DNA from: Demequina salsinemoris
GTDB taxonomy: Bacteria; Actinomycetota; Actinomycetes; Actinomycetales; Demequinaceae
Length of the DNA stretch: 64,000 bases
Direction of reading: 5' to 3'
Assembly: GCF_000974805.1 (NCBI RefSeq)
Contig: NZ_BBQZ01000005.1
Coordinates: forward strand, 186,001-250,000
A program made the translations under genes and the position numbers. Below the pieces are notes generated by a model. That model was not told the DNA's origin, made no database searches, and was given only the letters and a program-made list of their open reading frames with translations. The number at the start of each line of letters is the position of its first letter. Position 1 is the first letter of the stretch. Below are positions 1-64,000 of this stretch, piece after piece.

Positions 1-71
1 AGGGCGGAGTTCTCGGAGCGGCGCAGCCAGGCCAGTGCGCGCTGGGGCAGGGGTGCGGGGGCGGGTGGCAC
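1..71 (-). CDS. 5' end of a divergent gene, truncated by the window edge
   Basis: A GTG at 71-69 on the minus strand is preceded by an AGGAAG ribosome-binding site about 5 nt upstream. It opens a frame with no stop to the window edge, reading MPPAPAPLPQRALAWLRR and onward. Only 23 residues are visible, so no family can be named. The position, head-to-head with a MarR gene and sharing its operator region, is the usual arrangement for a MarR-controlled transporter or enzyme, but that is inference from context. Confidence 0.4.
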   Translation of the reverse strand, partial: MPPAPAPLPQRALAWLRRSENSA

Positions 72-93
72 GGGTGCTTCCTCACGTGTACGA

Positions 94-108
94 GTGCAAC
101 AGTTGCAC
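94..108. promoter_or_regulatory. Probable MarR operator (15-bp inverted repeat)
   Basis: GTGCAAC-A-GTTGCAC is a perfect inverted repeat with 7-bp arms around one base. It lies between two divergent genes, one encoding a MarR regulator, and its right arm overlaps the -35 element of that regulator. This geometry is typical of MarR autorepression. No binding data exist here. Confidence 0.6.
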
Positions 109-132
109 ACTAGCATGCATAAGCATTAGCGT
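103..132 (+). promoter_or_regulatory. Promoter of the marR-type gene (leaderless)
   Basis: TTGCAC (103-108), an 18-bp spacer and TAGCGT (127-132) form a plausible sigma70 promoter. The ATG at 139 lies 6 nt after the -10 and has no Shine-Dalgarno sequence, so the transcript probably begins at the start codon. Confidence 0.5.
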
Positions 133-138
133 CGGCGC

Positions 139-618
139 ATGGATATCGACCGCGACGGGTCGTCGCTCGACCCCACCTCGGAGGCCACCGTCCTCGCCTC
201 GCGGTCCCTCCTCGGCTTCGTCGTCCGCTCCCTCGCGCCCGTGCTCGAGGAGCTCACGCTCGTGCAGTTCCGGGCGCTCGTGGTCGTGGACGCGGCCGCT
301 CCCGTGCGGATGGCCGACCTCGCTGAGCGCGTCGGGGTGCACCCGTCCACGCTCAGCCGCACGGTGGATCGCCTCGAGGCCGGCGGCTGGGTCCGTCGTG
401 TGCCCGTCGAGGGCAACCGGCGGGAGGTCCACGTCGAGCCGACCGCGCGGGGAACCGAGCTCGTCGCCGACGTCACGCATCATCGGCGCGCGGAGATCGC
501 TGCAGCGCTGACGCGCCTGTCGCCGCCGGACCGCGAGGCGGTGCGGCGAGGGATGGAGCTCTTCGCGGCGGCGGCGGGGGAGGCGGACCCGGAGGAGCTG
601 CTCGAGCTCGGTCTCTGA
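139..618 (+). CDS. MarR-family transcriptional regulator
   Basis: This 159-residue protein has the MarR winged-helix fold. The recognition region is near residues 55-85 (MADLAERVGVHPSTLSRTVDRL), followed by a charged wing (GNRREVHVEPTARG). The family binds palindromic operators as a dimer and releases them on ligand binding or oxidation. The start at 139 fits a leaderless promoter immediately upstream. An ABC exporter begins 49 bp downstream on the same strand and a truncated gene diverges upstream, so either could be its target. The ligand is unknown. Confidence 0.9.
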   Translation: MDIDRDGSSLDPTSEATVLASRSLLGFVVRSLAPVLEELTLVQFRALVVVDAAAPVRMADLAERVGVHPSTLSRTVDRLEAGGWVRRVPVEGNRREVHVEPTARGTELVADVTHHRRAEIAAALTRLSPPDREAVRRGMELFAAAAGEADPEELLELGL

Positions 619-667
619 GTGTCACCCCTGGGCCTTACGCTGGCGGTCTAGAACCGAGCGAGGTGGG

Positions 668-2536
668 ATGGGTCCAGGCGGGCGCGGCATGGTCCGCAAC
701 GAGGACGAGGCGAGACGGCTGATCGCCGAGGCGCCTCAGATCCGTGATCTCTGGCGCCGGATAGGCGCCCTGTTCGCGCCCTACCGCGCCCATCTCGCGC
801 TGACCGCTGTCCTCGTGGTCGCCGCGTCGGGCCTCGCGGTGATCCCCCCGCTCGTGGTGCAGCGGATCTTCGACGAGGCGCTGTTCCCCACGAGTGCCGA
901 CGGGGTGGTGGGGGCTCCGGACGTCCGCCTCCTCGCGGAGCTCGTCGCGGTGACGATCGCGATCTTCATCGGCGCCGCCGCGCTCGGCGTGTGGCAGACG
1001 TGGGTGACGTCGACGGTCGGCAACCGTGTCACGGGCGACCTTCGCGTGCGGCTGTTCTCTCGGCTGCAGTCCATGGAGCTCGGCTTCTTCACGCGCACCC
1101 GCACGGGAGTGATCCAATCGCGCCTCCAGAACGACGTCGGCGCCGTCTCCGGGGTGCTCACGACCTTCGTCCAATCGATCGTCGGCAACGTCGTCACGGT
1201 GGCCGCGAGCCTTGTCGCGATGCTCCTGCTCGACTGGCGGCTCACGCTCCTGGCCGTGGTGCTCATGCCAGCGCTCGTGATCGTCCAGCGTCGCGTGGGG
1301 CTGGTACGCCAGCGCATCGCGGCCCGGACTCAGGAGAGCCTGTCGGAGATGACCGCGATCACGCAGGAGACGCTCTCGGTGAGCGGCATCCTGCTGTCCA
1401 AGACGTACAACAGGCAGCGGTTCGAGACCGCCCGCTACGGTCGCGAGAACGACACGCAGATCCGCCTCCAGGTGCAGCAGGCGATGTCGGGGCAGTGGTT
1501 CTTCGGGCTCGTCAACATCGTGATGTCCTCCGTCCCTGCGATCGTGTACCTCGCGGCGGGCCTGCTGCTGTCCTCTGGATCGGCCGACGCGGCCGGAGGC
1601 ACGCTCACGGCGGGCACGATCGTGGCCTTCACGACGCTCCAGGCGCGGCTGCTGTTCCCGCTCATGGCGCTCATGCGGGTCGCCTTGGACGTCCAGACGT
1701 CCAAGGCGGTGTTCGCGCGCATCTTCGAGTACCTGGATCTCGAGCCCGCCATCACCGACGCGCCCGACGCTGTCGACGTCACCGAGGCGCCGGGACCGAT
1801 GGGTCGGATCGAGTTCCGTGACGTCGCGTTCCGCTACCCCGGTTCCAGGGACGATGCGGCACCCACCCTGGCAGAGGTCTCGTTCGTGGTGGAGCCGGGC
1901 ACCACGCACGCCTTCGTCGGACCGTCGGGCGCGGGCAAGACCACCATGGTCTACCTGGCGGCGCGGCTGTACGAGGCATCGGCGGGCTCCGTGCTCTTCG
2001 CCGGCGCCGAGGTCGCGGGCCTGACCCAGGAGTCCGTCGTCTCCCGGATCGGCGTGGTCACGCAGGAGACGTACCTGTTCCACGACACGATCGCCGCGAA
2101 CCTCCGCTACGCGAGGCCCGAGGCGACCGACGCGGAGCTCGAGGCGGCGTGCCGCGCGGCCAACATCCATGACGCGATCGTCGGCTTCGCGGACGGCTAC
2201 GACACGGTCGTCGGCGAGCGCGGCTACCGGCTCTCGGGCGGCGAGAAGCAGCGCATCGCCATCGCGCGCGTGCTGCTCAAGGACCCGCCCGTGCTGCTGC
2301 TCGACGAGGCCACGTCCGCGCTCGACACCGTCAGCGAGCGCATCGTCCAGCAGGCGCTCGACACGGCCGCGCGCGGCCGCACGACGCTCGTGGTCGCGCA
2401 TCGTCTGTCCACCGTCGCCGACGCCGATGTGATCCACGTGGTCGACGGCGGCCGCATCGTCGAGACCGGGACGCACGCCGAGCTGATCGCGCGCGATGGC
2501 CTCTACGCCGCGCTCGCGACCGCGCAACGACACTGA
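668..2536 (+). CDS. ABC transporter, fused membrane and ATPase domains (exporter type)
   Basis: This 622-residue half-transporter probably acts as a homodimeric exporter in the cytoplasmic membrane. The N-terminal half (about residues 35-340) carries six hydrophobic segments of the ABC type 1 exporter fold. The C-terminal half is a complete nucleotide-binding domain, with Walker A GPSGAGKTT (418-426, K424), signature LSGGEKQR (522-529), Walker B ending in D546-E547, and an H-loop in AHRLSTV. The start at 668 is chosen from the AGG motif 4 nt upstream. It follows the MarR gene by 49 bp and may be co-transcribed with it. Substrate cannot be assigned; multidrug or lipid export is typical for the family. 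Confidence 0.93.
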   Translation: MGPGGRGMVRNEDEARRLIAEAPQIRDLWRRIGALFAPYRAHLALTAVLVVAASGLAVIPPLVVQRIFDEALFPTSADGVVGAPDVRLLAELVAVTIAIFIGAAALGVWQTWVTSTVGNRVTGDLRVRLFSRLQSMELGFFTRTRTGVIQSRLQNDVGAVSGVLTTFVQSIVGNVVTVAASLVAMLLLDWRLTLLAVVLMPALVIVQRRVGLVRQRIAARTQESLSEMTAITQETLSVSGILLSKTYNRQRFETARYGRENDTQIRLQVQQAMSGQWFFGLVNIVMSSVPAIVYLAAGLLLSSGSADAAGGTLTAGTIVAFTTLQARLLFPLMALMRVALDVQTSKAVFARIFEYLDLEPAITDAPDAVDVTEAPGPMGRIEFRDVAFRYPGSRDDAAPTLAEVSFVVEPGTTHAFVGPSGAGKTTMVYLAARLYEASAGSVLFAGAEVAGLTQESVVSRIGVVTQETYLFHDTIAANLRYARPEATDAELEAACRAANIHDAIVGFADGYDTVVGERGYRLSGGEKQRIAIARVLLKDPPVLLLDEATSALDTVSERIVQQALDTAARGRTTLVVAHRLSTVADADVIHVVDGGRIVETGTHAELIARDGLYAALATAQRH

Positions 2537-2591
2537 ACCGCGCAGCGGCATTGAGTGAGACCGCGCAGCGGCACTGAACCGCGCAGCGGCA
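2521..2591. repeat. Imperfect 18-bp tandem repeat that copies the 3' end of the ABC gene
   Basis: Three copies of CCGCGCAGCGGCA lie at 2538-2550, 2561-2573 and 2579-2591. A degenerate fourth copy forms the last codons and stop of the ABC gene (CGCGCAACGACACTGAA). Each copy contains the small dyad CCGC-GCA-GCGG. The array sits between the ABC gene and the glucosidase promoter. Confidence 0.75.
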
Positions 2592-2612
2592 TCGACGACG
2601 CGCGCGCGGGCC

Positions 2613-2636
2613 TAGGGTGGGGACGACGGCGTCGTC
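2613..2636 (+). promoter_or_regulatory. Putative promoter and dyad upstream of the glucosidase
   Basis: TAGGGT at 2613-2618 fits a TANNNT -10 box. Just downstream, GACGACG-G-CGTCGTC (2622-2636) is a 15-bp inverted repeat that would overlap the transcription start. It could be an operator. No regulator gene is adjacent to support that. Confidence 0.35.
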
Positions 2637-2649
2637 GAAGGAGGCAGCG

Positions 2650-4347
2650 GTGAGCGGCGACTGGTGGAAGTCCGCGGTGGTCTATCAGATCTATCCGCGC
2701 AGCTTCCAGGATTCGAACGGTGACGGCATCGGCGACCTGAACGGCATCAGGCGGCGGCTCGGGTACCTCCAGGACCTCGGGGTGGACGTGCTGTGGCTGT
2801 CGCCGATCTACGCGTCCCCGCATGCGGACAACGGCTACGACATCTCCGACTACCAGGCGATCGATCCCGCGTTCGGGACGATGGGCGACTTCGACGCGCT
2901 GCTCGCCGAGGTGCATGAGCGCGGCATGAGGCTCGTCATGGATCTCGTGGTCAACCACACGTCCGACGAGCATCCCTGGTTCCTCGAGTCCAGGGCGTCC
3001 AGGCACAGCGCCAAGCGCGACTGGTACTGGTGGCGCCCGCCGCGAGAGGGGTTTGAATTCGGAATGCCAGGAGCGGAGCCGACGAATTGGCGCGGCTTCT
3101 TCTCGGGCTCCACCTGGGAGCCCGACGACGAGTCGGGGGAGTACTTCCTGCACCTGTTCCACCCCAAGCAGCCCGACCTCAACTGGGAGAACCCGGAGGT
3201 GCGTCAGGCCGTCTACGCGATGATGCGCTGGTGGCTCGACAAGGGGGTCGACGGCTTCCGGATGGACGTCATCAACCTCATCTCCAAGGTGCTGCCGCTT
3301 CAGGACGGGGAACCGGGCCCGGGCGGGCTCGGCAACGGCTTCCCGCTCGTCGCGTGCGGCCCGCGCATGCACGAGTTCCTCCAGGAGATGCACCGCGAGG
3401 TCTTCGCCGGCCGTGACGCCGAGCTGCTGACCGTCGGGGAGATGCCCGGCGTCATGACGGACGATGCGATCCTCACCACGGATCCCGAGCGCCGCGAGCT
3501 CGACATGGTGTTCCAGTTCGACCACGTCGACGTCGACCACGGGCCCGGAGGGAAGTTCGACCCGCAGCCGCTCGACCTGGTGCGGCTCAAGGCGACCCTC
3601 GGCCGCTGGCAGTCCGAGCTGGGCGAGCGCGGCTGGAACAGCCTGTACTGGGACAACCACGATCAGCCGCGCGTCGTCTCTCGCTTCGGCGACGACGGCG
3701 AGCACCGGGCGCGCTCGGCCAAGGCGCTCGCGGCCGTCCTGCACCTCATGCGCGGCACGCCGTACATCTACCAGGGGGAGGAGCTCGGAATGACGAATGC
3801 CGGGCTCGGGTCGATCGACGACTACCGCGACGTCGAATCCCTGAACGCGTACGACGAGCTGCTCGCGCAGGGCTGGGAGGCCGGCCGGATCATGGCGGGG
3901 CTCAGGGCCGCGAGCCGCGACAACGCGCGCACGCCGGTGCAGTGGGACGCGACGGCTCACGCCGGCTTCACGGACGGCGAGCCGTGGCTCAAGGTGACGG
4001 CGAACCACACGTGGCTCAACGCCGGCGCGCAGGTCGACGACCCGGACTCCGTGCTGGCGTTCTACCGGGCGCTCATCGCGATGCGGCACGCGGACCCGGT
4101 CGTCGCGCACGGCGCGTTCGAGATGCTGCTGCCGGAGGACCCGCAGGTCTTCGCCTATCGCCGTCGCCTGGACGATGCGGTGCTCACGGTCGTCGCGAAT
4201 CTCTCGGGCGATCCGGTGACCGCCGAGATCGACGTGGCTGGGGCATCGTGCGTGCTCCACAACCTCGGCGCGGGGGCCGAACCGGAGCCGGTCGGTGACC
4301 GCGGCATCGTCCTGGGGCCGTGGGAGGCTCGCGTCCACCGGGCGTGA
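2650..4347 (+). CDS. GH13 alpha-glucosidase (oligo-1,6-glucosidase type)
   Basis: This 565-residue cytosolic glycoside hydrolase probably releases glucose from short alpha-glucosides such as isomaltose, maltose or sucrose-like sugars. The GH13 regions are in order: DLVVNHTSDEH (region I), GFRMDVIN with nucleophile D206, LTVGEMPG with acid/base E264, and DNHDQPR with D338. The GTG at 2650 is chosen because AAGGAGG lies 6 nt upstream; a longer open frame from 2617 lacks a ribosome-binding site. There is no signal peptide. It stands alone, so the exact specificity within the subfamily is open. Confidence 0.93.
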   Translation: MSGDWWKSAVVYQIYPRSFQDSNGDGIGDLNGIRRRLGYLQDLGVDVLWLSPIYASPHADNGYDISDYQAIDPAFGTMGDFDALLAEVHERGMRLVMDLVVNHTSDEHPWFLESRASRHSAKRDWYWWRPPREGFEFGMPGAEPTNWRGFFSGSTWEPDDESGEYFLHLFHPKQPDLNWENPEVRQAVYAMMRWWLDKGVDGFRMDVINLISKVLPLQDGEPGPGGLGNGFPLVACGPRMHEFLQEMHREVFAGRDAELLTVGEMPGVMTDDAILTTDPERRELDMVFQFDHVDVDHGPGGKFDPQPLDLVRLKATLGRWQSELGERGWNSLYWDNHDQPRVVSRFGDDGEHRARSAKALAAVLHLMRGTPYIYQGEELGMTNAGLGSIDDYRDVESLNAYDELLAQGWEAGRIMAGLRAASRDNARTPVQWDATAHAGFTDGEPWLKVTANHTWLNAGAQVDDPDSVLAFYRALIAMRHADPVVAHGAFEMLLPEDPQVFAYRRRLDDAVLTVVANLSGDPVTAEIDVAGASCVLHNLGAGAEPEPVGDRGIVLGPWEARVHRA

Positions 4348-4417
4348 GGCGCGGGCCGTGCGGCCTCACACCTGCCCCGGATGTCGGTGCGCGGGACGGC
4401 GAGGGCCCTGACGCAGA

Positions 4418-4451
4418 ACGGCGGGACCGGGCCGAAGCCCGATCCCGCCGT
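4418..4451. terminator. Bidirectional hairpin between convergent genes
   Basis: Arms of 9 bp (ACGGCGGGA/TCCCGCCGT) plus 5 bp (CGGGC/GCCCG), separated by one mismatch, close on a CGAA tetraloop. It lies between the glucosidase and the small Cys-rich gene, which converge here. No U-tract follows on either strand. Confidence 0.7.
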
Positions 4452-4474
4452 CCGCTTGAAGTTCTAGGGTCGCG

Positions 4475-4582
4475 TCACTCGCCGCAGCTGCAACCGCCGC
4501 ATCCGCAGCCGCCCGAGGTGTCCTCGGCAGCAGCCTTGTCGGAGGTGACCTCGATCAGGTCGATGCTCTGCTTCTCTGCCAT
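4475..4582 (-). CDS. 35-residue Cys-rich small protein
   Basis: A complete small reading frame with ATG at 4582 and an AGGAG ribosome-binding site 6 nt upstream encodes a 35-residue protein. Its N-terminal two-thirds are charged and Cys-free (MAEKQSIDLIEV...). Its C-terminus is GGCGCGGCSCGE, with cysteines 26, 28, 31 and 33 in a CxCxxCxC pattern. Such a tail could bind a metal ion or be modified, as in some ribosomally made peptides; I do not recognise a named family. It has its own candidate promoter and converges on a hairpin terminator, which argues for a real gene. No maturase or transporter lies next to it. Confidence 0.7.
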   Translation of the reverse strand: MAEKQSIDLIEVTSDKAAAEDTSGGCGCGGCSCGE

Positions 4583-4633
4583 AGGGCGCTCCTCTCGTCG
4601 GGGGTGCGGACTCGTCGTGGAGCCCGTCCCGCC

Positions 4634-4639
4634 ACGATA
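4634..4639 (-). promoter_or_regulatory. -10 box for the Cys-rich gene
   Basis: TATCGT on the minus strand (TANNNT) lies about 52 nt upstream of the small ATG, in the 112-bp gap after the M13 peptidase. The -35 is weak (TTCCGC at 17 bp). Confidence 0.35.
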
Positions 4640-4694
4640 CGCCTCGGCGTCCGATCGCGGAATCCGCTGTGGCGAAGTGTGCGCGGCCGGCGCG

Positions 4695-6632
4695 TCACCA
4701 GATGCTGACGCGCTCCTCGGGGTCGAGCCACATGTCGTCGTCGGCGCCGACCTCGAAGGCCTCGTACCACGCGTCCATGTTGCGCACGATGCCGTTGACG
4801 CGGAACTCGCTGGGGGAGTGCGGGTCCGTGTTGAGGCGGGTGATCAGCGCCTCGTCGCGCACCTTCATGCGCTCGGTCAGCGCGTAGCCGACGAAGAAGC
4901 GCTGCAGGGCCGTCAGCCCGTTGAGCTCGGCGGCCTCCTCGACGGGGTGGCCCAGGGCGATCTCGTACGCCTTGAGGGCGATCTCGACTCCCGCGAGGTC
5001 TCCGATGTTCTCCCCGATGGTGAGCGCGCCGTTGACGTGGTGCTCCTCCGAGAGCTGGGCGGGGGAGTACGAGTCGTATTGCGAGATGAGCATCCCAGTG
5101 CGCTGCGAGAAGGCCTCGCGGTCGGCCTCGGTCCACCAGTCGTCGAGCTTGCCCGTGCCGTCGTACTTGGAGCCCTGGTCGTCGAAGCCGTGCCCGATCT
5201 CGTGGCCGATCACGGAGCCGATGCCGCCGTAGTTGACGGCGTCGTCCGCGCTCGGGTGGAAGAACGGGGGCTGCAGGATCGCCGCGGGGAATACGATCTC
5301 GTTCGCGACCGGCAGGTAGTAGGCGTTGACGGTCTGCGGCGTCATGAGCCACTCGGTGCGGTCGACCGGCTTGCCGATCTTGGACCACTCCCAGTCCTCC
5401 TCGAAGGCCGAGGCCGCGCGGATGTTGCCGACGAGGTCGTCCGCCGCCAGCTCGAGTCCCGTGTAGTCGCGCCACTTGTCGGGGTAGCCGATCTTCGGGG
5501 TGAACTGGTCGAGCTTCTCGAGGGCGCGCTTCTTCGTGTCCTCCGTCATCCACGTCAGGGAGGTGATGGACGCGCGGTACGCCTCGATGAGGTTCGCGAC
5601 GAGGGCGTCCATGTGCCGCTTGTGGTCCGCGGGGAAGTGCGCCTTGACGTACTCCTGGCCGACCAGCTCGCCGATGACCGACTCGACCAGCCCGACGCCG
5701 CGCTTCCAGCGCTCGCGCTGCTGAGGCGCGCCGGACAGGACGGTGCCGTAGAAGTCGAAGTTGGCCTTCGACAGCTCCTCGGTGAGGTACGGCGCGCGCG
5801 AGTTGACGACCTTCCACCGCAGGTAGGTCTTCCAGGCCTCGAGGTCGGTTGCGGCCCAGGCCGCGGCGACGCCGGTGAAGAACTCGGGCTCGCTCACGAC
5901 GAGCAGCTCATGCGCCGCCTCGGGCAGCTGGATGGCATCGGCCCATCCGGCCCAGTCCAGTCCAGGCGCCTCCGAGATCAGCGAGTCGAGCGTCATCGGG
6001 TTGTACGTGAGCTCGGCCTCGCGCGTCTTCACCACGTCCCAGTGGTGCGAGGCGATGGCCGTCTCGAGGTTCATGATCTCGGAACCCGTGAAAGCCACAC
6101 CCGTCAGCGACGACATGCGGTCCACGTGAGCCACGTACTTCTCGCGCGTCTCAGCGTGCGCGTCCTCGCGGTAGTAGGCCTCGTCGGGAAGGCCGAGACC
6201 GCTCTGGGACATGTACACGACGTTGCGGTCCGGATCGGCCTTGTCCGCGAAGACGTAGTACCCGACGAGCCCGCTGATGCCGCCGCGCTCGAGCGTGCCC
6301 ATCGCCCTCGCGAGCTCGCCGTGGTCGGCCGCCTCATCGATGAGCGCCAGATCCTGCTCGAGCGGGGTCATGCCGAGCGCGGAGGCCCTGTCGAGGTCCA
6401 TGAAGCTCGCGTAGAGCGCGCCGATCTGCGAGTCCGCGGGGGCGTCCTCGATGATGACGCGCACCTGCTTCTCGGCCTCGTCGCGCAGCGTGTAGAACGA
6501 CCCGTCGGCGGAACGGTCGTCGGGGATGACATGCTCGGTCTCCCAGATCCCGTTCACGTGGCGGAAGAAGTCGTCCTGCGGGCGGACCTCGCTGGAGAAC
6601 TCGTCGGTGTCGATACCTGAGCGCTTCGTCAT
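4695..6632 (-). CDS. M13-family zinc metallopeptidase (PepO/neprilysin type)
   Basis: This 645-residue peptidase has the M13 signatures: VNAYYLP for substrate binding, the zinc motif HEIGH (H477, E478, H481), and GENIGDLAG supplying the third ligand E541. Bacterial members cleave oligopeptides. No signal peptide or N-terminal membrane anchor is seen, so this copy looks cytosolic, as PepO enzymes often are. The ATG at 6632 is chosen because a TAGGGT -10 box ends 7 nt before it, giving a leaderless transcript; upstream in-frame starts lack support. It diverges from rpiB. Confidence 0.94.
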   Translation of the reverse strand: MTKRSGIDTDEFSSEVRPQDDFFRHVNGIWETEHVIPDDRSADGSFYTLRDEAEKQVRVIIEDAPADSQIGALYASFMDLDRASALGMTPLEQDLALIDEAADHGELARAMGTLERGGISGLVGYYVFADKADPDRNVVYMSQSGLGLPDEAYYREDAHAETREKYVAHVDRMSSLTGVAFTGSEIMNLETAIASHHWDVVKTREAELTYNPMTLDSLISEAPGLDWAGWADAIQLPEAAHELLVVSEPEFFTGVAAAWAATDLEAWKTYLRWKVVNSRAPYLTEELSKANFDFYGTVLSGAPQQRERWKRGVGLVESVIGELVGQEYVKAHFPADHKRHMDALVANLIEAYRASITSLTWMTEDTKKRALEKLDQFTPKIGYPDKWRDYTGLELAADDLVGNIRAASAFEEDWEWSKIGKPVDRTEWLMTPQTVNAYYLPVANEIVFPAAILQPPFFHPSADDAVNYGGIGSVIGHEIGHGFDDQGSKYDGTGKLDDWWTEADREAFSQRTGMLISQYDSYSPAQLSEEHHVNGALTIGENIGDLAGVEIALKAYEIALGHPVEEAAELNGLTALQRFFVGYALTERMKVRDEALITRLNTDPHSPSEFRVNGIVRNMDAWYEAFEVGADDDMWLDPEERVSIW

Positions 6633-6639
6633 GCCCAAC

Positions 6640-6645
6640 ACCCTA
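6640..6645 (-). promoter_or_regulatory. -10 box of the M13 peptidase (leaderless)
   Basis: TAGGGT on the minus strand is followed by 7 nt and then the ATG at 6632. No Shine-Dalgarno is present. Confidence 0.5.
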
Positions 6646-6778
6646 GGGGGAGGGTCTGACGCGTGAGGGGTGGTTTCGCTGTCGGCGTGGCACGACGAAG
6701 AGCCGGGCAGGAACGATGCGGCACGCGCCCCGGCGACAGCCGTGCACCGCACCGCGCCTCAGATGGCATGATGGCGCC

Positions 6779-7228
6779 ATGCGCCTCCACATCGCCGCGG
6801 ACCACGCAGGGTTCGAGCTCAAGCAGCACCTGATCGCCCACTTCTCCGACGCAGGGGTCGAGGTCGTCGACCACGGTGCGTTCGAGTACGACGCGCTCGA
6901 CGACTACCCGCCGTTCTGCATCGACGCGGCGACCGCCGTGGCGGCCGCCCCTGGCGACCTCGGCATCGTCATCGGCGGCTCGGGCAACGGCGAGCAGCTC
7001 GCGGCCAACCGGGTCAAGGGCATCCGTGCGGCACTCATCTGGTCCGAGGAGACCGCGAGGCTCGCGCGCCAGCACAACGACGCGCAGATCGGCTCGATCG
7101 GCGCGCGCATGCACTCGCTCGAGGAGGCGACCGCGATCGCCGACGCGTTCGTGGCGGAGCCCTTCAGCGGAGACGCGCGTCACCAGCGTCGGATCGACCT
7201 GATGCTCGACTACGAGGCCGCGCACTAG
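6779..7228 (+). CDS. rpiB: Ribose-5-phosphate isomerase B
   Basis: This 149-residue enzyme interconverts ribose-5-phosphate and ribulose-5-phosphate in the pentose phosphate pathway. It begins with the LacA/RpiB signature MRLHIAADHAGFELK and carries GGSGNGEQLAANRVKGIRAA. In this actinobacterial subclass the catalytic base is a glutamate (here E72) rather than the cysteine of Escherichia coli RpiB, as known for the Mycobacterium tuberculosis enzyme. The ATG at 6779 aligns with the conserved N-terminus; upstream in-frame ATGs would add an unconserved extension. Confidence 0.95.
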   Translation: MRLHIAADHAGFELKQHLIAHFSDAGVEVVDHGAFEYDALDDYPPFCIDAATAVAAAPGDLGIVIGGSGNGEQLAANRVKGIRAALIWSEETARLARQHNDAQIGSIGARMHSLEEATAIADAFVAEPFSGDARHQRRIDLMLDYEAAH

Positions 7229-7276
7229 CCGCGAGGCCTCGGCGCCCGGCGAAGGGCGCGACGCGGCGCGCGACGC

Positions 7277-8493
7277 TCAGTCGACCCGGGACGCGAACAG
7301 GTGCTCCGGCGGCGACCACTTCGCGAGGTCCTCGGGCCACATCGGTCGGCCCAGGTAGAAGCCCTGAAGGTTGTCGCACCCCATGGAGACGAGCAGATCG
7401 AGGTCCGCGCCGCTCTCGACGCCTTCCGCCGTGCAGGTCATGCCGAGCGCGTGGCCGAGGTCGATGATCGAGCGCACGACCGTGCGCGACTCCTCCGACG
7501 TGGTGGCTGTCGCGACGAAGCTGCGGTCCACCTTGAGCTCGGAGAAGGGGAGCCTCGCGAGCTCGAGCATCGACGAGTAGCCGGTGCCGAAGTCGTCCAG
7601 GGAGACCTGGAAGCCCTCGAGCCGCAGACGCGTGAGGCGCTTGAGCGAGGTCACCGGATCGGACATCGCCGCGGTCTCCGTGACCTCGACGATCACTCGA
7701 GAGGGGTCGACCCCGCAGTCGTTCGCGAGGCCCATGAGCCGTTGGTCGAGTCGGCTCTCGCCGACCTCGGAGGCGGAGATGTTGATCGAGATCGTCTGCG
7801 TCTCGGGAAGCCTCGACGCGGCGAACCATGACAGGGCGCTCGTCATCACCGAGTTCGTGAGGTCCGAGGCCATCCCGTTCGCCTCGGCCACCGGGACGAA
7901 GACTCCGGGCGGGATCAGCCGGCCCTCGGGGGTGAGGCACCGTGCGAGAGCCTCGTAGCCCACCACCTTGCCGCTCGCGCACGAGACCTTCGGCTGAAGC
8001 GCCACCGTGATCTGCCCGGCGCCGAGCGCCTTGCGCAGGGACTCCGCTGTCACGACCGGGGCATCGCCCGCGGTCGTGGGGGCTGATGCGGCCGTCTTGG
8101 GAGTCGGATGCTCGGTGCGCACCTCGAGGATCTCGGTGAGCCTCGCGCGCGAGTACGGCTTGCCGAGCGATCCGGCGACGATGAGGCCGTGCGCCTTCGC
8201 GTAACGCAGCGCGGACTCGAGCACCCGGGTGTCCTGGCCGCTCGAGACGATCACGGCGGCCTCGCTCTCTCGCTTGGCGAGCTCCTCGAGCACCATGAGC
8301 CCGTCGTCGTGACCGAGCACGAGGTCGACCATCACGTGGGTGGGGCTCCAGTCGTCGTGGGCAGCGAGGAACGACTCCACGCTCGACTCGAGGCGCGCCT
8401 CGGCCCCGGTCGCGGTGACCATCGCGCGCGCCATCCGGCCGACGAGGTCGTCGTCATCCACGATCAGCACTCGCAGTCCCTGCGTCGCGTCGC

Positions 8494-8497
<4 letters not shown>
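7277..8497 (-). CDS. Response regulator with EAL c-di-GMP phosphodiesterase domain
   Basis: This 406-residue protein joins an N-terminal receiver domain (acid pocket VDDDD, phosphoacceptor D58, conserved K in GKPYS) to a C-terminal EAL domain. The EAL residues for c-di-GMP hydrolysis look intact: E182-A-L, the SINIS asparagine, EVTET, DDFGTGYSS, LKVD and AEGVE. It probably degrades c-di-GMP when phosphorylated. Its ATG overlaps the stop of the upstream hybrid kinase (ATGA), and AAGGAG precedes it, so the two are translationally coupled and the kinase is the likely partner. Confidence 0.94.
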
Positions 8498-10788
<2,291 letters not shown>

Positions 10789-10838
10789 GCGGCTCCCCTC
10801 AGAACCCGGGACGCGAGCGGCACGCCCCCGTACCGCCG

Positions 10839-10844
10839 AGCCTA
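10839..10844 (-). promoter_or_regulatory. Possible -10 box for the first hybrid kinase
   Basis: TAGGCT on the minus strand sits in the 90-bp gap between the two hybrid kinases. A separate promoter for the kinase/EAL pair is possible; the -35 is not clear. Confidence 0.3.
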
Positions 10845-10878
10845 GCGCCGCGCTCCCGCGTCGTACATGTGTGAAAGA

Positions 10879-13146
10879 TCACTTGCCGTGCCTCGCGGTC
10901 AGTGCGGCGAGCGCGACCGCGAGCTCCTGGACTCGGTACGGTTTCGCCAGGTAGGAGACCCCATCGACGATTCGCCCGGCCGCCGCGAGGTGCTCCTCGC
11001 CCGCGCCGGACAGGCACAGGACGGGGACGCCAGGGCGTGCGCGTCGGATCTGCTCGAGCGACTCGGGCCCGGTGAGCGCACCGGGCAGCGCGGCATCCGT
11101 CACCACGATATCGACGTCGGATCCCTCGGCGAGGAGCTGGAGCGCGTCCGCGCCGTCCTTCGCCTCGACGACGCGATAGCCGAGGGAACCCAGCTGGGAC
11201 GCCGCGAGAGCGCGGACCGCGGCATCGCCCTCGACGAGGAGGACGTCGGCGTCGCCGCGGGGCGGCTCGGCCAGGGACGATGCGGGGGCCGCCGGGTCTG
11301 TCGAGGTCGCCTCGGGAAGGTGCAGGCAGAAGGTCGAGCCGACGCCGAGGTCCGACATGACGGTGAGCGCTCCGCCCGACTGCTGCGCGAAGCCCCATGC
11401 CATCGCGAGGCCCAGCCCGGTGCCCTCGCCTGGGGCCTTGGTGGTGAAGAACGGCTCGAACAGGCGGTCGAGCACCTCGGGGTCGATGCCCGTCCCGCTG
11501 TCCTCGACGGACAGGCGGACGTACTCGCCGGAAGGGACGTCGACGATGATCGAGCCCTCGTCGGAGGGGAGGGTCTCGCGGCGGGCCTCGATGCGCAGCC
11601 GTCCGCCGCCGGGCATCGCGTCGCGCGCGTTGATGACCAGGTTCAGCACCGCGTTGTCGAGCTTCGAGCGGTCCACGAGCACGTTCGGCAGGTCGTCGTC
11701 CACGGAGAGCTCGATGGCGATGGAGTCCCCGAGCGTCCGCACCAGCATCGGCCGCATGCCGGCGACCGCCTCCGCGACGCTCGTGGGCTCGGGGTGGAGC
11801 GCCTCGTGGCGAGCGAACGCGAGCAGGGAGCGGATGAGTCCCGCCCCCCGGTCGGCGGCCTCCGCGACCATGCTCCTCATCTCGTCGCCCGCGGGGGAGA
11901 GGTCCTCGGCGGCGAGCGCGTCGGCGCCGCCCGAGATCACGGTCAGCAGGTTGTTGAAGTCGTGCGCGATGCCGCCCGTGAGGCTGCCGATCGACTCGAG
12001 CCGGTTCGTCCGCTGCCGGTGGTGCTCGAGCTCGTGCTCCGCGGTGACGTCCCTCATGTATCCCGTGAAGCCGTCCACGGCTGGGGTGATCGTGATGTCG
12101 ATCCATCCGCCGGCCTGCTGCGCGTGGTGGACGAGGTGACGCGCGAGTCCCGTGGACCGGACCTCCTCGAACGCGGACTCGAGTGCGGAGCCCTCCAGGT
12201 AGGGGTAGAGGTCGACGAGCCGCTCCCCGGCGAGTTCCCGCACCGTGCGCCGCAGGATGGCGCAGGCGCCGGGGTTCGCGTAGGTGATCGTGAGGTCCCG
12301 CCCGAGCGTGACCACCCCGTCGCCGATCGAGTGCAGCGTCTCAAGGTGCTCGCGTGTCGCTCGCGCGGCCTGCTCCTGGGTCACGCGCAGGTCCTCGACG
12401 TCGATCGCTGTGGCCCACCAGTGGGTGGTTCCGTCGAGCTGCATGGGGGAGGCCTGGACCGCGTGGGCGCGATACTCGCCTGACGCGCTGCGGAAACGGG
12501 CCTCGAAGCTGTAGGCCTCGCCGCCCTCGATGGCCCGCATCGTTGTGACGTGGACGCGCCGCTGGTCCTCCGCGTGCACGACGTCGAGCCATTCGTCGAA
12601 GCGCAGCGGATCCTGGCCCAGGTACTCGCGGACCGCGCGATTGGCGAAGCTCATGGTGCCGTCGGCCGACATGAGCCACACGGGGGTCGCGATCGACTCG
12701 GCGAGCGTCGTCGTGCGAGTCTGCTCGGCGTGGAGCTGCGCGGTGGTCCCCTTGAGCTCGTCGAGCGACGTGTCGCGCTCGGCGAGGGCCCTCTCGGCAG
12801 CGTGGCGGTGCCGCACCTCCGCCACGGCCAGGACCGCGGCGAGCACGACGCCCAGCACCTGGAAGCCGCGCGCGACCTGATGCTCGGACTCGGTGATCAC
12901 CAGGGTGTCGGCGGTGTGGGAGACCAGCTCCGCGGTCAGGATCGCGACCACCGCGGCCGCTGAGATCCACAGGATCAGCGCGATGCGCTCGGTCCGCATG
13001 GCCAGGATGATCAGCAGCGCGTAGACGACGGTCATGCCGATGGGGAACTGCACCATCAGGTCGACGCCGAACGTCGCGACGACGCCGAGTGAGAGCAGCC
13101 CCGCGGTCACGACGAGGCTCCGTCGCCGCGCCGTCGCTTCGGCCAT
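10879..13146 (-). CDS. Membrane hybrid histidine kinase, paralogue 2
   Basis: This 755-residue paralogue of its downstream neighbour shares the order of N-terminal membrane segments (about 10-110), two PAS-like domains, HisKA with H395 in GGIAHDFNN, HATPase with GEGTGLGLAM, and a terminal receiver. The receiver keeps D684, but its acid pocket reads VEGDAAV rather than an ED or DD pair, so magnesium binding or phosphorylation may be altered. The start has the same AGGGGAG site as paralogue 1. It lies upstream of the kinase/EAL pair on the same strand, so the three may be one transcription unit. Confidence 0.93.
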   Translation of the reverse strand: MAEATARRRSLVVTAGLLSLGVVATFGVDLMVQFPIGMTVVYALLIILAMRTERIALILWISAAAVVAILTAELVSHTADTLVITESEHQVARGFQVLGVVLAAVLAVAEVRHRHAAERALAERDTSLDELKGTTAQLHAEQTRTTTLAESIATPVWLMSADGTMSFANRAVREYLGQDPLRFDEWLDVVHAEDQRRVHVTTMRAIEGGEAYSFEARFRSASGEYRAHAVQASPMQLDGTTHWWATAIDVEDLRVTQEQAARATREHLETLHSIGDGVVTLGRDLTITYANPGACAILRRTVRELAGERLVDLYPYLEGSALESAFEEVRSTGLARHLVHHAQQAGGWIDITITPAVDGFTGYMRDVTAEHELEHHRQRTNRLESIGSLTGGIAHDFNNLLTVISGGADALAAEDLSPAGDEMRSMVAEAADRGAGLIRSLLAFARHEALHPEPTSVAEAVAGMRPMLVRTLGDSIAIELSVDDDLPNVLVDRSKLDNAVLNLVINARDAMPGGGRLRIEARRETLPSDEGSIIVDVPSGEYVRLSVEDSGTGIDPEVLDRLFEPFFTTKAPGEGTGLGLAMAWGFAQQSGGALTVMSDLGVGSTFCLHLPEATSTDPAAPASSLAEPPRGDADVLLVEGDAAVRALAASQLGSLGYRVVEAKDGADALQLLAEGSDVDIVVTDAALPGALTGPESLEQIRRARPGVPVLCLSGAGEEHLAAAGRIVDGVSYLAKPYRVQELAVALAALTARHGK

Positions 13147-13214
13147 GCCGCGCTCCCCTCAGTCAGAGCTCGCAATCCACCGGTACTCAGGAGAGATGCT
13201 AGTCGCGCGGCGCG

Positions 13215-13252
13215 TCGCGGCACAGGCCCTGTCGCGACGGGTGTGCCATACT
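13215..13252 (+). promoter_or_regulatory. Promoter and dyad upstream of the cimA leader
   Basis: CATACT (13247-13252) is a -10 candidate with the leader-peptide ATG 7 nt downstream. Upstream, TCGCG-GC-ACAGG-C-CCTGT-CGCGA (13215-13237) is a near-perfect dyad placed where an operator could lie. No good -35 was found. Confidence 0.4.
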
Positions 13253-13259
13253 GACCCCG

Positions 13260-13286
13260 ATGCACACCGCGATCATCATTCCGTAG
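13260..13286 (+). CDS. Isoleucine-codon leader peptide (MHTAIIIP) upstream of cimA
   Basis: A nine-codon frame reads M-H-T-A-I-I-I-P-stop with codons ATC ATC ATT in series. It begins 7 nt after a candidate -10, so translation could start at the mRNA 5' end. It is followed at once by a 9-bp hairpin and a U-tract terminator, then the gene for citramalate synthase, whose pathway makes isoleucine. Ribosome stalling at the Ile codons when isoleucyl-tRNA is scarce is the classical attenuation logic. Leader peptides of this sort are known for branched-chain amino acid genes in actinobacteria. Confidence 0.7.
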   Translation: MHTAIIIP

Positions 13287-13341
13287 CGCGTCGGCGGACC
13301 CTCCCCGACGCGCAGCCTCCCGCACCCAGGGGGGCTTTTTT
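13286..13341 (+). terminator. Attenuator: leader hairpin plus intrinsic terminator
   Basis: Hairpin 1 has a perfect 9-bp stem, GCGCGTCGG (13286-13294) with CCGACGCGC (13305-13313), and starts in the leader stop codon. The terminator stem is GCCTCCC (13315-13321) with GGGGGGC (13329-13335), including one G-U pair, followed by six T (13336-13341). The loop of hairpin 1 (ACCCTCCC, 13298-13305) can also pair with GGGAGGGT (13345-13352), offering an alternative fold. The exact antiterminator is not obvious. Confidence 0.7.
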
Positions 13342-13383
13342 GTTGGGAGGGTGAGCCGGCGGCACGAGCCGAGGAGCGACACG

Positions 13384-14982
13384 ATGACGGATCTCACTGT
13401 CGAGGTCTACGACACGACCCTGCGCGACGGCGCCCAGCAGGAGGGCATGAACCTGTCCGTCGCGGACAAGATGACCATCGCGCCGCTGCTGGACCAGCTC
13501 GGCGTGGGCGTGATCGAGGGCGGCTGGCCGGGGGCAGTGCCCAAGGACACCGAGTTCTTCCAGCTGGTCGCCAAGGAGCTCAGCTTCCGTCACGCGCAGT
13601 TCGCCGCGTTCGGGATGACGCGTCGTGCCGGGTCCACCGCCGCGGCGGACCCGCAGGTGCGCGCCCTGCTCGACTCCGAGGCCCCGATCCTCACGCTCGT
13701 CGCGAAGACCGACATCCGTCACGCCGAGCGCGCCCTGAGGGTGAGCCCCGACGAGAATCTGCGGATGATCGAGGAGACGGTGGCCTTCCTCGTCGACGAG
13801 GGCCGCCGCGTCGTCCTCGACGCCGAGCACTTCTTCGACGGCTACCGCTTCGATGCCGACTACTCCGTGAGGTGCCTCCTGGCCGCCGAGGCGGCCGGCG
13901 CATCGTCCCTGGTCCTGTGCGACACGAACGGGGGGATGCTCCCGGACGACGTGACCCGCATCGTCACCGACGTGCGTGCCAGGACGACGGCGGCGCTCGG
14001 CATGCACGCACACAACGACTCGGGCTGTGCTGTCGCGAACTCCCTGGCGGCCGTGTCCGCGGGCGCGACGCACGTCCAGGGCTGCGTGAACGGCTACGGC
14101 GAGCGCACGGGCAACGCCGACCTGATCGCGGTCGCGGCGAACCTCGAGATCAAGCGCGGCGCCACCGCGCTTGCGCCGGGCGGGCTCGCGGAGTCGACCC
14201 GCATCGCGCACGCGATCGCCGAGGTCACCAACATCGCCCCCTTCGCTCGCCAGCCGTACGTGGGCGCCTCGGCGTTCGCGCACAAGGCGGGACTGCACGC
14301 GTCGGCGATCAAGGTCGACCCGGACCTGTACCAGCACACCGACCCCGCGCTCGTGGGCAACGACATGAGGATGCTCGTGTCGGAGATGGCAGGCCGCGCC
14401 TCGATCGAGCTCAAGGGCAAGGAGCTCGGCTACGACCTCTCGGGTCAGGGCGAGCTGCTCAAGCGGGTCACCGATCGCGTCAAGCACGCCGAGGCCGCCG
14501 GCTACACGTATGACGCTGCGGACGCATCGTTCGACCTGCTGCTGCGCTCCGAGCTCGGCACGCTCGACCGCTACTGGTCAGTCGAGGAGTGGCGCGTGCG
14601 CGTGTCCTCGGAGCCCGGCGATCCCACGGAGGCCGGCGCCGAGGCGGTGCTCAAGCTCCGCGCGGGCGGGGACCGCCACCTCGTCGTCGGCGAGGGCAAC
14701 GGCCCTGTCAACGCGCTCGACCACGCGCTTCGCACCGCGCTCGCGAAGGTCTATCCCGAGATCGGACGATTCGAGCTGACCGACTTCAAGGTCCGCATCA
14801 TGGACGCGAGCCACGGCACCGACGCGATCACCCGTGTGCTCGTGACCACCGTGGACACGGACACCGGGCGCTCGTGGGTGACGGTGGGCGTCGGGCCCAA
14901 CATCATCGAGGCGTCCTGGGAGGCGCTCACCGACGCGTTCTACTACGGGCTGGCTTCGCTGGACGTCGCGCCGACGCCCTGA
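13384..14982 (+). CDS. cimA: (R)-citramalate synthase
   Basis: This 532-residue enzyme condenses acetyl-CoA with pyruvate to citramalate, the threonine-independent entry to isoleucine. The N-terminal HMGL-like barrel begins VEVYDTTLRDGAQQEG and contains the metal-binding HAHND and the loop NGYGERTGN. The C-terminal quarter fits the LeuA-type allosteric domain that binds the end product. Length and layout match the long citramalate synthase class. GAGGAG lies 7 nt before the ATG. It sits inside a block of signalling genes but has its own leader with Ile codons, so regulation by isoleucyl-tRNA charging is likely. Confidence 0.93.
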   Translation: MTDLTVEVYDTTLRDGAQQEGMNLSVADKMTIAPLLDQLGVGVIEGGWPGAVPKDTEFFQLVAKELSFRHAQFAAFGMTRRAGSTAAADPQVRALLDSEAPILTLVAKTDIRHAERALRVSPDENLRMIEETVAFLVDEGRRVVLDAEHFFDGYRFDADYSVRCLLAAEAAGASSLVLCDTNGGMLPDDVTRIVTDVRARTTAALGMHAHNDSGCAVANSLAAVSAGATHVQGCVNGYGERTGNADLIAVAANLEIKRGATALAPGGLAESTRIAHAIAEVTNIAPFARQPYVGASAFAHKAGLHASAIKVDPDLYQHTDPALVGNDMRMLVSEMAGRASIELKGKELGYDLSGQGELLKRVTDRVKHAEAAGYTYDAADASFDLLLRSELGTLDRYWSVEEWRVRVSSEPGDPTEAGAEAVLKLRAGGDRHLVVGEGNGPVNALDHALRTALAKVYPEIGRFELTDFKVRIMDASHGTDAITRVLVTTVDTDTGRSWVTVGVGPNIIEASWEALTDAFYYGLASLDVAPTP

Positions 14983-15009
14983 GCGAGCCTCACGTGCCGT
15001 GAGTGAGCG

Positions 15010-17736
15010 TCAGCGCGAGCCGGTGCGCTGCTCCATGGCCTCCGAGACTCGCTGGGTCAGCTGCTGCGCCGTGTAGGGCTTCGACAGCAGCAGCACGCCC
15101 TCGTCGAGGCGGCCGTTGTGGAGCACGACGTTCTCCGTGTACCCCGACGTGAACAGCACGGGGACCTCGGGACGGCGGCGATGCACCTCGTCGGCGAGGT
15201 CGCGGCCGGTCATCCCGTCGGGCATGATCACGTCGGTGAACAGCAGGTCGATCGTGTCGAGCCTCTCAAGGAGCTCGAGCGCCGCGGGGCCCGAGGACGC
15301 CGCGTGCACCGTGTGCCCCAGCCCGCGCAGCCGTTCGGTCGCGAACGTGCGAACGAGGTCGTCGTCCTCGGCCAGCAGGATCACGCCGGGGCGGATCGGG
15401 TGGATCGGCGGAAGCTCGTGGGGCGCGCGCGAGGCGACACCGTTGCCCGACAGCGGCAGGTACAGCTTGAACGTCGTGCCGATGCCCTGCTCGGAGTAGA
15501 CCGCGATGTGGCCGCCCGTCTGCTTCACGAAGCCCCACACCATGGCCAGACCGAGGCCCGACCCCTTGCCCTTCGCCTTGGTCGTGAAGAAGGGCTCGAA
15601 GAGCCGGTCCACGTCCTCGGGGGCGATCCCCTCCCCGGAGTCGGAGACGTCGACGAGCACGTAGCGGCCGGGGGAGACCTCGGCATGGCTGTTGGCGTAC
15701 GCGTCGTCGAGGACCGTCTCGGTGGCGCCGATGGTGACGCGGCCGCCCTCGGGCATCGAGTCGCGGGCGTTGAGCACCAGGTTGATGAGCGCGTTCTCGA
15801 ACTGGCCGACGTCGAGCATGACGGCAGGGAGATCGTGGTCGGGCCTGACCACGAGCTCGACCGTCTCGCCGACGGTGCGCTCGAGCATCGGCGTGAGCGT
15901 GGCGAGGCAGTCCTCGAGGTCGATCGCGTGCGGTTCGAGCGGCTGCTTGCGTGCGAAGGCCAGGAGGCGTGAGGTGAGGTCAGCGCCGCGCTTGGCGCCC
16001 TCGACGACGAGCTCGGCCATCTCGCGCGCCTCGTGGCCCACCTGAGGGTCCTCCGCGACCGCCTCGGCGCCGCCGAGGACGACCGTGAGCACGTTGTTGA
16101 AGTCGTGCGCGATCCCGCCGGTGAGCCGTCCCACCGACTCGAGGCGCTGCGCCTGCGCGAGCTGCTCCGACAGGCGGCGCACCTCGGTGACGTCCCGGTG
16201 GAACACCGACAGGCCGCGGGGGGTGGGGGTGGCGGTCACCGTGAACCACTTCTTGAGGTTCTCGCTGAAGTAGGTGAAGGTGTGCGGGGAGCCCGTCGCC
16301 ATCGCGATCTGCAGGCCCTCCTTGCCGTCCCTGTTGGGGTCGAACGGGAAGACGTCCCAGAGTCGCTCTCCGACGAGGTTGTCCGAAAGCCGCCCGATCT
16401 CGGCACGGGCGGCGGAGTTCACGTAGGCGATGCGCCAGTCATGGTCGACCGCGTACACCCCGTCGGTCGTGGACTCGAGGATCGTGGCGACCTCGGCCGC
16501 GAGGTCCTCGGCATGCTGCTTGAGCTCGACCGTCGTGTTGACGTTGAGGGAGCTTCCCCACCAGCGGATGACCTGACCCATGCCGTCTGTCTCGGGGACC
16601 GCGGTGACGTGGAACCACTCGTACTCGCCCGTGCGGCTACGGATCCGGTGCTCGATCTCGTATCTCTCGCCGACCTCGAGCGCGTGGCGCCAGGAGGACA
16701 TGGTGTGTTCTCGATCGTCCGGGTGGATGTGCTCGATCCACTGGGGGGTGAGATCCGCGACCGAGGGGATCCCCGTGTAGTCGAGCAGGGCGTTGTTCGC
16801 GTACTCGAACCCGCCCGTGGGGTGGGCGGTCCAGATGGCGAACGGAACCGACGACGCCATCGCGGTGAAGCGCTGCGCCTCGGCCTCGGCGGCCGACTCG
16901 GCCTCGGCCCACCGGGAGATGTCCTGCATCGAGCCGTGGACCACGGTCCGGCCCTCCGCGTCGGTCGACACCGGGTCGCCCATGATGAGCAGTCGTTTGT
17001 GGGCGCCGCTCGCGGTCACCGCGTCGAACTCCGAACGGAAGGGCGAGCTCGTCTGGAAGGCGTGCAGGAACCCGCCGAGGAAGCGCTGCTGGTCGTGCGG
17101 GGCCAGGAAGTGGATCGCCTGGGCCACGTCGATCGGGGTGTCGGGCTCGACCTCGATGATGGCGGCCGCGCGCGGCCGCCAGATCACGGCCTGCAGCACG
17201 GGGTCGAAGTACCACGTCCCGATCGGCGCGATCTCCGAGGCCGCGGCCACCATCTTCGCGGTCTGCTCGTAGGTGAGCTCCGCGGCCTGCAGGTCGGTCT
17301 CGAGGCGGTGCGCCTGCTCGGTGCGCCTGAGCGCGATCAGGACGGCGGCGGCGCTCGCCACGACGAGCGCGACCGCGGTGAGGTGAGAGAACAGCATCGG
17401 CCCGAGATCGTCCTCGGAGCCGGGGATCTTCGCGATGCTGACGGAGATCACGACTGCCGAGGAGACGGCTGCCGTCCCGACCACGTAGCGGCGGGAGCGC
17501 GTGAATCCGGAGGCGAGCACCACGATCGCGTACATCGAGCTGATGTCGTAGCCGCGCGGCAGGAAGACGTTCACGATCGCGACGGCGAGGAGCCCGATCG
17601 CGACGAGCAGCCACGCGGGGGCGTCGCGATGGCGCGAACGGTCACGGATCGGCGCTCCTGGGGCCGACGGAGGCCTCAGCTGGCGCAGATCCTCCACGCT
17701 GGGACCCGGGGTCCCGCCCTCAGCGGAAGACGCCAT
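15010..17736 (-). CDS. Membrane hybrid histidine kinase, paralogue 3
   Basis: This 908-residue kinase is the largest of the three. It has several membrane segments (about residues 38-150), then about three PAS-like modules (roughly 170-290, 295-410 and 420-530). The core follows, with H544 in GGIAHDFNN, NLVLNARDSM and GKGSGLGLAM, and a C-terminal receiver with D835 has an intact EDDD acid pocket. The ATG at 17736 follows a TAGCAT -10 box by 6 nt, so it is probably leaderless. It converges on cimA with a 27-bp gap. Input and output partners are unknown; the nearby receiver-EAL protein is a candidate. Confidence 0.93.
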   Translation of the reverse strand: MASSAEGGTPGPSVEDLRQLRPPSAPGAPIRDRSRHRDAPAWLLVAIGLLAVAIVNVFLPRGYDISSMYAIVVLASGFTRSRRYVVGTAAVSSAVVISVSIAKIPGSEDDLGPMLFSHLTAVALVVASAAAVLIALRRTEQAHRLETDLQAAELTYEQTAKMVAAASEIAPIGTWYFDPVLQAVIWRPRAAAIIEVEPDTPIDVAQAIHFLAPHDQQRFLGGFLHAFQTSSPFRSEFDAVTASGAHKRLLIMGDPVSTDAEGRTVVHGSMQDISRWAEAESAAEAEAQRFTAMASSVPFAIWTAHPTGGFEYANNALLDYTGIPSVADLTPQWIEHIHPDDREHTMSSWRHALEVGERYEIEHRIRSRTGEYEWFHVTAVPETDGMGQVIRWWGSSLNVNTTVELKQHAEDLAAEVATILESTTDGVYAVDHDWRIAYVNSAARAEIGRLSDNLVGERLWDVFPFDPNRDGKEGLQIAMATGSPHTFTYFSENLKKWFTVTATPTPRGLSVFHRDVTEVRRLSEQLAQAQRLESVGRLTGGIAHDFNNVLTVVLGGAEAVAEDPQVGHEAREMAELVVEGAKRGADLTSRLLAFARKQPLEPHAIDLEDCLATLTPMLERTVGETVELVVRPDHDLPAVMLDVGQFENALINLVLNARDSMPEGGRVTIGATETVLDDAYANSHAEVSPGRYVLVDVSDSGEGIAPEDVDRLFEPFFTTKAKGKGSGLGLAMVWGFVKQTGGHIAVYSEQGIGTTFKLYLPLSGNGVASRAPHELPPIHPIRPGVILLAEDDDLVRTFATERLRGLGHTVHAASSGPAALELLERLDTIDLLFTDVIMPDGMTGRDLADEVHRRRPEVPVLFTSGYTENVVLHNGRLDEGVLLLSKPYTAQQLTQRVSEAMEQRTGSR

Positions 17737-17742
17737 GCGGTC

Positions 17743-17748
17743 ATGCTA
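17743..17748 (-). promoter_or_regulatory. -10 box of hybrid kinase 3 (leaderless)
   Basis: TAGCAT on the minus strand is followed by 6 nt and then the ATG at 17736. A TTGTGG at 19 bp could be the -35. Confidence 0.45.
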
Positions 17749-17896
17749 GCCGGGGTGTCCAGGGGGTCCACAAGGAATGTGATGGATCGCGCACTCCGTG
17801 ACAGTTCGAGGCGTCGTGCCTGGAGAACGCCTTCCGGTGCGGGCGCTCGGGGCCCTCGGGGTGAGGGGAGGCCACGCGACAGGGCAGGATGGACCC

Positions 17897-18967
17897 ATGC
17901 ATGGCGAGTACAAGGTCCCCGGCGGCAAGCTCGTTGTCGCCGACGTCGAGACGACCACCGACACCACCACCGACGCCGACCACCCGCGGTTGAGCAGCGT
18001 CGTGATCTCCGGCGACTTCTTCATGGAGCCGGCCGAGACGATCCTCGAGATCAACGCGGCGCTGACGGGGCTTCCCGCGTCGACGGCCGTCGGCCCGCTC
18101 GCGGAGGCCGTCGAGCGCGCGACCGCGGGGGCGACGATGATCGGCTTCACGCCCGAGTCCGTCGCGATCGCGGTCCGACGCGCGCTCGGGCATGCGACGA
18201 GCTGGCACGACCACACGTTCGACGTGATCCACGACGAGCCCCGCGCGCCGCATATGCAGATGGCGCTCGACGAGGTGCTGACCCAGGAGGTCGCGGCGGG
18301 ACGCCGCGGTCCCACGCTGCGTGTGTGGGAGTGGGAGCGGCCCACGGTCGTCATCGGCTCGTTCCAGTCGCTGCGCAACGAGGTGGACCCTGAGGGGGCC
18401 GAGCGCCACGGCATCACGGTGACCAGGCGCGTCTCGGGCGGGGGCGCGATGTTCATCCAGCCGGGCAACACGATCACCTACTCGCTGTCCGTCCCGTCCT
18501 CCCTGGTCGAGGGCCTCAGCTTCGAGCAGTCCTACGCGTTCCTCGATGACTGGGTCCTGGGCGCGCTGCGCGACGTCGGGGTCGACGCGACCTACGTGCC
18601 GCTCAACGACATCGCCTCACCGGCGGGCAAGATCGCGGGCGCGGCGCAGAAGCGCTACGCCGCGGGCGCGGTCCTCCACCACGTGACGATGGCGTACGAC
18701 ATCGACGCCGACGCGATGCTCGAGGTGCTGCGCATCGGTCGCGAGAAGCTCTCCGACAAGGGCACCAAGAGCGCGAACAAGCGTGTGGACCCGGTGCGCA
18801 GCCAGACGGGCATGGCGCGCGCGGACGTGATCGACGCGTTCCTTGCGCACTTCGCCGGCCGCTACGCGACCCAGCCGGGCGTGGTCACCCACAACGAGGT
18901 GCAGGACGCCGAACGGCTCGTCGAGACGAAGTTCGGCACCGAGGAGTGGATCCGACTGGTGCCGTAG
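17897..18967 (+). CDS. Lipoate-protein ligase, with accessory domain at the N-terminus
   Basis: This 356-residue enzyme should attach lipoate (via lipoyl-AMP) to the lysine of lipoyl domains. The first 100 or so residues (MHGEYKVPGGKLVVADV...) resemble the accessory domain that lies at the C-terminus of Escherichia coli LplA or is a separate LplB subunit, so the domain order is permuted. The catalytic domain has RRVSGGGAMF and GKIAGAAQKR with the adenylate-binding lysine K245. The ATG at 17897 lies 6 nt after CAGGAT, a possible -10. An octanoyltransferase-like activity cannot be excluded. Confidence 0.85.
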   Translation: MHGEYKVPGGKLVVADVETTTDTTTDADHPRLSSVVISGDFFMEPAETILEINAALTGLPASTAVGPLAEAVERATAGATMIGFTPESVAIAVRRALGHATSWHDHTFDVIHDEPRAPHMQMALDEVLTQEVAAGRRGPTLRVWEWERPTVVIGSFQSLRNEVDPEGAERHGITVTRRVSGGGAMFIQPGNTITYSLSVPSSLVEGLSFEQSYAFLDDWVLGALRDVGVDATYVPLNDIASPAGKIAGAAQKRYAAGAVLHHVTMAYDIDADAMLEVLRIGREKLSDKGTKSANKRVDPVRSQTGMARADVIDAFLAHFAGRYATQPGVVTHNEVQDAERLVETKFGTEEWIRLVP

Positions 18968-18999
18968 GCGCCGCGTCGGTCAAGTGCCGTAGGCGCCGC
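18959..18999. repeat. 16-bp direct repeat including the stop codon of the lipoate ligase gene
   Basis: GTGCCGTAGGCGCCGC occurs at 18959-18974, where it holds the last codons and TAG of the ligase gene, and again at 18984-18999, a 25-bp period. This is a second case in the window of a gene's 3' end being locally duplicated. Confidence 0.8.
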
Positions 19000-19017
19000 A
19001 TCGTCCCTGGACGATGC
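18998..19017. terminator. Hairpin made of two inverted GGACGATGC motifs
   Basis: GCATCGTCC (18998-19006), CT, GGACGATGC (19009-19017) form a perfect 9-bp stem between the convergent ligase and VIT genes. A third GGACGATGC follows at 19027-19035. No U-tract follows, so the role as a terminator is inferred from position. Confidence 0.5.
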
Positions 19018-19070
19018 GGGGGTCGCGGACGATGCGGTCCGTGCCCGCCCGTGGTGGGCCGGGTGCGTCG

Positions 19071-19793
19071 TCAGACGGCGACGCCGACGAGCGTTCCGAC
19101 TCCGAACGTGATCGCCATCGCGACCGAGCCTCCGAGCACGTTGCGGATCACGGCCTTCGGGTAGGGCGACTTCGCGATGTATGCGGAGATGTAGCCCGTG
19201 ATGCCGAGCGCGATCGCGACGAGCACGAAGGTCAGCGGGATGCGCCAGCCGGCGGGCGGAAGAGTCGTGGTGAGCAGCGGCGTGAGGCCGCCGATCGTGA
19301 ACGCGACGATCGAGGCGAAGCCGGCGGCCCACGGGTTGGTGAGGTCGTCGGGGTCGATCCCGAGGTGCATGCGGGCGTGGACGTTCAGCGGGTCCTTGGC
19401 CATCTGCTCGGTGGCGGCCGCGCGGGCCGTCGCCTCGCTCATGCCGGTGTCCATGTGGAGCCGCACGAGCTGCTCGAGCTCCCAGTGCGGGCGCGCCTTC
19501 TGCCAGATGCGCTCGCGGTCGAGGAGGGCCTCCTCGGCGTCGCGCTGCGCCGACACGGAGACGAACTCGCCGACGCCCATCGAGAGGGCTCCTGCGACGA
19601 TGCTCGCGATCGCGGTGAGGATGATGATCGACAGGTCCGTCGTGGCGGCGGCGACGCCGACCAGCAGGGCGGCGATGGAGACGATGCCGTCGTTGGCTCC
19701 GAGGACGCCCGCGCGCAGCCAGTTGAGGCGCGAGGACATCGCCTCCTCGTCGGGGCCCGCGAAGATGTTGGGCCGATGGGTGTCGCTGCTCAT
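19071..19793 (-). CDS. VIT1/CCC1-family metal transporter
   Basis: This 240-residue membrane protein has the VIT1/CCC1 layout. An N-terminal helix pair opens with RAGVLGANDGIVSIAALLVGVA and GALSMGVGEFVSVSAQRD. A cytoplasmic, metal-binding middle segment is rich in E, D and H (AEEALLDRERIWQKARPHWELEQ). Three more helices complete the fold. The family moves Fe2+ or Mn2+ out of the cytosol. It is a single gene with its own leaderless promoter, convergent with the lipoate ligase. The metal cannot be chosen from sequence. Confidence 0.93.
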   Translation of the reverse strand: MSSDTHRPNIFAGPDEEAMSSRLNWLRAGVLGANDGIVSIAALLVGVAAATTDLSIIILTAIASIVAGALSMGVGEFVSVSAQRDAEEALLDRERIWQKARPHWELEQLVRLHMDTGMSEATARAAATEQMAKDPLNVHARMHLGIDPDDLTNPWAAGFASIVAFTIGGLTPLLTTTLPPAGWRIPLTFVLVAIALGITGYISAYIAKSPYPKAVIRNVLGGSVAMAITFGVGTLVGVAV

Positions 19794-19799
19794 GCGGCA

Positions 19800-19805
19800 A
19801 GGCTA
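19800..19805 (-). promoter_or_regulatory. -10 box of the VIT transporter (leaderless)
   Basis: TAGCCT on the minus strand is followed by 6 nt and the ATG at 19793, with no Shine-Dalgarno. Confidence 0.45.
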
Positions 19806-19882
19806 GAGCCGTGCGCCGCGCTCTGCTAGGCAGATGAGGCTTCCCTCACCGCGTGTCGCGGTGTCGCGACGCACGCGCGCGC

Positions 19883-19918
19883 CGGGCTGCAGGCGCGCGG
19901 CGGGCTGCAGGCGCGCGG
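19883..19918. repeat. Perfect 18-bp tandem duplication
   Basis: CGGGCTGCAGGCGCGCGG is repeated head to tail at 19883-19900 and 19901-19918 in the 144-bp gap between the VIT gene and the end of the YggS gene. Otherwise I see nothing in that gap. Confidence 0.8.
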
Positions 19919-19949
19919 CGTCCGCGGCCGCGCCGCATCCACCGACGTC

Positions 19950-20684
19950 TCAGGCCGCGGGACGCGCGCCCATGATCGCGGTGCCGACGCGCACCATGGT
20001 CGCGCCCTCGGCGATCGCCCATTCGAGGTCGTTCGACATGCCCATCGACAGGTGCCACGCCTCGCGCAGGTCGCACCTGCCGCGCTCGGACTCGATCAGC
20101 GCGGTGTCGCGGATCTCGCGCAGACGCCGGTAGCCGGCCCGCACCGCGTCCTCGTCGGATGAGTTGAGGCCGATGGTCATGAAGCCGGTGACGGTGAGCG
20201 CAGGGAGCTTCTGGACCTCGGCAGCGAGCGCGAGGGCCTCGTCCGGGTCCACGCCTGCCTTCGAGTCCTCGCCGGACACGTTCACCTGGATCATCACGTC
20301 GAGACTCTTCTCGCGCTCGGACGCGAGGCGCGAGAGCCGCTCGGCGAGCGTGAGCGAGTCGACGGTCTGGACGCAGCTCGCGAACTCGACGGCGGTCGCT
20401 GCCTTGTTGCGCTGGAGCTGGCCGATCACGTGCACCTCGGCGCCCGCCTCCAGCAGGGCGGGGCCCTTCACCGCGAGCTCCTGCATGCGCGACTCGCCGA
20501 CGAGCGTGCCGCCGGCCTCGACCACTGCTCGGGCCGCATCGGCGTCCTTGGTCTTCGTCGCGACGAGCAGGCGCACGCCCGCGCCGGCGCGCCCGCACGA
20601 CGCCTCGGCCACGTGGATCCGTGCCTTGACCTCCGCGATCGCGGAGGCGGGGTCCCAGCCGGCGGGCGGGGGAGTGAGGTCCAT
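19950..20684 (-). CDS. YggS/PROSC-family PLP homeostasis protein
   Basis: This 244-residue cytosolic protein has the single-domain alanine-racemase-like barrel of the YggS family. It binds pyridoxal phosphate and buffers vitamin B6 and amino-acid pools rather than catalysing a known reaction. The PLP lysine is probably K44 in [18 protein letters not shown] and the terminal RVGTAIMG are further family signatures. Its ATG overlaps the stop of the upstream YbaK gene by one base (TGATG), and AAGGAG precedes it, so the two are coupled. Confidence 0.93.
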
Positions 20685-21184
20685 CAGCTCTCCTTGGCTA
20701 TCGGCGCCACGACGGCGTCGGTGAGGCGGATCAGATCGGCGGGCGCGAGCGAGATGTCCATCCCACGTCGTCCTCCCGAGACGTAGATGACGTCGAAGAG
20801 CTCGGCGGTCTCATCGAGCGCGGTCGGCAGCGCGGTGCGCTGGCCCAGCGGCGAGATGCCACCGACGACGTAGCCGGTCGCGCGCTCGGCGTGCTTGGGG
20901 TCGGCCATCTCGGCACGCTTGGCGCCGAATGCCTTGGCGAGCGCCTTGAGGTCCAACCGGCCGTCCACGGGCACGATCCCGACGCTGAGATGTCCGTCGA
21001 CCTCGGCGCACAGCGTCTTGAAGACCTGCTCGGGCTCGACCCCGAGCGCCGTGGCGGCCTCCATCCCGAAGCTGAGGTCGGTCGAGGGGTCGTGCTCGTA
21101 CTCGTGCACGCCGTGCGCGACACCGGCCTCGAGGAGGGCGTGGATCGCGGGCGTGCTGCCGCCGGCGGCGTGCTTGCGGGACAT
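20684..21184 (-). CDS. ybaK: YbaK/EbsC-type aminoacyl-tRNA deacylase
   Basis: This 166-residue protein fits the YbaK Cys-tRNA(Pro) deacylase family, which hydrolyses mischarged prolyl-tRNA. Features include [24 protein letters not shown] at the N-terminus, [11 protein letters not shown], the conserved lysine-containing [17 protein letters not shown] segment and [12 protein letters not shown]. The frame stays open far upstream, but ATG 21184 is chosen from homology length; CAGAAT 6 nt before it could be a leaderless -10. It is the first gene of a two-gene operon with yggS and diverges from RNase HI. Confidence 0.88.
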
Positions 21185-21226
21185 GTGCCCATTCTGTCGT
21201 GTCCGGGCGTCGGCTCGTCGCCCCGG

Positions 21227-21232
21227 TACCGT
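21227..21232 (+). promoter_or_regulatory. -10 box of rnhA (leaderless)
   Basis: TACCGT is followed by 6 nt and the GTG at 21239. The spacing matches other leaderless genes in the window and favours the GTG over the ATG at 21233. Confidence 0.45.
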
Positions 21233-21238
21233 ATGCGG

Positions 21239-21685
21239 GTGGCTGACGAGACTCTCACCAAGGTCGACATGTGGACCGACGGCGCATGCAAGGGCAACCC
21301 TGGACCGGGCGGCTGGGGCGTGCTGATGAAGGCCTCCGGGCGCGAGAAGGAGCTCTTCGGCGGCGAGAAGGTCACCACGAACAACCGCATGGAGCTCATG
21401 GCGGTGATCGAGGGCCTCAAGACGCTCAACCGCCGCTGCGACGTCACGCTTCACGTCGACTCGCAGTACGTGAAGAACGGTGCCCAGTCCTGGATGAAGG
21501 GCTGGAAGCGCAACGGCTGGAAGACCTCGAACAAGCAACCCGTGAAGAACGTGGAGCTGTGGAAGGCGCTCGACGAGCAGCTCGGCCGCCACGACATCAC
21601 GTGGGTGTGGGTCAAGGGACATGCCGGCGACCCCGGCAACGAGAAGGCCGACGAGCTCGCCAACCGCGGCACGCCCAAGGCGTAG
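21239..21685 (+). CDS. rnhA: Ribonuclease HI
   Basis: This 148-residue enzyme cuts the RNA strand of RNA-DNA hybrids. The four acidic residues are present: D in [18 protein letters not shown] in [13 protein letters not shown] in HVDSQYV, and the final D in [10 protein letters not shown]. The basic handle region [18 protein letters not shown] matches the longer, E. coli-like form. The start is GTG 21239 or ATG 21233, two codons apart; the leaderless spacing favours GTG. Confidence 0.95.
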
Positions 21686-21766
21686 GTTTCTCCTCGGACC
21701 CAGGGACGATGCTGGGGTGGTCGCGACAGCAGGGACGGTGACGATGCTCGGGTCGGGGAGGTGCGC

Positions 21767-22708
21767 GTGAACGGCAGGTTCGCCGCCGTGGGCGCGCTCG
21801 TCCTGACCTCGATCCTGTGGGGCACGACCGGCACCGCGGCGACCTTCGCTCCCGACGCGGGCCCGCTCGCGATCGGCGCTGCGGCACTCGGCATCGGAGG
21901 ACTGCTGCAGGCTGCCATCGCGATCCCGGCCCTGCGCCGGGACGCGGCCCGTCTCAGGGCCGACTGGCGCATCGTCCTGGTGGGTGGCCTGGCCGTCGCG
22001 ATCTATCCGCTCGCCTTCTACTCGTCGATGCACCTCGCGGGCGTGGCCATCGGGACGACGATCTCGCTCGCGTCGGCGCCGCTCGCGGCCGGGGCGCTTG
22101 AGCGAGTGGTCGACGGGACGAGGCTTGGTCGCACCTGGATGGTCGCTGCGGGGCTGGGCGCGTTGGGCGCCGGTCTCCTGAGCGCGTCCGACCTCTCCGG
22201 CCACTCGGGGTCCGAAGGTGGCACCGGCTCCGACAACGGCACCATGTGGGGAGTGCTGCTCGGCCTGGTGGCGGGCGCGACCTACGCGACCTATTCGTGG
22301 GCGGCGCGCCGGCTCATGCAGGCGGGCTCCTCGCGCGGCGCCTCGATGGGTGCGGTGTTCGGGCTTGGCGGGCTGATGCTCATGCCGGTGCTGCTCTTCA
22401 CCGGAGCGCCGCTCGTCGCGACGCCCGAGGCCTTCGCGGTCGCGGCGTACATGGCGCTCGTGCCGATGTTCGCGGGCTACGTGCTGTTCGGCTTGGGGCT
22501 CGCCACTGTCGGCGCGTCCACGGCGACCACGATCACCCTGCTCGAGCCGGCCGTCGCCGCCGTGCTCGCCTTCGTGGTGGTGGGGGAGCGGCTCGGACCG
22601 CTCGGCTGGATCGGGCTCGTGCTGATCGGCGTCGTGCTGGTGCTGCTCGCGCTCGCTCCGAGCACGGACGACGCGACCGGCGAGCCGGAGCTCGAGGCCC
22701 GCCTCTAG
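21767..22708 (+). CDS. EamA/DMT-family transporter
   Basis: This 313-residue inner-membrane protein has about ten hydrophobic segments in two homologous EamA halves; the second ends TTITLLEPAVAAVLAFVVVGERL, a typical signature. A glycine- and serine-rich loop near residues 145-160 joins the halves. Family members export amino acids or other small metabolites. GGGGAGG precedes the GTG at 21767; a GTG two codons upstream is an alternative. The 81-bp gap before it carries one CAGGGACGATGC motif. Substrate is unknown. Confidence 0.9.
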   Translation: MNGRFAAVGALVLTSILWGTTGTAATFAPDAGPLAIGAAALGIGGLLQAAIAIPALRRDAARLRADWRIVLVGGLAVAIYPLAFYSSMHLAGVAIGTTISLASAPLAAGALERVVDGTRLGRTWMVAAGLGALGAGLLSASDLSGHSGSEGGTGSDNGTMWGVLLGLVAGATYATYSWAARRLMQAGSSRGASMGAVFGLGGLMLMPVLLFTGAPLVATPEAFAVAAYMALVPMFAGYVLFGLGLATVGASTATTITLLEPAVAAVLAFVVVGERLGPLGWIGLVLIGVVLVLLALAPSTDDATGEPELEARL

Positions 22709-22773
22709 CCTCTCCTCGCGCGTCGGCGCGTCCGGTCGCGTCGCGCACTCTGGCAACGCTCCCGTGCGCGGAC

Positions 22774-24228
22774 TCATGCTGCGAGGTCGAGGGCTGCTCG
22801 GCCGCCGAGGCGGGGTGTCTGGGTGGGGTCGATGTGTCGGGGTGGCACGATCCATACCCGGTGGTCGCGTATCCGGACGTCCCAGCCGTCGCGGTGCAGG
22901 TCGTGATGACAAGAGGTGCATAGGAGGACGCCGTTGTCGACGTTGGTCGGGCCGGTGTCTCGGTCCCACCAGCGGATGTGGTGGGTCTCGCACCAGTCGG
23001 GCGGGGCATGGCATTTCGCGCAGCCGCCGTCGCGTTCGCCCAGGTAGAGGGCCTGTGCTTTGGTGAAGAGCCGTCGTTTGCGCCCCCAGTCGAGGACCTC
23101 GCCCTTGCCGCCGAGCACGGCGGGGATGATCTCGGCGTCGGCGGCCAACTGCCGGGCGGTGGTCACGGACACAGGAGTGTCGAGGCCGTCGACCTCCGCG
23201 ACGCCCTCGCCGGTTTGCAGGTCCGCCAAGGTCATGCGCACCACGACGGTGGTCTTCACGCCCGCGTGCCCCGCCTCGCAGCCTGCGCCGTGGCGTGCCA
23301 GAGCGACGAGCGCGTCGGCACGCATCTGCGCCGCGCTGCGACGATCCTCACCGCTCTTGCCTTGGCGATCGCTGTCGCCCCGCTGGTCGTGGAAGCCTGC
23401 GCGCACGTAGGCGTCCATGAATGCCTTGATGGGTGCGGCCGACGCGGCATCGAGTACGGCGGTCAGCCTCCACGATCCGTCGGCCTTGGCCGTCAGCGAC
23501 GCGGAGCGCTGCTGACGGTGTCGGTCTTCGCGCTTCTTGACCTCGTCGGGGTTCACGCGCGCCTCGGCGGCCGCGATCATCCGCCGCACCTGCGCCAACG
23601 GCAACCCCAAGGCCTTCGCCACCGCATTACGCTCGAAGACCGCCAGTTCCTCACCCTCGAGCATGTCGGCGACCCGCACCAGCGCCTGGCCGATCACGTC
23701 ACCGGCCTCGATGGACAGCTCCATCCGGCGCACGGCGTCGGCCAGCACGGGGAGCACCGGCCCCTGAGGTGCGCCGTCGCCCGCCTCGGCGTCGACATCG
23801 GCCTCGCCATCAGCGCCGAGGCCGAACAGGTCCTCTCCGAGCTCCTCGGCCAGCGCCTGCGCTCGAGCGGCCGCCTCCTCGGCGCGCCGAGCCTTCTCCG
23901 CATCGTCCAGCACTTTGCCCACCCGGGCCTGACGGCCGGCCTCGGCCGTCGACCCGCCTGATATCGACGCGACGAACCCCTCCGCGGTGCGGAATCCCTG
24001 CCCGCGAGCAAGCCCGACGCCCTCGTCGTCATCCGAGCGGCGGAACGTCTCCGCGACCATCCGCGCGGACTCGACGTCGAGCTCTCGCCGCACCGCGAAC
24101 AGCTCCTTCTGTCGCTCCAGCAGCAGCCGCTGCGGCCACGCCTGCGCGCCGTCGACGAGCGCACGCAAGGCAGCCAACCCAGCCCGCACCTGGGCGAACG
24201 CCGCGCCCATCTCGTCGTCTGAAGTCAT
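22774..24228 (-). CDS. DUF222-HNH endonuclease domain protein (13E12-like)
   Basis: This 484-residue protein has the actinobacterial DUF222 region (about residues 10-400, with an Ala/Glu-rich charged stretch near 110-160) and a C-terminal HNH nuclease. The latter shows CAKCHAPPDWCETHHIRWW, NVDNGVLLCTSCHHDLH, with two Cys pairs for structural zinc and catalytic His/Asn/His. Such genes are multicopy in many actinobacteria, and their role is unresolved. ATG 24228 is preferred over in-frame GTG and TTG codons just upstream. It borders an AT-richer patch, so association with mobile DNA is possible. Confidence 0.9.
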   Translation of the reverse strand: MTSDDEMGAAFAQVRAGLAALRALVDGAQAWPQRLLLERQKELFAVRRELDVESARMVAETFRRSDDDEGVGLARGQGFRTAEGFVASISGGSTAEAGRQARVGKVLDDAEKARRAEEAAARAQALAEELGEDLFGLGADGEADVDAEAGDGAPQGPVLPVLADAVRRMELSIEAGDVIGQALVRVADMLEGEELAVFERNAVAKALGLPLAQVRRMIAAAEARVNPDEVKKREDRHRQQRSASLTAKADGSWRLTAVLDAASAAPIKAFMDAYVRAGFHDQRGDSDRQGKSGEDRRSAAQMRADALVALARHGAGCEAGHAGVKTTVVVRMTLADLQTGEGVAEVDGLDTPVSVTTARQLAADAEIIPAVLGGKGEVLDWGRKRRLFTKAQALYLGERDGGCAKCHAPPDWCETHHIRWWDRDTGPTNVDNGVLLCTSCHHDLHRDGWDVRIRDHRVWIVPPRHIDPTQTPRLGGRAALDLAA

Positions 24229-24444
24229 GAGCACAGTCAAACACCGGGGTCTGACAAAACGGACAAACAGGATGCACGGGCGTTCGCGGTCGACCTGAAA
24301 TGCGGCGCGACTCAGGCCGGCTTGCTGGTTAAATCGTCACCAACTGATGTGGCAGACCCGATCTCAGTCTCCGCGGCTGCACCGAAGCCGTGTTTGCTGG
24401 AAACATCGCGCGCGTGGAAGCGGCTCAAGTGGAATAGGTGCCCA

Positions 24445-24894
24445 ATGAAGGCAAAGAGAGCGAGTCGGGGCGAGCACATTGCGAGGCTCACGGCTGCTGC
24501 CGCAGGGAACGCGCTGATCTTCGGGCTGCTCATATTCGGGGAGGCGTGGCCCATGTGGCTCAAGATCATCCTCGTGATTGCCGCACTGTGTCTCGTTCCG
24601 GAGGGTAGCCCCTATGGGAAGTGGCTTCCCCTCCCGAAGCGGATGGAGCGCGGCGCAACGGACGTTCTCCTCACACGGATCGGTATGCAAGACACGCGGG
24701 TGTTGCAGATCGTGCGCAAGTGCGGAGGGGAGGTCGAGTCGTTGGATGAACTGCACCAGGAATTCAAGCGAAACTCAGAACTGCTAGTCGCCTCCGGTAT
24801 CTCTGATGCCGAAGCCCAGCGCTGTCTGGCCTCGCTACAGCAAGCTGGTGCAAGCGCTCGCATCTGCGCGACTGCGCCGATTCCGACGGCCTAA
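24445..24894 (+). CDS. Hypothetical membrane protein, atypical composition
   Basis: I do not recognise this 149-residue protein. The N-terminus is basic (MKAKRASRGEHIARL). Two close hydrophobic stretches (about residues 15-32 and 35-50) come next, then a cytoplasmic-looking C-terminal half predicted to be helical and charged. Codons are visibly AT-richer than in neighbours (for example GAA, GTT, TCA and CTA), which suggests recent transfer. AGGTG lies 5 nt before ATG 24445. The frame stays open to 24322, but that extension lacks a good start. The 200 bp before the gene hold nothing I can name. Confidence 0.6.
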   Translation: MKAKRASRGEHIARLTAAAAGNALIFGLLIFGEAWPMWLKIILVIAALCLVPEGSPYGKWLPLPKRMERGATDVLLTRIGMQDTRVLQIVRKCGGEVESLDELHQEFKRNSELLVASGISDAEAQRCLASLQQAGASARICATAPIPTA

Positions 24895-25082
24895 CGCGTG
24901 AGGTCTGAAGCCTCTCGACGGTAGTGCGCCATTTCTCCCTCGCGTCGATCGCCCGGCGGAACTCGCATCCCACGCGGAGTGCTCACCTTCCACCCAACGT
25001 GCGTTGGCGGCACCGGGTGGATTGACGTGTAGCGGGCTTGACCGCTGTTTCGGCGCCACGCGCTCCGACAGGCCCCTCCGAC

Positions 25083-25088
25083 TAGGAT
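25083..25088 (+). promoter_or_regulatory. -10 box for the 32-residue membrane peptide gene
   Basis: TAGGAT (TANNNT) lies 25 nt upstream of the GTG at 25114, leaving a short leader with a GGGGGGA ribosome-binding site. The -35 is unclear. Confidence 0.4.
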
Positions 25089-25113
25089 CGATCCAACACC
25101 AGGGGGGAACACC

Positions 25114-25212
25114 GTGATTGCTTCAGCCGTCGTTGGAGTGCTGTTCGTTGCGGCTGTGGTCGCGCTCACGGTTGCGGGGGCATTCGCCGTTCGTCGCCGC
25201 TCGAAGAACTAG
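25114..25212 (+). CDS. 32-residue single-span membrane peptide
   Basis: A GTG-initiated frame of 33 codons follows a GGGGGGA site at 5 nt and a -10-like TAGGAT. The product starts VIASAVVGVLFVAAVVALTV and ends AVRRRSKN, giving one hydrophobic helix of about 22 residues with a positively charged cytoplasmic tail. Proteins of this shape include toxins of type I systems and small modulators of membrane complexes, but nothing here identifies a role. It lies between the two copies of a direct repeat. Confidence 0.5.
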   Translation: MIASAVVGVLFVAAVVALTVAGAFAVRRRSKN

Positions 25213-25502
25213 AACCGGGCCGACGCGCAGGAGGGCGCGCGGACCGCCAAGGGGTGGATTGGCGCATAGCGGGCCTGCCGACGGGCGTCTCGCTTGGCGG
25301 ACGCTCCCCAGCGCACTTCTCTCTGCATTCTCTGCATGTGGCTTGTCGCCATCGAAATGGGAGCGGACACGCCGAGCGCAGAGCCCGCTGCGTGTCGGAG
25401 CGTCGAACCTCCGGCGTCGTAGTGTCGTGAGGAGACAACGTCGTGGGCGGGCGGCGTCGTGCTTGGCGCATCCCGAGCCGGGACCCGATCGGGAGGAGAG
25501 TC

Positions 25503-26705
25503 ATGCTCGAGAACTCGTTGGAGCTCGGGATCGACGTGGGGATCAGCGTCGGTGTCGCGCTGCTGGTGCTCCTCGTCGCCGAGGCGATCATGCGCAGGCT
25601 CGCGCGGCGCAGCGAGTGGGCGCGCGAGCTGTTCGTCCAGGTGCGTCGCCCGTTCCGGGTGCTCGCGGTCGTGGTCGGCCTGTGGATCGGAGTGCGGGCG
25701 GCGCTGATCGGGGTCGACTGGTGGCCCGGGATCACGCGCATCTTCACGATCGCGGCGATCGTGATCGTCGCGTGGCTGCTGGTCGCCTTCGTGCGCTTCT
25801 TCTCGGACGTCGCGCTCGGCTACAGTCGCATCGACGTTCCCGACAACGGGCTCGCCCGCCGGCTGCGCACGCAGACGCTGATCGTCAAGCGACTCGCGGT
25901 CGCGCTCATCGTCATCATCGCGGTCGGCGGGATCCTCTTCACGTTCGACGAGGTGCGCGCGGTCGGCGCGAGCGTCCTCGCCTCGGCGGGCATCGCGTCG
26001 ATCGTCGCGGGCCTCGCGGCGCAGTCGGTCCTGGGCAACATGTTCGCGGGCGTCCAGCTCGTGTTCAGCGACGCGCTTCGTGTGGACGATGTGATCGTCG
26101 CCAGGGGCGAGTGGGGTCGGGTCGGCGAGATCACGCTGAGCTACGTGGTCCTGGACCTGTGGGACGACCGTCGGCTGGTCCTCCCGTGCACCTACTTCAC
26201 GACGACCCCGTATGAGAACTGGACCAGGCAGGGATCCGAGCTGCTCGGCTCCGTCGAGTTCGACCTCGACTGGCGGGTGTCCCCGCAGAGGATGCGCGAG
26301 CACCTCGAGAAGGTTCTCACCCAGACCCCGCTGTACGACGGGCGAGCCAGCGTCCTCCAGGTCACGGAGGCCACCGGCGGCTACGTCCGCGTCCGCATCC
26401 TCGTCACCGCGAAGGACGCGCCGACGCTGTACGACCTGCGCTGCTTCGTGCGCGAGGCCATGGTGCTGTGGATCCAGTCGGTCATGCCCGAGACTGCCCC
26501 CGCGCAGCGTGTGCTGGTCTCGGAGCAGACGACGCCGGTCCGTCGCTCGACCAAGCCCGAGCAGGCCGGGGAGACCGGGCTGTTCCATGGCTCCCCGGAG
26601 GCCGAGGAGCGCGCGAGCGCGTTCACCCAGGCGATCCCGCGCGATCAGCTCGACAGGGAGCTCGGCGAGGTCCCGCCGGCGCAGGAGGTCGAGGACTCGC
26701 CCTGA
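25503..26705 (+). CDS. MscS-family mechanosensitive channel
   Basis: This 400-residue channel has about four N-terminal hydrophobic segments followed by the pore helix and beta domain of MscS. The pore-lining helix is near residues 160-185 (GIASIVAGLAAQSVLGNMFAGVQLVFSD), rich in Gly and Ala as in the family, followed by RVDDVI and the Sm-like domain with a PYENWT segment. It should relieve turgor on osmotic downshock. The C-terminal 60 residues are polar and variable. GGGAGGAGA precedes ATG 25503; the frame upstream to 25443 lacks support. Confidence 0.93.
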   Translation: MLENSLELGIDVGISVGVALLVLLVAEAIMRRLARRSEWARELFVQVRRPFRVLAVVVGLWIGVRAALIGVDWWPGITRIFTIAAIVIVAWLLVAFVRFFSDVALGYSRIDVPDNGLARRLRTQTLIVKRLAVALIVIIAVGGILFTFDEVRAVGASVLASAGIASIVAGLAAQSVLGNMFAGVQLVFSDALRVDDVIVARGEWGRVGEITLSYVVLDLWDDRRLVLPCTYFTTTPYENWTRQGSELLGSVEFDLDWRVSPQRMREHLEKVLTQTPLYDGRASVLQVTEATGGYVRVRILVTAKDAPTLYDLRCFVREAMVLWIQSVMPETAPAQRVLVSEQTTPVRRSTKPEQAGETGLFHGSPEAEERASAFTQAIPRDQLDRELGEVPPAQEVEDSP

Positions 26706-26745
26706 CCTGACTCGGGACTGGCGCTCCGGTCGCCGAGTCGTGGCT

Positions 26746-26773
26746 GCGACCGGACGCCAGGGCGTCCGGTCGC
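26746..26773. terminator. Strong hairpin between convergent MscS and SDR genes
   Basis: GCGACCGGACGCC (26746-26758) and GGCGTCCGGTCGC (26761-26773) form a perfect 13-bp stem with a 2-nt loop. A third arm at 26718-26733 can pair with the first instead, so the sequence can fold two ways. No U-tract. Confidence 0.65.
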
Positions 26774-26812
26774 ACTCGCGACTGCGCGCGGAGTGGGCAG
26801 CGCGCGGAGGGG

Positions 26813-27571
26813 TCAGCGCGCGAGCAGGCCGCCGTCGACGGGGATGTACGAGCCTGTCATGAAGCTCGCCTGCGGGCCGGCGAGCCATGCGATCGCGTCG
26901 CCGACCTCGTCGGGCTCGCCCAGGCGGCCGAGCGCGTGGAGGCCGGGAAGCGCGGCTGCCGTCGCATCGTCCAGGTTCGCCTCCATGCCGGTGGCGATGA
27001 ACGCCGGGGCCACGGCGAGGGCGCGGATGCCCTGGTCGCCGTACTCCCACGCGACGGTCTGCATGAGGCCGACGACCGCGTGCTTCGCCGCCGAGTAGGG
27101 CGACATCCCCACCAGGGCGCGGTCGCCCGCGATCGAGGAGACGGTGATGATCGCGCCGCCTCCCGCGCGCTGGAGGGCGGGGATCTGCGCACGCACGCCG
27201 TAGAAGGCGCCGTTGAGGTCCACATCGATCACCTTGTGCCACTGCTCGTCGGTGAGGTCGGCGGTGGGAGTCGAGGGGATCGTGAGCCCGGCGTTGTTGA
27301 CCGCGATGTTGAGCCCTCCGAGCTCCTTCTCCGCGAGTGCGACGGCGGCGACGTGGTCCTCGTTGCTCGAGGCGTCGAGCCGCGTGGCGAGGGCGGTGCC
27401 GCCTGCGGCGATGATCTCGTCGGCGGTGCGCTGAGCGGCTGCGAGGTCGATGTCGGTGACGAGGACCGAGGCGCCGTTGCGGGCGAGCGAGCGGGCGGTC
27501 GCGGCGCCGATTCCCGCGCCCGCGCCGGTGACGAGCGCGCGGAGCGGCTGGGGGGTGGTGTTCGTGGTCAT
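26813..27571 (-). CDS. Short-chain dehydrogenase/reductase
   Basis: This 252-residue classical SDR has cofactor motif TGAGAGIGAATA, a DIDL acidic residue after strand 2 that favours NAD(H), NNAG, catalytic S in ITVSSIAG, and YSAAK. It ends in the usual GSYIPVDGG. AAAGGAG precedes ATG 27571. It lies downstream of the metallo-beta-lactamase-fold gene on the same strand, separated by 178 bp that contain a tandem repeat; the two probably form one HxlR-controlled unit. Substrate is unknown. Confidence 0.92.
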   Translation of the reverse strand: MTTNTTPQPLRALVTGAGAGIGAATARSLARNGASVLVTDIDLAAAQRTADEIIAAGGTALATRLDASSNEDHVAAVALAEKELGGLNIAVNNAGLTIPSTPTADLTDEQWHKVIDVDLNGAFYGVRAQIPALQRAGGGAIITVSSIAGDRALVGMSPYSAAKHAVVGLMQTVAWEYGDQGIRALAVAPAFIATGMEANLDDATAAALPGLHALGRLGEPDEVGDAIAWLAGPQASFMTGSYIPVDGGLLAR

Positions 27572-27594
27572 GGGAGTGCTCCTTTGGGATTCGC

Positions 27595-27684
27595 GGGGAC
27601 GATGTGGGTGGGGACGATGTGGGTGGGGACGATGTGGGTGGGGACGATGCGGTTGGGGACGATGCGGCTGGGGACGACGTGGTT
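27595..27684. repeat. Tandem repeat, six 15-bp units built on GGGGACGATG
   Basis: Three identical units GGGGACGATGTGGGT (27595-27639) are followed by variants ending CGGTT, CGGCT, and a last unit GGGGACGACGTGGTT (27670-27684). The core is the GGACGATG motif that recurs across the window. It lies between the SDR gene and the hydrolase gene upstream of it, so on the mRNA it is an intercistronic spacer. Confidence 0.9.
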
Positions 27685-27749
27685 GGCGGGGTGGGAGGGT
27701 GGCGGGCGCGGCCGGGGCGGATCGTGCCCCGACCGTGCCGCGTCGGGGG

Positions 27750-28718
27750 TCAGCGGTGCTCGAACATCGAGAACGCGACCATCTCGGCGTTGGGCCGAGT
27801 CGCGGCCTCGTAGCCGTAGAGCTCGCCGTACTTCGGGCGGAGGGCGTCGACGGCGTCGGCCGCGATCGCGTCGATCCAGTCCGCGAGGAACGGGGTGTGC
27901 GCGGTGGCGTCGGGGCTGATGAAGCTCATGAAGTCGTGCTTTCCCATGGCCTCGCCGACGGCGGCGACCAGGTCCTCCATGAACGCGAGGTCGAAGTCGA
28001 TGTCCTCGCGCGAGCCGATGTTGCCGTGGCCGCCGGAGAGGTGGGTCCACTCGAGGTCGCGCACCTGACGCAGGTTCTCGGCGCTGAACAGGAAGCGCTC
28101 ATTGCCGGCGAAGCGCCAGAACGGGGGCTGGTCCGGGTTGATGAGGTCGGGCGAGTGCACCACGCCCTCCTGGACCAGCAGCCACGCCGAGTGGTCGTCC
28201 GTGTGGGCGGCCCACTCGAAGCCGTGCAGCTGCACGGTGAGTCCCTCGAACTGGAACGAGTCGGTAGGCCAGGCGATCACCTGGTTCGGGACGGGGTACT
28301 GGCTGCCGACGAGCCTCATCTTCTCGACCGTCTTGGAGGAGCCGACGATGGTGAGCTCCTGTCCGCGCGCCTTGGCGGCGTCCACGAAGACGTTGATGTC
28401 GGCGATGTGGTCCGCGTGGTAATGCGAGTAGACGACGGTCGTGACGGGCTTGTCGGTGACCTCGGCGATCGCGCCGGCGACCATCGGGGAGATGCCCTCG
28501 GGTGCGTCGAACACGAGGACCGACTCGTCGCCGACGTAGAAGATGGTCTGGTAGTTGAAGGCCTCGACCCACCACACGCGGTCGGTGAGCCGCTGGACGA
28601 CGGGTCCCTGCATGTTGCGGGCGAAGAGGTCGGCGATCTTGTCGCCGGGGGTCAGCGTCTCGGTGGCAGACGGCTCGACGTAGTGGGCGCCGATGGTGGA
28701 GGTGGCTGCTGCGGTCAT
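27750..28718 (-). CDS. Metallo-beta-lactamase-fold hydrolase
   Basis: This 322-residue protein has the MBL-fold metal site SHYHADH (H99, H101, D103, H104) plus later candidates in SGGHG and HTDDHS. Family members hydrolyse esters, lactones, thioesters or beta-lactams. The N-terminus carries no signal peptide. AAGGAG sits about 7 nt before ATG 28718. It diverges from an HxlR regulator across a 165-bp AT-rich region with dyads and precedes an SDR, a pairing that suggests detoxification of an aldehyde, quinone or ester, though this is inference. Confidence 0.88.
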   Translation of the reverse strand: MTAAATSTIGAHYVEPSATETLTPGDKIADLFARNMQGPVVQRLTDRVWWVEAFNYQTIFYVGDESVLVFDAPEGISPMVAGAIAEVTDKPVTTVVYSHYHADHIADINVFVDAAKARGQELTIVGSSKTVEKMRLVGSQYPVPNQVIAWPTDSFQFEGLTVQLHGFEWAAHTDDHSAWLLVQEGVVHSPDLINPDQPPFWRFAGNERFLFSAENLRQVRDLEWTHLSGGHGNIGSREDIDFDLAFMEDLVAAVGEAMGKHDFMSFISPDATAHTPFLADWIDAIAADAVDALRPKYGELYGYEAATRPNAEMVAFSMFEHR

Positions 28719-28738
28719 GGTCCTTCTCCTTCTGAGGG

Positions 28739-28784
28739 GCATTCATTGGCGAATGCATCGTTGGTATGACATTGCATATCAATG
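28739..28784. promoter_or_regulatory. Operator region between MBL hydrolase and HxlR genes
   Basis: Two inverted repeats occur in unusually AT-rich DNA: GCATTC-n6-GAATGC (28739-28756) and CATTG-CATAT-CAATG (28770-28784). HxlR-type regulators bind such dyads between divergent genes. The promoters of both genes should lie within 28719-28883. Confidence 0.5.
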
Positions 28785-28883
28785 CTTCGAAGTCGAAGTT
28801 CATTCCCGAACTGGACGAAATATGTTCTGGGAACGTAGCGTTGTGCTCGGCAGGCCCCCAGACGCCACCCGAGAGGAGGGGCG

Positions 28884-29246
28884 ATGAACGACACGAGCCC
28901 GCGCTGTCGCGTGGATGACGAGGACCTCGCCGAGATCCTGGACCTGCTCGCCAACCGCTGGACCGTCGTCACCGTGACCGCGCTCGAGCAGGGCCGCAGC
29001 CGCTTCGGCGCGGTCCGCGAGATGACAGGCATGAGCGCCCAGCTGCAGTCCAAGACCCTGAAGCGGCTCGAGGCCTCAGGCCTTGTCGACCGCACCGTGT
29101 ACGCCGAGGTCCCGCCGCGCGTCGAGTACGAGCTGTCCGCGCTCGGAGAGAGCCTGTGCCCCGTGATGCGTGCGATCAACGGCTGGGCCGATGATCATGC
29201 GGACGAGGTCGTCGCGGCCAGGGCCGCTCGCGCGGGGCTGGGGTGA
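28884..29246 (+). CDS. HxlR-family transcriptional regulator
   Basis: This 120-residue winged-helix regulator has the HxlR signature: CRVDDEDLAEILDLLANRWTVVTVTAL, then FGAVREMTGMSAQLQSKTLKRLEASGLVDRTVY and PPRVEYELSALG. HxlR proteins sense aldehydes, quinones or other electrophiles, often through a cysteine near the N-terminus; C8 is such a residue here. GAGGAGGGG precedes the ATG. It probably controls the divergent MBL-hydrolase/SDR pair. Confidence 0.9.
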   Translation: MNDTSPRCRVDDEDLAEILDLLANRWTVVTVTALEQGRSRFGAVREMTGMSAQLQSKTLKRLEASGLVDRTVYAEVPPRVEYELSALGESLCPVMRAINGWADDHADEVVAARAARAGLG

Positions 29247-29273
29247 CGCCCGCGGTCCGACTGTCATCCCCGT

Positions 29274-29279
29274 TACCCT
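29274..29279 (+). promoter_or_regulatory. -10 box of the YigZ-family gene (leaderless)
   Basis: TACCCT is followed by 7 nt and the GTG at 29287, with no ribosome-binding site. Confidence 0.45.
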
Positions 29280-29286
29280 GCCTCAC

Positions 29287-29943
29287 GTGACCTCCCAGCC
29301 GCTCCCGTCGACCATCGCCGCGACGGTCGAGCACTCGCTGGAGATCAAGAAGTCCGTCTTCCTTGCTCACCTCGAGCCGGTGGCGAGCATGGAGGAGGCC
29401 GACGCGATCATCGCCGCGATCCGCAAGGAGCGCTGGGATGCGCGTCACCACTGCACCGCGCTGATCGTCGGACCCCAGGCTGACCGCCAGCGCTCGAACG
29501 ACGATGGCGAGCCCGCCGGGACAGCGGGAGTCCCGATGCTCGAGGTGCTGCGCCACCGTCATGTGACCGACCTGGTCGCGGTGGTCTCCCGCTGGTTCGG
29601 CGGAACCCTCCTGGGCGCGGGCGGCCTGGTCCGCGCGTACGGCAGCGCAGTGAGCGAGGCCCTCGATCGCGCGACCCTCGTCGAGCGGGTGCATCTCACC
29701 CAGGTCACGGCCGACGTGCCCCATGCCGACGCCGGTCGCATCGTCGCGTTCCTCCACCAGTGGGCGGACACGCACTCCGCGGTGCTGGACGATCCCGAGT
29801 ACGCGGCCGAGGCCCACCTGTCGATCCGCGTCGCCCCCGAGGACGTCCCCACTCTGGAGGCCGACCTCGCCGCGCTCACTGCGGGAGGCATCGTCCCTGT
29901 GCGAGGCGAGACCCGCATCGTCGACCGTCCGGCGGCGGGGTGA
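29287..29943 (+). CDS. YigZ/IMPACT-family protein
   Basis: This 218-residue protein has the UPF0029/IMPACT N-terminal domain (EIKKSVFLAHLEPV, HHCTALIVG, SNDDGEPAGTAGVPMLEVLR, VSRWFGGTLLGAGGLVRAYG) and a DUF1949-like C-terminal domain. Family members associate with translation; the bacterial role is not settled. The GTG at 29287 is chosen because it is 7 nt after a -10 box and matches the family's length; the frame upstream overlaps the HxlR gene and is not supported. An RhtA-type permease starts 3 nt after its stop. Confidence 0.92.
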   Translation: MTSQPLPSTIAATVEHSLEIKKSVFLAHLEPVASMEEADAIIAAIRKERWDARHHCTALIVGPQADRQRSNDDGEPAGTAGVPMLEVLRHRHVTDLVAVVSRWFGGTLLGAGGLVRAYGSAVSEALDRATLVERVHLTQVTADVPHADAGRIVAFLHQWADTHSAVLDDPEYAAEAHLSIRVAPEDVPTLEADLAALTAGGIVPVRGETRIVDRPAAG

Positions 29944-29946
29944 CCT

Positions 29947-30840
29947 GTGCCGAACCGTCCCGCCGCCGCCACCGCCGCGCCCTTCCTCGTCCTCCTGGGG
30001 CTCGTGTGCCAGGAGGCGGGCGCCTCGGTCGCGGTGCTCGTCTTCCCGACGGCCGGACCCGTGGGCATGGTGGCGCTGCGACTGCTGTTCTCGGCCGTCG
30101 TCCTGATCCCGCTCGCGTGGCGCGGGCTGAACCGCGGCGTCCTCGCCCACTGGAGGATCCTTCTGGGCTACGGCTTCGCGCTCGGCACGATGAACGTGGT
30201 CTTCTACCTCGCGATCGATCGGATCCCGCTCGGCATCGCCGTCACGATCGAGGTCCTCGGTCCGCTCGCGCTCAGCGTGATCGCGAGCCGCAGCGCGCAG
30301 GGGCTGCTGTGGGCCGGGACGGCGGCCGCGGGCGTCGTCCTGCTCGGCGGCACCGCTCACGATCTGGACCCGCTCGGCGTCGCGTTCGCGGTCGCCGCCG
30401 CGGCGCTGTGGGCCGTCTACATCCTCATGGCGCGCGCGGCCGGCGCCGCGCTTCCCGGGGTGACGGGCCTCGCGGTCGCGATGTCGCTCGGCGCGCTGCT
30501 CACCTTGCCAGCGGCGCTCGCGGTCACCGGGACGATGCTGCTGCGGCCCCACGTGCTCGCGCTGGGCTTCGCGGTGGCCGTGCTGTCCTCGGCGATCCCG
30601 TACGGCATCGAGATCTCCGCGCTGAGGCATATGAAGGCCGAGACCTTCGGGGTCCTGATGGCGCTCGCCCCGGCGGTCGCGGCGCTCGCGGGGCTCGCGT
30701 TCCTGGGGCAGGCGCTCACGTGGGGAGTGGTGGGCGGCATCGCGCTCGTCACCGCGGCCGGCGTCGGCGCGGTCCGCACGGCCCGGCCTCCGGCATCGTC
30801 CGGTCCCGAGGGTGCGGAGATCCCGCCCGCGCCCGCGTGA
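29947..30840 (+). CDS. RhtA-type EamA permease
   Basis: This 297-residue inner-membrane protein has about ten hydrophobic helices in two EamA halves. The stretch LGTMNVVFYLAIDRIPLGIAVTIEVLGPL is characteristic of the RhtA group, which exports threonine, homoserine or similar amino acids in Escherichia coli. The GTG start lies 3 nt after the YigZ-family stop, so the two genes are one operon. Substrate is inferred from the subgroup only. Confidence 0.9.
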   Translation: MPNRPAAATAAPFLVLLGLVCQEAGASVAVLVFPTAGPVGMVALRLLFSAVVLIPLAWRGLNRGVLAHWRILLGYGFALGTMNVVFYLAIDRIPLGIAVTIEVLGPLALSVIASRSAQGLLWAGTAAAGVVLLGGTAHDLDPLGVAFAVAAAALWAVYILMARAAGAALPGVTGLAVAMSLGALLTLPAALAVTGTMLLRPHVLALGFAVAVLSSAIPYGIEISALRHMKAETFGVLMALAPAVAALAGLAFLGQALTWGVVGGIALVTAAGVGAVRTARPPASSGPEGAEIPPAPA

Positions 30841-30919
30841 TCGACCTGGGAACCATTCGACCCTCCCGTTCGTGACACTGAGTGGCCATCGATGTGCTGC
30901 TGCTTCCCTGTCGAACTAC

Positions 30920-30951
30920 TAGCGTTGGCTTGTTCACCAGATGTTCACCAG
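30920..30951 (+). promoter_or_regulatory. Promoter and paired sites upstream of the PAP2 gene
   Basis: TAGCGT (30920-30925) is a -10 candidate. Directly after it, TGTTCACCAG occurs twice (30931-30940 and 30942-30951), an 11-bp period that places both copies on one helix face. They could be repressor half-sites. Confidence 0.35.
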
Positions 30952-30972
30952 TGCTGCACGGAGGTCTCCGGA

Positions 30973-31782
30973 TTGGCTGAGCCCGCTTCGACGGTCGTCG
31001 CTCCTGTCGTCGTCGACGAGTCCGCCGAGACGCGTCCGACCCTCATGTCTCGCAAGCCATGGCGCGAGGCGCTGGTCGTCCTGGCGCTCTATGCGACGTA
31101 CTCGCTCGTGAGGCTCGCCGCGACGGGCGACCTCGAGGACGCGGAGGACGCGGCGCACGGCATTCGCATGATCGAACGATGGCTCGGGATCGACGTCGAG
31201 CGCTCCTGGAACGGGTGGATCTCCGGTCATCCGACCCTGATGCTCGCAGTGTCGCTCTGGTACGCGACCCTGCATTGGGTCGCGACGGCGGCCGTGCTCG
31301 TGTTCCTGTGGCTGCGGCGACCGAGGGTGTACCGGCCGTTGTTCGCGATCCTCGTCGGGACGACCATGTCGGCGCTCGCCTTCTTCGTGCTGATCCCCAC
31401 GGCGCCGCCGCGGCTGATCGACGGGTTCGTCGACGTGCTCGAGGCCGCCGGCAACCTGGGCTACTGGGACCACGGCGCGACCGGCGAGGATGGGCTCTCC
31501 GCGAGCACCAACGAGCTCGCGGCCTTCCCTTCGCTGCATGCGGGGTGGTCGCTGTGGGTGTGCCTCGCGGTCTTCGCGTCGACCCGTCGCCTGTGGTGGC
31601 GCCTGGGTGGCGTCGCGTACGCGCTCACCACTGCGGCGGTCGTGATCGTCTCGGCCAACCACTGGGTGATCGACGTGCTCGCCGGGTGGGCGCTCGTCGC
31701 GGGCTGGGCGTGGGTGGTGTCGCGCTGGTGTCGCCGACGCAGCGAGGGTCTGTGCGAGGGGACGACCGCCGTCGTACCCTAG
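30973..31782 (+). CDS. PAP2-superfamily membrane phosphatase/transferase (AUR1-like)
   Basis: This protein of about 269 residues has roughly six membrane helices and the PAP2 catalytic motifs PSLHAGWS and SANHWVIDVLAGW, with PTAPPR between helices as in inositol-phosphoceramide-synthase-like PAP2 proteins. It probably acts on a phospholipid or isoprenoid phosphate at the outer membrane face. The TTG at 30973 is chosen because GGAGG lies 8 nt upstream; the open frame from 30892 would add a Cys-rich, unconserved stretch. An alternative start is ATG 31045. A lipoprotein dehydrogenase gene follows after 5 nt. Confidence 0.82.
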   Translation: MAEPASTVVAPVVVDESAETRPTLMSRKPWREALVVLALYATYSLVRLAATGDLEDAEDAAHGIRMIERWLGIDVERSWNGWISGHPTLMLAVSLWYATLHWVATAAVLVFLWLRRPRVYRPLFAILVGTTMSALAFFVLIPTAPPRLIDGFVDVLEAAGNLGYWDHGATGEDGLSASTNELAAFPSLHAGWSLWVCLAVFASTRRLWWRLGGVAYALTTAAVVIVSANHWVIDVLAGWALVAGWAWVVSRWCRRRSEGLCEGTTAVVP

Positions 31783-31787
31783 GGGGT

Positions 31788-33185
31788 ATGCCTGAGGCTG
31801 AGTCGAGGACGACGCGGGTCGCGCGCGGCGGGGCTCGCGCGCTGGCCGGGGCGCTCGCGCTGATCGCCCTTGCGGCGTGCGACGCCGGCGGCACCACGAT
31901 CGCCTCGACGCAGTCCGCCGCGGCGAGCGCTCCGGCGACCTCCGGGACCCCGGCCACGGCCGCATCGTCCACGTCCAGCGCGTCGTCCGCGCCCGACGTC
32001 ACGTTCGAGATCGGCGACCTGGAACCCGTGGCGCTCACCGTCGCCGACGGGACGGACCCGGGCGCGGCCGAGGGGCGCGCCCTCAACCTCCCGCACGGCT
32101 GGACGGCGGAGGTGTGGGCGGACGTCCCCGGAGCGCGGCTCGCCGCCTGGAGCCCTGACGGGTCGCTCCTGGTATCGACGGGGGATGGCGGCGCCGTCTG
32201 GGCGCTCACACCCACGTCCGACGGAGTCGCGCCCGACGCCGTCGAGCTCCTCGTGGGGCTCAACGGCCCGCAGGGGCTCGCGTTCACCGAGGAGGGGACG
32301 ACGCTCGTCGTCGGCGAGCTGAACCGGCTCGTCGCCTTCGACTACGCCGAGGGCGCGGTGTCCGATCCCGTCGTCCTGATCGACGGCCTGCCCACGGACG
32401 GTCACGGCAAGAAGGCCGTCGCGATCCAGGGCGACACCGTCTACTACAGCCTCGGGTCGTCGGGCAATCGCTCCCCGGCTGATCGGACCGCCGACCCCGA
32501 GCGCGCCGTCGTCGCCGCCGTCGGCCTCGACGGCACCGGCGATCGCGTGGTCGCGCACGGCGTGCGCAACGGCTTCGCGCTCGACACCGCCCCCGACGGA
32601 TCGCTGTTCGTCGCGGTCAACCAGATGGACAACCTCCCGTACCCGTACGACGACGGCGCCTACGCCCTCCGCGAGGTGGCGACCGCGTTCGTGAACGACC
32701 ACCCGATCGAGCAGCTCACGCGCGTGACCGACGGCGTCGACCTCGGGTGGCCGTACTGCGTGCCCGACTCGCGCGCCGGCGTCACCGCGCTGCCCTTCGT
32801 GAACGACGCGGAGCTCAACCCCTCCGGCGAGCAGCTCGACTGCGCCGCCCTGCCCGACACCATGGTCGGCCTGCCCGCGCACAGCGCGCCCCTCGGCCTG
32901 ACCTTCACGCACGACACCGCGCTCGCGGACGTGGTCGGCTGGGGCGCGCTCATCGGAGCGCACGGCTCGTGGAACCGCACGCCGCCTCAGCAGCCGTACG
33001 TGGCCTTCGCCGCCTGGGACGATGCGACGGGCACGCTCGGCGAGGCGCACTACCTGGTCACGGGCTTCCAGGACGACGACGGCACGCGCTGGGGCAGGGC
33101 CGTCATGCCGACGGTCGGCCCGGACGGCGCGATCTACCTCACGGACGATGCCGCAGGCCTCGTCTACCGCATCGTCCCCGCATAG
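31788..33185 (+). CDS. Sorbosone/glucose-dehydrogenase-like PQQ lipoprotein
   Basis: This 465-residue protein is secreted as a lipoprotein: the signal ends in LIALAAC with lipobox C31, followed by a Ser/Thr/Ala-rich linker (about 33-68). The rest is a beta-propeller of the PQQ-dependent sugar or L-sorbosone dehydrogenase family, with GPQGLAF, AHSAPLGLTF, IGAHGSWNR and DGAIYLTDD. Without PQQ synthesis genes nearby, actual cofactor use is uncertain. ATG 31788 lies 5 nt after the PAP2 stop, with AGGGGG immediately upstream; TACCCT at 31775-31780 is also a possible -10. Confidence 0.85.
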   Translation: MPEAESRTTRVARGGARALAGALALIALAACDAGGTTIASTQSAAASAPATSGTPATAASSTSSASSAPDVTFEIGDLEPVALTVADGTDPGAAEGRALNLPHGWTAEVWADVPGARLAAWSPDGSLLVSTGDGGAVWALTPTSDGVAPDAVELLVGLNGPQGLAFTEEGTTLVVGELNRLVAFDYAEGAVSDPVVLIDGLPTDGHGKKAVAIQGDTVYYSLGSSGNRSPADRTADPERAVVAAVGLDGTGDRVVAHGVRNGFALDTAPDGSLFVAVNQMDNLPYPYDDGAYALREVATAFVNDHPIEQLTRVTDGVDLGWPYCVPDSRAGVTALPFVNDAELNPSGEQLDCAALPDTMVGLPAHSAPLGLTFTHDTALADVVGWGALIGAHGSWNRTPPQQPYVAFAAWDDATGTLGEAHYLVTGFQDDDGTRWGRAVMPTVGPDGAIYLTDDAAGLVYRIVPA

Positions 33186-33218
33186 CGGGCCGGGAGCCGC
33201 GGCTGGGCCCGCGCGGGC

Positions 33219-33268
33219 GTCGGCGTTTCGTGCGCGTCGTCGGCGTTTTCGACACGTCGGCGTTAACG
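33219..33268 (+). repeat. Three direct repeats GTCGGCGTT upstream of the NCS1 permease
   Basis: GTCGGCGTT begins at 33219, 33239 and 33256 in the 212-bp gap before the permease, each followed by T or A and, in two copies, TTCG. Spacings of 20 and 17 bp suggest possible regulator sites. The rest of 33186-33397 shows no gene. Confidence 0.5.
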
Positions 33269-33397
33269 ACTCGTAAATGTCTCCGTCCTCGTGCTGTCGC
33301 GCCTTCCGTCCGGACCGGGCCCGCGCGTGTACTCGTCTCGAACCCGCGCGGCAGGCGTGCGGGGATCCCACCCTCATCGTTCGTGAAAGGTCCCAAG

Positions 33398-34843
33398 GTG
33401 AACGAGAACTCATCCGTGGTCGAGGCCCATTCCTTCGACTACATCCCGGAGTCGGAGCGGTCCGCTTCGACGAGCGGCCAGTTCCGCTTCTGGTTCATGA
33501 TCAACGCCACGCTCATCACCGCGTACACCGGCGCCGTCGGTCCGCTGTTCGGCATGAGCCTGTCGTGGACCCTGGTCGCGATCGTGGCCGGCACCCTCTT
33601 CGGCACGCTCTTCCAGGCCTTCCATGGCGCGCAAGGGCCGCACATGGGTCTGCCTCAGATGATCCAGAGCCGCGTGCAGTTCGGCTCGCGTGGCGCGATC
33701 GTACCGATCACCGCCGCAACGATCGTGCCTATCGGCTTCGCGATCTTCTACATCCAGACCGGCGCGTACGCCTTCACCGATCTGACGGGCACCACGAACC
33801 TCGCGGTCCCGCAGATCGTGATCGGTGTCGCTGCCATCGTCGCTGCCATCGTGGGGTTCAAGCTGCTCGTCAAGGCCGAGGGGATCATCGCCTACGTGAT
33901 GATCGCGAACCTCGTGCTGCTGACGATCGCGGCTCTGGTCGTCCTGCCCTTCGGTGATCTGTTCTCCGCGTCCGCGGTCTCCCTCGTCGGCTTCCTCGCG
34001 CAGTTCGGCGCCTCCGCCGCCTACCAGATCGCGATCGCTCCGATCGTGTCCGACTACACGCGCTATCTCCCCAGCCGCACCCCGTCGGTCGTCGTCTCCG
34101 CGTCGGTGTTCTTCGGCACCGTCCTGTCCGCCGTCTGGATCGAGGCGCTCGGCGCGGCCGTCTCGCTGACCTTCCCCGACCTCGACGTGGTCGCCGGCAT
34201 CCACGACATGGGCAATGAGTTCGGATTCCAGCTCGGCACCGCGACCCTCGTGATCGCGATCGTCGTGTGCCTGATCACCGCGGGCGTGAGCTTCTATTCG
34301 GGCACGGTGTCGTTCCTTTCCGCGCTCGAGGCCTTCCGTCCCCTCAAGCCCACCGCGAAGCTCCGCGCGGTCACGATCGCCATCGCGGGTGGCGTCGCCG
34401 TCCTCGCCGGCCTGACCCTGCCCGCCGACACCCTCACCGGCTTCTCGACGTTCCTGCTGCTGCTGGGCTACCTGCTGATCCCGTGGACCGCCGTGAACCT
34501 CACTGACTACTACCTGGTTCGCAAGGGCGTGTACTCGATCTCCGACATCCTGCGCTCGGACGGCGGCATCTACGGACGCTGGGGCAAGCGCGGCCTGATC
34601 AGCTACGCGGTCGGCTTCGTCGTGATGATCCCGTTCTTCTCAACGACGTTCTACACGGGACCCGTGGCGGCCTCGCTCGACGGCGCCGACATCTCGTTCG
34701 TCGTCGGACTCCTCGTTCCGGCTGGCCTGTACGCGCTGCTGATGCGCGGCCACGACCTCGAGGCGGAGCGTGCGATCGTCGCCGCCTCCGAGATCAGCAC
34801 CCCCTCCGCCGACGCGGAGCTCGTGGCGGCGGCCGAGGCGTGA
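33398..34843 (+). CDS. NCS1-family purine/cytosine permease
   Basis: This 481-residue transporter has about twelve membrane helices in the NCS1 fold. The N-terminal signature is WFMINATLITAYTGAVGPLFG and the substrate region includes GLPQMIQSRVQFG; the later VNLTDYYLVRKGVY is typical of the family. It probably imports a nucleobase or related nitrogenous compound with Na+ or H+. GAAAGG precedes GTG 33398 by about 7 nt. The downstream ureohydrolase overlaps by 4 nt, so the substrate may be a guanidino or ureido compound. Confidence 0.92.
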   Translation: MNENSSVVEAHSFDYIPESERSASTSGQFRFWFMINATLITAYTGAVGPLFGMSLSWTLVAIVAGTLFGTLFQAFHGAQGPHMGLPQMIQSRVQFGSRGAIVPITAATIVPIGFAIFYIQTGAYAFTDLTGTTNLAVPQIVIGVAAIVAAIVGFKLLVKAEGIIAYVMIANLVLLTIAALVVLPFGDLFSASAVSLVGFLAQFGASAAYQIAIAPIVSDYTRYLPSRTPSVVVSASVFFGTVLSAVWIEALGAAVSLTFPDLDVVAGIHDMGNEFGFQLGTATLVIAIVVCLITAGVSFYSGTVSFLSALEAFRPLKPTAKLRAVTIAIAGGVAVLAGLTLPADTLTGFSTFLLLLGYLLIPWTAVNLTDYYLVRKGVYSISDILRSDGGIYGRWGKRGLISYAVGFVVMIPFFSTTFYTGPVAASLDGADISFVVGLLVPAGLYALLMRGHDLEAERAIVAASEISTPSADAELVAAAEA

Positions 34844-35742
34844 GCGTGGTCGACGATGCGGGGCTCGGGGGAGTGGACACGCTGAGGCTCGTGTGGCCCT
34901 CGTGGCAGGCGGCCGGAACCGAGAGCGTCGAGGCCTTCGCCCCCGAGTTCTCACTCGAGGAGGCGCGGCGCGGCTACGAGGTCGGCACCCGGGTGTTGGA
35001 GGCCATCCTGCCTCCCCACCCCGGGTCCACCGCCCGGATCGACGTGCCGATGGGTGACGACGGGCTCGCGCTCCGCGACGGAGTGGAGGCGAAGGACGCC
35101 ATCGTCGCCCAGCAGGCGCAGGCGCAGCGGGTCATCGCAGGGCAGAGGTGGTCCCGCATCGTCACGCTCGGCGGGGACTGCAGCGCCAGCATCGCGCCGT
35201 TCACCGCCCTCGCTGAGAGGTACGGTGACGAACTCGCCGTCGTCTGGATCGACTCCCACCCCGACGTCGGCACCCCCGACAGCGAGTACAAGGGATTCCA
35301 TGCGATGGCAGTCAGCGCCATCACTGGCCATGGAGTGCCCGAGGTGCTTGACGTCCTGCCCGCCACGGTTCCGGCCGAGCGCGTCGCGCTCACGGGACTG
35401 CATTCGTGGACCGACGACGACTTCCCGAACGCGTCCGCATGGGGCGTCAGCGCCTTCTCGCCCGAGGCGCTCCGCGAGACGACCGAGCCCCTCCTCGCGT
35501 GGCTGCGTGGAACCGGCTGCTCGAAGGTCGCCATCCACCTCGACGTCGACGTCATCGACAGCGACGAGGTGGTCCTCGGGCTCGGCATCGAACCCGGTGG
35601 GCTCCGGATCGCGGACGTGCGCCGCATCGTCTCCGATGTCGCAGGCGCTGCTGACGTCGTGGGTCTCACCGTCGCCGAGTACATCCCGCGCCAGGTCATG
35701 CACGCGCGAGCGCTTCTCGCCGGCTTCCCGCTGCTGTCCTAG
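34840..35742 (+). CDS. Ureohydrolase (arginase/agmatinase family) with GGDCS variant
   Basis: This 300-residue protein has the arginase-family metal motifs WIDSHPD (DxHxD) and HLDVDVID (DxDxxD). The first motif, normally GGDHS, reads GGDCS, so the usual His ligand of one manganese is replaced by Cys. It may hydrolyse a guanidino compound to urea, or have a changed metal site. The GTG at 34840 overlaps the permease stop (GTGA), indicating coupling; an AraC regulator follows. Together they look like an import-and-hydrolysis set. Confidence 0.85.
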   Translation: MSVVDDAGLGGVDTLRLVWPSWQAAGTESVEAFAPEFSLEEARRGYEVGTRVLEAILPPHPGSTARIDVPMGDDGLALRDGVEAKDAIVAQQAQAQRVIAGQRWSRIVTLGGDCSASIAPFTALAERYGDELAVVWIDSHPDVGTPDSEYKGFHAMAVSAITGHGVPEVLDVLPATVPAERVALTGLHSWTDDDFPNASAWGVSAFSPEALRETTEPLLAWLRGTGCSKVAIHLDVDVIDSDEVVLGLGIEPGGLRIADVRRIVSDVAGAADVVGLTVAEYIPRQVMHARALLAGFPLLS

Positions 35743-35783
35743 CCGGGGCCGCGATGGTCTTCCTCACGGCGCCTCGGTCCGCC

Positions 35784-35789
35784 TATCCT
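35784..35789 (+). promoter_or_regulatory. -10 box of the AraC-type regulator (leaderless)
   Basis: TATCCT is followed by 6 nt and the ATG at 35796. Confidence 0.45.
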
Positions 35790-35795
35790 GAGGCG

Positions 35796-36728
35796 ATGGC
35801 GCTTCTCTCCATCGCCGACGGCGACGGGTGGGCCGAGGCCGTTGGCCGCAGCTTCTACCCGCTGGCACTTGAACGCGCCAACACGAGGTTCACCGCCTCG
35901 ATCCGCCAGACCGCGCTGGGCCCAGGACTGTCAGTCGCGGAGGTGAGCTGCGATGCGAACGACCTGCATCGCACACGGAGGATGGTGCGGGACGCGCCGA
36001 ACGACGACCTGCTCCTCCTCGTCCAGCTCGCAGGCGAGTCGGTCGTCACGCAGCGGGATCGCCAGGTCCGGGTACGCGCCGGCTGCGCGACGCTGTGCGA
36101 TCCGCTCGTGGAGTACAAGGTGACGTCGGGCGACGCCTCGCATCAGCTCGTCATCATGCTTCCACGCGCCACCGTGCGTTCGCTCGCCTTCCCGGTGGCC
36201 GAGCTCAGATTGCAGCTCCTTGAGCCGCGCTCCTTGTCGCTGCGAGCGCTCACAGCGATCTGCGAGGAGGCCGTCTCGCAGGGCGAGGTCGATCCGATCG
36301 AGGCCGAGAGCATCGGCTCCGTCGTCACCGATCTGGCGCGTTCGCTCCTTGTCGCGCACACCCGCGGTCCCGTGCGATCGCACTCCCGCGAAGAGCTCGC
36401 CGCTCATGCCCGTACGCTCATCCGGGACAATCACGCGGACCCGACGGTGACCGCATCCGCGATCGCCGCGGCGCTCGATGTCACCCTCCGATCGTTGACC
36501 GCGTTGCTCCACGACGACGGAGGGCCCAGCGCGATGCTGCGGTCCGCGCGGCTGCGCACGGCGCGCGGCATGCTTGCCGACGTCGCCTCCGACAGCCTGA
36601 CGATCGCCCAGATCGCGGCCCGAAGCGGCTTCGCCGATCAGACGACCTTCATCCGTGCGTTCAAGCGGGAGTTCGGCGTGCTTCCGTCGGAGATCCGCGA
36701 GCAGCACACGCTGGTCGTTCCCGGCTGA
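35796..36728 (+). CDS. AraC-family transcriptional regulator
   Basis: This 310-residue protein has an N-terminal ligand/dimer domain of the AraC_binding_2 type (about 10-165) and a C-terminal pair of helix-turn-helix units (about 210-305) ending SLTIAQIAARSGFADQTTFIRAFKREFG. ATG 35796 is chosen over 35754 because it lies 6 nt after a TATCCT -10 box. It follows the permease/ureohydrolase pair and is the likely regulator of that pair. Confidence 0.9.
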   Translation: MALLSIADGDGWAEAVGRSFYPLALERANTRFTASIRQTALGPGLSVAEVSCDANDLHRTRRMVRDAPNDDLLLLVQLAGESVVTQRDRQVRVRAGCATLCDPLVEYKVTSGDASHQLVIMLPRATVRSLAFPVAELRLQLLEPRSLSLRALTAICEEAVSQGEVDPIEAESIGSVVTDLARSLLVAHTRGPVRSHSREELAAHARTLIRDNHADPTVTASAIAAALDVTLRSLTALLHDDGGPSAMLRSARLRTARGMLADVASDSLTIAQIAARSGFADQTTFIRAFKREFGVLPSEIREQHTLVVPG

Positions 36729-36734
36729 GCGACG

Positions 36735-37460
36735 CTAGAGATGCCGCACGTACGCGTTCGGCGACTTGCCCTCGCCCGCCGAGCGCTGCTTGACCTGGAA
36801 GTCGGGGTGCGCCTTCATGAGGTCGGTGAGCTTGCCGTAGCCCCAGGTGCGGGAGTCGAAGTCGGAGGCGAGGCGCGACAGGTTGCTGCCCACCGTGCCC
36901 AGCTGAGCCCACCCGTCGTCCCCTGACGCGGCGTCGACGGCCTCGGCGAGCAGGCTCGTCAGCTGCTTGTCCGCCTTCAGGGACGATGTCTCGGTCTCCT
37001 TGGGCGGGGCGGTCGCGGCGGCGAGGTTCTCGACGTAGATGAACGTGTCGCACGCCGCGACGAAGGGCTTGGGCGTCTTGCGCTCGCCGAAGCCGTAGAC
37101 CGTGAGGCCCTGCTCGCGGATGCGGGCCGCGAGGCGCGTGAAGTCGCTGTCGCTCGAGACGATGCAGAAGCCGTCGACGTTGCCCGAATGCAGCAGATCC
37201 ATCGCGTCGATGATGAGCGCGCTGTCGGTCGCGTTCTTGCCCGTCGTGTAGCTGAACTGCTGGATCGGCTGGACCGAGTGCTCCAGGAGCACCGACTTCC
37301 ACGACCCGAGCTGCGTGGACGTCCAGTCCCCGTACGCGCGCCGCACCCCGGCGGTGCCGTACTTCGCGATCTCGGCCAGCAGTCGTTCGAGGTGCTTCGC
37401 GCCCGCGTTGTCCGCGTCGATCAGCACGGCAAGGCGTGCGCTGCCTGTCGGCTCCGGCAT
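36735..37460 (-). CDS. NYN-domain ribonuclease-like protein with C-terminal LOTUS/OST-HTH domain
   Basis: This 241-residue protein begins with a NYN (PIN-like) nuclease domain: LAVLIDADNAG, TDSALIIDAMDLL and CIVSSDSDFTRLA carry the acidic residues expected to bind Mg2+. The last 75 residues (KQLTSLLAEAV...WAQLGTVGSNL...YGKLTDLMKAH...) fit an OST-HTH/LOTUS domain, which in other proteins binds RNA. It probably acts on RNA, target unknown. GAAAGGGG precedes the ATG. It converges on the AraC gene with only 6 bp between stops. Confidence 0.9.
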   Translation of the reverse strand: MPEPTGSARLAVLIDADNAGAKHLERLLAEIAKYGTAGVRRAYGDWTSTQLGSWKSVLLEHSVQPIQQFSYTTGKNATDSALIIDAMDLLHSGNVDGFCIVSSDSDFTRLAARIREQGLTVYGFGERKTPKPFVAACDTFIYVENLAAATAPPKETETSSLKADKQLTSLLAEAVDAASGDDGWAQLGTVGSNLSRLASDFDSRTWGYGKLTDLMKAHPDFQVKQRSAGEGKSPNAYVRHL

Positions 37461-37487
37461 GAGATCCCCTTTCGTGGGCTCACCTTG

Positions 37488-37493
37488 ACCTTA
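37488..37493 (-). promoter_or_regulatory. -10 box for the NYN-LOTUS gene
   Basis: TAAGGT (TANNNT) on the minus strand lies 27 nt upstream of the ATG at 37460. The -35 is not clear. Confidence 0.35.
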
Positions 37494-37598
37494 GTCTCCC
37501 GACCGACCTGGGGCCTGCCGCCGGCGCGGGCCCGTCCCTGGTATCGCATGGTGCTGCCGCCCGTGCGCCAGCGCGATCCATGCGTTTTCGGCATTGGC

Positions 37599-37663
37599 CC
37601 AGTCACCGAATGACTGGCTTGCTAGGGGTTGCAGGCGAAGTTCCGTGCCATCGCTGTCACGGA
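37599..37663 (+). promoter_or_regulatory. Regulatory region of the catabolic island's first gene
   Basis: Two inverted repeats lie upstream of the hydrolase: CCAGTCA-n5-TGACTGG (37599-37617) and TCCGTG-n10-CACGGA (37642-37663). Both are candidates for binding by the LysR protein encoded just downstream, or another regulator. The rest of 37461-37716 carries no gene I can support. Confidence 0.45.
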
Positions 37664-37716
37664 CGAACGCCTCCAACCAGAGACTGACCCTTAGCCAACG
37701 ACGGAAAGGAAATCTC

Positions 37717-38709
37717 ATGATTCGTGGCAACTACGAGTCGGACGCAGGCAAGCACCAGGAGCTGCCCCACGAGGAGCTCGGCACGTTCTCGCACGTGCCG
37801 TTCGAGGAGTACAAGGAGAAGTGCAAGGACTTCCTCAGCATGAAGAGGGAGAACGGCATCCTCGAGGCCCGCCTTCACACGAATGGCGACTCGCTCATGT
37901 GGAACGCGCAGGCGCACCGCGGACTGCACTACTTCTTCGACTGGGCAGGCCGCGACCCCGAGAACGAGGTCATCATCCTCGGCGGCTCCGGTAAGGACCT
38001 GTTCAAGGGCATCGGTCGTCCGATGGAGGACGGCTCCGTGGGCTACGCGCACGAGTTCGACTCGGCGCCCGACAACGCGTGGCGCCTGTACGACTACCAG
38101 TACTACGACGGCACGAACGACATCGAGGGCCAGGTCTTCGACATCGAGGTCCCGACCATCGGCGTGTGGAACGGTGCCGCCTTCCACACTGACCTGGTGC
38201 TGTTCTCCGACATCACGCTGGCCACCGAGGACGCCTGGACCACGGAGATGCACTTCCGCGTCAACATGGTTCCCGGCGATGGCATCCAGATCGCCTGGCG
38301 CGAGCTCATGGGTCGCAAGCGCTTCGCGTACGCCGAGCTCACCGGTGAGGTCATCACCGCCCGCAAGGCGCTCGAGTACGGCATGGTCAACGAGATCTGC
38401 GACGACACCGAGGCCGCCTACGCCCGTGCCCAGGAGATCGCCGAGCTGATCATGCGCGCCGGCACCCGCCAGACCCGCCGCCTCACGGTGCAGCAGCTGC
38501 GCAAGCCGTGGAAGGAGGACATCGCCAACGAGGTCCGCAACGCCTTCGCCACGGAGATGTGGAACACCGCCACCGAGCACTCGCCGCACGAGGTGAGCTT
38601 CTGGGAGTGGGCGCACGAGGAGGCCGAGCTGGTCAAGGCCGCGGAGAAGGAGGGCAAGGTCATCCGTCCTCGCATCGACGGAGGCCAGGCAGAGACCCCC
38701 ATCAAGTAG
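37717..38709 (+). CDS. Crotonase-superfamily C-C hydrolase resembling 6-oxocamphor hydrolase
   Basis: This 330-residue protein has the crotonase fold, with its motif IEVPTIGVWNGAAFHTDLVLFSDI. Its closest pattern match from memory is 6-oxocamphor hydrolase, which opens a cyclic beta-diketone by retro-Claisen hydrolysis without CoA. The residues used there appear here in register: H67, H157, H179 and D188 (6-oxocamphor hydrolase H45, H122, H145 and D154), with MVPGDG around the aspartate. It is longer than 6-oxocamphor hydrolase at both ends. GGAAAGGAA precedes the ATG. It is followed by a strong terminator, then a LysR gene on the other strand. Annotation as enoyl-CoA hydratase would be the generic alternative. 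Confidence 0.8.
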   Translation: MIRGNYESDAGKHQELPHEELGTFSHVPFEEYKEKCKDFLSMKRENGILEARLHTNGDSLMWNAQAHRGLHYFFDWAGRDPENEVIILGGSGKDLFKGIGRPMEDGSVGYAHEFDSAPDNAWRLYDYQYYDGTNDIEGQVFDIEVPTIGVWNGAAFHTDLVLFSDITLATEDAWTTEMHFRVNMVPGDGIQIAWRELMGRKRFAYAELTGEVITARKALEYGMVNEICDDTEAAYARAQEIAELIMRAGTRQTRRLTVQQLRKPWKEDIANEVRNAFATEMWNTATEHSPHEVSFWEWAHEEAELVKAAEKEGKVIRPRIDGGQAETPIK

Positions 38710-38715
38710 GAGGAC

Positions 38716-38749
38716 GCGTCCGGGGCGTTGATGGCGACGCCCCGGACGC
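38716..38749 (+). terminator. Terminator after the C-C hydrolase gene
   Basis: GCGTCCGGGGCGT (38716-38728) and ACGCCCCGGACGC (38737-38749) form a perfect 13-bp stem with an 8-nt loop, 7 nt after the stop codon. No U-tract. Confidence 0.75.
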
Positions 38750-38872
38750 ACCCTCCGGGACGGCGGCCATGCCGTCCTCGGAAAGGCCTCCGGCGTCAGC
38801 GATGCCGGACGACCGCGAGCGTGCTGCGACAACGGAGTTGCACGACGAGGCCCGATTGCGACCCGCTCGCTG

Positions 38873-39751
38873 TCACTGCCCGATGAGGGCCAGGAAGTTC
38901 AGCAGCGTCTGCTGCTGGTTCTCACGCCGATAGATGGCCACCAGATCGAACTGGGTGTCCAGATCGGTGATCTCACACAGTTTGAAGCGCGATTTCTCGA
39001 AGGAGGTGCGGAAGATGCGTTCAGGCAGGAGTGTCACTCCCATCCCCAGGTCCACCCGGAGCACCGCGGTCGGCGTGTTCGCGACCGGCTCGATGCTGCC
39101 CTGCACGCCCGGCGTGTTCCGTGCCGCGAGCTTCAGCCTGCGCAGGAACGGGGGGTCGACGTGACTGGGCATGATCAGATGCTGGTCGAGCAGCTCCGCG
39201 ACGGTCACCTCGCCCTCGAGCGCGCACGGGTAGTCCTCACGCATGGCCGCGACGAAGCGATCGCTGCCGACCTTGACCTGCGCGATCTGGTCGTTGTCCG
39301 GCACCTCGAAGTCGAGGGTGAACGCGAGGTCGTAGATCCCGTGCAGGATGCTCTCGGAGAGCTCCTGGAACGGGATGTCGTCGACCCGCATCTTCACGCC
39401 AGGGTAGAGCGCGGCGTAGCGCTCGGCCAGGTCGGTGAAGGCCGTGCCGAAGTTGGTGACGGTCGCGATGCCGAGCTGTCCCGTGTGGCCCGACTTGGCG
39501 CCGTCGATCAGCCGGTACACGAGGTCGTGGTGGCGCAGCAGCAGGTCGCAGTTCTCGTAGAGGACGTTGCCCGCCTCGGTGAGGTGAACGTTGCGGGTGT
39601 CGCGGATGAACAGCTGGACGCCGAGCTCCTTCTCGAGGCTCGCGATCTGACGGCTCAGCGCCGACTGCCCGATGTAGAAGTGCTCGGCCGCCTTGCTGAA
39701 GTTTCGATACATCGCGACGAACTGAAAGTACTTCAGCGACTGCAGATCCAC
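38873..39751 (-). CDS. LysR-family transcriptional regulator
   Basis: This 292-residue regulator has the N-terminal LysR helix-turn-helix (MDLQSLKYFQFVAMYRNFSKAAEHFYIGQSALSRQIASLEKELG) and a periplasmic-binding-like effector domain from about residue 90. The GTG start has GAAGGAG upstream. It diverges from the butyrate kinase operon across 89 bp and probably activates it, and perhaps the upstream hydrolase, in response to a pathway intermediate. LysR proteins often autorepress. The effector cannot be read from sequence. Confidence 0.93.
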   Translation of the reverse strand: MDLQSLKYFQFVAMYRNFSKAAEHFYIGQSALSRQIASLEKELGVQLFIRDTRNVHLTEAGNVLYENCDLLLRHHDLVYRLIDGAKSGHTGQLGIATVTNFGTAFTDLAERYAALYPGVKMRVDDIPFQELSESILHGIYDLAFTLDFEVPDNDQIAQVKVGSDRFVAAMREDYPCALEGEVTVAELLDQHLIMPSHVDPPFLRRLKLAARNTPGVQGSIEPVANTPTAVLRVDLGMGVTLLPERIFRTSFEKSRFKLCEITDLDTQFDLVAIYRRENQQQTLLNFLALIGQ

Positions 39752-39840
39752 CCGTGCTCCTTCGCCCGGTCCGATTCACCCAACAGAACCAACACTCTAT
39801 GTCACCCCGACCAGCCCGAGACCCACGGAGGTCCCACGTC

Positions 39841-40965
39841 ATGAGCCGGATCCTGACCATCAACTGCGGTTCCACCTCGACCAAGGTCGCGTTCTTCGAG
39901 GACGACCGGGAGCTCGCCCGCATCTCCCTGGACGTCCCGCTCGACGCCTTGGCGACGATGCCCAAGGTGCTCGACCAGACGGACTACCGGACCACTCAGG
40001 TACGCGAGTTCCTGCACGCCAACGAGCTCGACGCGACCACGGCCGACATCGTCGTGGCGCGTGCGGGGACCATCCACCACGTCCCCCACGACGGCGCGTT
40101 CGCGGTTAACGAGCTGATGGTCGCGACCCTCAAGTACGCGCCTGCCGCACAGCACGCCTCCGCGCTGTCCGCGCTCATCGGCGTCGAGCTCGTGGAGGGC
40201 ACGGACATCCCCGTGATCATCTACGACCCCACGTGCGTGGACTCGGTCGATGAGATCGCGAAGGTCACGGGCGTGCCGGAGATCGAGAACAAGCCCGTCT
40301 ACCACCTGCTCAACCCCAAGGCCGCGGGTCGCAAGTACGCCGAGTCGATCGGCAAGGACTACACCGACCTCAACCTCGTGATCGCCCACCTCGGCGGCGG
40401 CATCACGATGGCGTTCCACGACCACGGCCGGGTGGCCGACTGGATCTACGACGACAGCGGCCCCATGTCCCCGCAGCGCGCCGGCGGGATCCCGAACCGC
40501 TTCCTGACCGACTTCATCTACCAGTCGGGATGGTCGCACCAGGAGATGCGGATGTACCTGGCGGGGAAGTCCGGCATCGCGGCGCACCTCGGCACCCAGG
40601 ACGTGCGTGAGGTCGAGATGGAGATCATCGCGGGCGACGAGCACGCGGAGCTGATCTACCGCGCGATGGCCTACGGCGTCGCGAAGGGCATCGGCCAGCT
40701 CGCCACCGTACGGGCCGGCGATGTCGACCAGATCATCCTCACCGGGGGCATCGCCCACAGCGAGCTGTTCACGGGCTGGGTGCGCGAGCTGGTCGAGTGG
40801 ATCGCCCCCGTCACGATCATCCCCGGCGAGCACGAGGCGGAGGCGCTCGCCGCCGGCGGGCTCCGCGTCCTGCGCGGCGAGGAGCCAGTCCACGACTACG
40901 ACGTGCTCCCCGCCGGCTACGGCTCTGTCGAAGAGATCATCGCCCGCCCCAGCTTCATGGCTTGA
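39841..40965 (+). CDS. buk: Butyrate kinase
   Basis: This 374-residue member of the acetate/butyrate kinase family transfers phosphate from an acyl phosphate to ADP. The family N-terminal signature is RILTINCGSTSTK, and AHLGGGITMAF is the glycine-rich phosphate loop. Length and sequence fit Buk rather than AckA. GGAGG lies about 9 nt before ATG 39841. With the phosphate butyryltransferase three genes downstream it forms an acyl-CoA to acyl phosphate to ATP route, so the island yields energy by substrate-level phosphorylation. The acyl chain may be acetyl, butyryl or another short acid. Confidence 0.93.
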   Translation: MSRILTINCGSTSTKVAFFEDDRELARISLDVPLDALATMPKVLDQTDYRTTQVREFLHANELDATTADIVVARAGTIHHVPHDGAFAVNELMVATLKYAPAAQHASALSALIGVELVEGTDIPVIIYDPTCVDSVDEIAKVTGVPEIENKPVYHLLNPKAAGRKYAESIGKDYTDLNLVIAHLGGGITMAFHDHGRVADWIYDDSGPMSPQRAGGIPNRFLTDFIYQSGWSHQEMRMYLAGKSGIAAHLGTQDVREVEMEIIAGDEHAELIYRAMAYGVAKGIGQLATVRAGDVDQIILTGGIAHSELFTGWVRELVEWIAPVTIIPGEHEAEALAAGGLRVLRGEEPVHDYDVLPAGYGSVEEIIARPSFMA

Positions 40966-40999
40966 GAAGCAGACAACGAAGTCAACGAAAGGAAGAATC

Positions 41000-41860
41000 A
41001 TGGAACTCAGCAACAAGGTCGTGCTGACCGCGGCGCTCACCGGAGCCGTCACCCCCAAGTCGATCAACGAGAACATCCCGCTGACGCCGGAGGAGATCTC
41101 CGAGGACGCCTACCGGGTGTGGCAGGCGGGCGCGTCCGTCGTGCACTTCCACATGCGCGACGATGAGGGCCTCGGGACGATGGACAAGGAGAAGTTCAAG
41201 CAGACCCTCGACCTGCTCAAGACGAACCACCCCGACTGCGACGTGGTCATCAACTGCACCACCGCGGGCGACCACCGCGCCACCGATGACGACCGCATGG
41301 CTCACCTCCCGTACGTGATGCCCGAGATCGCGTCGTACGACGCCGGCTCCATGAACTGGACTCCGGACGGCGTGTTCGAGAACAGCCCCCAGTTCCTCGA
41401 GCGGCTCGGGCTGAAGATGCAGGAGCTGAACATCAAGCCCGAGTTCGAGATCTTCGACGCGGGCATGGTCGGCAACGTCCTCTACTACGCCTCGAAGGAC
41501 ATCGTCGCGAAGCCGCTGCACTTCCAGTTCGTCCTCGGCGTCGGCGGCGGCATGCCCGCCACCGTCGAGAGCCTGTGCTACCTCAAGAGCCTCATCCCCG
41601 CGGACGCCACCTGGTCGGCCTTCGGCATCGGCCGCGCCCACCAGAAGATCATGTTCGCCGCGCTCGCGCTCGGCGGTCACATCCGCGTGGGCCTCGAGGA
41701 CAACGTCTACTACGCGCGCGGAGTCAAGGCCACGAACGTGTCGCTCGTCGAGCGTGCAGCCCGCGTGATCAAGGAGTTCGGCAAGGAGGTCGCGACCCCC
41801 GACGAGGCCCGCCAGATCCTGTCCCTCCCCGCGCGGAACCGGGAGCTTCAGGACGCATGA
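41000..41860 (+). CDS. BKACE-family beta-keto acid cleavage enzyme (DUF849)
   Basis: This 286-residue TIM-barrel enzyme has the BKACE motifs LTAALTGAVTPKS, VVHFHMRD with zinc ligands H49 and H51, and GGHIRVGLEDN. The family condenses a beta-keto acid with acetyl-CoA and releases acetoacetate plus a new acyl-CoA. Known substrates include 3-keto-5-aminohexanoate and triacetate. Lysine-fermentation partners are absent here, so a triacetate-like or other beta-keto acid from ring opening is more likely. AAAGGAAG precedes ATG 41000. Its stop overlaps the next gene (ATGA). Confidence 0.93.
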   Translation: MELSNKVVLTAALTGAVTPKSINENIPLTPEEISEDAYRVWQAGASVVHFHMRDDEGLGTMDKEKFKQTLDLLKTNHPDCDVVINCTTAGDHRATDDDRMAHLPYVMPEIASYDAGSMNWTPDGVFENSPQFLERLGLKMQELNIKPEFEIFDAGMVGNVLYYASKDIVAKPLHFQFVLGVGGGMPATVESLCYLKSLIPADATWSAFGIGRAHQKIMFAALALGGHIRVGLEDNVYYARGVKATNVSLVERAARVIKEFGKEVATPDEARQILSLPARNRELQDA

Positions 41861-42840
41861 CAACCGTCAACACCGTCCTCGGTCCGGTCGAGGCGGCAAG
41901 CCTCGGCCGGACCCTGTTCCACGAGCATCTGGTCTTCGGCTACGCCGGGCACGAGGGCGACAGGAGCATGTGGGACTACGACGAGGACGCGATCGTCGCC
42001 AAGGGCGTCGCTTCGCTGCGCTCCATCAAGGAGCAGGGCTTCAGCACGATCTTCGAGGCGACGCCGAACGACTCGGGGCGCGACCCGCTGCTCATGAAGC
42101 GCATCGCCGAGGAGACCGGCTTCAACGTGATCTGCGCGACCGGCTACTACAAGGAGCACCACGGCGGGTCCGCGTACTTCGATATGCGGCGCATCTTCAC
42201 CGACACCGTGGCCGAGATGGCGGACCTGTTCATCAAGGAGCTCACCGAGGGGATCCGCGACACCGGGGTCAAGGCCGGCGTCATGAAGGTCGCGACAGGG
42301 CACAGCGGCATCACCGACTACGAGCACGCGGTCATCAGCGCCGCGGCGCGCGCGCAGCAGGCCACCGGCGCGCCGATCATCACCCACACCGAGGACGGCA
42401 CCGCAGCGCCGGAGCAGGCGCGCGCGCTGATCGACGCGGGGGCCGACCCGTCCAAGGTCGTGGTGGGTCACATGTGCGGCAACGCCAAGAACCTCGACTA
42501 CCAGCTCGCCGTGCTCGAGACGGGCGTCGGGATCGGCTTCGATCGCACCGGTGGCAACAGGCTGTTCAACGACATCACGGACGACGACCGCATCGACATG
42601 GCCGTCACCCTCGCCGAGCGCGGCTACCTGAACCGGATCTTCTGGTCGCAGGACAGCATCGCGAATTGGCTCGGCAGGAGCTGGGACGGCTTCTATGCGC
42701 TGCCCGGAGCGAAGGACTGGAAGATCACGCGCATCGGCGACTACATCGTGCCTGGTCTCCTGGGCCGTGGCCTGACCGAGGCGGACATCGACCAGCTGCT
42801 CGTGAACAACATCCGCAGCCTCTGGGAGGGGGACATCTGA
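41857..42840 (+). CDS. Phosphotriesterase-family metallohydrolase (lactonase-like)
   Basis: This 327-residue amidohydrolase-superfamily protein keeps every metal ligand of the phosphotriesterase group: H22 and H24 (FHEHL), bridging K144 (VMKVAT), H177 (ITHTED), H205 (VGHMCG) and D266 (WSQDS). Most natural members are lactonases. In this island it could open a lactone or cyclic intermediate before or after the BKACE step. Its ATG overlaps the BKACE stop by 4 nt and its stop overlaps the Ptb start by 1 nt, so the three proteins are made in fixed ratio. It lacks a signal peptide. Confidence 0.9.
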   Translation: MTTVNTVLGPVEAASLGRTLFHEHLVFGYAGHEGDRSMWDYDEDAIVAKGVASLRSIKEQGFSTIFEATPNDSGRDPLLMKRIAEETGFNVICATGYYKEHHGGSAYFDMRRIFTDTVAEMADLFIKELTEGIRDTGVKAGVMKVATGHSGITDYEHAVISAAARAQQATGAPIITHTEDGTAAPEQARALIDAGADPSKVVVGHMCGNAKNLDYQLAVLETGVGIGFDRTGGNRLFNDITDDDRIDMAVTLAERGYLNRIFWSQDSIANWLGRSWDGFYALPGAKDWKITRIGDYIVPGLLGRGLTEADIDQLLVNNIRSLWEGDI

Positions 42841-43760
42841 TGTATGCGACGTATGAAGAGCTGGCGGCCGCGTTCCCGCTGCAGGGGCGCCCCCAGCGGT
42901 GCGCGGTGGCCGGCGCGGCCGACGAGCATGCGCTGGACGCTGTGATGCGCGCGGCGCGCGAGGGCTACCTCACGCCCGTCCTCATCGGCCCGCGTTCCGA
43001 GGTCGAAACGGTGATCGGGGGCCTCGAGATCGTCGAGCCGTACGTGCTGCACGACTGCCCGGAGGGTCAGAACCCGGCCGAGATCGCCGTACGACTGGTG
43101 CGCGACGGCGAGGCCGACTTCATCCTCAAGGGCCACATGCAGACCTCCGACCTGCTCCGCCCGATCCTCAACAAGCAGACGGGGCTCAACGATCGTGGCT
43201 TCGTCACGCACTTCGGGCTCATGGAGATCCACGGCTATCACAAGCTGCTCGCGATGAGCGATGCGGCGGTGATCCCGCACCCGTCGCTCGCCGACAAGGC
43301 GAAGATCATCGAGGTGTGCACGGAGGCCCTGCGGGCCCTCGGGATCGAGCGTCCCGTCGTCGCCGCGCTGTGCGCGTCGGAGACCGTCAGCCCGAAGATC
43401 CCCGAGAGCCTCGACGCGGAGGAGCTCTCCGCGATGGGCGCTCGCGGACGCTTCGGCGACTCGATCGTCGTCGGTCCGATCTCGTTCGACCTGGCCACGA
43501 GCCGTGAGGCGGCGGAGATCAAGGGGTACGACTCGCCCTATGCGGGGGACGTCGACATGCTCCTGGTGCCCGAGATGGTCACGGGCAACGTGATGAGCAA
43601 GATCTGGAACTCCGACGACCGCAACACCCTCGCGGGCTGCCTGCTGGGAGCGAGGGTGCCGATCGCCCTGACGTCCCGCAGCGCCTCGATGAAGGAGAAG
43701 CTCACCTCGCTGCTGCTGTGCAGCCTGCTGAGCTCGGTCACCACCAGGACAGGAGCATAG
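42840..43760 (+). CDS. ptb: Phosphate butyryltransferase
   Basis: This 306-residue PTA/PTB-family enzyme exchanges CoA for phosphate on butyryl-CoA or a similar acyl-CoA. Family motifs include DFILKGHMQTSDLLRPILN, DAAVIPHPSLADKAKII, and MLLVPEMVTGNVMSKIW. The start ATG shares its A with the TGA of the metallohydrolase gene (TGATG). Paired with butyrate kinase it produces one ATP per acyl-CoA. A thiolase follows after 2 nt. Confidence 0.93.
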   Translation: MYATYEELAAAFPLQGRPQRCAVAGAADEHALDAVMRAAREGYLTPVLIGPRSEVETVIGGLEIVEPYVLHDCPEGQNPAEIAVRLVRDGEADFILKGHMQTSDLLRPILNKQTGLNDRGFVTHFGLMEIHGYHKLLAMSDAAVIPHPSLADKAKIIEVCTEALRALGIERPVVAALCASETVSPKIPESLDAEELSAMGARGRFGDSIVVGPISFDLATSREAAEIKGYDSPYAGDVDMLLVPEMVTGNVMSKIWNSDDRNTLAGCLLGARVPIALTSRSASMKEKLTSLLLCSLLSSVTTRTGA

Positions 43761-43762
43761 GA

Positions 43763-44953
43763 ATGAGTGAACAGCGCGACAACGACGTCGTGATCGTGGC
43801 GGCCGCGCGCACGCCGAACGGCAGGCTCAAGGGAGGCCTCGCCTCGGTGAGCGCCGTCGAGCTGGGAGCGACGGCCATCCGAGCCGCGCTCGAACGCGGA
43901 GACGTACCCGCCGACTCGGTCGACCACGTGATCATGGGCCACGTCCTTCAGGCCGGGCTCGGGCAGTGCACCGCACGCCAGGCGGCAGTCGCCGCAGGAA
44001 TCGGCTGGGACGTGCCCGCGGTGAACGTGAGCAAGGTATGCCTGTCGGGCCTCACCGCCATCATCGAGGGCGCTCGGCGGATCGCGCTGGGGGAGTCCTC
44101 CGTGGTGGTCGCAGGGGGCATGGAGTCGATGACGAACGCGCCCCACCTGCTCATGGGCTCGCGATTCGGCTACGGCTACGGCGACACCAAGATCGTGGAC
44201 TCGATGGCGAACGACGGGCTGTCCGACGCGTGGTCCCACGAGGCGATGGGGCTCGATACCGAGACCAGGACCGCGGAGTACCCCGCGAGCCGCGATGAGC
44301 AGGACGCGGTGGCCGCGAGGTCGCACCGGCTCGCCGCGGCGGCGTGGGAGGAGGGCCGTTTCGACGCCGAGGTGGTGCCGGTGACGGTCAAGCAGCGCAA
44401 GGGGGACATCGTCGTGGACCGCGACGAGGGCATCCGGCCCGAGTCGACCGTCGAGACGCTCGGCCGGCTCCGTCCCGCCTTCACTCCCGAGGGCACCATC
44501 ACCGCGGGCAACGCGTCGTCGATCAACGACGGCGGCGCCGCGGTGGTGCTGACCAGTCGCGCCCGCGCCGCGAGCGAGGGCTGGCCCGTGCTCGCGACCG
44601 TGCGGTCGTGGGCGCAGGTGGCGGGTCCGTCGCCCGCGCTGGCTCCCCAGCCGGGAAACGCGATCCTCGCCGCCCTGGACAAGGAGGGGTGGACCGCGGA
44701 CGACCTGGACCTGCTGGAGATCAACGAGGCCTTCGCCGCGGTCGCCGTGCACGCGGTGCGACAGCTCGGGGTCCCCATGGACAAGGTCAACGTCCATGGC
44801 GGAGCCATCGCCATGGGCCACCCGATCGGTCAGTCAGGGGCGCGCCTGATCGTCCACCTCGCGCATGAGCTGAACCGTCGCGGTTCGGGCCGTGCCGCTG
44901 CCGCGCTGTGCGGAGGCACGGGGCAGGGCGACGCGCTGCTGCTCGAGGCCTGA
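43763..44953 (+). CDS. Thiolase (acetyl-CoA acetyltransferase type)
   Basis: This 396-residue thiolase has nucleophile C93 in VSKVCLSGL, the histidine in HGGAIAMGHPIGQSG, and the second cysteine in ALCGGTGQGDA. This fits degradative thiolases that split acetoacetyl-CoA to two acetyl-CoA. AGGAGCATAGGA precedes the ATG. Its place just before the CoA-transferase genes supports use of acetoacetyl-CoA made from the acetoacetate released by BKACE. Confidence 0.93.
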   Translation: MSEQRDNDVVIVAAARTPNGRLKGGLASVSAVELGATAIRAALERGDVPADSVDHVIMGHVLQAGLGQCTARQAAVAAGIGWDVPAVNVSKVCLSGLTAIIEGARRIALGESSVVVAGGMESMTNAPHLLMGSRFGYGYGDTKIVDSMANDGLSDAWSHEAMGLDTETRTAEYPASRDEQDAVAARSHRLAAAAWEEGRFDAEVVPVTVKQRKGDIVVDRDEGIRPESTVETLGRLRPAFTPEGTITAGNASSINDGGAAVVLTSRARAASEGWPVLATVRSWAQVAGPSPALAPQPGNAILAALDKEGWTADDLDLLEINEAFAAVAVHAVRQLGVPMDKVNVHGGAIAMGHPIGQSGARLIVHLAHELNRRGSGRAAAALCGGTGQGDALLLEA

Positions 44954-44985
44954 GTCGAGCTCGATCCAACAAAGGAGATGGACCG

Positions 44986-45648
44986 ATGGCAAGAGACAAG
45001 ATGATCGCCCTCGCGGAGGCCGTGGCCAAGGTCGAGGACGGCATGACCGTCATGATCGGCGGCTTCATGGGGTGCGGCAACGCGCACGTGCTCATCGACG
45101 GGCTGATCGAGGCGGGTACGAAGGACCTGACGCTGATCTGCAACGACGGCGCGCTCCCCGGATACGGCGTGGGCAAGCTCGTCGAGCAGCACCGGCTGCG
45201 CAAGCTGATCGCGTCCCACGTGGGGCTCAACCCCGAGGTCGGCCGGCAGATGAACGCCGGCGAGCTCGAGGTCGAGCTGGTGCCACAGGGCACCTTCGCG
45301 GAGAGGATCCGGTCCGGGGGCACGGGCCTCGGCGGTGTGCTCACCCCGACCGGGATCGGCACGATCGTCGCCGAGGGCAAGCCGGTCGTCGAGGTCGACG
45401 GCAAGGCGTTCCTCCTCGAGAAGCCGCTGCGTGCCGACATCGCGCTGCTCAGCGGGTACAAGGTCGACCCGTTCGGGAACATCTGGTACCGCGGCGACAC
45501 GCGCACCTTCCAGCCGGTGATGGCGATGGCCGCCGACACCGTCATCGTCGAGGCGGACCAGCTCATCCCGCTCGGGGCGATCCCCCCGGAGGACGTCGTC
45601 ACCTCGGGGATCCTCGTCGACCACATCGTCAAGGGAGGCGACTGGTGA
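44986..45648 (+). CDS. 3-oxoacid CoA-transferase, subunit A
   Basis: This 220-residue alpha subunit of a class I CoA-transferase begins KMIALAEAVAKVEDGMTVMIGGFMGCG, which contains the oxyanion-loop glycine motif. It transfers CoA from an acyl-CoA to acetoacetate together with subunit B. AAAGGAG lies 7 nt before ATG 44986. It overlaps the subunit B start by 4 nt (GTGA). The set AtoDA-like transferase plus thiolase disposes of acetoacetate. Confidence 0.94.
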   Translation: MARDKMIALAEAVAKVEDGMTVMIGGFMGCGNAHVLIDGLIEAGTKDLTLICNDGALPGYGVGKLVEQHRLRKLIASHVGLNPEVGRQMNAGELEVELVPQGTFAERIRSGGTGLGGVLTPTGIGTIVAEGKPVVEVDGKAFLLEKPLRADIALLSGYKVDPFGNIWYRGDTRTFQPVMAMAADTVIVEADQLIPLGAIPPEDVVTSGILVDHIVKGGDW

Positions 45649-46313
45649 GCACCATGCAGATGGACAAGGTACAGATCCGCGAGCTGATCGCGGGCAGGGT
45701 CGCGCGCGAGCTGAACGACGGCGACGTCGTGAATCTCGGCATCGGGCTTCCGACCATGATCCCGAGCTTCCTGCCCGACGGGGTCGAGGTGATCCTCGAG
45801 GCGGAGAACGGCATCGTCGGTGCGGGCCCTGCCACCGACACGTTCTCGGCGCGCTACGTCGTCGACGCGGGCGGGAAGCAGGCCTCGGCAATCCCAGGGG
45901 GCGCCTTCATCGACTCGGCGACGTCTTTCGGGCTCATCCGGGGCGGCCACATCGACGCGACCGTCCTGGGCGCGCTCGAGGTCGATGCGAAGGGGAACCT
46001 CGCGAACTGGATCATCCCGGGGAAGATGCTTCCGGGGATGGGCGGCGCGATGGACCTCGTCGTCGGGGCCAAGCGTGTCATCGTCGCGATGGAGCACACC
46101 CAGAAGGGGCGCCCCAAGATCCTTGAGGCCTGCACCCTGCCGCTGACCGCTGTCGAGTGCGTCGATCTCATCGTCACCGAGATGGGAGTCATCGAGGTGA
46201 CACCCGATGGACTCGTCCTCAAGGAGATCAATCCGGCCTTCACCGTGGACGAGGTGCGCGAGGCCACAGGCGCCGAGCTCACGATCGCCGAACCGCTTCC
46301 CTCGATGCTGTGA
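45645..46313 (+). CDS. 3-oxoacid CoA-transferase, subunit B
   Basis: This 222-residue beta subunit carries the catalytic glutamate E54 in EAENGIVGAGP, which forms the glutamyl-CoA intermediate. GLPTMIPSFLP and GGAMDLVVGAKRVIVAMEHT are family signatures. The GTG overlaps the end of subunit A, and GGGAGG lies 6 nt upstream. Butyryl-CoA or acetyl-CoA is the likely CoA donor. It ends the first transcription unit; a 317-bp non-coding gap follows. Confidence 0.94.
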   Translation: MSTMQMDKVQIRELIAGRVARELNDGDVVNLGIGLPTMIPSFLPDGVEVILEAENGIVGAGPATDTFSARYVVDAGGKQASAIPGGAFIDSATSFGLIRGGHIDATVLGALEVDAKGNLANWIIPGKMLPGMGGAMDLVVGAKRVIVAMEHTQKGRPKILEACTLPLTAVECVDLIVTEMGVIEVTPDGLVLKEINPAFTVDEVREATGAELTIAEPLPSML

Positions 46314-46630
46314 GTTGGCTGGGAATCGCTTCTATGCATGATCGACATTGGCCCATGCAGGACCCAAGCCCGTAATTTTCTAGCCAGATGGCGGCGAGGA
46401 TGCCGACATCTCAGGCCGGCGCATGCCGACCCGCAAGCTACGAGGAAGTGGATTGCAGACCGATGGACCACAGCCGGACCGGGAGCCCTACAGGGCGTGG
46501 TGCGGCTGGAGGGGGCCTACCAGGCCGATGAATGAACCCCGCTGGATGGCACGGCGGGTCGCACAGGGGAGAAAGCAGTACCGCGCTGCGTGACAAATGC
46601 GGATCCAAAGAACAACTAAAGGAAGCCACA
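46314..46630 (+). other. Long non-coding gap, probable 5' leader of the MFS transporter
   Basis: This 317-bp stretch is less GC-rich than its surroundings and encodes no supported gene. TTGGCC (46348-46353) and TAATTT (46373-46378) at 19 bp could be a promoter, which would give the MFS mRNA a leader of about 245 nt. A weak dyad, CCCGC and GCGGG, lies near 46537-46557. The ribosome-binding site AAAGGAAG is at its end. Confidence 0.4.
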
Positions 46631-47950
46631 ATGACACACAGTGCAAAGACGCCAGTGGTCGCAGAGGGAACGTACAGTCCCTTCCGCTGGTTCATCCTCG
46701 CCACGCTCGTCGTGGTCGTGGCCGCGCAGGCGGTCGCCATGATCAGCCCGGCACCGCTGATCGGCGAGATCATGGCGACGAACCCGGACCTCAGCGCCGG
46801 ACAGGTGACCTTCATGACGATGGGCACGTGGAACCTGTTCGTGGCCCTCGCGGCCATCGGATCGGGTCCCTTGCTCGACAAGCTCGGATTCCAGAAGCTC
46901 TACCTCTTCGGCCTGGTCCTGATCATGGTCGGCATGCTGTTGGTCCCGACGCTCGGCGACACCTACACGGGCATGAGCATCGCCCGCGCCATTCAGGCGA
47001 TCGGCGGTGGCCCCATCATGGCTGCCGGCGTCTACGTCGCGGCGACCTGCTTCCCGAGCAAGGAGCGCAGCATCGCGACCGGAGCCATGGGCTTCGCGAT
47101 GTCGGTCGGCGTCGCCGGCGGTCTGTCGCTCGCCCCCGCGTTCCTCGCGTCGACCGGCGACTGGCAGCAGGCGCTGTTCAACATGTGGTTCCTGCCCGCG
47201 ATCGGCATCGTCATGACCCTGATCGTCATGTTCGGCCCGAAGGTGGCGCCGGCGCTGCCCGCGAACCACGACTTCGAAGCCGCATCCATCAGCAACGCCG
47301 CGATCTTCAAGAAGGCGCTGCTCACCCCGATCACCTGGGTGGCCATCGGCTGCGTGGTCCTCGCCTCGTGGTTCAACCAGGCGTTCAACGACATGACGCC
47401 CGGCTACGTCGCTCTCGATCCGCCCGTCGGCCTCGGCCTGGGCGCCGAAGGATCGAACATGCTCGCCCTTGCGCAGTTCGGTCAGATGGCCGGCGCCGTC
47501 GTCATCGGCTTCGTCGTCGAGCGCGTGTTCCGTGGCAAGGTGCGCGGACCGATCGCGATCGGCTTCGGGTTCCTCACCGCGGGCTCGCTCGCGCTGCTGA
47601 TCCCGGGCGTCACCGGCAACTCGGTGGCGTTCACCTCGAGCCTGCTGATCACGCTGTTCTTCTTCGCGTGGATCAACCCGGCGGCACTGGGCTACATCGC
47701 CAAGCACTACCCGGCCGGCGTCACCGGCAAGCTTGGCGGCCTTGCGCAGGGCCTCGGAGTCTTCGGTGGTCTGCTCGGTGTCTCGGCGGGCTCGTACGCG
47801 CTGCACGTGACCGGCTTCTACACCGTGTCCACGTACATCATGGCCGGCGTCTGTGCCCTCGGTCTGGTGCTCTCGTTGGCGCTCAAGCCGGTCAAGGGCA
47901 ACATCCTCGCCGGCGACGACAAGTACGCGGGCGAGAAGGCCGCCGCCTGA
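46631..47950 (+). CDS. Major facilitator superfamily transporter
   Basis: This 439-residue protein has about twelve hydrophobic helices in the MFS layout, with a central cytoplasmic loop (KVAPALPANHDFEAASISNAAIFKK). It sits within the catabolic island between the CoA-transferase and second thiolase genes, so it is the best candidate for substrate uptake. AAAGGAAG precedes ATG 46631. A strong hairpin follows the stop and may reduce downstream transcription. It has no visible link to a defined MFS substrate class. Confidence 0.9.
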   Translation: MTHSAKTPVVAEGTYSPFRWFILATLVVVVAAQAVAMISPAPLIGEIMATNPDLSAGQVTFMTMGTWNLFVALAAIGSGPLLDKLGFQKLYLFGLVLIMVGMLLVPTLGDTYTGMSIARAIQAIGGGPIMAAGVYVAATCFPSKERSIATGAMGFAMSVGVAGGLSLAPAFLASTGDWQQALFNMWFLPAIGIVMTLIVMFGPKVAPALPANHDFEAASISNAAIFKKALLTPITWVAIGCVVLASWFNQAFNDMTPGYVALDPPVGLGLGAEGSNMLALAQFGQMAGAVVIGFVVERVFRGKVRGPIAIGFGFLTAGSLALLIPGVTGNSVAFTSSLLITLFFFAWINPAALGYIAKHYPAGVTGKLGGLAQGLGVFGGLLGVSAGSYALHVTGFYTVSTYIMAGVCALGLVLSLALKPVKGNILAGDDKYAGEKAAA

Positions 47951-47963
47951 CCCCATCACTGTC

Positions 47964-47998
47964 GACTGGCCGGCGGAATTCCGGGCCGCCGGCCAGTC
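47964..47998 (+). terminator. Intercistronic hairpin after the MFS gene
   Basis: GACTGGCCGGCGG (47964-47976) and CCGCCGGCCAGTC (47986-47998) form a perfect 13-bp stem with a 9-nt loop. It lies 14 nt after the MFS stop and 34 nt before the next start, so it may act as a partial terminator or a 3'-end stabiliser. Confidence 0.75.
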
Positions 47999-48032
47999 GT
48001 CCTACCAGCTATTCAAGGAAGAAGAGATTCAA

Positions 48033-49184
48033 ATGCGTGACTGCGTGATCGTCGGCTACGGCCGCTCGGCCATCGGCAAGGCGGTGAAGGGAAGCCTCGC
48101 GGGTGTGAACCCCGTGGACTTCGGAGCCGAGGTCCTCTCGGGCGTGCTCGCCCGCGTGCCGGGTCTCAATCCCGCCGAGATCGACGACGTGATCGTCGGC
48201 TGCGCGATCCCCGAGGCGCTGATGGGGCTCAACCCGGCGCGCAACATCGTGCTGCGCGCGGGCCTCCCGCACGCGGTCCCCGGCCAGACCCTCAACCGCT
48301 TCTGCTCCTCCGGGTTGCAGGCGATCGCCGAGGCGACGGCCCAGATCCGCTCCGGCATGGCGGACGTCATCGTCGCTGGAGGGGTCGAGCACATGAGTTC
48401 GCCGGTGCTCAGCGACACGCCCGAGTACCTGAACCCGTGGCTTATCGAGAACACCGACGCCTACATGCCGATGGGGATCACAGGAGAGAACGTGGCCGCG
48501 CGCTACGGCCAGACCCGGACCCAGCTCGACGAGCTCGCCGTGCAGAGCAACGCCCGTGCGGCGGCGGCCCGTGAGGCGGGACTGTTCGAGTCCCAGATCG
48601 TGCCCGTCACCGGGCGTGACAAGGAGGGCAACGAGATCGTCTTCCAGGCCGACGAGGGCATCCGCCCCGGCACCAACCTGGACTCGCTCGCAGGGCTGCG
48701 GCCCGCGTTCGGCGAGGACGGCGTGCTGACCGCCGCGACGAGCTCGCAGCGCAGCGACGGCGCCGCTTTCGTGGTGCTGATGACAGCGGAGCGCGCCTCC
48801 GAGCTGGGGATCACGCCGATCGCCCGACTCACGGGCTTCGCGGCCGCCGGCATCGACCCTGCCTACATGGGCATGGGCCCGATCGCCGCGGTACCGAAGG
48901 TGCTCGCGCAGGTCGGGCTCACCGCCTCCGACCTCGACGTGGTCGAGCTCAACGAGGCGTTCGCCTCGCAAGCGCTCGCGGTCGTGCAGGAGCTCGGCCT
49001 CGACTGGGCTCGCGTGAACCCCAATGGTGGCGCGCTCGCCATGGGCCACCCGCTCGGCGCCACCGGCGCGATCCTGACCGCGAAGCTGCTCGCCGAGCTC
49101 GAGCGAACCGACCAGACCCGCGGCCTGGTCACGATGTGCGTAGGAGGCGGCATGGGCGCCGCCGGAATCTTCGAGAGGATCTGA
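48033..49184 (+). CDS. Thiolase, second copy
   Basis: This 383-residue thiolase is distinct from the first: nucleophile C91 in NRFCSSGLQAI, GGALAMGHPLGATGA, and MCVGGGMGAAGIFE. The pattern NRFCSSGLQ is that of 3-ketoacyl-CoA thiolases of beta-oxidation type, so it may cleave a longer or substituted 3-ketoacyl-CoA. AAGGAAGA precedes the ATG. The following reductase starts 9 nt after its stop, so these are one unit. Confidence 0.93.
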   Translation: MRDCVIVGYGRSAIGKAVKGSLAGVNPVDFGAEVLSGVLARVPGLNPAEIDDVIVGCAIPEALMGLNPARNIVLRAGLPHAVPGQTLNRFCSSGLQAIAEATAQIRSGMADVIVAGGVEHMSSPVLSDTPEYLNPWLIENTDAYMPMGITGENVAARYGQTRTQLDELAVQSNARAAAAREAGLFESQIVPVTGRDKEGNEIVFQADEGIRPGTNLDSLAGLRPAFGEDGVLTAATSSQRSDGAAFVVLMTAERASELGITPIARLTGFAAAGIDPAYMGMGPIAAVPKVLAQVGLTASDLDVVELNEAFASQALAVVQELGLDWARVNPNGGALAMGHPLGATGAILTAKLLAELERTDQTRGLVTMCVGGGMGAAGIFERI

Positions 49185-49193
49185 GAGGCAACC

Positions 49194-51332
49194 ATGACCG
49201 CCACACTGAACCCGATCACCAGCTCGGCGACCAACCCGAAGTACAGCCACCTCGCGCAGCCGATCAAGATCGGCAACGTGACCGTGAAGAACCGCTTCAT
49301 GAAGAACGGCACGGGATTCTTCTGGGACGACCCCGAGACCGGCAGCTATGTCAACGAGAAGTACCTCGACTACTTCGATGAGCTGGCGAAGGGCGGCGCA
49401 GGTCTCATCGCGACGGCCATGGGGCCGCTGACCCGTGACCTCGACGCGAAGATGCCGGGCTACCGCATCACCGATGATCGCTACATCCCCGGCTGGAAGG
49501 AGTGGGCCGACACCGTGCACAAGTACGGCGCGGCTGCCTTCGGCCAGCTGTTCCACCTCGGCCCGATGGCGCCGCTCCTGGTGAACGTGCCGCCGACCTC
49601 CTCGGCCTCGGCGATCCCGCGCGAGGAGTCGCCTCGCCCCGGCTTCGGCGACTTCCGCGCCCACACCGTGGAGGAGATCGAGGACATCATCCAGATGTTC
49701 ATCGAGGCGGCCGAGCGCCAGAAGAAGGCGGGACTCGACGGCACGGAGCTCAACGTCGCGTGCAACCACTTCGTCAACAACTTCCTGTCCCGTGCCTGGA
49801 ACCGTCGCGACGACGAGTGGGGCTCGCAGACCATGGAGAACCGCACCCGCGTCGCGGTGAGGATCATCCGCGGCATCAAGGAGCGCAACGGCGAGGACTG
49901 GCCGGTCATCGTGCTGATGAACGCGATCGAGGTGGACCTCAAGGACGGCATCACGATCGATGAGAGCAAGGAGTTCGCGAAGATCTTCGTCGATGCGGGT
50001 GCCGATGCGCTCGAGGTCCGCGGCGAGTACTACACGTGGACGCAGGATGTGGAGCGCCGCGAGAGCCTGCACTTCCCGGACATGTACCTGTACCCGCACC
50101 GCACGGGCCCGATCGACCCGTACGTGGACGCCTCCCGGAGGGGCAAGGGGGCGAACATCCCCATGGCCGCCGAGATCAAGAAGATCGTCGACGTGCCCGT
50201 CATCACCGTCGGCCGCCTGGACTGGGACATCGCGGAGAAGGCGATCGGCGAGGGCAAGTTCGACATCGCGAGCATGAACCGCAGGATGCTCGCCGACCCG
50301 GGCCTTCCCAACAAGGTCCTCGCGGGCGATGTCAGGGACATCAACCCGTGCGCGGGGTGCATGACCTGCTTCGACTCGATCGAGCACTTCGGCGCGGTCA
50401 AGTGCCGAGTCAACGCCTCGCTCGGACGCGAGCGCGAGTACGCGATCACGCCGGCTCCGGTGAAGAAGAAGGTGCTCGTCATCGGCGGAGGTCCCTCCGG
50501 CATGGAGGCCGCCAGGGTCGCCGCGCTTCGCGGGCACGAGGTGGTGCTGTACGACAAGCTCCACAAGCTCGGTGGCTCCCTGCCCGTCGCGGCGCTCGTC
50601 AAGGGCCCCCGCGAGGACATCGCCGGGATGATCCACTACCTGGACCGTCAGGTGCACCAAGCGGGCGTCACGGTCCACCTGGGCAAGACGGTGACCAAGG
50701 CCATCCTCGACAAGGAGCGGCCCGACGAGATCATCGTCGCCGCGGGTGGCACTCACGAGATCCCGGACATCCCTGGCATCGACGGCCGCAACGTGATGAC
50801 CGGCCAGGACCTGCACAAGCTCGCGAAGGCGATGCTGCAGTTCGTGCCGATCGAGGCTGCTCGCACGATGCACAACCTGCCCGTGGCCCGCAACGTGATG
50901 ATCGGCAACCACGTGGTCGTCATGGGCGGACAGCTGCACGGCTGCCAGACAGCGGAGTACCTCCTCAGCCTCGGCAAGAAGGTCACGATCGTCCACCGGG
51001 GCTCGAAGGAGGACCTGGGCGAGGGGCTGCTCGAGGTGTTCATGAAGCCCTACCTTCTCTACTGGCTCGAGGAGCAGGGCGTCGAGTTCATCACCGACGC
51101 GACGTTCGAGAAGGTCACCAAGGAGGGGCTCCAGATCTCCACTCCCGAGGGTGGGCGCCGCCTCATCGAGGCGGACACGGTCATGACCGCGCTCGCGCTT
51201 CAGCCGAACCCTGAGGTCGTGAGGCTGGCCGAGAGCACGGGCGCGACGGTGCATGTCGTCGGCGATGCCGGCACCCCGGCACTGATGGTCGACGCGGTGG
51301 CCTCCGGCTCCGCCGTCGGTCACGCGATCTAG
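49194..51332 (+). CDS. Old Yellow Enzyme/4Fe-4S NAD(P)H-dependent reductase (2,4-dienoyl-CoA reductase type)
   Basis: This 712-residue flavoprotein has an FMN-binding OYE barrel (about 20-375). A 4Fe-4S cluster motif follows, C386-x2-C389-x2-C392-x11-C404, and then an FAD/NAD(P)-binding half (KKVLVIGGGPSGMEAARVAALRGHEV). The family reduces C=C bonds conjugated to a carbonyl or thioester; relatives include 2,4-dienoyl-CoA reductase, bile-acid BaiCD and isoflavone reductases of gut bacteria. At the position where many have a catalytic HGYLINQFL, this one has NHFVNNFL. It lies between a thiolase and an SDR. It could reduce a ring enone or an enoyl-CoA. Confidence 0.92.
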   Translation: MTATLNPITSSATNPKYSHLAQPIKIGNVTVKNRFMKNGTGFFWDDPETGSYVNEKYLDYFDELAKGGAGLIATAMGPLTRDLDAKMPGYRITDDRYIPGWKEWADTVHKYGAAAFGQLFHLGPMAPLLVNVPPTSSASAIPREESPRPGFGDFRAHTVEEIEDIIQMFIEAAERQKKAGLDGTELNVACNHFVNNFLSRAWNRRDDEWGSQTMENRTRVAVRIIRGIKERNGEDWPVIVLMNAIEVDLKDGITIDESKEFAKIFVDAGADALEVRGEYYTWTQDVERRESLHFPDMYLYPHRTGPIDPYVDASRRGKGANIPMAAEIKKIVDVPVITVGRLDWDIAEKAIGEGKFDIASMNRRMLADPGLPNKVLAGDVRDINPCAGCMTCFDSIEHFGAVKCRVNASLGREREYAITPAPVKKKVLVIGGGPSGMEAARVAALRGHEVVLYDKLHKLGGSLPVAALVKGPREDIAGMIHYLDRQVHQAGVTVHLGKTVTKAILDKERPDEIIVAAGGTHEIPDIPGIDGRNVMTGQDLHKLAKAMLQFVPIEAARTMHNLPVARNVMIGNHVVVMGGQLHGCQTAEYLLSLGKKVTIVHRGSKEDLGEGLLEVFMKPYLLYWLEEQGVEFITDATFEKVTKEGLQISTPEGGRRLIEADTVMTALALQPNPEVVRLAESTGATVHVVGDAGTPALMVDAVASGSAVGHAI

Positions 51333-51342
51333 GGGGGACGCG

Positions 51343-52104
51343 ATGGGTGCTCTCGAAGGCAAGATCGCGATCGTCACCGGCGCCAACTCGGGGATCGGCA
51401 GGGCGACGGCGCTGCTGTTCGCCTCGGAGGGTGCGACCGTCGTCGTCTCAGGACGACGACAGGAGCGGAACGCCGAGGTCGTCGCACAGATCGAGGAGGC
51501 CGGGGGCACCGCCCTCGCGGTCACCTCGGACGTGTCCTCGCCCGAGGACTGTCGCGAGCTCGTCGATGCCACCGTGGCCGCGTACGGGCGGATCGACGTG
51601 CTCGTCAACAACGCGGGGATCGCGGACAAGCACATGCCGATCGACGACTGCACCGAGGAGTGGTTCGACCACGTGACGAAGGTGGACCAGTACTCGGTCT
51701 ACTACATGGCCAAGTACGCGCTCGAGCACATGGCCCCGGCCGGCGTCGGCTCGATCGTCAACGTCTCGTCGATCGGTGCAGGCGGCGTGGCAGGGATCTC
51801 CTACAGCGGCGCCAAGGCGGCGGTGAACGCGATGACGAAGAACATCGCGATCCGCTATGCGAGGACGGGCGTCCGCTGCAATGCCGTGGCTCCAGGGCCA
51901 ACCCCCACGCCGCTCAACGCTCCCGAGGTCGCGAGCACGTTCCATGCGGAGTTCGCGGGAATGTGCGCCGAGCACCTCGACCTCACCGTGCCCGAAGCCA
52001 CCGCCGAGGATCAGGCGCAGGCGATCCTCTGGTTCGCGTCGGACGCGTCGAGGGCGGTGACCGGTCAGATCCTCTATGTGGATCACGGCACCAGCCTGTA
52101 TTGA
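51343..52104 (+). CDS. Short-chain dehydrogenase/reductase of the island
   Basis: This 253-residue classical SDR has cofactor motif TGANSGIGRATA, SGRRQER after strand 2 (basic, favouring NADP(H)), NNAG, catalytic S in VNVSSIGAG, and YSGAK. GGGGGGA precedes the ATG. It follows the OYE reductase by 10 nt and ends the unit at a strong hairpin. A role as ketone or ring reductase, or as hydroxy-acid dehydrogenase, fits the island. The substrate is not determined. Confidence 0.93.
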   Translation: MGALEGKIAIVTGANSGIGRATALLFASEGATVVVSGRRQERNAEVVAQIEEAGGTALAVTSDVSSPEDCRELVDATVAAYGRIDVLVNNAGIADKHMPIDDCTEEWFDHVTKVDQYSVYYMAKYALEHMAPAGVGSIVNVSSIGAGGVAGISYSGAKAAVNAMTKNIAIRYARTGVRCNAVAPGPTPTPLNAPEVASTFHAEFAGMCAEHLDLTVPEATAEDQAQAILWFASDASRAVTGQILYVDHGTSLY

Positions 52105-52114
52105 CCCCGCCTCC

Positions 52115-52147
52115 GCGGCACGTCTCAAGGGGCATGAGGCGTGCCGC
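52115..52147 (+). terminator. Terminator after the SDR gene
   Basis: GCGGCACG (52115-52122) with CGTGCCGC (52140-52147), extended inward by a T-G pair and CTCA/TGAG, gives a 13-pair stem with a 7-nt loop. No U-tract. Confidence 0.75.
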
Positions 52148-52188
52148 ATGTTGCATAAATGTCCCAGGTAGATGGCGTGTCGGCGGCT

Positions 52189-52255
52189 CCCGAGGCTAGC
52201 GTGGAAACGTACTCGGGGAACGCCGAAGGCGTCCTCGGCCGCAGTGTCGCGGCCG
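52189..52255 (+). promoter_or_regulatory. Promoter and structured leader of the enoate reductase gene
   Basis: TAGCGT (52197-52202) is a -10 candidate enclosed by the dyad CCCGAG-n17-CTCGGG (52189-52217). The leader contains a 7-bp hairpin, CGGCCGC with GCGGCCG (52236-52255). This points to separate control of the reductase and ApbE genes. Confidence 0.4.
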
Positions 52256-52307
52256 GGAACGCGACGGCGTCTCGACCACAATGAAGTGCTCGAACGACAG
52301 GACTCCC

Positions 52308-55300
52308 ATGGCTCTCTCACTCAACGATCCGCTTCAGCTCCGCTGTGGCGTCGAACTGCCCAACCGCGTCGTGATGGCGCCGATGACCACGCTCAACGCG
52401 GGCCACGACGGCATCTGCAGCGACGAGCTGCCCGACTACTACGGCCTGCGAGCCGGCGGCCCTGGCGCCATCATCGTCGAGTGCGCGCACGTGAAGCCGA
52501 ACGGCCGGGTGTTCCCCGGCGGGATCGGACTGGACGTCGACGAGCAGATCCCCAGCCTCGCCAAGGTCGCCGCCGCGATCAAGGAGCAGGGTTCGAAGGC
52601 GATCCTCCAGATCTTCCACGGCGGCAGGATGTGCTCGCCCGGCCAGATCAACGGCGAGCAGCCGGTCGCGCCGAGCCCCGTCGCCGCACCGCGACCGGAG
52701 GCGGTCATCCCTCGCGAGCTCAGCGTCGAGGAGATCGATGAGCTGATCGAGGCATTCGCCGCCACGACCAGACGTGCCGTCGCTGCGGGCTTCGATGGCG
52801 TGGAGATCCACGGCGCCAACACCTACCTGGTGCAGCAGTTCTTCTCGCCTCATTCCAACCGTCGAGACGACGAGTGGGGTGGCAGCCGCGAGGCGCGCGC
52901 CCGCTTCCCGCTGGCCGTCGTGAATGCTGTCAAGGAGGCCGCGCCCGCCGAGGGCTTCGTCATCGGCTACCGGTTCAGCCCCGAGGAGATCGAGGTGCCC
53001 GGCATCCGGTATGACGACACCCTGTACCTTCTGGAGCAGATCGCGGCCGTGGGCGTCGACTACTTCCACTACTCCACGAAGAAGCTGATGCAGACCTCGA
53101 TCGTCGAGACGTCGGACAAGGAGACGCTCCTTGCGAAGCTCCTGGCGTCCAGGTCCGAGATCCTCGCCGAGGTGCCCGTCGTCGGCGTGGGTGGCGTGAT
53201 GGAGCTCGAGCAGGTGGAGGACGCGCTCGCTGCTGGTTTCTCGGCGGTGGCCGTCGGCCGAGAGCTGATCGTCGAGCCGCGATGGGTGCAGAAGGTGACG
53301 TCGGGTGAGCCGATCGCGACGTTCATCCGCAAGGAGGACTGCATGATGCTCGCGGTCCCGATGTCGCTGTGGAACTTCGTCGAGGCGGACATGGCGGCGG
53401 AGGAGCGCCGCGTCAACGCCGCGCGTGCGAAGGACCGGGTGTACATCCCGAACGTCTACATCGAGTCGTTCGACGATCTTCATGGAGTCATCACGGTCAA
53501 GGTCACCGTGAACACCGAGGGCATCGAGGACATCCAGATCATCGGAGCCGTCGAGTCGGAGGAGAAGTTCAGCGAGGAGGACGTGTGGAAGGTCCTTCCC
53601 GAGCGCATGATCGCGCTCAACTCCACCTCGGTCGACATCATCACGGGTGCCACGATGTCGAGCAAGCGGCTGCTGGCCGCCGTCGACCGGGCCCTCGCGA
53701 AGGCCTCGGGCGACTCGGATCCGATGATCATCTCCGAGCACCCCGAGGAGCTGCCGCCGCCGCCGTGGCTGGGTTCTGAGCCGACGGTCCCCGACGACGA
53801 GATCGAGACGGTCATCGAGACCGACGTGATCGTCATCGGCGCGGGTGTCGCCGGTGTGGCCGCGACCCGGTCGGCCGCGGAGCAGGGCGCGAAGGTCGTC
53901 GTCATCGAGAAGGCGAGCGAGCCGCAGTGCCGCAGCGGCGAGTACGCGGTCATCAACGGCACCCTGCAGGAGAAGTGGGGTCGCGCCACGATGGATCCCG
54001 ACGAGATCGCGGATCGGCTGATGAAGGAGTGCTCGTACCGCGTCAAGCGGTCGATCATCAGCCGCTGGGCTCACCACTGCGCCGAGGTGTTCGACTGGTG
54101 GATCGCGGCCAAGCCGGACCTCTACATCGCCCCCACGAACCGCGCGGACATCCCCGACGAGCACGCGGCGGCGTTCATGGTGCCGCTGTATCACCCGCTC
54201 CCGAAGCACTACGACTACAAGGTGGAGAACTTCCCGACCTATCCGACGTCGGTCGAGTTCCTCCCCAACCAGGCCCCGGTGTTCCAGGCGAACATGGCCA
54301 AGGCCGTGGCCGAGGGCGACGTCACGCCGTTCTATGGCCACTTCGCTGTCAAGCTGCTCAAGGAGGACGGCCGCATCGTCGGCGTCATCGCGAGGAACGC
54401 GAGGACGGGGCGTTACCTCAAGGCCATGGCCAGCAAGGGCGTCGTCCTCGCGAGCGGCGACTACGGCAGCAACTCCGACATGGTGCGCTACTACGCGCCG
54501 GAGATCATCGAGAACGGCCTGCCCGCGGTGTGGCTGAACCGCGACGTCGAGGGCAAGCCCACCAACACCGGTGACGGACTCAAGCTCGGCGCCTGGGCGG
54601 GGGCCAAGATCCAGCAGAACCACGCGCCGATGGTGCACCACATGGGCGGTCCGTCCGGTACGGGCGGCGTCATGGGCAACACTCCGTGGCTGTTCCTGAA
54701 CGCTCGTGGCGAGCGCTTCATGAACGAGAGCGTGCCCGGCCAGCAGCTCGAGAACCAGATCGAGATGCAGCCGAGCAAGATCGCGTTCCAGATCTGGGAC
54801 GAGCGCTGGCCGGAGGAGGTCGAGTACATGCCGGCCAGCCACGGCACGATCTGCTACTACTCCGAGGAGAAGCCGAGGAACAACGACTGGGACCGCAGCT
54901 ACAGGTCCCGCGCGGACCTCGACAAGGCGGTCGAGACCAACCAGGTGCAGAAGGCCGACACGCTCGAGGAGCTCTACGAGAAGCTCGGGCTGCCGGCCGA
55001 GGAGGCGGCGGCCTCCGTCGCGCGCTACAACGAGCTCGCCGCGAAGGGCTACGACGACGACTTCGGCAAGCCCGCGAAGCGCATGTTCGCGCTCGAGAAC
55101 GCGCCGTACTACGGAGTGCGGATGGGGCTCACCGGCATGCTCGTCTGCGCCGGAGGCCTCGAGAGCGACGAGGAGTCCCGGACGTACGACGGCGCACGCA
55201 ACGTCATCCCCGGCCTCTACGTCGCGGGCAACATGCAGGGCAACCGCTGGGCGGTCGAGTACCCGATCTGCGTCAAGGGCCTCAGCCACTCGATGGCGAT

Positions 55301-55346
55301 GTTCTACGGTTACGTCGCGGGGAAGAACTGCGTGAACGGAGTCTGA
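52308..55346 (+). CDS. Three-domain flavoprotein: OYE-FMN_bind-fumarate-reductase-type enoate reductase
   Basis: This 1012-residue cytosolic protein combines three domains. The first is an OYE-like FMN barrel (about 1-350; [39 protein letters not shown]). The second is an FMN_bind domain (about 385-465) with the flavinylation motif ITGATMSS, where T449 should carry covalent FMN. The third is an FAD domain of fumarate reductase type (about 500-1010; [14 protein letters not shown], and the C-terminal [14 protein letters not shown]). This architecture is known for soluble NADH-dependent fumarate, acrylate and (hydroxy)cinnamate reductases of fermenting bacteria. There is no secretion signal. AGGA precedes ATG 52308. 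An ApbE gene follows directly, as required for FMN attachment. Confidence 0.93.
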   Translation: [1012 protein letters not shown]

Positions 55347-56311
55347 GCATCGACGCGAAGAGCGAGCGCACCGTCGCCACGTTCCCTCTGATGGGGACGC
55401 TGGCGACGTTGTGCTTCCCGGGCCCGGCGGATCCGACCGTGACCGAGGCGGTCGCGCGGACCCTGCGCGGCCTCGAGCGTCGTCTCACCGTCAACGGGCC
55501 GCCGTCGGCACGCGCCGCCTCGCAGGTCGAGGCGATCAACGCCGCGGCCGGTCGCGCCGCGGTCGAGGTGGACCCGGAGGTGTACGGCCTGGTCCGCACC
55601 GCGGTGATCGCGAGCCGCGAGCACCGCGACAGCTTCAACGCGCTGATCGGCCCCGTCGTCAAGGCCTGGGGGATCGGCTTCGACGGCGCGCACGTGCCGG
55701 ACGACGCCGCGATCGCCGCGCTGCTGTCGCTGACGGACCCCGAGGAAGTCGAGATGGACGATGCTCGGTCCACCGTTCGCCTGGGGCGGCCGGGGATGAG
55801 GCTCGACCTGGGCGCGATCGCCAAGGGGTACGCGGCCGACAGGGCGGCCGACGTCTGCCGCGAGCACGGTGTCGAGGGCGGGCTGATCGACCTCGGCGGC
55901 AACGTGGTCGCGATGGGGCGGTCCGACGTCGGGGTGCCGTGGCAGGTGGGGATCCAGTCGCCGTTCGACGTCAGGGGAGAGGTGCTCGGCACGGTCTCCG
56001 CGCAGGACGAGTCGGTGGTCACCTCGGGGGTCTACGAGCGGGTGCTCGAGGTCGGCGGCAAGCGCTATCACCACATGATCGACCCGCTCACGGGGCGCCC
56101 GTTCCAGACGGACCTCGCGAGCGTCACCGTCGTCGCCGCGTCCTCCACGAAGGCGGACCTGTGGGCGACCATCGCGCAGGCGGGCGGCCTCGACGAGGGC
56201 TTCCGGCGGGTGTCGGAGGCCTACGGCGTCGAGGCCGTGTTCATCACCCACGACGGCAGCATCGTCGCGACGCCGGGGCTCGAGGCACGCCTCACGCTCC
56301 GATCCGCGTAG
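55343..56311 (+). CDS. apbE: ApbE-family FAD:protein FMN transferase
   Basis: This protein of about 322 residues should attach FMN to a threonine in FMN_bind domains. Motifs are FPLMGTLATL, MRLDLGAIAKGYAADRA, LIDLGGNVVAMG and YHHMIDPLTGRPF. The start is uncertain: no ATG, GTG or TTG lies in frame between the reductase's stop and ATG 55391, yet the residues before that ATG (SIDAKSERTVATFPL) look like the expected N-terminus. A CTG at 55343 overlapping the reductase stop (CTGA) is proposed; ATG 55391 would give 306 residues. There is no lipoprotein signal, so the enzyme is cytosolic and matches its neighbour. Confidence 0.88.
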   Translation: MSIDAKSERTVATFPLMGTLATLCFPGPADPTVTEAVARTLRGLERRLTVNGPPSARAASQVEAINAAAGRAAVEVDPEVYGLVRTAVIASREHRDSFNALIGPVVKAWGIGFDGAHVPDDAAIAALLSLTDPEEVEMDDARSTVRLGRPGMRLDLGAIAKGYAADRAADVCREHGVEGGLIDLGGNVVAMGRSDVGVPWQVGIQSPFDVRGEVLGTVSAQDESVVTSGVYERVLEVGGKRYHHMIDPLTGRPFQTDLASVTVVAASSTKADLWATIAQAGGLDEGFRRVSEAYGVEAVFITHDGSIVATPGLEARLTLRSA

Positions 56312-56383
56312 GCCCGACCTTCCGGGTCGCCCACCGTCGCCCTCGCGCGGTTTCGCGAACAAGCGGGTCACCCGCCGTCGGCG

Positions 56384-59077
56384 CTACTGCGGCCCGACGT
56401 GGAGCAGCTCGATCACCGGCGCGCCGGCCTCGTCTGACGCAGCAAGGTTCACGGCGGCGACGATCGCCCAGTCATGGTCGCCAGCGGGATCGTCGAGCAC
56501 CTGCCGCACGATCCAGGTGCCCTCGGGAAGCGTGGCGTCCGGCGTTGCAGCCAGGGCCGCACGCGCGTGTCCCGAGCCGTGGTCTCCGCCGGGTTCCACG
56601 AAGGTGAGCAGCGCCGCGGCGCGCGCGTTCGGGCCGATGCCGATCGCATCGTCGCCCTGGTCCTCGAACAGCGGGTCGAGCGCGTCGCGCCACGCGTCGG
56701 CCTTCCAGCCGGAGCCGCCGTCCAGCGCGCCGAGCGCCGCGTAGTCCTCGCGCGCAGCGAGCTCGACTCGCCGGAACATCGCGTTGCGCACGAGGCGTCG
56801 CAGGACACGAGGGTTGCCGGACATCGGCCTCGCCGGGCCGGCGTCCGACCCGAGCGTGGGCACCGAGGCGGGGTCCGCATCGTCCGCGATGACGGCGTCG
56901 GGGTTCATGAGGCGCTCCCACTCGTCCAGCAGGGACGAGTCGGTCGAGCGCACGACGCCGCCGAGCCAGTCGGTGATCGCGAGGACCTCGTCGGTCCGAT
57001 GCTCCTCGGGCACGGTCTGACGCATCGCCCGGTAGGCCTCGGCGAGGTAGCGCAGCACGACGCCCTCGGTGCGCTCGAGCCCGTAGACCGAGATGAGGTC
57101 GCCGAACGACATCGCCTTCTCGAGCATGTCCCGCACGATCGACTTCGGTGACAGCTCGGCGTCGAGGATCCACGGGTTGGAACGCTTGAACGTGAGGAAC
57201 GCGGGCTCGAGAAGATCGGCCAGCGGCGTGGGCCATGTGACGTCCTCGAGCAGCTCCATGCGCTCCTCGTACTCGATGCCCTCGGCTTTCATCGCGGCGA
57301 CCGCCTCGCCGCGCGCGACGTTCTGCTGCGCGACGAGCAGCTGGCGCGGATCCGAGAGCGTCGCCTCGATCACCGAGACGACGTCGAGCGCATGGTCCGG
57401 CGATTCGACGTTGAGCAGGTCCATCGCTGCGAGGGCGAAGGGGGAGAGCGGCTGGTTGAGCGCGAAGCCCTTGGGCACGTCGACGGTGAGCTTCACAGAC
57501 GGGCGGAAGCCGCGCGGGTGCGACGGGTCCGGGATCCGGACCTTCTCCACGACGCCCGCGATGCGCAGCGAGCGGTAGATGCGCAGCGACTGCCGCACGT
57601 GCGCGGACCTCTGAGCCGGGGTCTCGTGCACGGCATCGAGCAGGTGCTTCATCGCGAGCACCGGGTCCTCGGCCTCGCGGTCGAGCCACGGGTTCGCGAT
57701 CCCGCGCGACAGGATGTTGAGCACCATCGCGTGCGTGACGGAGAACCGGCTCGCGAGGGCCTCGGGCTCGGCGTCGCGCAGACGCTCGAACGTCGCGTCG
57801 GTCCAGTTCACCGAGCCGGCCGGGGCGCTCTTGCGCACGATCTTCTTGCGCTTCTTGGGGTCCTCGCCGGCCTTGAGGAGGGCCTTGCGGTTCTCGATGA
57901 CGTGCTCGGGGGCCATCGCGATGACGTCGCCCTCGGTGTCGAACCCAGCGCGTCCAGCGCGGCCCGCGATCTGGTGGAACTCGCGCGCCGTGAGGTGGCG
58001 CATGCGCTCGCCGTCGTACTTCACCAGGGAGGTGAGCAGCACGGTGCGGATCGGGACGTTGATGCCGACGCCGAGGGTGTCGGTGCCGCACACGACCTTG
58101 AGCAGTCCCTGCTGGGTGAGGCGCTCGACGATGCGGCGGTACTTGGGCAGCATGCCCGCGTGGTGCACGCCGATACCGGCTCGCAGGAACTTGCTCAGCG
58201 TCTTGCCGAAGCCGGTCCCGAAGCGCACGCCGTCGAGCGCGTCGGCGATGCGCGCCTTCTCCTCCTTGGAGGACACCTTCATGCTCAGGAGCGCCTGGGC
58301 GCGATCGACCGCGTCCTTCTGGGTGAAGTGGACGATGTAGACGGGCGCCTTGCCCGTCTCCACCACCTTCTCGACGACGTCGGGCAGCGGCTCGACGCTG
58401 TACTCGAAGCTCAGCGGCACGGGGCGCTCGGCGCTCGTGACCTCGGCGACGGTGCGGTCGGAGCGTGACTCGAGGTCCTCGACCAGCCAGGCGGTGTCGC
58501 CCAGGGTCGCGGACATCAGCACGAACTGGGTGTCGGGCAGCTCGAGCAGCGGCACCTGCCAGGCCCAGCCGCGCTGCGGGTCGGAGTAGAAGTGGAACTC
58601 GTCCATGACCACGAGCGACGCATCGGTGGCGTTGCCGTCGCGCAGCGCGAGGTTCGCGAGGATCTCGGCGGTGCAGCAGATGATCGGCGCCTCGGCGTTG
58701 ACGGCGGAGTCGCCGGTCATGAGCCCGACGTTCTCCGAGCCGAACATGTCGATGAGGTCGAAGAACTTCTCGCTCACGAGCGCCTTGAGGGGCGCCGTGT
58801 AGTACGTGCGTCCTCCCACGCCTGCGCGGTGGTCAGCGAGCGCCGCGAAGTGCGCTCCCGCCGCGACAAGCGACTTCCCCGAGCCGGTGGGCGTCGCCAG
58901 GATGACGTGCGAGCCGGAGACGATCTCCATGAGCGCCTCGTCCTGATGCGGGTACAGCGGTCGGCCCTGGTCCGCGGCCCACTCGGAGAACGCCTCGTAG
59001 AGCGCGTCGGGGTCGGGTTCGACGCCCTTCACGAAGTCAGGCATGCGGGCGATCAGGGGCGCGTCGGTGGAGGTCAT
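56384..59077 (-). CDS. DEAD/DEAH-box helicase with DUF3516 C-terminal region
   Basis: This 897-residue superfamily 2 helicase has Walker A ATPTGSGKS (61-69), a DEFH-type Walker B in VVMDEFHFYS, motif III SATLGD and motif VI HQIAGRAGRAGFD. It resembles the Ski2-like group. The C-terminal half, from about residue 430, matches the actinobacterial DUF3516 extension. It probably unwinds RNA. ATG 59077 is chosen because GACAAT ends 7 nt upstream, giving a leaderless start; the frame extends further upstream without support. It converges on apbE. Confidence 0.92.
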   Translation of the reverse strand: MTSTDAPLIARMPDFVKGVEPDPDALYEAFSEWAADQGRPLYPHQDEALMEIVSGSHVILATPTGSGKSLVAAGAHFAALADHRAGVGGRTYYTAPLKALVSEKFFDLIDMFGSENVGLMTGDSAVNAEAPIICCTAEILANLALRDGNATDASLVVMDEFHFYSDPQRGWAWQVPLLELPDTQFVLMSATLGDTAWLVEDLESRSDRTVAEVTSAERPVPLSFEYSVEPLPDVVEKVVETGKAPVYIVHFTQKDAVDRAQALLSMKVSSKEEKARIADALDGVRFGTGFGKTLSKFLRAGIGVHHAGMLPKYRRIVERLTQQGLLKVVCGTDTLGVGINVPIRTVLLTSLVKYDGERMRHLTAREFHQIAGRAGRAGFDTEGDVIAMAPEHVIENRKALLKAGEDPKKRKKIVRKSAPAGSVNWTDATFERLRDAEPEALASRFSVTHAMVLNILSRGIANPWLDREAEDPVLAMKHLLDAVHETPAQRSAHVRQSLRIYRSLRIAGVVEKVRIPDPSHPRGFRPSVKLTVDVPKGFALNQPLSPFALAAMDLLNVESPDHALDVVSVIEATLSDPRQLLVAQQNVARGEAVAAMKAEGIEYEERMELLEDVTWPTPLADLLEPAFLTFKRSNPWILDAELSPKSIVRDMLEKAMSFGDLISVYGLERTEGVVLRYLAEAYRAMRQTVPEEHRTDEVLAITDWLGGVVRSTDSSLLDEWERLMNPDAVIADDADPASVPTLGSDAGPARPMSGNPRVLRRLVRNAMFRRVELAAREDYAALGALDGGSGWKADAWRDALDPLFEDQGDDAIGIGPNARAAALLTFVEPGGDHGSGHARAALAATPDATLPEGTWIVRQVLDDPAGDHDWAIVAAVNLAASDEAGAPVIELLHVGPQ

Positions 59078-59084
59078 CGGTGCC

Positions 59085-59090
59085 ATTGTC
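59085..59090 (-). promoter_or_regulatory. -10 box of the helicase gene (leaderless)
   Basis: GACAAT on the minus strand is followed by 7 nt and the ATG at 59077. The same GACAATGG arrangement precedes the gene that starts at 60542. Confidence 0.4.
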
Positions 59091-59163
59091 CCGTGTCCAG
59101 CCGCGCTCGTGCGCGCCGGTAGGTCCTCAGCGCCGAGGACCTGTTGGGGACTGCAGGGCGGGA

Positions 59164-59652
59164 TCACGCGGGGTCGATGCGGAACACCGGGTAGTGCTCG
59201 GCGATCGTGGCCAGCTCTTCAAGGGAGGCATCGCGGTCGACGCCGAAGTAGAACTCCGCCTGTTGGGAGGCTGTCTTGGCCCCGCCGAGGGTCTCCCCGA
59301 AGCCGATGTAGGCCTTCAGCACCGGCGCGCGCTGGTCGACCGGCAGCTCGACGAGCGTCACCTCGCGTCGGCGACCTCGGCGCATGGTCACCCTGCCTCC
59401 GGCAGCCCGGACGTTGCGCACCCACTGCGCCTCGCCCGCGAGGGCGACGAGGTAGCGGTGACCCTCGACAGGGATGGCGAGGATCGGGAGCTTGCGGATC
59501 CTGCCCGACTTGCGCCCGCGAATCGCGATCGTGACGGCGCCGCGTGGGGCGAGGCCGACCGAGGTGAGCGCGACCCCGAGCCAGTTGAGCCGGAGGTACC
59601 ACGCGGCGGGGCGGCGGTAGCGGGTGCGGGCCGAGTATGACTGGGGGTCCAT
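59164..59652 (-). CDS. Deazaflavin-dependent nitroreductase-like protein (DUF385)
   Basis: This 162-residue protein fits the actinobacterial family that includes Ddn, a split-barrel enzyme using coenzyme F420. The diagnostic stretch is VTIAIRGRKSGRIRKLPIL, followed by YLVALAGEAQWVRNVRAAGG. Members reduce quinones or nitro compounds. It starts 2 nt after the stop of the gene upstream, so the two are co-transcribed. F420 use is inferred from the family. Confidence 0.85.
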   Translation of the reverse strand: MDPQSYSARTRYRRPAAWYLRLNWLGVALTSVGLAPRGAVTIAIRGRKSGRIRKLPILAIPVEGHRYLVALAGEAQWVRNVRAAGGRVTMRRGRRREVTLVELPVDQRAPVLKAYIGFGETLGGAKTASQQAEFYFGVDRDASLEELATIAEHYPVFRIDPA

Positions 59653-59654
59653 GT

Positions 59655-60542
59655 TCAGCGTTCCGTGACGTCGCGGAGCGAGCGGATCGCGTCCAGCAGT
59701 CGCGAGCGCAGCACGTCGCCGCGCGCGGCGAACTCGCGCTGCCGCTCCACGTACGCGCGCTTGCCCTCGGGCGTCTCGATCGCGATCGGGTCGAGCCCGT
59801 ACGACGACACGTCGTACGGCGACGCCTGCATGTCCACCTGCCGCACGTCGAGCGCGAGCTCGAACGCATCCAGGGTCAGGGACGATGCGATGGCCGGGGC
59901 GAGCTTGAACGCCCACTTGTACAGATCCATGTTCCCGTGCAGGCACCCGGGCTGCTCCATCGCTGGCGTCGTCTCACGCGTGGGCTGAAGCTCGTTGAGC
60001 GGCTGTGCCTCGGGCGTGAAGAAGCGGAACGCGTCGAAGTGCGAGCACCGGATCGGGTGGTTCTCGACCACCTCGTCGGTCGCGGCCGCGCCGAGCCGAA
60101 GCGGCAGGGGGTGACGGCGGTCGTCCTCGTCCATCCGGTAGACCATCGCCCACTCGTGCAGCCCGAAGCACCCGAACGACGCGGTGCGTGACGCGGTCCG
60201 CGTGAGCAGCCCCTCGATCCACCCGACCGTCGTCCCTCGATCGCGCAGGAAGGAGTCGACGTCGACCGACGTCGAACCAGCATCGTCCCTGTAGAAGCGC
60301 CAGCCCGCGTGCTCCGGAGCGTCCTCCAGGACGATGCCGGGGCCGGGGTGCCAGCGTCGCAGCTGGGCGGGCTTGGCCGGGTAGTACTCGTAGAGGAAGT
60401 CCTCGATCGCGTGGCGCTGCCCGCGGGAGGCGCGCTGGCGCCGTCCCGCGGTGAGCGCATCCGCGCGAGCGGCGTGCGCGGCCGCGAGCGGCTCCCACTC
60501 GGCGCGCGTGAGCACGTGCGCGGCCACGGGAGAGACGGTCAT
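59655..60542 (-). CDS. Conserved actinobacterial protein, putative 3-methyladenine DNA glycosylase
   Basis: This 295-residue protein opens VLTRAEWEPLAAAHAARADALTAGRR and contains HAIEDFLYEYYPAKPAQLRRWHPGPG, a pattern I know from actinobacterial proteins commonly annotated as 3-methyladenine DNA glycosylase. It does not show the helix-hairpin-helix or AAG-type motifs of characterised glycosylases, so the activity is doubtful. It is rich in His, Trp and Cys near the centre (CFGLHEWAMVYR, RCSHFDAFRFF, GCLHGNMDLYKW), suggesting a metal or substrate site. ATG 60542 follows GACAAT by 7 nt. It is co-transcribed with the DUF385 gene. Confidence 0.6.
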   Translation of the reverse strand: MTVSPVAAHVLTRAEWEPLAAAHAARADALTAGRRQRASRGQRHAIEDFLYEYYPAKPAQLRRWHPGPGIVLEDAPEHAGWRFYRDDAGSTSVDVDSFLRDRGTTVGWIEGLLTRTASRTASFGCFGLHEWAMVYRMDEDDRRHPLPLRLGAAATDEVVENHPIRCSHFDAFRFFTPEAQPLNELQPTRETTPAMEQPGCLHGNMDLYKWAFKLAPAIASSLTLDAFELALDVRQVDMQASPYDVSSYGLDPIAIETPEGKRAYVERQREFAARGDVLRSRLLDAIRSLRDVTER

Positions 60543-60549
60543 GCCGACC

Positions 60550-60555
60550 ATTGTC
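60550..60555 (-). promoter_or_regulatory. -10 box of the putative glycosylase gene (leaderless)
   Basis: GACAAT on the minus strand is followed by 7 nt and the ATG at 60542. Confidence 0.4.
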
Positions 60556-60587
60556 GCAAGTCTCGTGAGTCGCGCGAGGCGGCCGAC

Positions 60588-61502
60588 CTACGGCGTGACC
60601 ACGATCTTCCCGGGGGCGTGAGACGACTCGAGCACTGTGAACGCGTCGACCACCTGCTCCAGCGGGAACGTGGCCGCGACGGGCAGGACGACGCGGCCGG
60701 CCGCCACCTCGTCGGCGAGCCGAGCGAGGTTCTCGGCGGTGCGGGCGGCGCGTTCGACGTTCTGCGCGCCGATCTCGGCGAGCGCCGCGTAGGCCGCGAT
60801 CGCGACCATGCGGTCGGTGCTCACCCCGAGCGTCACGCCCGCGTCGAGCGCGTCGCGCCCGTGGCAGTCCATCACCGCGGTGACGTCGCCGATCGCGGCG
60901 GCACGATCCGCGAGCCCGGGGCCGTACTCGACGGCCTCGATGCCGAGCGAGCGCACGAAGTCCAGGTTGCGCGCGGAGGCGGTGCCGATGACCGTGGCCC
61001 CGGCCTCCTTCGCGAGCTGCGACGCGATGATTCCCACGCCTCCCGAGGCGCCGCCGACCAGCACCGTGTCTCCCGGCCCGACCGGGACGGTCGCAAGGCA
61101 CGAGACGGCCGTGAGGCCTGCGACGTTCAGTCCGCCCGCGACCTCGATGGGCAGCGCCTCGGGGCGCTTTGCCAGGGACGATGCTCGGGCGACGGCGCGC
61201 TCGGCCACCGCGCCCGCTCCGGACCCGAGGACCTCGTCCCCGACTGCGACAGGCGTGCCGTCCCAGTACTCGGCGCCAGCGCCCACGGCCTCGACCGTGC
61301 CTGCGAGGTCGGAGCCGATCCGACGAGGGAACGGGGCCTCGCTCGGGATGAACCCCCGACGCACCTTGCCGTCGTAGGGGTTGATCCCCGCGGCGTGCAC
61401 GCGAACCAGGACCTCGCCGGGGCCGGGCGCGGGATCCGGAGCCTCGGCAAGGTGCAGGACCTCGGGCGTCCCGGTCTGGTCGTACATGGCCGCAAGGCTC
61501 AT
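60588..61502 (-). CDS. Quinone-oxidoreductase-type MDR dehydrogenase
   Basis: This 304-residue medium-chain dehydrogenase lacks the structural zinc lobe. It has the GroES-like N-terminal domain (VRVHAAGINPYDGKVRRG, PRRIGSDLAGTVEAVG) and a Rossmann domain with VGGASGGVGIIASQLAKEAGATVIGTA, typical of NADPH-dependent quinone or enone reductases. GGAGAG precedes the ATG. A TetR regulator lies 60 bp upstream on the same strand and probably controls it. Confidence 0.92.
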   Translation of the reverse strand: MSLAAMYDQTGTPEVLHLAEAPDPAPGPGEVLVRVHAAGINPYDGKVRRGFIPSEAPFPRRIGSDLAGTVEAVGAGAEYWDGTPVAVGDEVLGSGAGAVAERAVARASSLAKRPEALPIEVAGGLNVAGLTAVSCLATVPVGPGDTVLVGGASGGVGIIASQLAKEAGATVIGTASARNLDFVRSLGIEAVEYGPGLADRAAAIGDVTAVMDCHGRDALDAGVTLGVSTDRMVAIAAYAALAEIGAQNVERAARTAENLARLADEVAAGRVVLPVAATFPLEQVVDAFTVLESSHAPGKIVVTP

Positions 61503-61562
61503 CGTGATCTCTCCTTCGTCTGCTGGGGGCCGCTCATGCGGCGACCTTCCTGGCCTATCACG

Positions 61563-62213
61563 TCACCGGGCCTCGAGCCGCGCGATCCTCTCCTCATCGA
61601 GGTGGTCAGGCGCGATGATCGCGCGCCCGAAGCCGGCGAGCGCTTGAGCGACGAGCCGCGGCAGGTCGATCGCGTGCCTCGAGAGCGCCCATTGGAGCTG
61701 CATGCCGTCGCCGATCGACTGCATCGTCCGGGACGCCGTCAACGGGTCGACCCCGGGGCGGAGCTGGCCGGCGTCGGCGCACGCCGCGAAGCGAGTGGCG
61801 TTCTCCCGTGCGACGCGCTCGTACGCCTCGGACATCCATGCGTGCGCGGGGGCGGTCGGGTCGATCGCGTCCGCGCTCACGCGCACGGCGAGGTCGACGA
61901 GTCCTGGCCGGGCCTGCATCTGAGCGAGGGTGTCGACCGCGCGCTCGAGGAGCGCGTGGATCTCGGGCTCATCCTCGGTTGCGGTCCAGTCGAGCTCGAT
62001 GTCGGCGAGGCGCCGCTGCGCGACCTCGGACAGGAGGTGGCGGCGGGTGGGGAAGTAATGCTGCAGGTTGCTGAGGCTCACGTCGGCGGCGTCAGCGATC
62101 TCGGCCAGTGTCACGCTGTCGTAGCCGACCTCGGCGAACGCGGTTGAGGCGGCGGCGACGATGGCGGCCCGGCGCTCCTGTCCCACCTTGTAGGGACCTC
62201 GTCGCCGCGTCAT
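61563..62213 (-). CDS. TetR-family transcriptional regulator
   Basis: This 216-residue regulator has an N-terminal TetR helix-turn-helix (AAIVAAASTAFAEVGYDSVTLAEIADAADVSLSNLQHYFPTRRHLL) and an all-helical ligand domain. AGGAG lies 3 nt before ATG 62213, and TAGCAT just before that is a -10 candidate. It heads a two-gene unit with the quinone oxidoreductase and diverges from the MFS/rhamnosidase operon. The ligand is unknown. Confidence 0.92.
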   Translation of the reverse strand: MTRRRGPYKVGQERRAAIVAAASTAFAEVGYDSVTLAEIADAADVSLSNLQHYFPTRRHLLSEVAQRRLADIELDWTATEDEPEIHALLERAVDTLAQMQARPGLVDLAVRVSADAIDPTAPAHAWMSEAYERVARENATRFAACADAGQLRPGVDPLTASRTMQSIGDGMQLQWALSRHAIDLPRLVAQALAGFGRAIIAPDHLDEERIARLEAR

Positions 62214-62281
62214 GTCTCCTGATGCTAGCGGGGGAGCGGTGCGCTACCGGGGTTCGCTCGCAACTTTCCCCAACTGAAAAC

Positions 62282-62309
62282 TTGTAAAACATTGTTTTAG
62301 TGCTACTGT
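62282..62309 (+). promoter_or_regulatory. Promoter of the MFS/rhamnosidase operon
   Basis: TTGTAA (62282-62287), 16 bp, TACTGT (62304-62309). The AT-rich spacer contains the dyad AAAAC-ATT-GTTTT (62286-62298). Transcription would start near 62316. Confidence 0.55.
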
Positions 62310-62316
62310 CATCGCA

Positions 62317-62340
62317 TCGACTTGAAACGATCCAAGTCGA
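62317..62340. promoter_or_regulatory. LacI-type operator
   Basis: TCGACTTG (62317-62324), AAACGATC, CAAGTCGA (62333-62340) form a perfect dyad. Its centre TTGAAACGATCCAA matches the LacI/GalR operator form TTGAAACGnTnCAA. It lies immediately after the predicted transcription start, so a bound repressor would block the operon. The repressor gene is not in the window. Confidence 0.65.
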
Positions 62341-62374
62341 CCTGACTCAACAATGTGGTTGAAAGGAATGCACC

Positions 62375-63652
62375 ATGGCTGCAACGTCGGAGCCGTCGCA
62401 ATGGCGACACAGCATCGTCCCCGGACTCATGTCGTACCTCGACGCGGGCTCGATCATCACCATGAGCATCGCGCTCGTCCTGCTCCAAGAGTCTCTGGGC
62501 ATCAGCGCCTGGGGCTTCGGCTTCCTCACGGGCCTGCTCACCGCCGCGTTCGCGGTCGGAGCGTTCGTCGGGGGCCGCATCTCTGACCTGTGGGGCCGCA
62601 AGCGGGTGTTCCTGGTCAACCTCGCGATGTACATCGTCGGTGCGGGCATCGTGATCGTGGCGTCGACCGCCGCCTGGCTGTACCCGGGCATCGGACTCAT
62701 GGGAGTTGCGATGGGCATCGGCGTGCCGACCTCCCTCGCGCTCATCGCCGAGTCCGCGGCGGAGGGCACCAAGGGCAAGATGGTGGGCCTGTCGTCCGCG
62801 CTGTGGCTCGTGGGAATCATGGGCACGCTCGGCCTGGCCACCGGCGTCGCGCAGTTCGGCCCGCTGGGTGCCCGCATCCTCATGGGCCACATGGTCCTGA
62901 TCGCGGCGATCGCTCTCGTGCTCGGATTCGGCCTGCACGAATCGCAGGAGTGGAAGGACGCGCGCGCCGCCGGCGGCTCCGTCGAGTCCACGAAGATCCC
63001 GCTGAGCACGCTGTTCACCAAGCGCCTGCTCGGCCCGCTCGTCGCGCTCACCGCCTTCTTCACCCTCGTCAACCTGCCCGCGAACACCCTCGGCCAGTAC
63101 ATGACCTACCTCTACGTCAACGTCGCCGGGGTCGACGCATCGAAGGCCTCCCTGCTCGGCCTGCTGGGACTGCCGGTCGGGCTGGTCGGCGCCGTCATCT
63201 TCATGCGCTTCGCCGACAAGAGCCTGCGCAAGCCGCTGTTCGTGGGCGGCGCGATCCTCCAGGTGGTCGCCTTCGGGCTGCCGGCCGCGTTCGGAGTGAC
63301 CCAGTGGACGGTGTTCCTCATGGCGGCGATCGCGGGCTTCGGCGGCGCGTTCGCCGGCGAGGGCATCTACAAGGTCTGGAGCCAGGAGCTCTTCCCGACC
63401 ATGTACCGCGCCACCGCGCAGGGCTTCACCTACGGCGTGACGCGCGGCATCACCGCGGGCTTCGCGGTCATCACTCCGGCGCTCATCGCCTACGACCCGG
63501 CGGTGCTGCTGTGGATCCTCACGGCCATGGTGGCCGTCGCCGGCGTGGTCGGCGGGATCGCGGTCCAGCGCATGGGCGCCGAGCGCGGCGCGGACCCGTG
63601 GCTCGTCGTCGCCGACGACGCCGAGCCTCAGCTCGAAGGGAGCAACGCGTGA
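62375..63652 (+). CDS. MFS sugar-type transporter
   Basis: This 425-residue protein has twelve hydrophobic helices and sugar-porter-like signatures, including GGRISDLWGRKRVFL after helix 2 and GIYKVWSQELFPTMYRATAQG before the last helices. AAAGGA lies about 8 nt before ATG 62375. It overlaps the downstream rhamnosidase gene by 4 nt (GTGA). Transport of a rhamnoside, rhamnose or related glycoside is inferred from that neighbour. Confidence 0.92.
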   Translation: MAATSEPSQWRHSIVPGLMSYLDAGSIITMSIALVLLQESLGISAWGFGFLTGLLTAAFAVGAFVGGRISDLWGRKRVFLVNLAMYIVGAGIVIVASTAAWLYPGIGLMGVAMGIGVPTSLALIAESAAEGTKGKMVGLSSALWLVGIMGTLGLATGVAQFGPLGARILMGHMVLIAAIALVLGFGLHESQEWKDARAAGGSVESTKIPLSTLFTKRLLGPLVALTAFFTLVNLPANTLGQYMTYLYVNVAGVDASKASLLGLLGLPVGLVGAVIFMRFADKSLRKPLFVGGAILQVVAFGLPAAFGVTQWTVFLMAAIAGFGGAFAGEGIYKVWSQELFPTMYRATAQGFTYGVTRGITAGFAVITPALIAYDPAVLLWILTAMVAVAGVVGGIAVQRMGAERGADPWLVVADDAEPQLEGSNA

Positions 63653-64000
63653 GCACTACGGTCGACGCTATGAGCGCCTCGATCGTCGACGTCGACGCCT
63701 CGGCCTGGGTCGGGCACTGGATCAGCCACGGTCCCGTGGCCGGGCCGACGGATCCGATCGGCATCGGCCGCGAGGACGGCGACGCCGACTTCGGCCGGTA
63801 CCTTTTCTCGACGACGTTCGACCTGGACGATGCGCCCGCGGAGGCGCTCGTGCGCCTCACGGCCGACTCCAGGTACGTCCTGTTCTGCAACGGCGAGGAG
63901 GTCGGTCGCGGCCCGGTGCGCAGCCAGCCCCGCCGGCTGTCCTACGACGTGCTCGACCTTGCGCCGCACCTGGTCGAGGGCGAGAACTCGCTCGTCGTGC
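63649..64000 (+). CDS. Alpha-L-rhamnosidase-like protein, N-terminal part (runs off the window)
   Basis: The first 117 residues are visible. After SASAWVGHW-type N-terminal sequence the protein reads RYLFSTTFDLDDAPAEALVRLTADSRYVLFCNGEEVGRGP, then YDVLDLAPHLVEGENSLVV. This matches the carbohydrate-binding N-terminal domain of bacterial alpha-L-rhamnosidases. The catalytic barrel lies beyond the edge, so GH78 membership cannot be confirmed. The GTG overlaps the MFS stop. There is no signal peptide, so it probably acts on imported glycosides. Confidence 0.75.
   Translation, partial: MSTTVDAMSASIVDVDASAWVGHWISHGPVAGPTDPIGIGREDGDADFGRYLFSTTFDLDDAPAEALVRLTADSRYVLFCNGEEVGRGPVRSQPRRLSYDVLDLAPHLVEGENSLVV

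Follow-up and report, generated by a model that had tools for sequence, protein, structure and literature searches.

A candidate oxygen-independent catabolic island with a predicted retro-Claisen ring opener in Demequina salsinemoris

A 64,000-nucleotide stretch of Demequina salsinemoris DNA (hereafter the window, meaning the whole stretch that was analyzed) carries an inserted block of fifteen genes. The reading that we favor as the most probable, on the strength of sequence comparisons, is that this block was gained by horizontal transfer as a single catabolic unit, that it works without oxygen, and that its lower pathway is one shared widely among bacteria. In that pathway, retro-Claisen cleavage by a hydrolase (RCH) would be followed by the action of BKACE, of CtfAB with thiolases, and of Ptb-Buk, which would yield ATP; the set would have spread horizontally and be fed by variable upper modules, often flavin-dependent C=C reductases. 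Oxygen-free opening of plant-derived rings governs the recycling of polyphenol and wood carbon in guts, bark, peat, and sediments.

Gene content and limits of the island

All fifteen reading frames listed in the earlier note were found in place and in the families that it had named (Pfam searches; Table 1), and no oxygenase family was detected among the fifteen genes, as it had also claimed. The flanks of the block are separated by ~18.9 kb in the window versus ~375 bp in the closest congener (L122) and ~184 bp in L124, and a search of 46 other genomes of the family gave no RCH gene. Because the block is a single insertion relative to congeners, and because its core recurs across phyla, the genes form a unit beyond chance, which upholds the earlier suggestion of one catabolic unit; the neighborhoods of relatives, where it had been foreseen that the genes might fall into unrelated units, kept the core together.

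The energy-yielding end that had been described (BKACE, CoA-transferase, thiolase, Ptb, and Buk) was recovered by Pfam family, with Buk above an equivalog cut-off, and the thiolase, CoA-transferase, and acyl kinase end of the canonical phloroglucinol cluster is thereby present in the island. The start of Ptb overlaps the preceding PTE gene, and the nearest solved relatives of the PTE-family protein are 3f4c, 3orw, and DR0930 entries, which we take to be the phosphotriesterase-like lactonase group. The inverted repeat between RCH and LysR was not picked up by a terminator scan, and promoter and terminator scans of the window gave no excess over shuffles.

Table 1. Features of the inserted block, in window coordinates
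Feature	Position	Strand	Basis or remark
Whole inserted block (island)	37495..56379	.	Homology to L122 ends at 37494, restarts at 56380
RCH, 6-oxocamphor-hydrolase-like C-C (retro-Claisen) hydrolase, 330 aa	37717..38709	+	Pfam ECH_1, alignment, predicted fold
RCH catalytic-set residues H67, H157, H179, D188	Codons from 37915, 38185, 38251, 38278	+	Aligned with 1o8u and His122Ala mutant 1szo
20-bp inverted repeat (90%), 8-nt loop, between RCH and LysR	38709..38756	.	Terminator-like in shape only
LysR-family regulator	38873..39751	-	Pfam LysR; genes at 58-66% identity also close to RCH and Buk in L002, L003, L145
Buk, butyrate-kinase-type acyl kinase	39841..40965	+	Pfam Acetate_kinase/butyrate kinase; TIGR02707 equivalog above cut-off, 376.7 vs 289.1 bits
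BKACE	41000..41860	+	Pfam BKACE; Val17, Asp91, Arg93
PTE-family hydrolase	41857..42840	+	Pfam PTE; 4-bp overlap with BKACE
Ptb, phosphate acyltransferase	42840..43760	+	Pfam PTA_PTB; under cut-off of every NCBIfam model listed
Thl1, acetoacetyl-CoA-type thiolase	43763..44953	+	Pfam, NCBIfam
CtfA, 3-oxoacid CoA-transferase subunit A	44986..45648	+	Pfam CoA_trans; TIGR02429 above cut-off
CtfB, 3-oxoacid CoA-transferase subunit B	45645..46313	+	Pfam CoA_trans; TIGR02428 above cut-off (scanned from 45657)
MFS transporter, candidate substrate importer	46631..47950	+	Pfam MFS_1; 44-58% relatives in L002-L004
Thl2, 3-ketoacyl-CoA thiolase	48033..49184	+	Pfam thiolase
OYE/4Fe-4S/FAD reductase	49194..51332	+	Pfam Oxidored_FMN+Pyr_redox_2; best PDB match NCR, 6qkg
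CX2CX2CX11C motif of the OYE/4Fe-4S/FAD reductase	aa 386-404, 50349-50405	+	Motif search
SDR dehydrogenase	51343..52104	+	Pfam SDR
OYE-FMN_bind-FAD_binding_2 fusion reductase	52281..55346	+	Pfam Oxidored_FMN+FMN_bind+FAD_binding_2
ApbE flavinylation-type motif DIITGAT in the fusion reductase	aa 452-458, 53634-53654	+	Motif search
ApbE, FMN transferase	55346..56311	+	Pfam; start codon uncertain: no ATG/GTG/TTG at 55346

A predicted ring-opening hydrolase

By sequence, the solved structures closest to RCH are 6-oxocamphor hydrolase (OCH; 1o8u, E 1.7e-32) and a beta-diketone hydrolase (2j5g), and the same two ranked first (TM 0.86-0.88 by target length) in a fold search with a predicted model of RCH (mean pLDDT 78.6, pTM 0.83). 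The catalytic set of OCH, His45, His122 (the residue named by entry 1szo), His145, and Asp154, aligns to H67, H157, H179, and D188 of RCH, and this His/His/His/Asp set is invariant in 35 of 35 RCH rows and in 29 of 29 in another alignment. The crotonase-type ring opener that had been proposed is thus supported, the residues predicted to carry out retro-Claisen cleavage being conserved; where a source names this protein, it is called enoyl-CoA hydratase. Among the matches listed in a search of a largely open-access literature, no title or abstract opening described a crotonase that opens rings in this way.

Neighborhoods of RCH in other bacteria

Relatives of RCH at 65-90% identity were found at 37 loci in several phyla, usually beside the same carbon-splitting genes, and would mark a common unrecognised route. 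The actinobacterial setting named in the earlier note fits the three nearest loci, all actinobacterial, but does not describe the whole distribution, as RCH recurs in Proteobacteria, Spirochaetes, and Chloroflexi (the sole Chloroflexi locus has a BKACE only 35% identical). Plasmid relatives (168 records) were all below 60% identity, and none were found in viral contigs.

Around RCH, the 37 loci encode BKACE in at least 27 cases, thiolase in at least 28, CtfA in at least 25, CtfB in at least 24, and an SDR in at least 15; these are lower bounds from our own gene calls, which recovered RCH itself in 33 of 37. By tblastn, BKACE lies on the same strand as RCH in 28 of the 30 loci with a match, and directly downstream of it (<600 bp) in 17 loci. 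Apart from a missing SDR, UBA6122 keeps the gene order of the window all the way from RCH to ApbE. Across loci, the median identity with the window proteins was 77% for RCH, 63% for BKACE, and 46-47% for Thl1, Thl2, CtfA, and CtfB; the low identity of these last four suggests that parts of the set may have been replaced. Distance matrices of RCH and BKACE correlate (r 0.69, a value reached by 0 of 2000 permutations, host relatedness not being controlled). Those of RCH and the SDR correlate weakly (r 0.175, reached by 102 of 2000 permutations, 17 rows), with r 0.417 and 0 of 2000 permutations when the 30%-identical L008 is left out. Among the RCH loci, PTE was detected only in the actinobacterial ones, as were Buk and Ptb save for 33-36% relatives in L027.

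In one MAG (L034), RCH is encoded directly downstream of a toluene-monooxygenase-type cluster (TmoABCDEF-type genes) with an adjoining XylR_N activator, suggesting that, while the lower pathway would be oxygen-independent, the steps that feed it need not be. The Mo enzyme adjoining RCH in L011 is nearest to acetylene hydratase (2e7z), and pyrogallol transhydroxylase was not among its 43 matches.

Specificity residues of BKACE

The best NCBIfam model for the window BKACE is the lysine-fermentation enzyme, under its cut-off (304.6 vs 382 bits). Val17 stands where KCE has Glu14 and TAL has Trp16, and Asp91 and Arg93 fall in a loop a few residues past KCE Ser82. At the Glu14/Trp position, RCH-linked BKACEs carry Val (26 of 28) or Met (2 of 28), and at 28 positions, one of which faces a gap in KCE, the residue conserved in 90% or more of the 28 rows is shared neither with KCE nor with the probable TAL. 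The replacement of Glu14 was the ground for rejecting lysine fermentation. The dioxohexanoate BKACE model (NCBIfam NF053538) matched 15 of 392 genomes, 2 of them over cut-off. We offer RCH together with a BKACE carrying Val17, Asp91, and Arg93 as a marker of the route.

Reductases and proposed pathway

Pfam domains and reductase motifs agree with the two flavin C=C reductases that had been predicted. The ApbE flavinylation motif in FMN_bind domains is D..[ST]GA[ST]; an FMN_bind domain with such a motif and an ApbE gene are both present in the island, and the closest known counterparts of the fusion reductase are those of the cinnamate/acrylate reductase type, which go with ApbE. A search of 16 RCH genomes gave full-length relatives of the fusion in UBA6122 (81% identity) and Lonepinella koalarum (54%). 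In 15 of the 37 loci, a FAD_binding_2 reductase is encoded no more than 10 kb from RCH, and three electron-supply forms are apparent among these reductases. The other 22 loci showed no reductase near RCH, although several of them are truncated at contig ends and the reductase of UBA6122 lies past its flank, and 11 of 19 RCH genomes gave no SDR orthologue (E 1e-50), which suggests that these steps are either dispensable or performed by the products of other genes.

The order of steps given here, the direction of the SDR, and the lactonase role are what we infer. The OYE/4Fe-4S protein and/or the fusion reductase, the latter probably flavinylated by ApbE, would reduce a C=C bond of a ring compound taken up by the cell, which is probably an aromatic that bears oxygen or a derivative of such an aromatic. 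The resulting cyclic beta-diketone would undergo water-driven opening by RCH, giving a beta-keto acid directly or, where the SDR is present, after its oxidation by that enzyme. With acetyl-CoA, BKACE would convert the beta-keto acid to acetoacetate and an acyl-CoA; acetoacetate would be activated by CtfAB and taken to acetyl-CoA by the two thiolases, and Ptb-Buk would carry the acyl-CoA via an acyl phosphate to ATP. A lactone that arises spontaneously from the keto acid is the probable target of the PTE-family protein, which would reopen it.

Alternative explanations

A more specific version of this scheme is possible, and we put it forward tentatively. RCH would be an OCH-type crotonase that opens a 1,3,5-oxygenated ring straight to the beta-keto acid consumed by BKACE, and would define a central ring-breakdown route not described before; through the small set, moved between phyla, several upper pathways (reductive, dehydrative, and monooxygenase-fed) would converge on one intermediate distinct from that of phloroglucinol; in hosts without SDR and TfD orthologues, the ring might even be aromatic, attacked via its keto tautomer without prior reduction.

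The island could also be a phloroglucinol pathway made from other parts, with a flavin reductase for PGR, RCH for DPGC, the SDR for TfD, and BKACE acting as TAL, which we regard as unlikely. The anaerobic pathway of Clostridium scatologenes comprises PGR, DPGC, TfD, and TAL, and its logic and end match those of the island (PMC10470551). A beta-keto acid from retro-Claisen cleavage would, by its chemistry, need a six-membered ring with oxygen at positions 1, 3, and 5, as in this alternative, and the DPGC-like protein of Brenneria izbisi has no match in 19 of 20 RCH genomes (E 1e-40), so that RCH could stand in for DPGC there. However, B. izbisi itself holds the RCH locus and a canonical-looking phloroglucinol cluster, whose BKACE carries the diagnostic Trp. 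Phloroglucinol had been a working idea for the substrate and was dropped on this second cluster; because one host holds both, phloroglucinol itself is probably not the substrate of the RCH pathway. The replacement of the TAL Trp in RCH-linked BKACEs likewise argues against it, as does the window SDR, which has 32% identity with the PGR-like SDR in the B. izbisi cluster (L154) and reads SGRR where PGR is reported to have TR(S/N) (PMC10470551); the L154 protein reads TGRT at that place, so the motif may not be universal. No TfD (3-hydroxyacyl-CoA dehydrogenase family) is encoded in the island, and matches to this family are only partial in the host, Necropsobacter, Lonepinella, Tolumonas, Acerihabitans, and Sodalis; the best of four 3HCDH_N matches in the host (25.7 bits, cut-off 22) spans only positions 4-50 of 180. 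The Mn2+ cyclase family of DPGC (PF04199) is absent from the fifteen island genes, and the host genome has two matches above cut-off elsewhere (80.6 and 72.3 bits, contigs C13 and C20) and none to the B. izbisi DPGC-like protein (E 1e-40). The parallel with the phloroglucinol route drawn earlier is supported in logic and end steps and narrowed at the SDR, at TfD, and by the two clusters of B. izbisi. As a lead to a reference phloroglucinol cluster, the phloretin-hydrolase family (PF18089) was sought in 392 genomes sampled from the phylum and found in 23; none of the 14 regions examined (three from one genome) had a BKACE match, and the best match to a PF18089-derived query in the RCH loci was unconvincing (E 0.21).

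Less probable still is that RCH opens the cyclic diketone of a camphor-like terpenoid or other non-aromatic ring, the reductases acting on its enone. OYE proteins typically reduce enones, and the nearest characterized relative of RCH is OCH, but the two are only 30-31% identical, the XylR_N/Tmo neighbor points to aromatics (at one locus), and a bicyclic terpenoid diketone would, on chemical grounds, yield no beta-keto acid for BKACE. A juxtaposition of unrelated units, lysine or acetoacetate fermentation genes and detoxifying reductases, accords with the best model of BKACE (under cut-off) and with the accessory nature of the reductases in other hosts, but is very improbable and largely refuted: BKACE lacks the Glu that binds the 5-amino group in lysine-fermentation KCE, no other lysine-fermentation family was seen among the fifteen genes (Pfam), and the block is a single insertion whose core order is conserved, in UBA6122 with the reductases too.

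The shared, horizontally spread lower pathway thus remains the reading that we favor. A defined set of RCH hosts is now available for growth studies, and B. izbisi, an apparent holder of both the RCH route and the known route, allows a direct comparison within one strain.

Comparison with known systems

OCH is known from the breakdown of camphor, a process that depends on oxygen. RCH has its fold and aligned catalytic residues in common with OCH (1o8u, 1szo) and the Anabaena beta-diketone hydrolase (2j5g, 2j5s), at 30-33% identity, but the latter two have 257-263 aa and lack the extra C-terminal region of RCH. Cinnamate/acrylate-type reductases have the domain order and flavinylation-type motif of the window fusion reductase. 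The lysine-fermentation KCE belongs to the same family as the window BKACE (40% identity, with HxH and Glu-Asp positions in common), whereas its Glu14 gives way to Val or Met in RCH-linked BKACEs, and Asp91/Arg93 are Ala/Gly in KCE and Gly/Gly in a TAL-like protein. With the C. scatologenes route (PMC10470551), the island has in common ring reduction, hydrolytic retro-Claisen opening, and BKACE cleavage with acetyl-CoA, along with a CoA-transferase, thiolase, acyl kinase, MFS transporter, and regulator. It differs in having no full 3HCDH-type TfD, an SDR unlike PGR, and Val instead of Trp in BKACE, and in its additional genes for C=C-reducing flavoenzymes and a hydrolase of the PTE family; its predicted ring opener is a crotonase-fold relative of OCH, where that of C. 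scatologenes is a Mn2+ cyclase.

Gene content and insertion of the island

All fifteen genes listed in the earlier note were found in the window under correct names, in the order RCH (the 6-oxocamphor-hydrolase-like C-C hydrolase), LysR, Buk, BKACE, PTE, Ptb, Thl1, CtfA, CtfB, MFS, Thl2, OYE/4Fe-4S, SDR, OYE-FMN_bind-FAD, and ApbE; Pfam detects no oxygenase among them, as that note had claimed. Buk through ApbE are all encoded on the plus strand, with short overlaps (4 bp for BKACE/PTE and CtfA/CtfB, 1 bp for PTE/Ptb) as in an operon. The BKACE is the sole one in the host genome. We infer the functions of all island genes.

The island is one insertion relative to congeners. At E 1e-60, RCH was missing from all 46 other genomes of the family that were searched and from all 395 other genomes of a phylum sample; such absence counts hold within the E-value limits given and only as far as contigs extend, and the stretch L009 was left out of whole-genome searches. 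The helicase flanking the island is present in 40 of the 44 genomes of the genus (host genome counted). Ten congeners were read at this helicase, and in four the stretch read also contained NYN, the gene on the opposite flank. The NYN-helicase distance in these is ~375 bp (L122, the closest congener), ~184 bp (L124), ~5.8 kb (L123), and ~2.4 kb (L125), with no island-gene matches between the two genes, versus ~18.9 kb in the window. For the six other congeners, with NYN outside the stretch read, the sole island-type match was a 32% identical SDR ~10 kb away (L131). The extent previously assigned to the finding coincides almost exactly with the limits of this insertion. Other DNA occupies the gap in L123 and L125, so this site is a possible hot spot for insertions. 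GC content is 0.66-0.70 in the island block versus 0.68-0.73 in the flanks, and ARAGORN detected no tRNA in the window.

Coordinates of features in the window and in stretches of DNA read from other genomes (L-numbers)
Record	Coordinates	Feature	Remark
Window	32747-36728	Permease-like and agmatinase/arginase-like frames (both named by eye); AraC-family regulator resembling FeaR	Left of island; regulator 111 bits vs cut-off of 199
Window	37495-56379	NYN-helicase gap	Insertion limits
Window	37717-38709	RCH	LysR next, convergent to RCH
L123	8013-13858	Other DNA in NYN-helicase gap	
L125	3305-5669	Other DNA in NYN-helicase gap	
L145	6733-7515	Second RCH-like gene	Cellulomonas MAG
L038	~10001-16500	RCH and neighbours	Enterobacter sp. 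EA-1
L016	11231-12808	Complete HpaB-family copy	Spirochaete
L021	11022-12542	Complete HpaB-family copy	Spirochaete
L024	11147-12667	Complete HpaB-family copy	Spirochaete
L024	15436-17007	Complete HpaB-family copy	Spirochaete
L027	18976-20553	Complete HpaB-family copy	Spirochaete
L034	3067-9778	TmoABCDEF-type set and XylR_N activator	Hyphomicrobiales MAG
L011	9115-14073	Molybdopterin and 4Fe-4S proteins	
L149	8757-15363	Separate reductase operon	Lonepinella koalarum, away from RCH
L154	4683-12675	MFS-CtfA-CtfB-SDR-3HCDH-cyclase-thiolase-BKACE	Brenneria izbisi; genome:contig G404:C45, ~66.7-74.7 kb

Recurrence in other genomes

Scanning a single genome for each species recovered 37 RCH loci from 35 genomes (L021 and L030 share a contig, L010 and L013 an assembly). 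The records are titled Actinotalea, Propionibacteriaceae, Cellulomonas, Tolumonas, Klebsiella, Enterobacter, Brenneria, Acerihabitans, Sodalis, and Kosakonia, among others, and further titles name Cohaesibacter, Breoghania, Telmatospirillum, Rhodoplanes, Pasteurellaceae genera, Spirochaetes, Chloroflexi, and Deltaproteobacteria. Within 10 kb of RCH, or less at contig ends, the 37 loci encode thiolase (at least 28), BKACE (at least 27), CtfA (at least 25), CtfB (at least 24), another LysR (at least 21), MFS (at least 17), SDR (at least 15), and an outer-membrane PF13557 protein (at least 10); these are lower bounds, since our own gene calls overlooked RCH itself in 4 loci. The search for the gene set in other genomes that had been proposed thus shows core families recurring, and the island is predicted to be one functional unit. 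Correlations between distance matrices of RCH and partner genes ignore the relatedness of hosts. We take the RCH hosts to be mostly facultative or strict anaerobes; Streptomyces sp. YIM S03343, named among RCH relatives, would be an exception.

A protein search returned 726 relatives of RCH; among the 120 listed, 87 share at least 69% identity and the remainder, including an Oscillospiraceae bacterium, 57-63%. The Cellulomonas MAG record carries both an 87% identical RCH (L004) and a second RCH-like gene (34%) that adjoins a BKACE cluster. The L038 copy looks broken or poorly sequenced, as it and its neighbours match only in pieces (best RCH segment 65%).

Among actinobacteria, UBA6122 has its genes arranged from RCH to ApbE as in the window, at 56-88% identity, except that the SDR is missing. 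Cellulomonas and Actinotalea have the window's genes in a partly altered order, with an SDR 75% identical in each; the fusion protein is replaced there by a different FAD_binding_2 reductase, which has Fe-S/NADH-type partners. With the window and these three (UBA6122 72%, Cellulomonas 65%, Actinotalea 63%), all four actinobacterial hosts examined encode the OYE/4Fe-4S protein, which was not found in 13 other genomes searched.

Predicted ring opener, reductases, and feeder enzymes

RCH can be aligned with 6-oxocamphor hydrolase across the crotonase domain, its H157 falling at the position altered in the His122Ala mutant entry. All 35 rows of one alignment (the window and 34 copies from 33 loci, leaving out those of L004, L031, L034, and L038) share H67, H157, H179, and D188, as do all 29 sequences of a set including L031 and the 60% tier. 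The top fold matches of the predicted model, which has low local confidence at residues 180-186 adjoining D188, are 6-oxocamphor hydrolase and Anabaena beta-diketone hydrolase; ordinary crotonases follow at lower TM.

FAD_binding_2 reductases are encoded no further than 10 kb from RCH in 15 of the 37 loci. Electron supply apparently takes three forms: an OYE fusion with ApbE (window, UBA6122); a soluble flavoprotein accompanied by Fe-S/NADH-type partners (Actinotalea, Cellulomonas, one Spirochaete); and, in gammaproteobacteria, FMN_bind/FAD proteins with N-termini that resemble signal peptides by eye, near a Fer4_11 protein (three loci), NrfD (two), and OprB (four). The best NCBIfam model for two reductases scanned was vinyl phenol reductase, at about half its cut-off. 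The closest PDB match of the window OYE/4Fe-4S protein is NCR (6qkg), which we take to be the naphthoyl-CoA reductase that dearomatises its substrate. The Lonepinella koalarum operon comprises MFS, a porin-like gene (named by resemblance), an OYE-FMN_bind-FAD reductase 54% identical to that of the window, and ApbE.

HpaB-family proteins are encoded in five Spirochaete RCH loci and in Chloroflexi locus L023. In the Spirochaete copies, to which the motif check was confined, the five complete proteins have CxxxC at 98 and HRHSYTGC (Hx6C), and a sixth (L030), truncated where its contig stops, has the second motif only. Because 4-hydroxybutyryl-CoA dehydratase presumably spaces its Fe-S ligands in this way, these proteins look like dehydratases rather than oxygenases; against this, three copies scanned match only HpaB monooxygenase NCBIfam models (108-206 bits versus 480, the best model's cut-off). 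In L034, a complete six-gene toluene-monooxygenase-type set and a XylR_N sigma-54 activator lie directly upstream of RCH and SDR; this is a single locus, yet no other observation indicates as directly that the RCH module handles aromatic-ring products. In L011, RCH and a further RCH-like crotonase (34%) are followed by genes for a 4Fe-4S protein and for a molybdopterin protein whose closest match is acetylene hydratase (2e7z, 391 bits).

Comparison with the phloroglucinol and lysine pathways

A passage of PMC10470551 has Glu14 of the lysine-fermentation enzyme KCE binding the 5-amino group, with Trp at that place in triacetate acetoacetate-lyase (TAL). The L154 cluster of Brenneria izbisi corresponds, by gene families and this Trp (ACTGAW at the diagnostic place of its BKACE), to the published phloroglucinol set, although it is named by resemblance only and its cyclase matched no NCBIfam model at E 1e-20. 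Because their contigs have the same length, 298067 bp, we infer that this cluster and the RCH cluster share one contig. Since a canonical-looking set thus exists besides the RCH cluster, the substrate of the RCH module is probably not phloroglucinol. A phloroglucinol pathway built from other parts, with RCH replacing the cyclase, is opposed by this coexistence; it is nonetheless retained as an unlikely alternative because the cyclase was matched in 1 of 20 RCH genomes, namely its own, and RCH could still replace it in the other 19.

The window host yields no more than partial matches to the 3HCDH family, and the usual enzyme for converting acetoacetyl-CoA to butyryl-CoA thus seems to be missing; Ptb-Buk would then act on another acyl-CoA, perhaps derived from the substrate. 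The BKACE of RCH loci, compared in 28 rows including the window, has Val (26 rows) or Met (2 rows) at the Glu14 position. Asp91 and Arg93 are invariant in 28 of 28 rows, a count without L023 (35% identical and lacking the Asp91/Arg93 signature), the broken copy of L038, and partial matches such as L024; they lie 4 and 6 places past the residue aligned with KCE Ser82, presumably a substrate contact. The RCH-linked BKACE is thus likely to act on a substrate specific to it: the places of Asp91 and Arg93 are occupied by Ala and Gly in KCE, and by Gly and Gly in the probable TAL.
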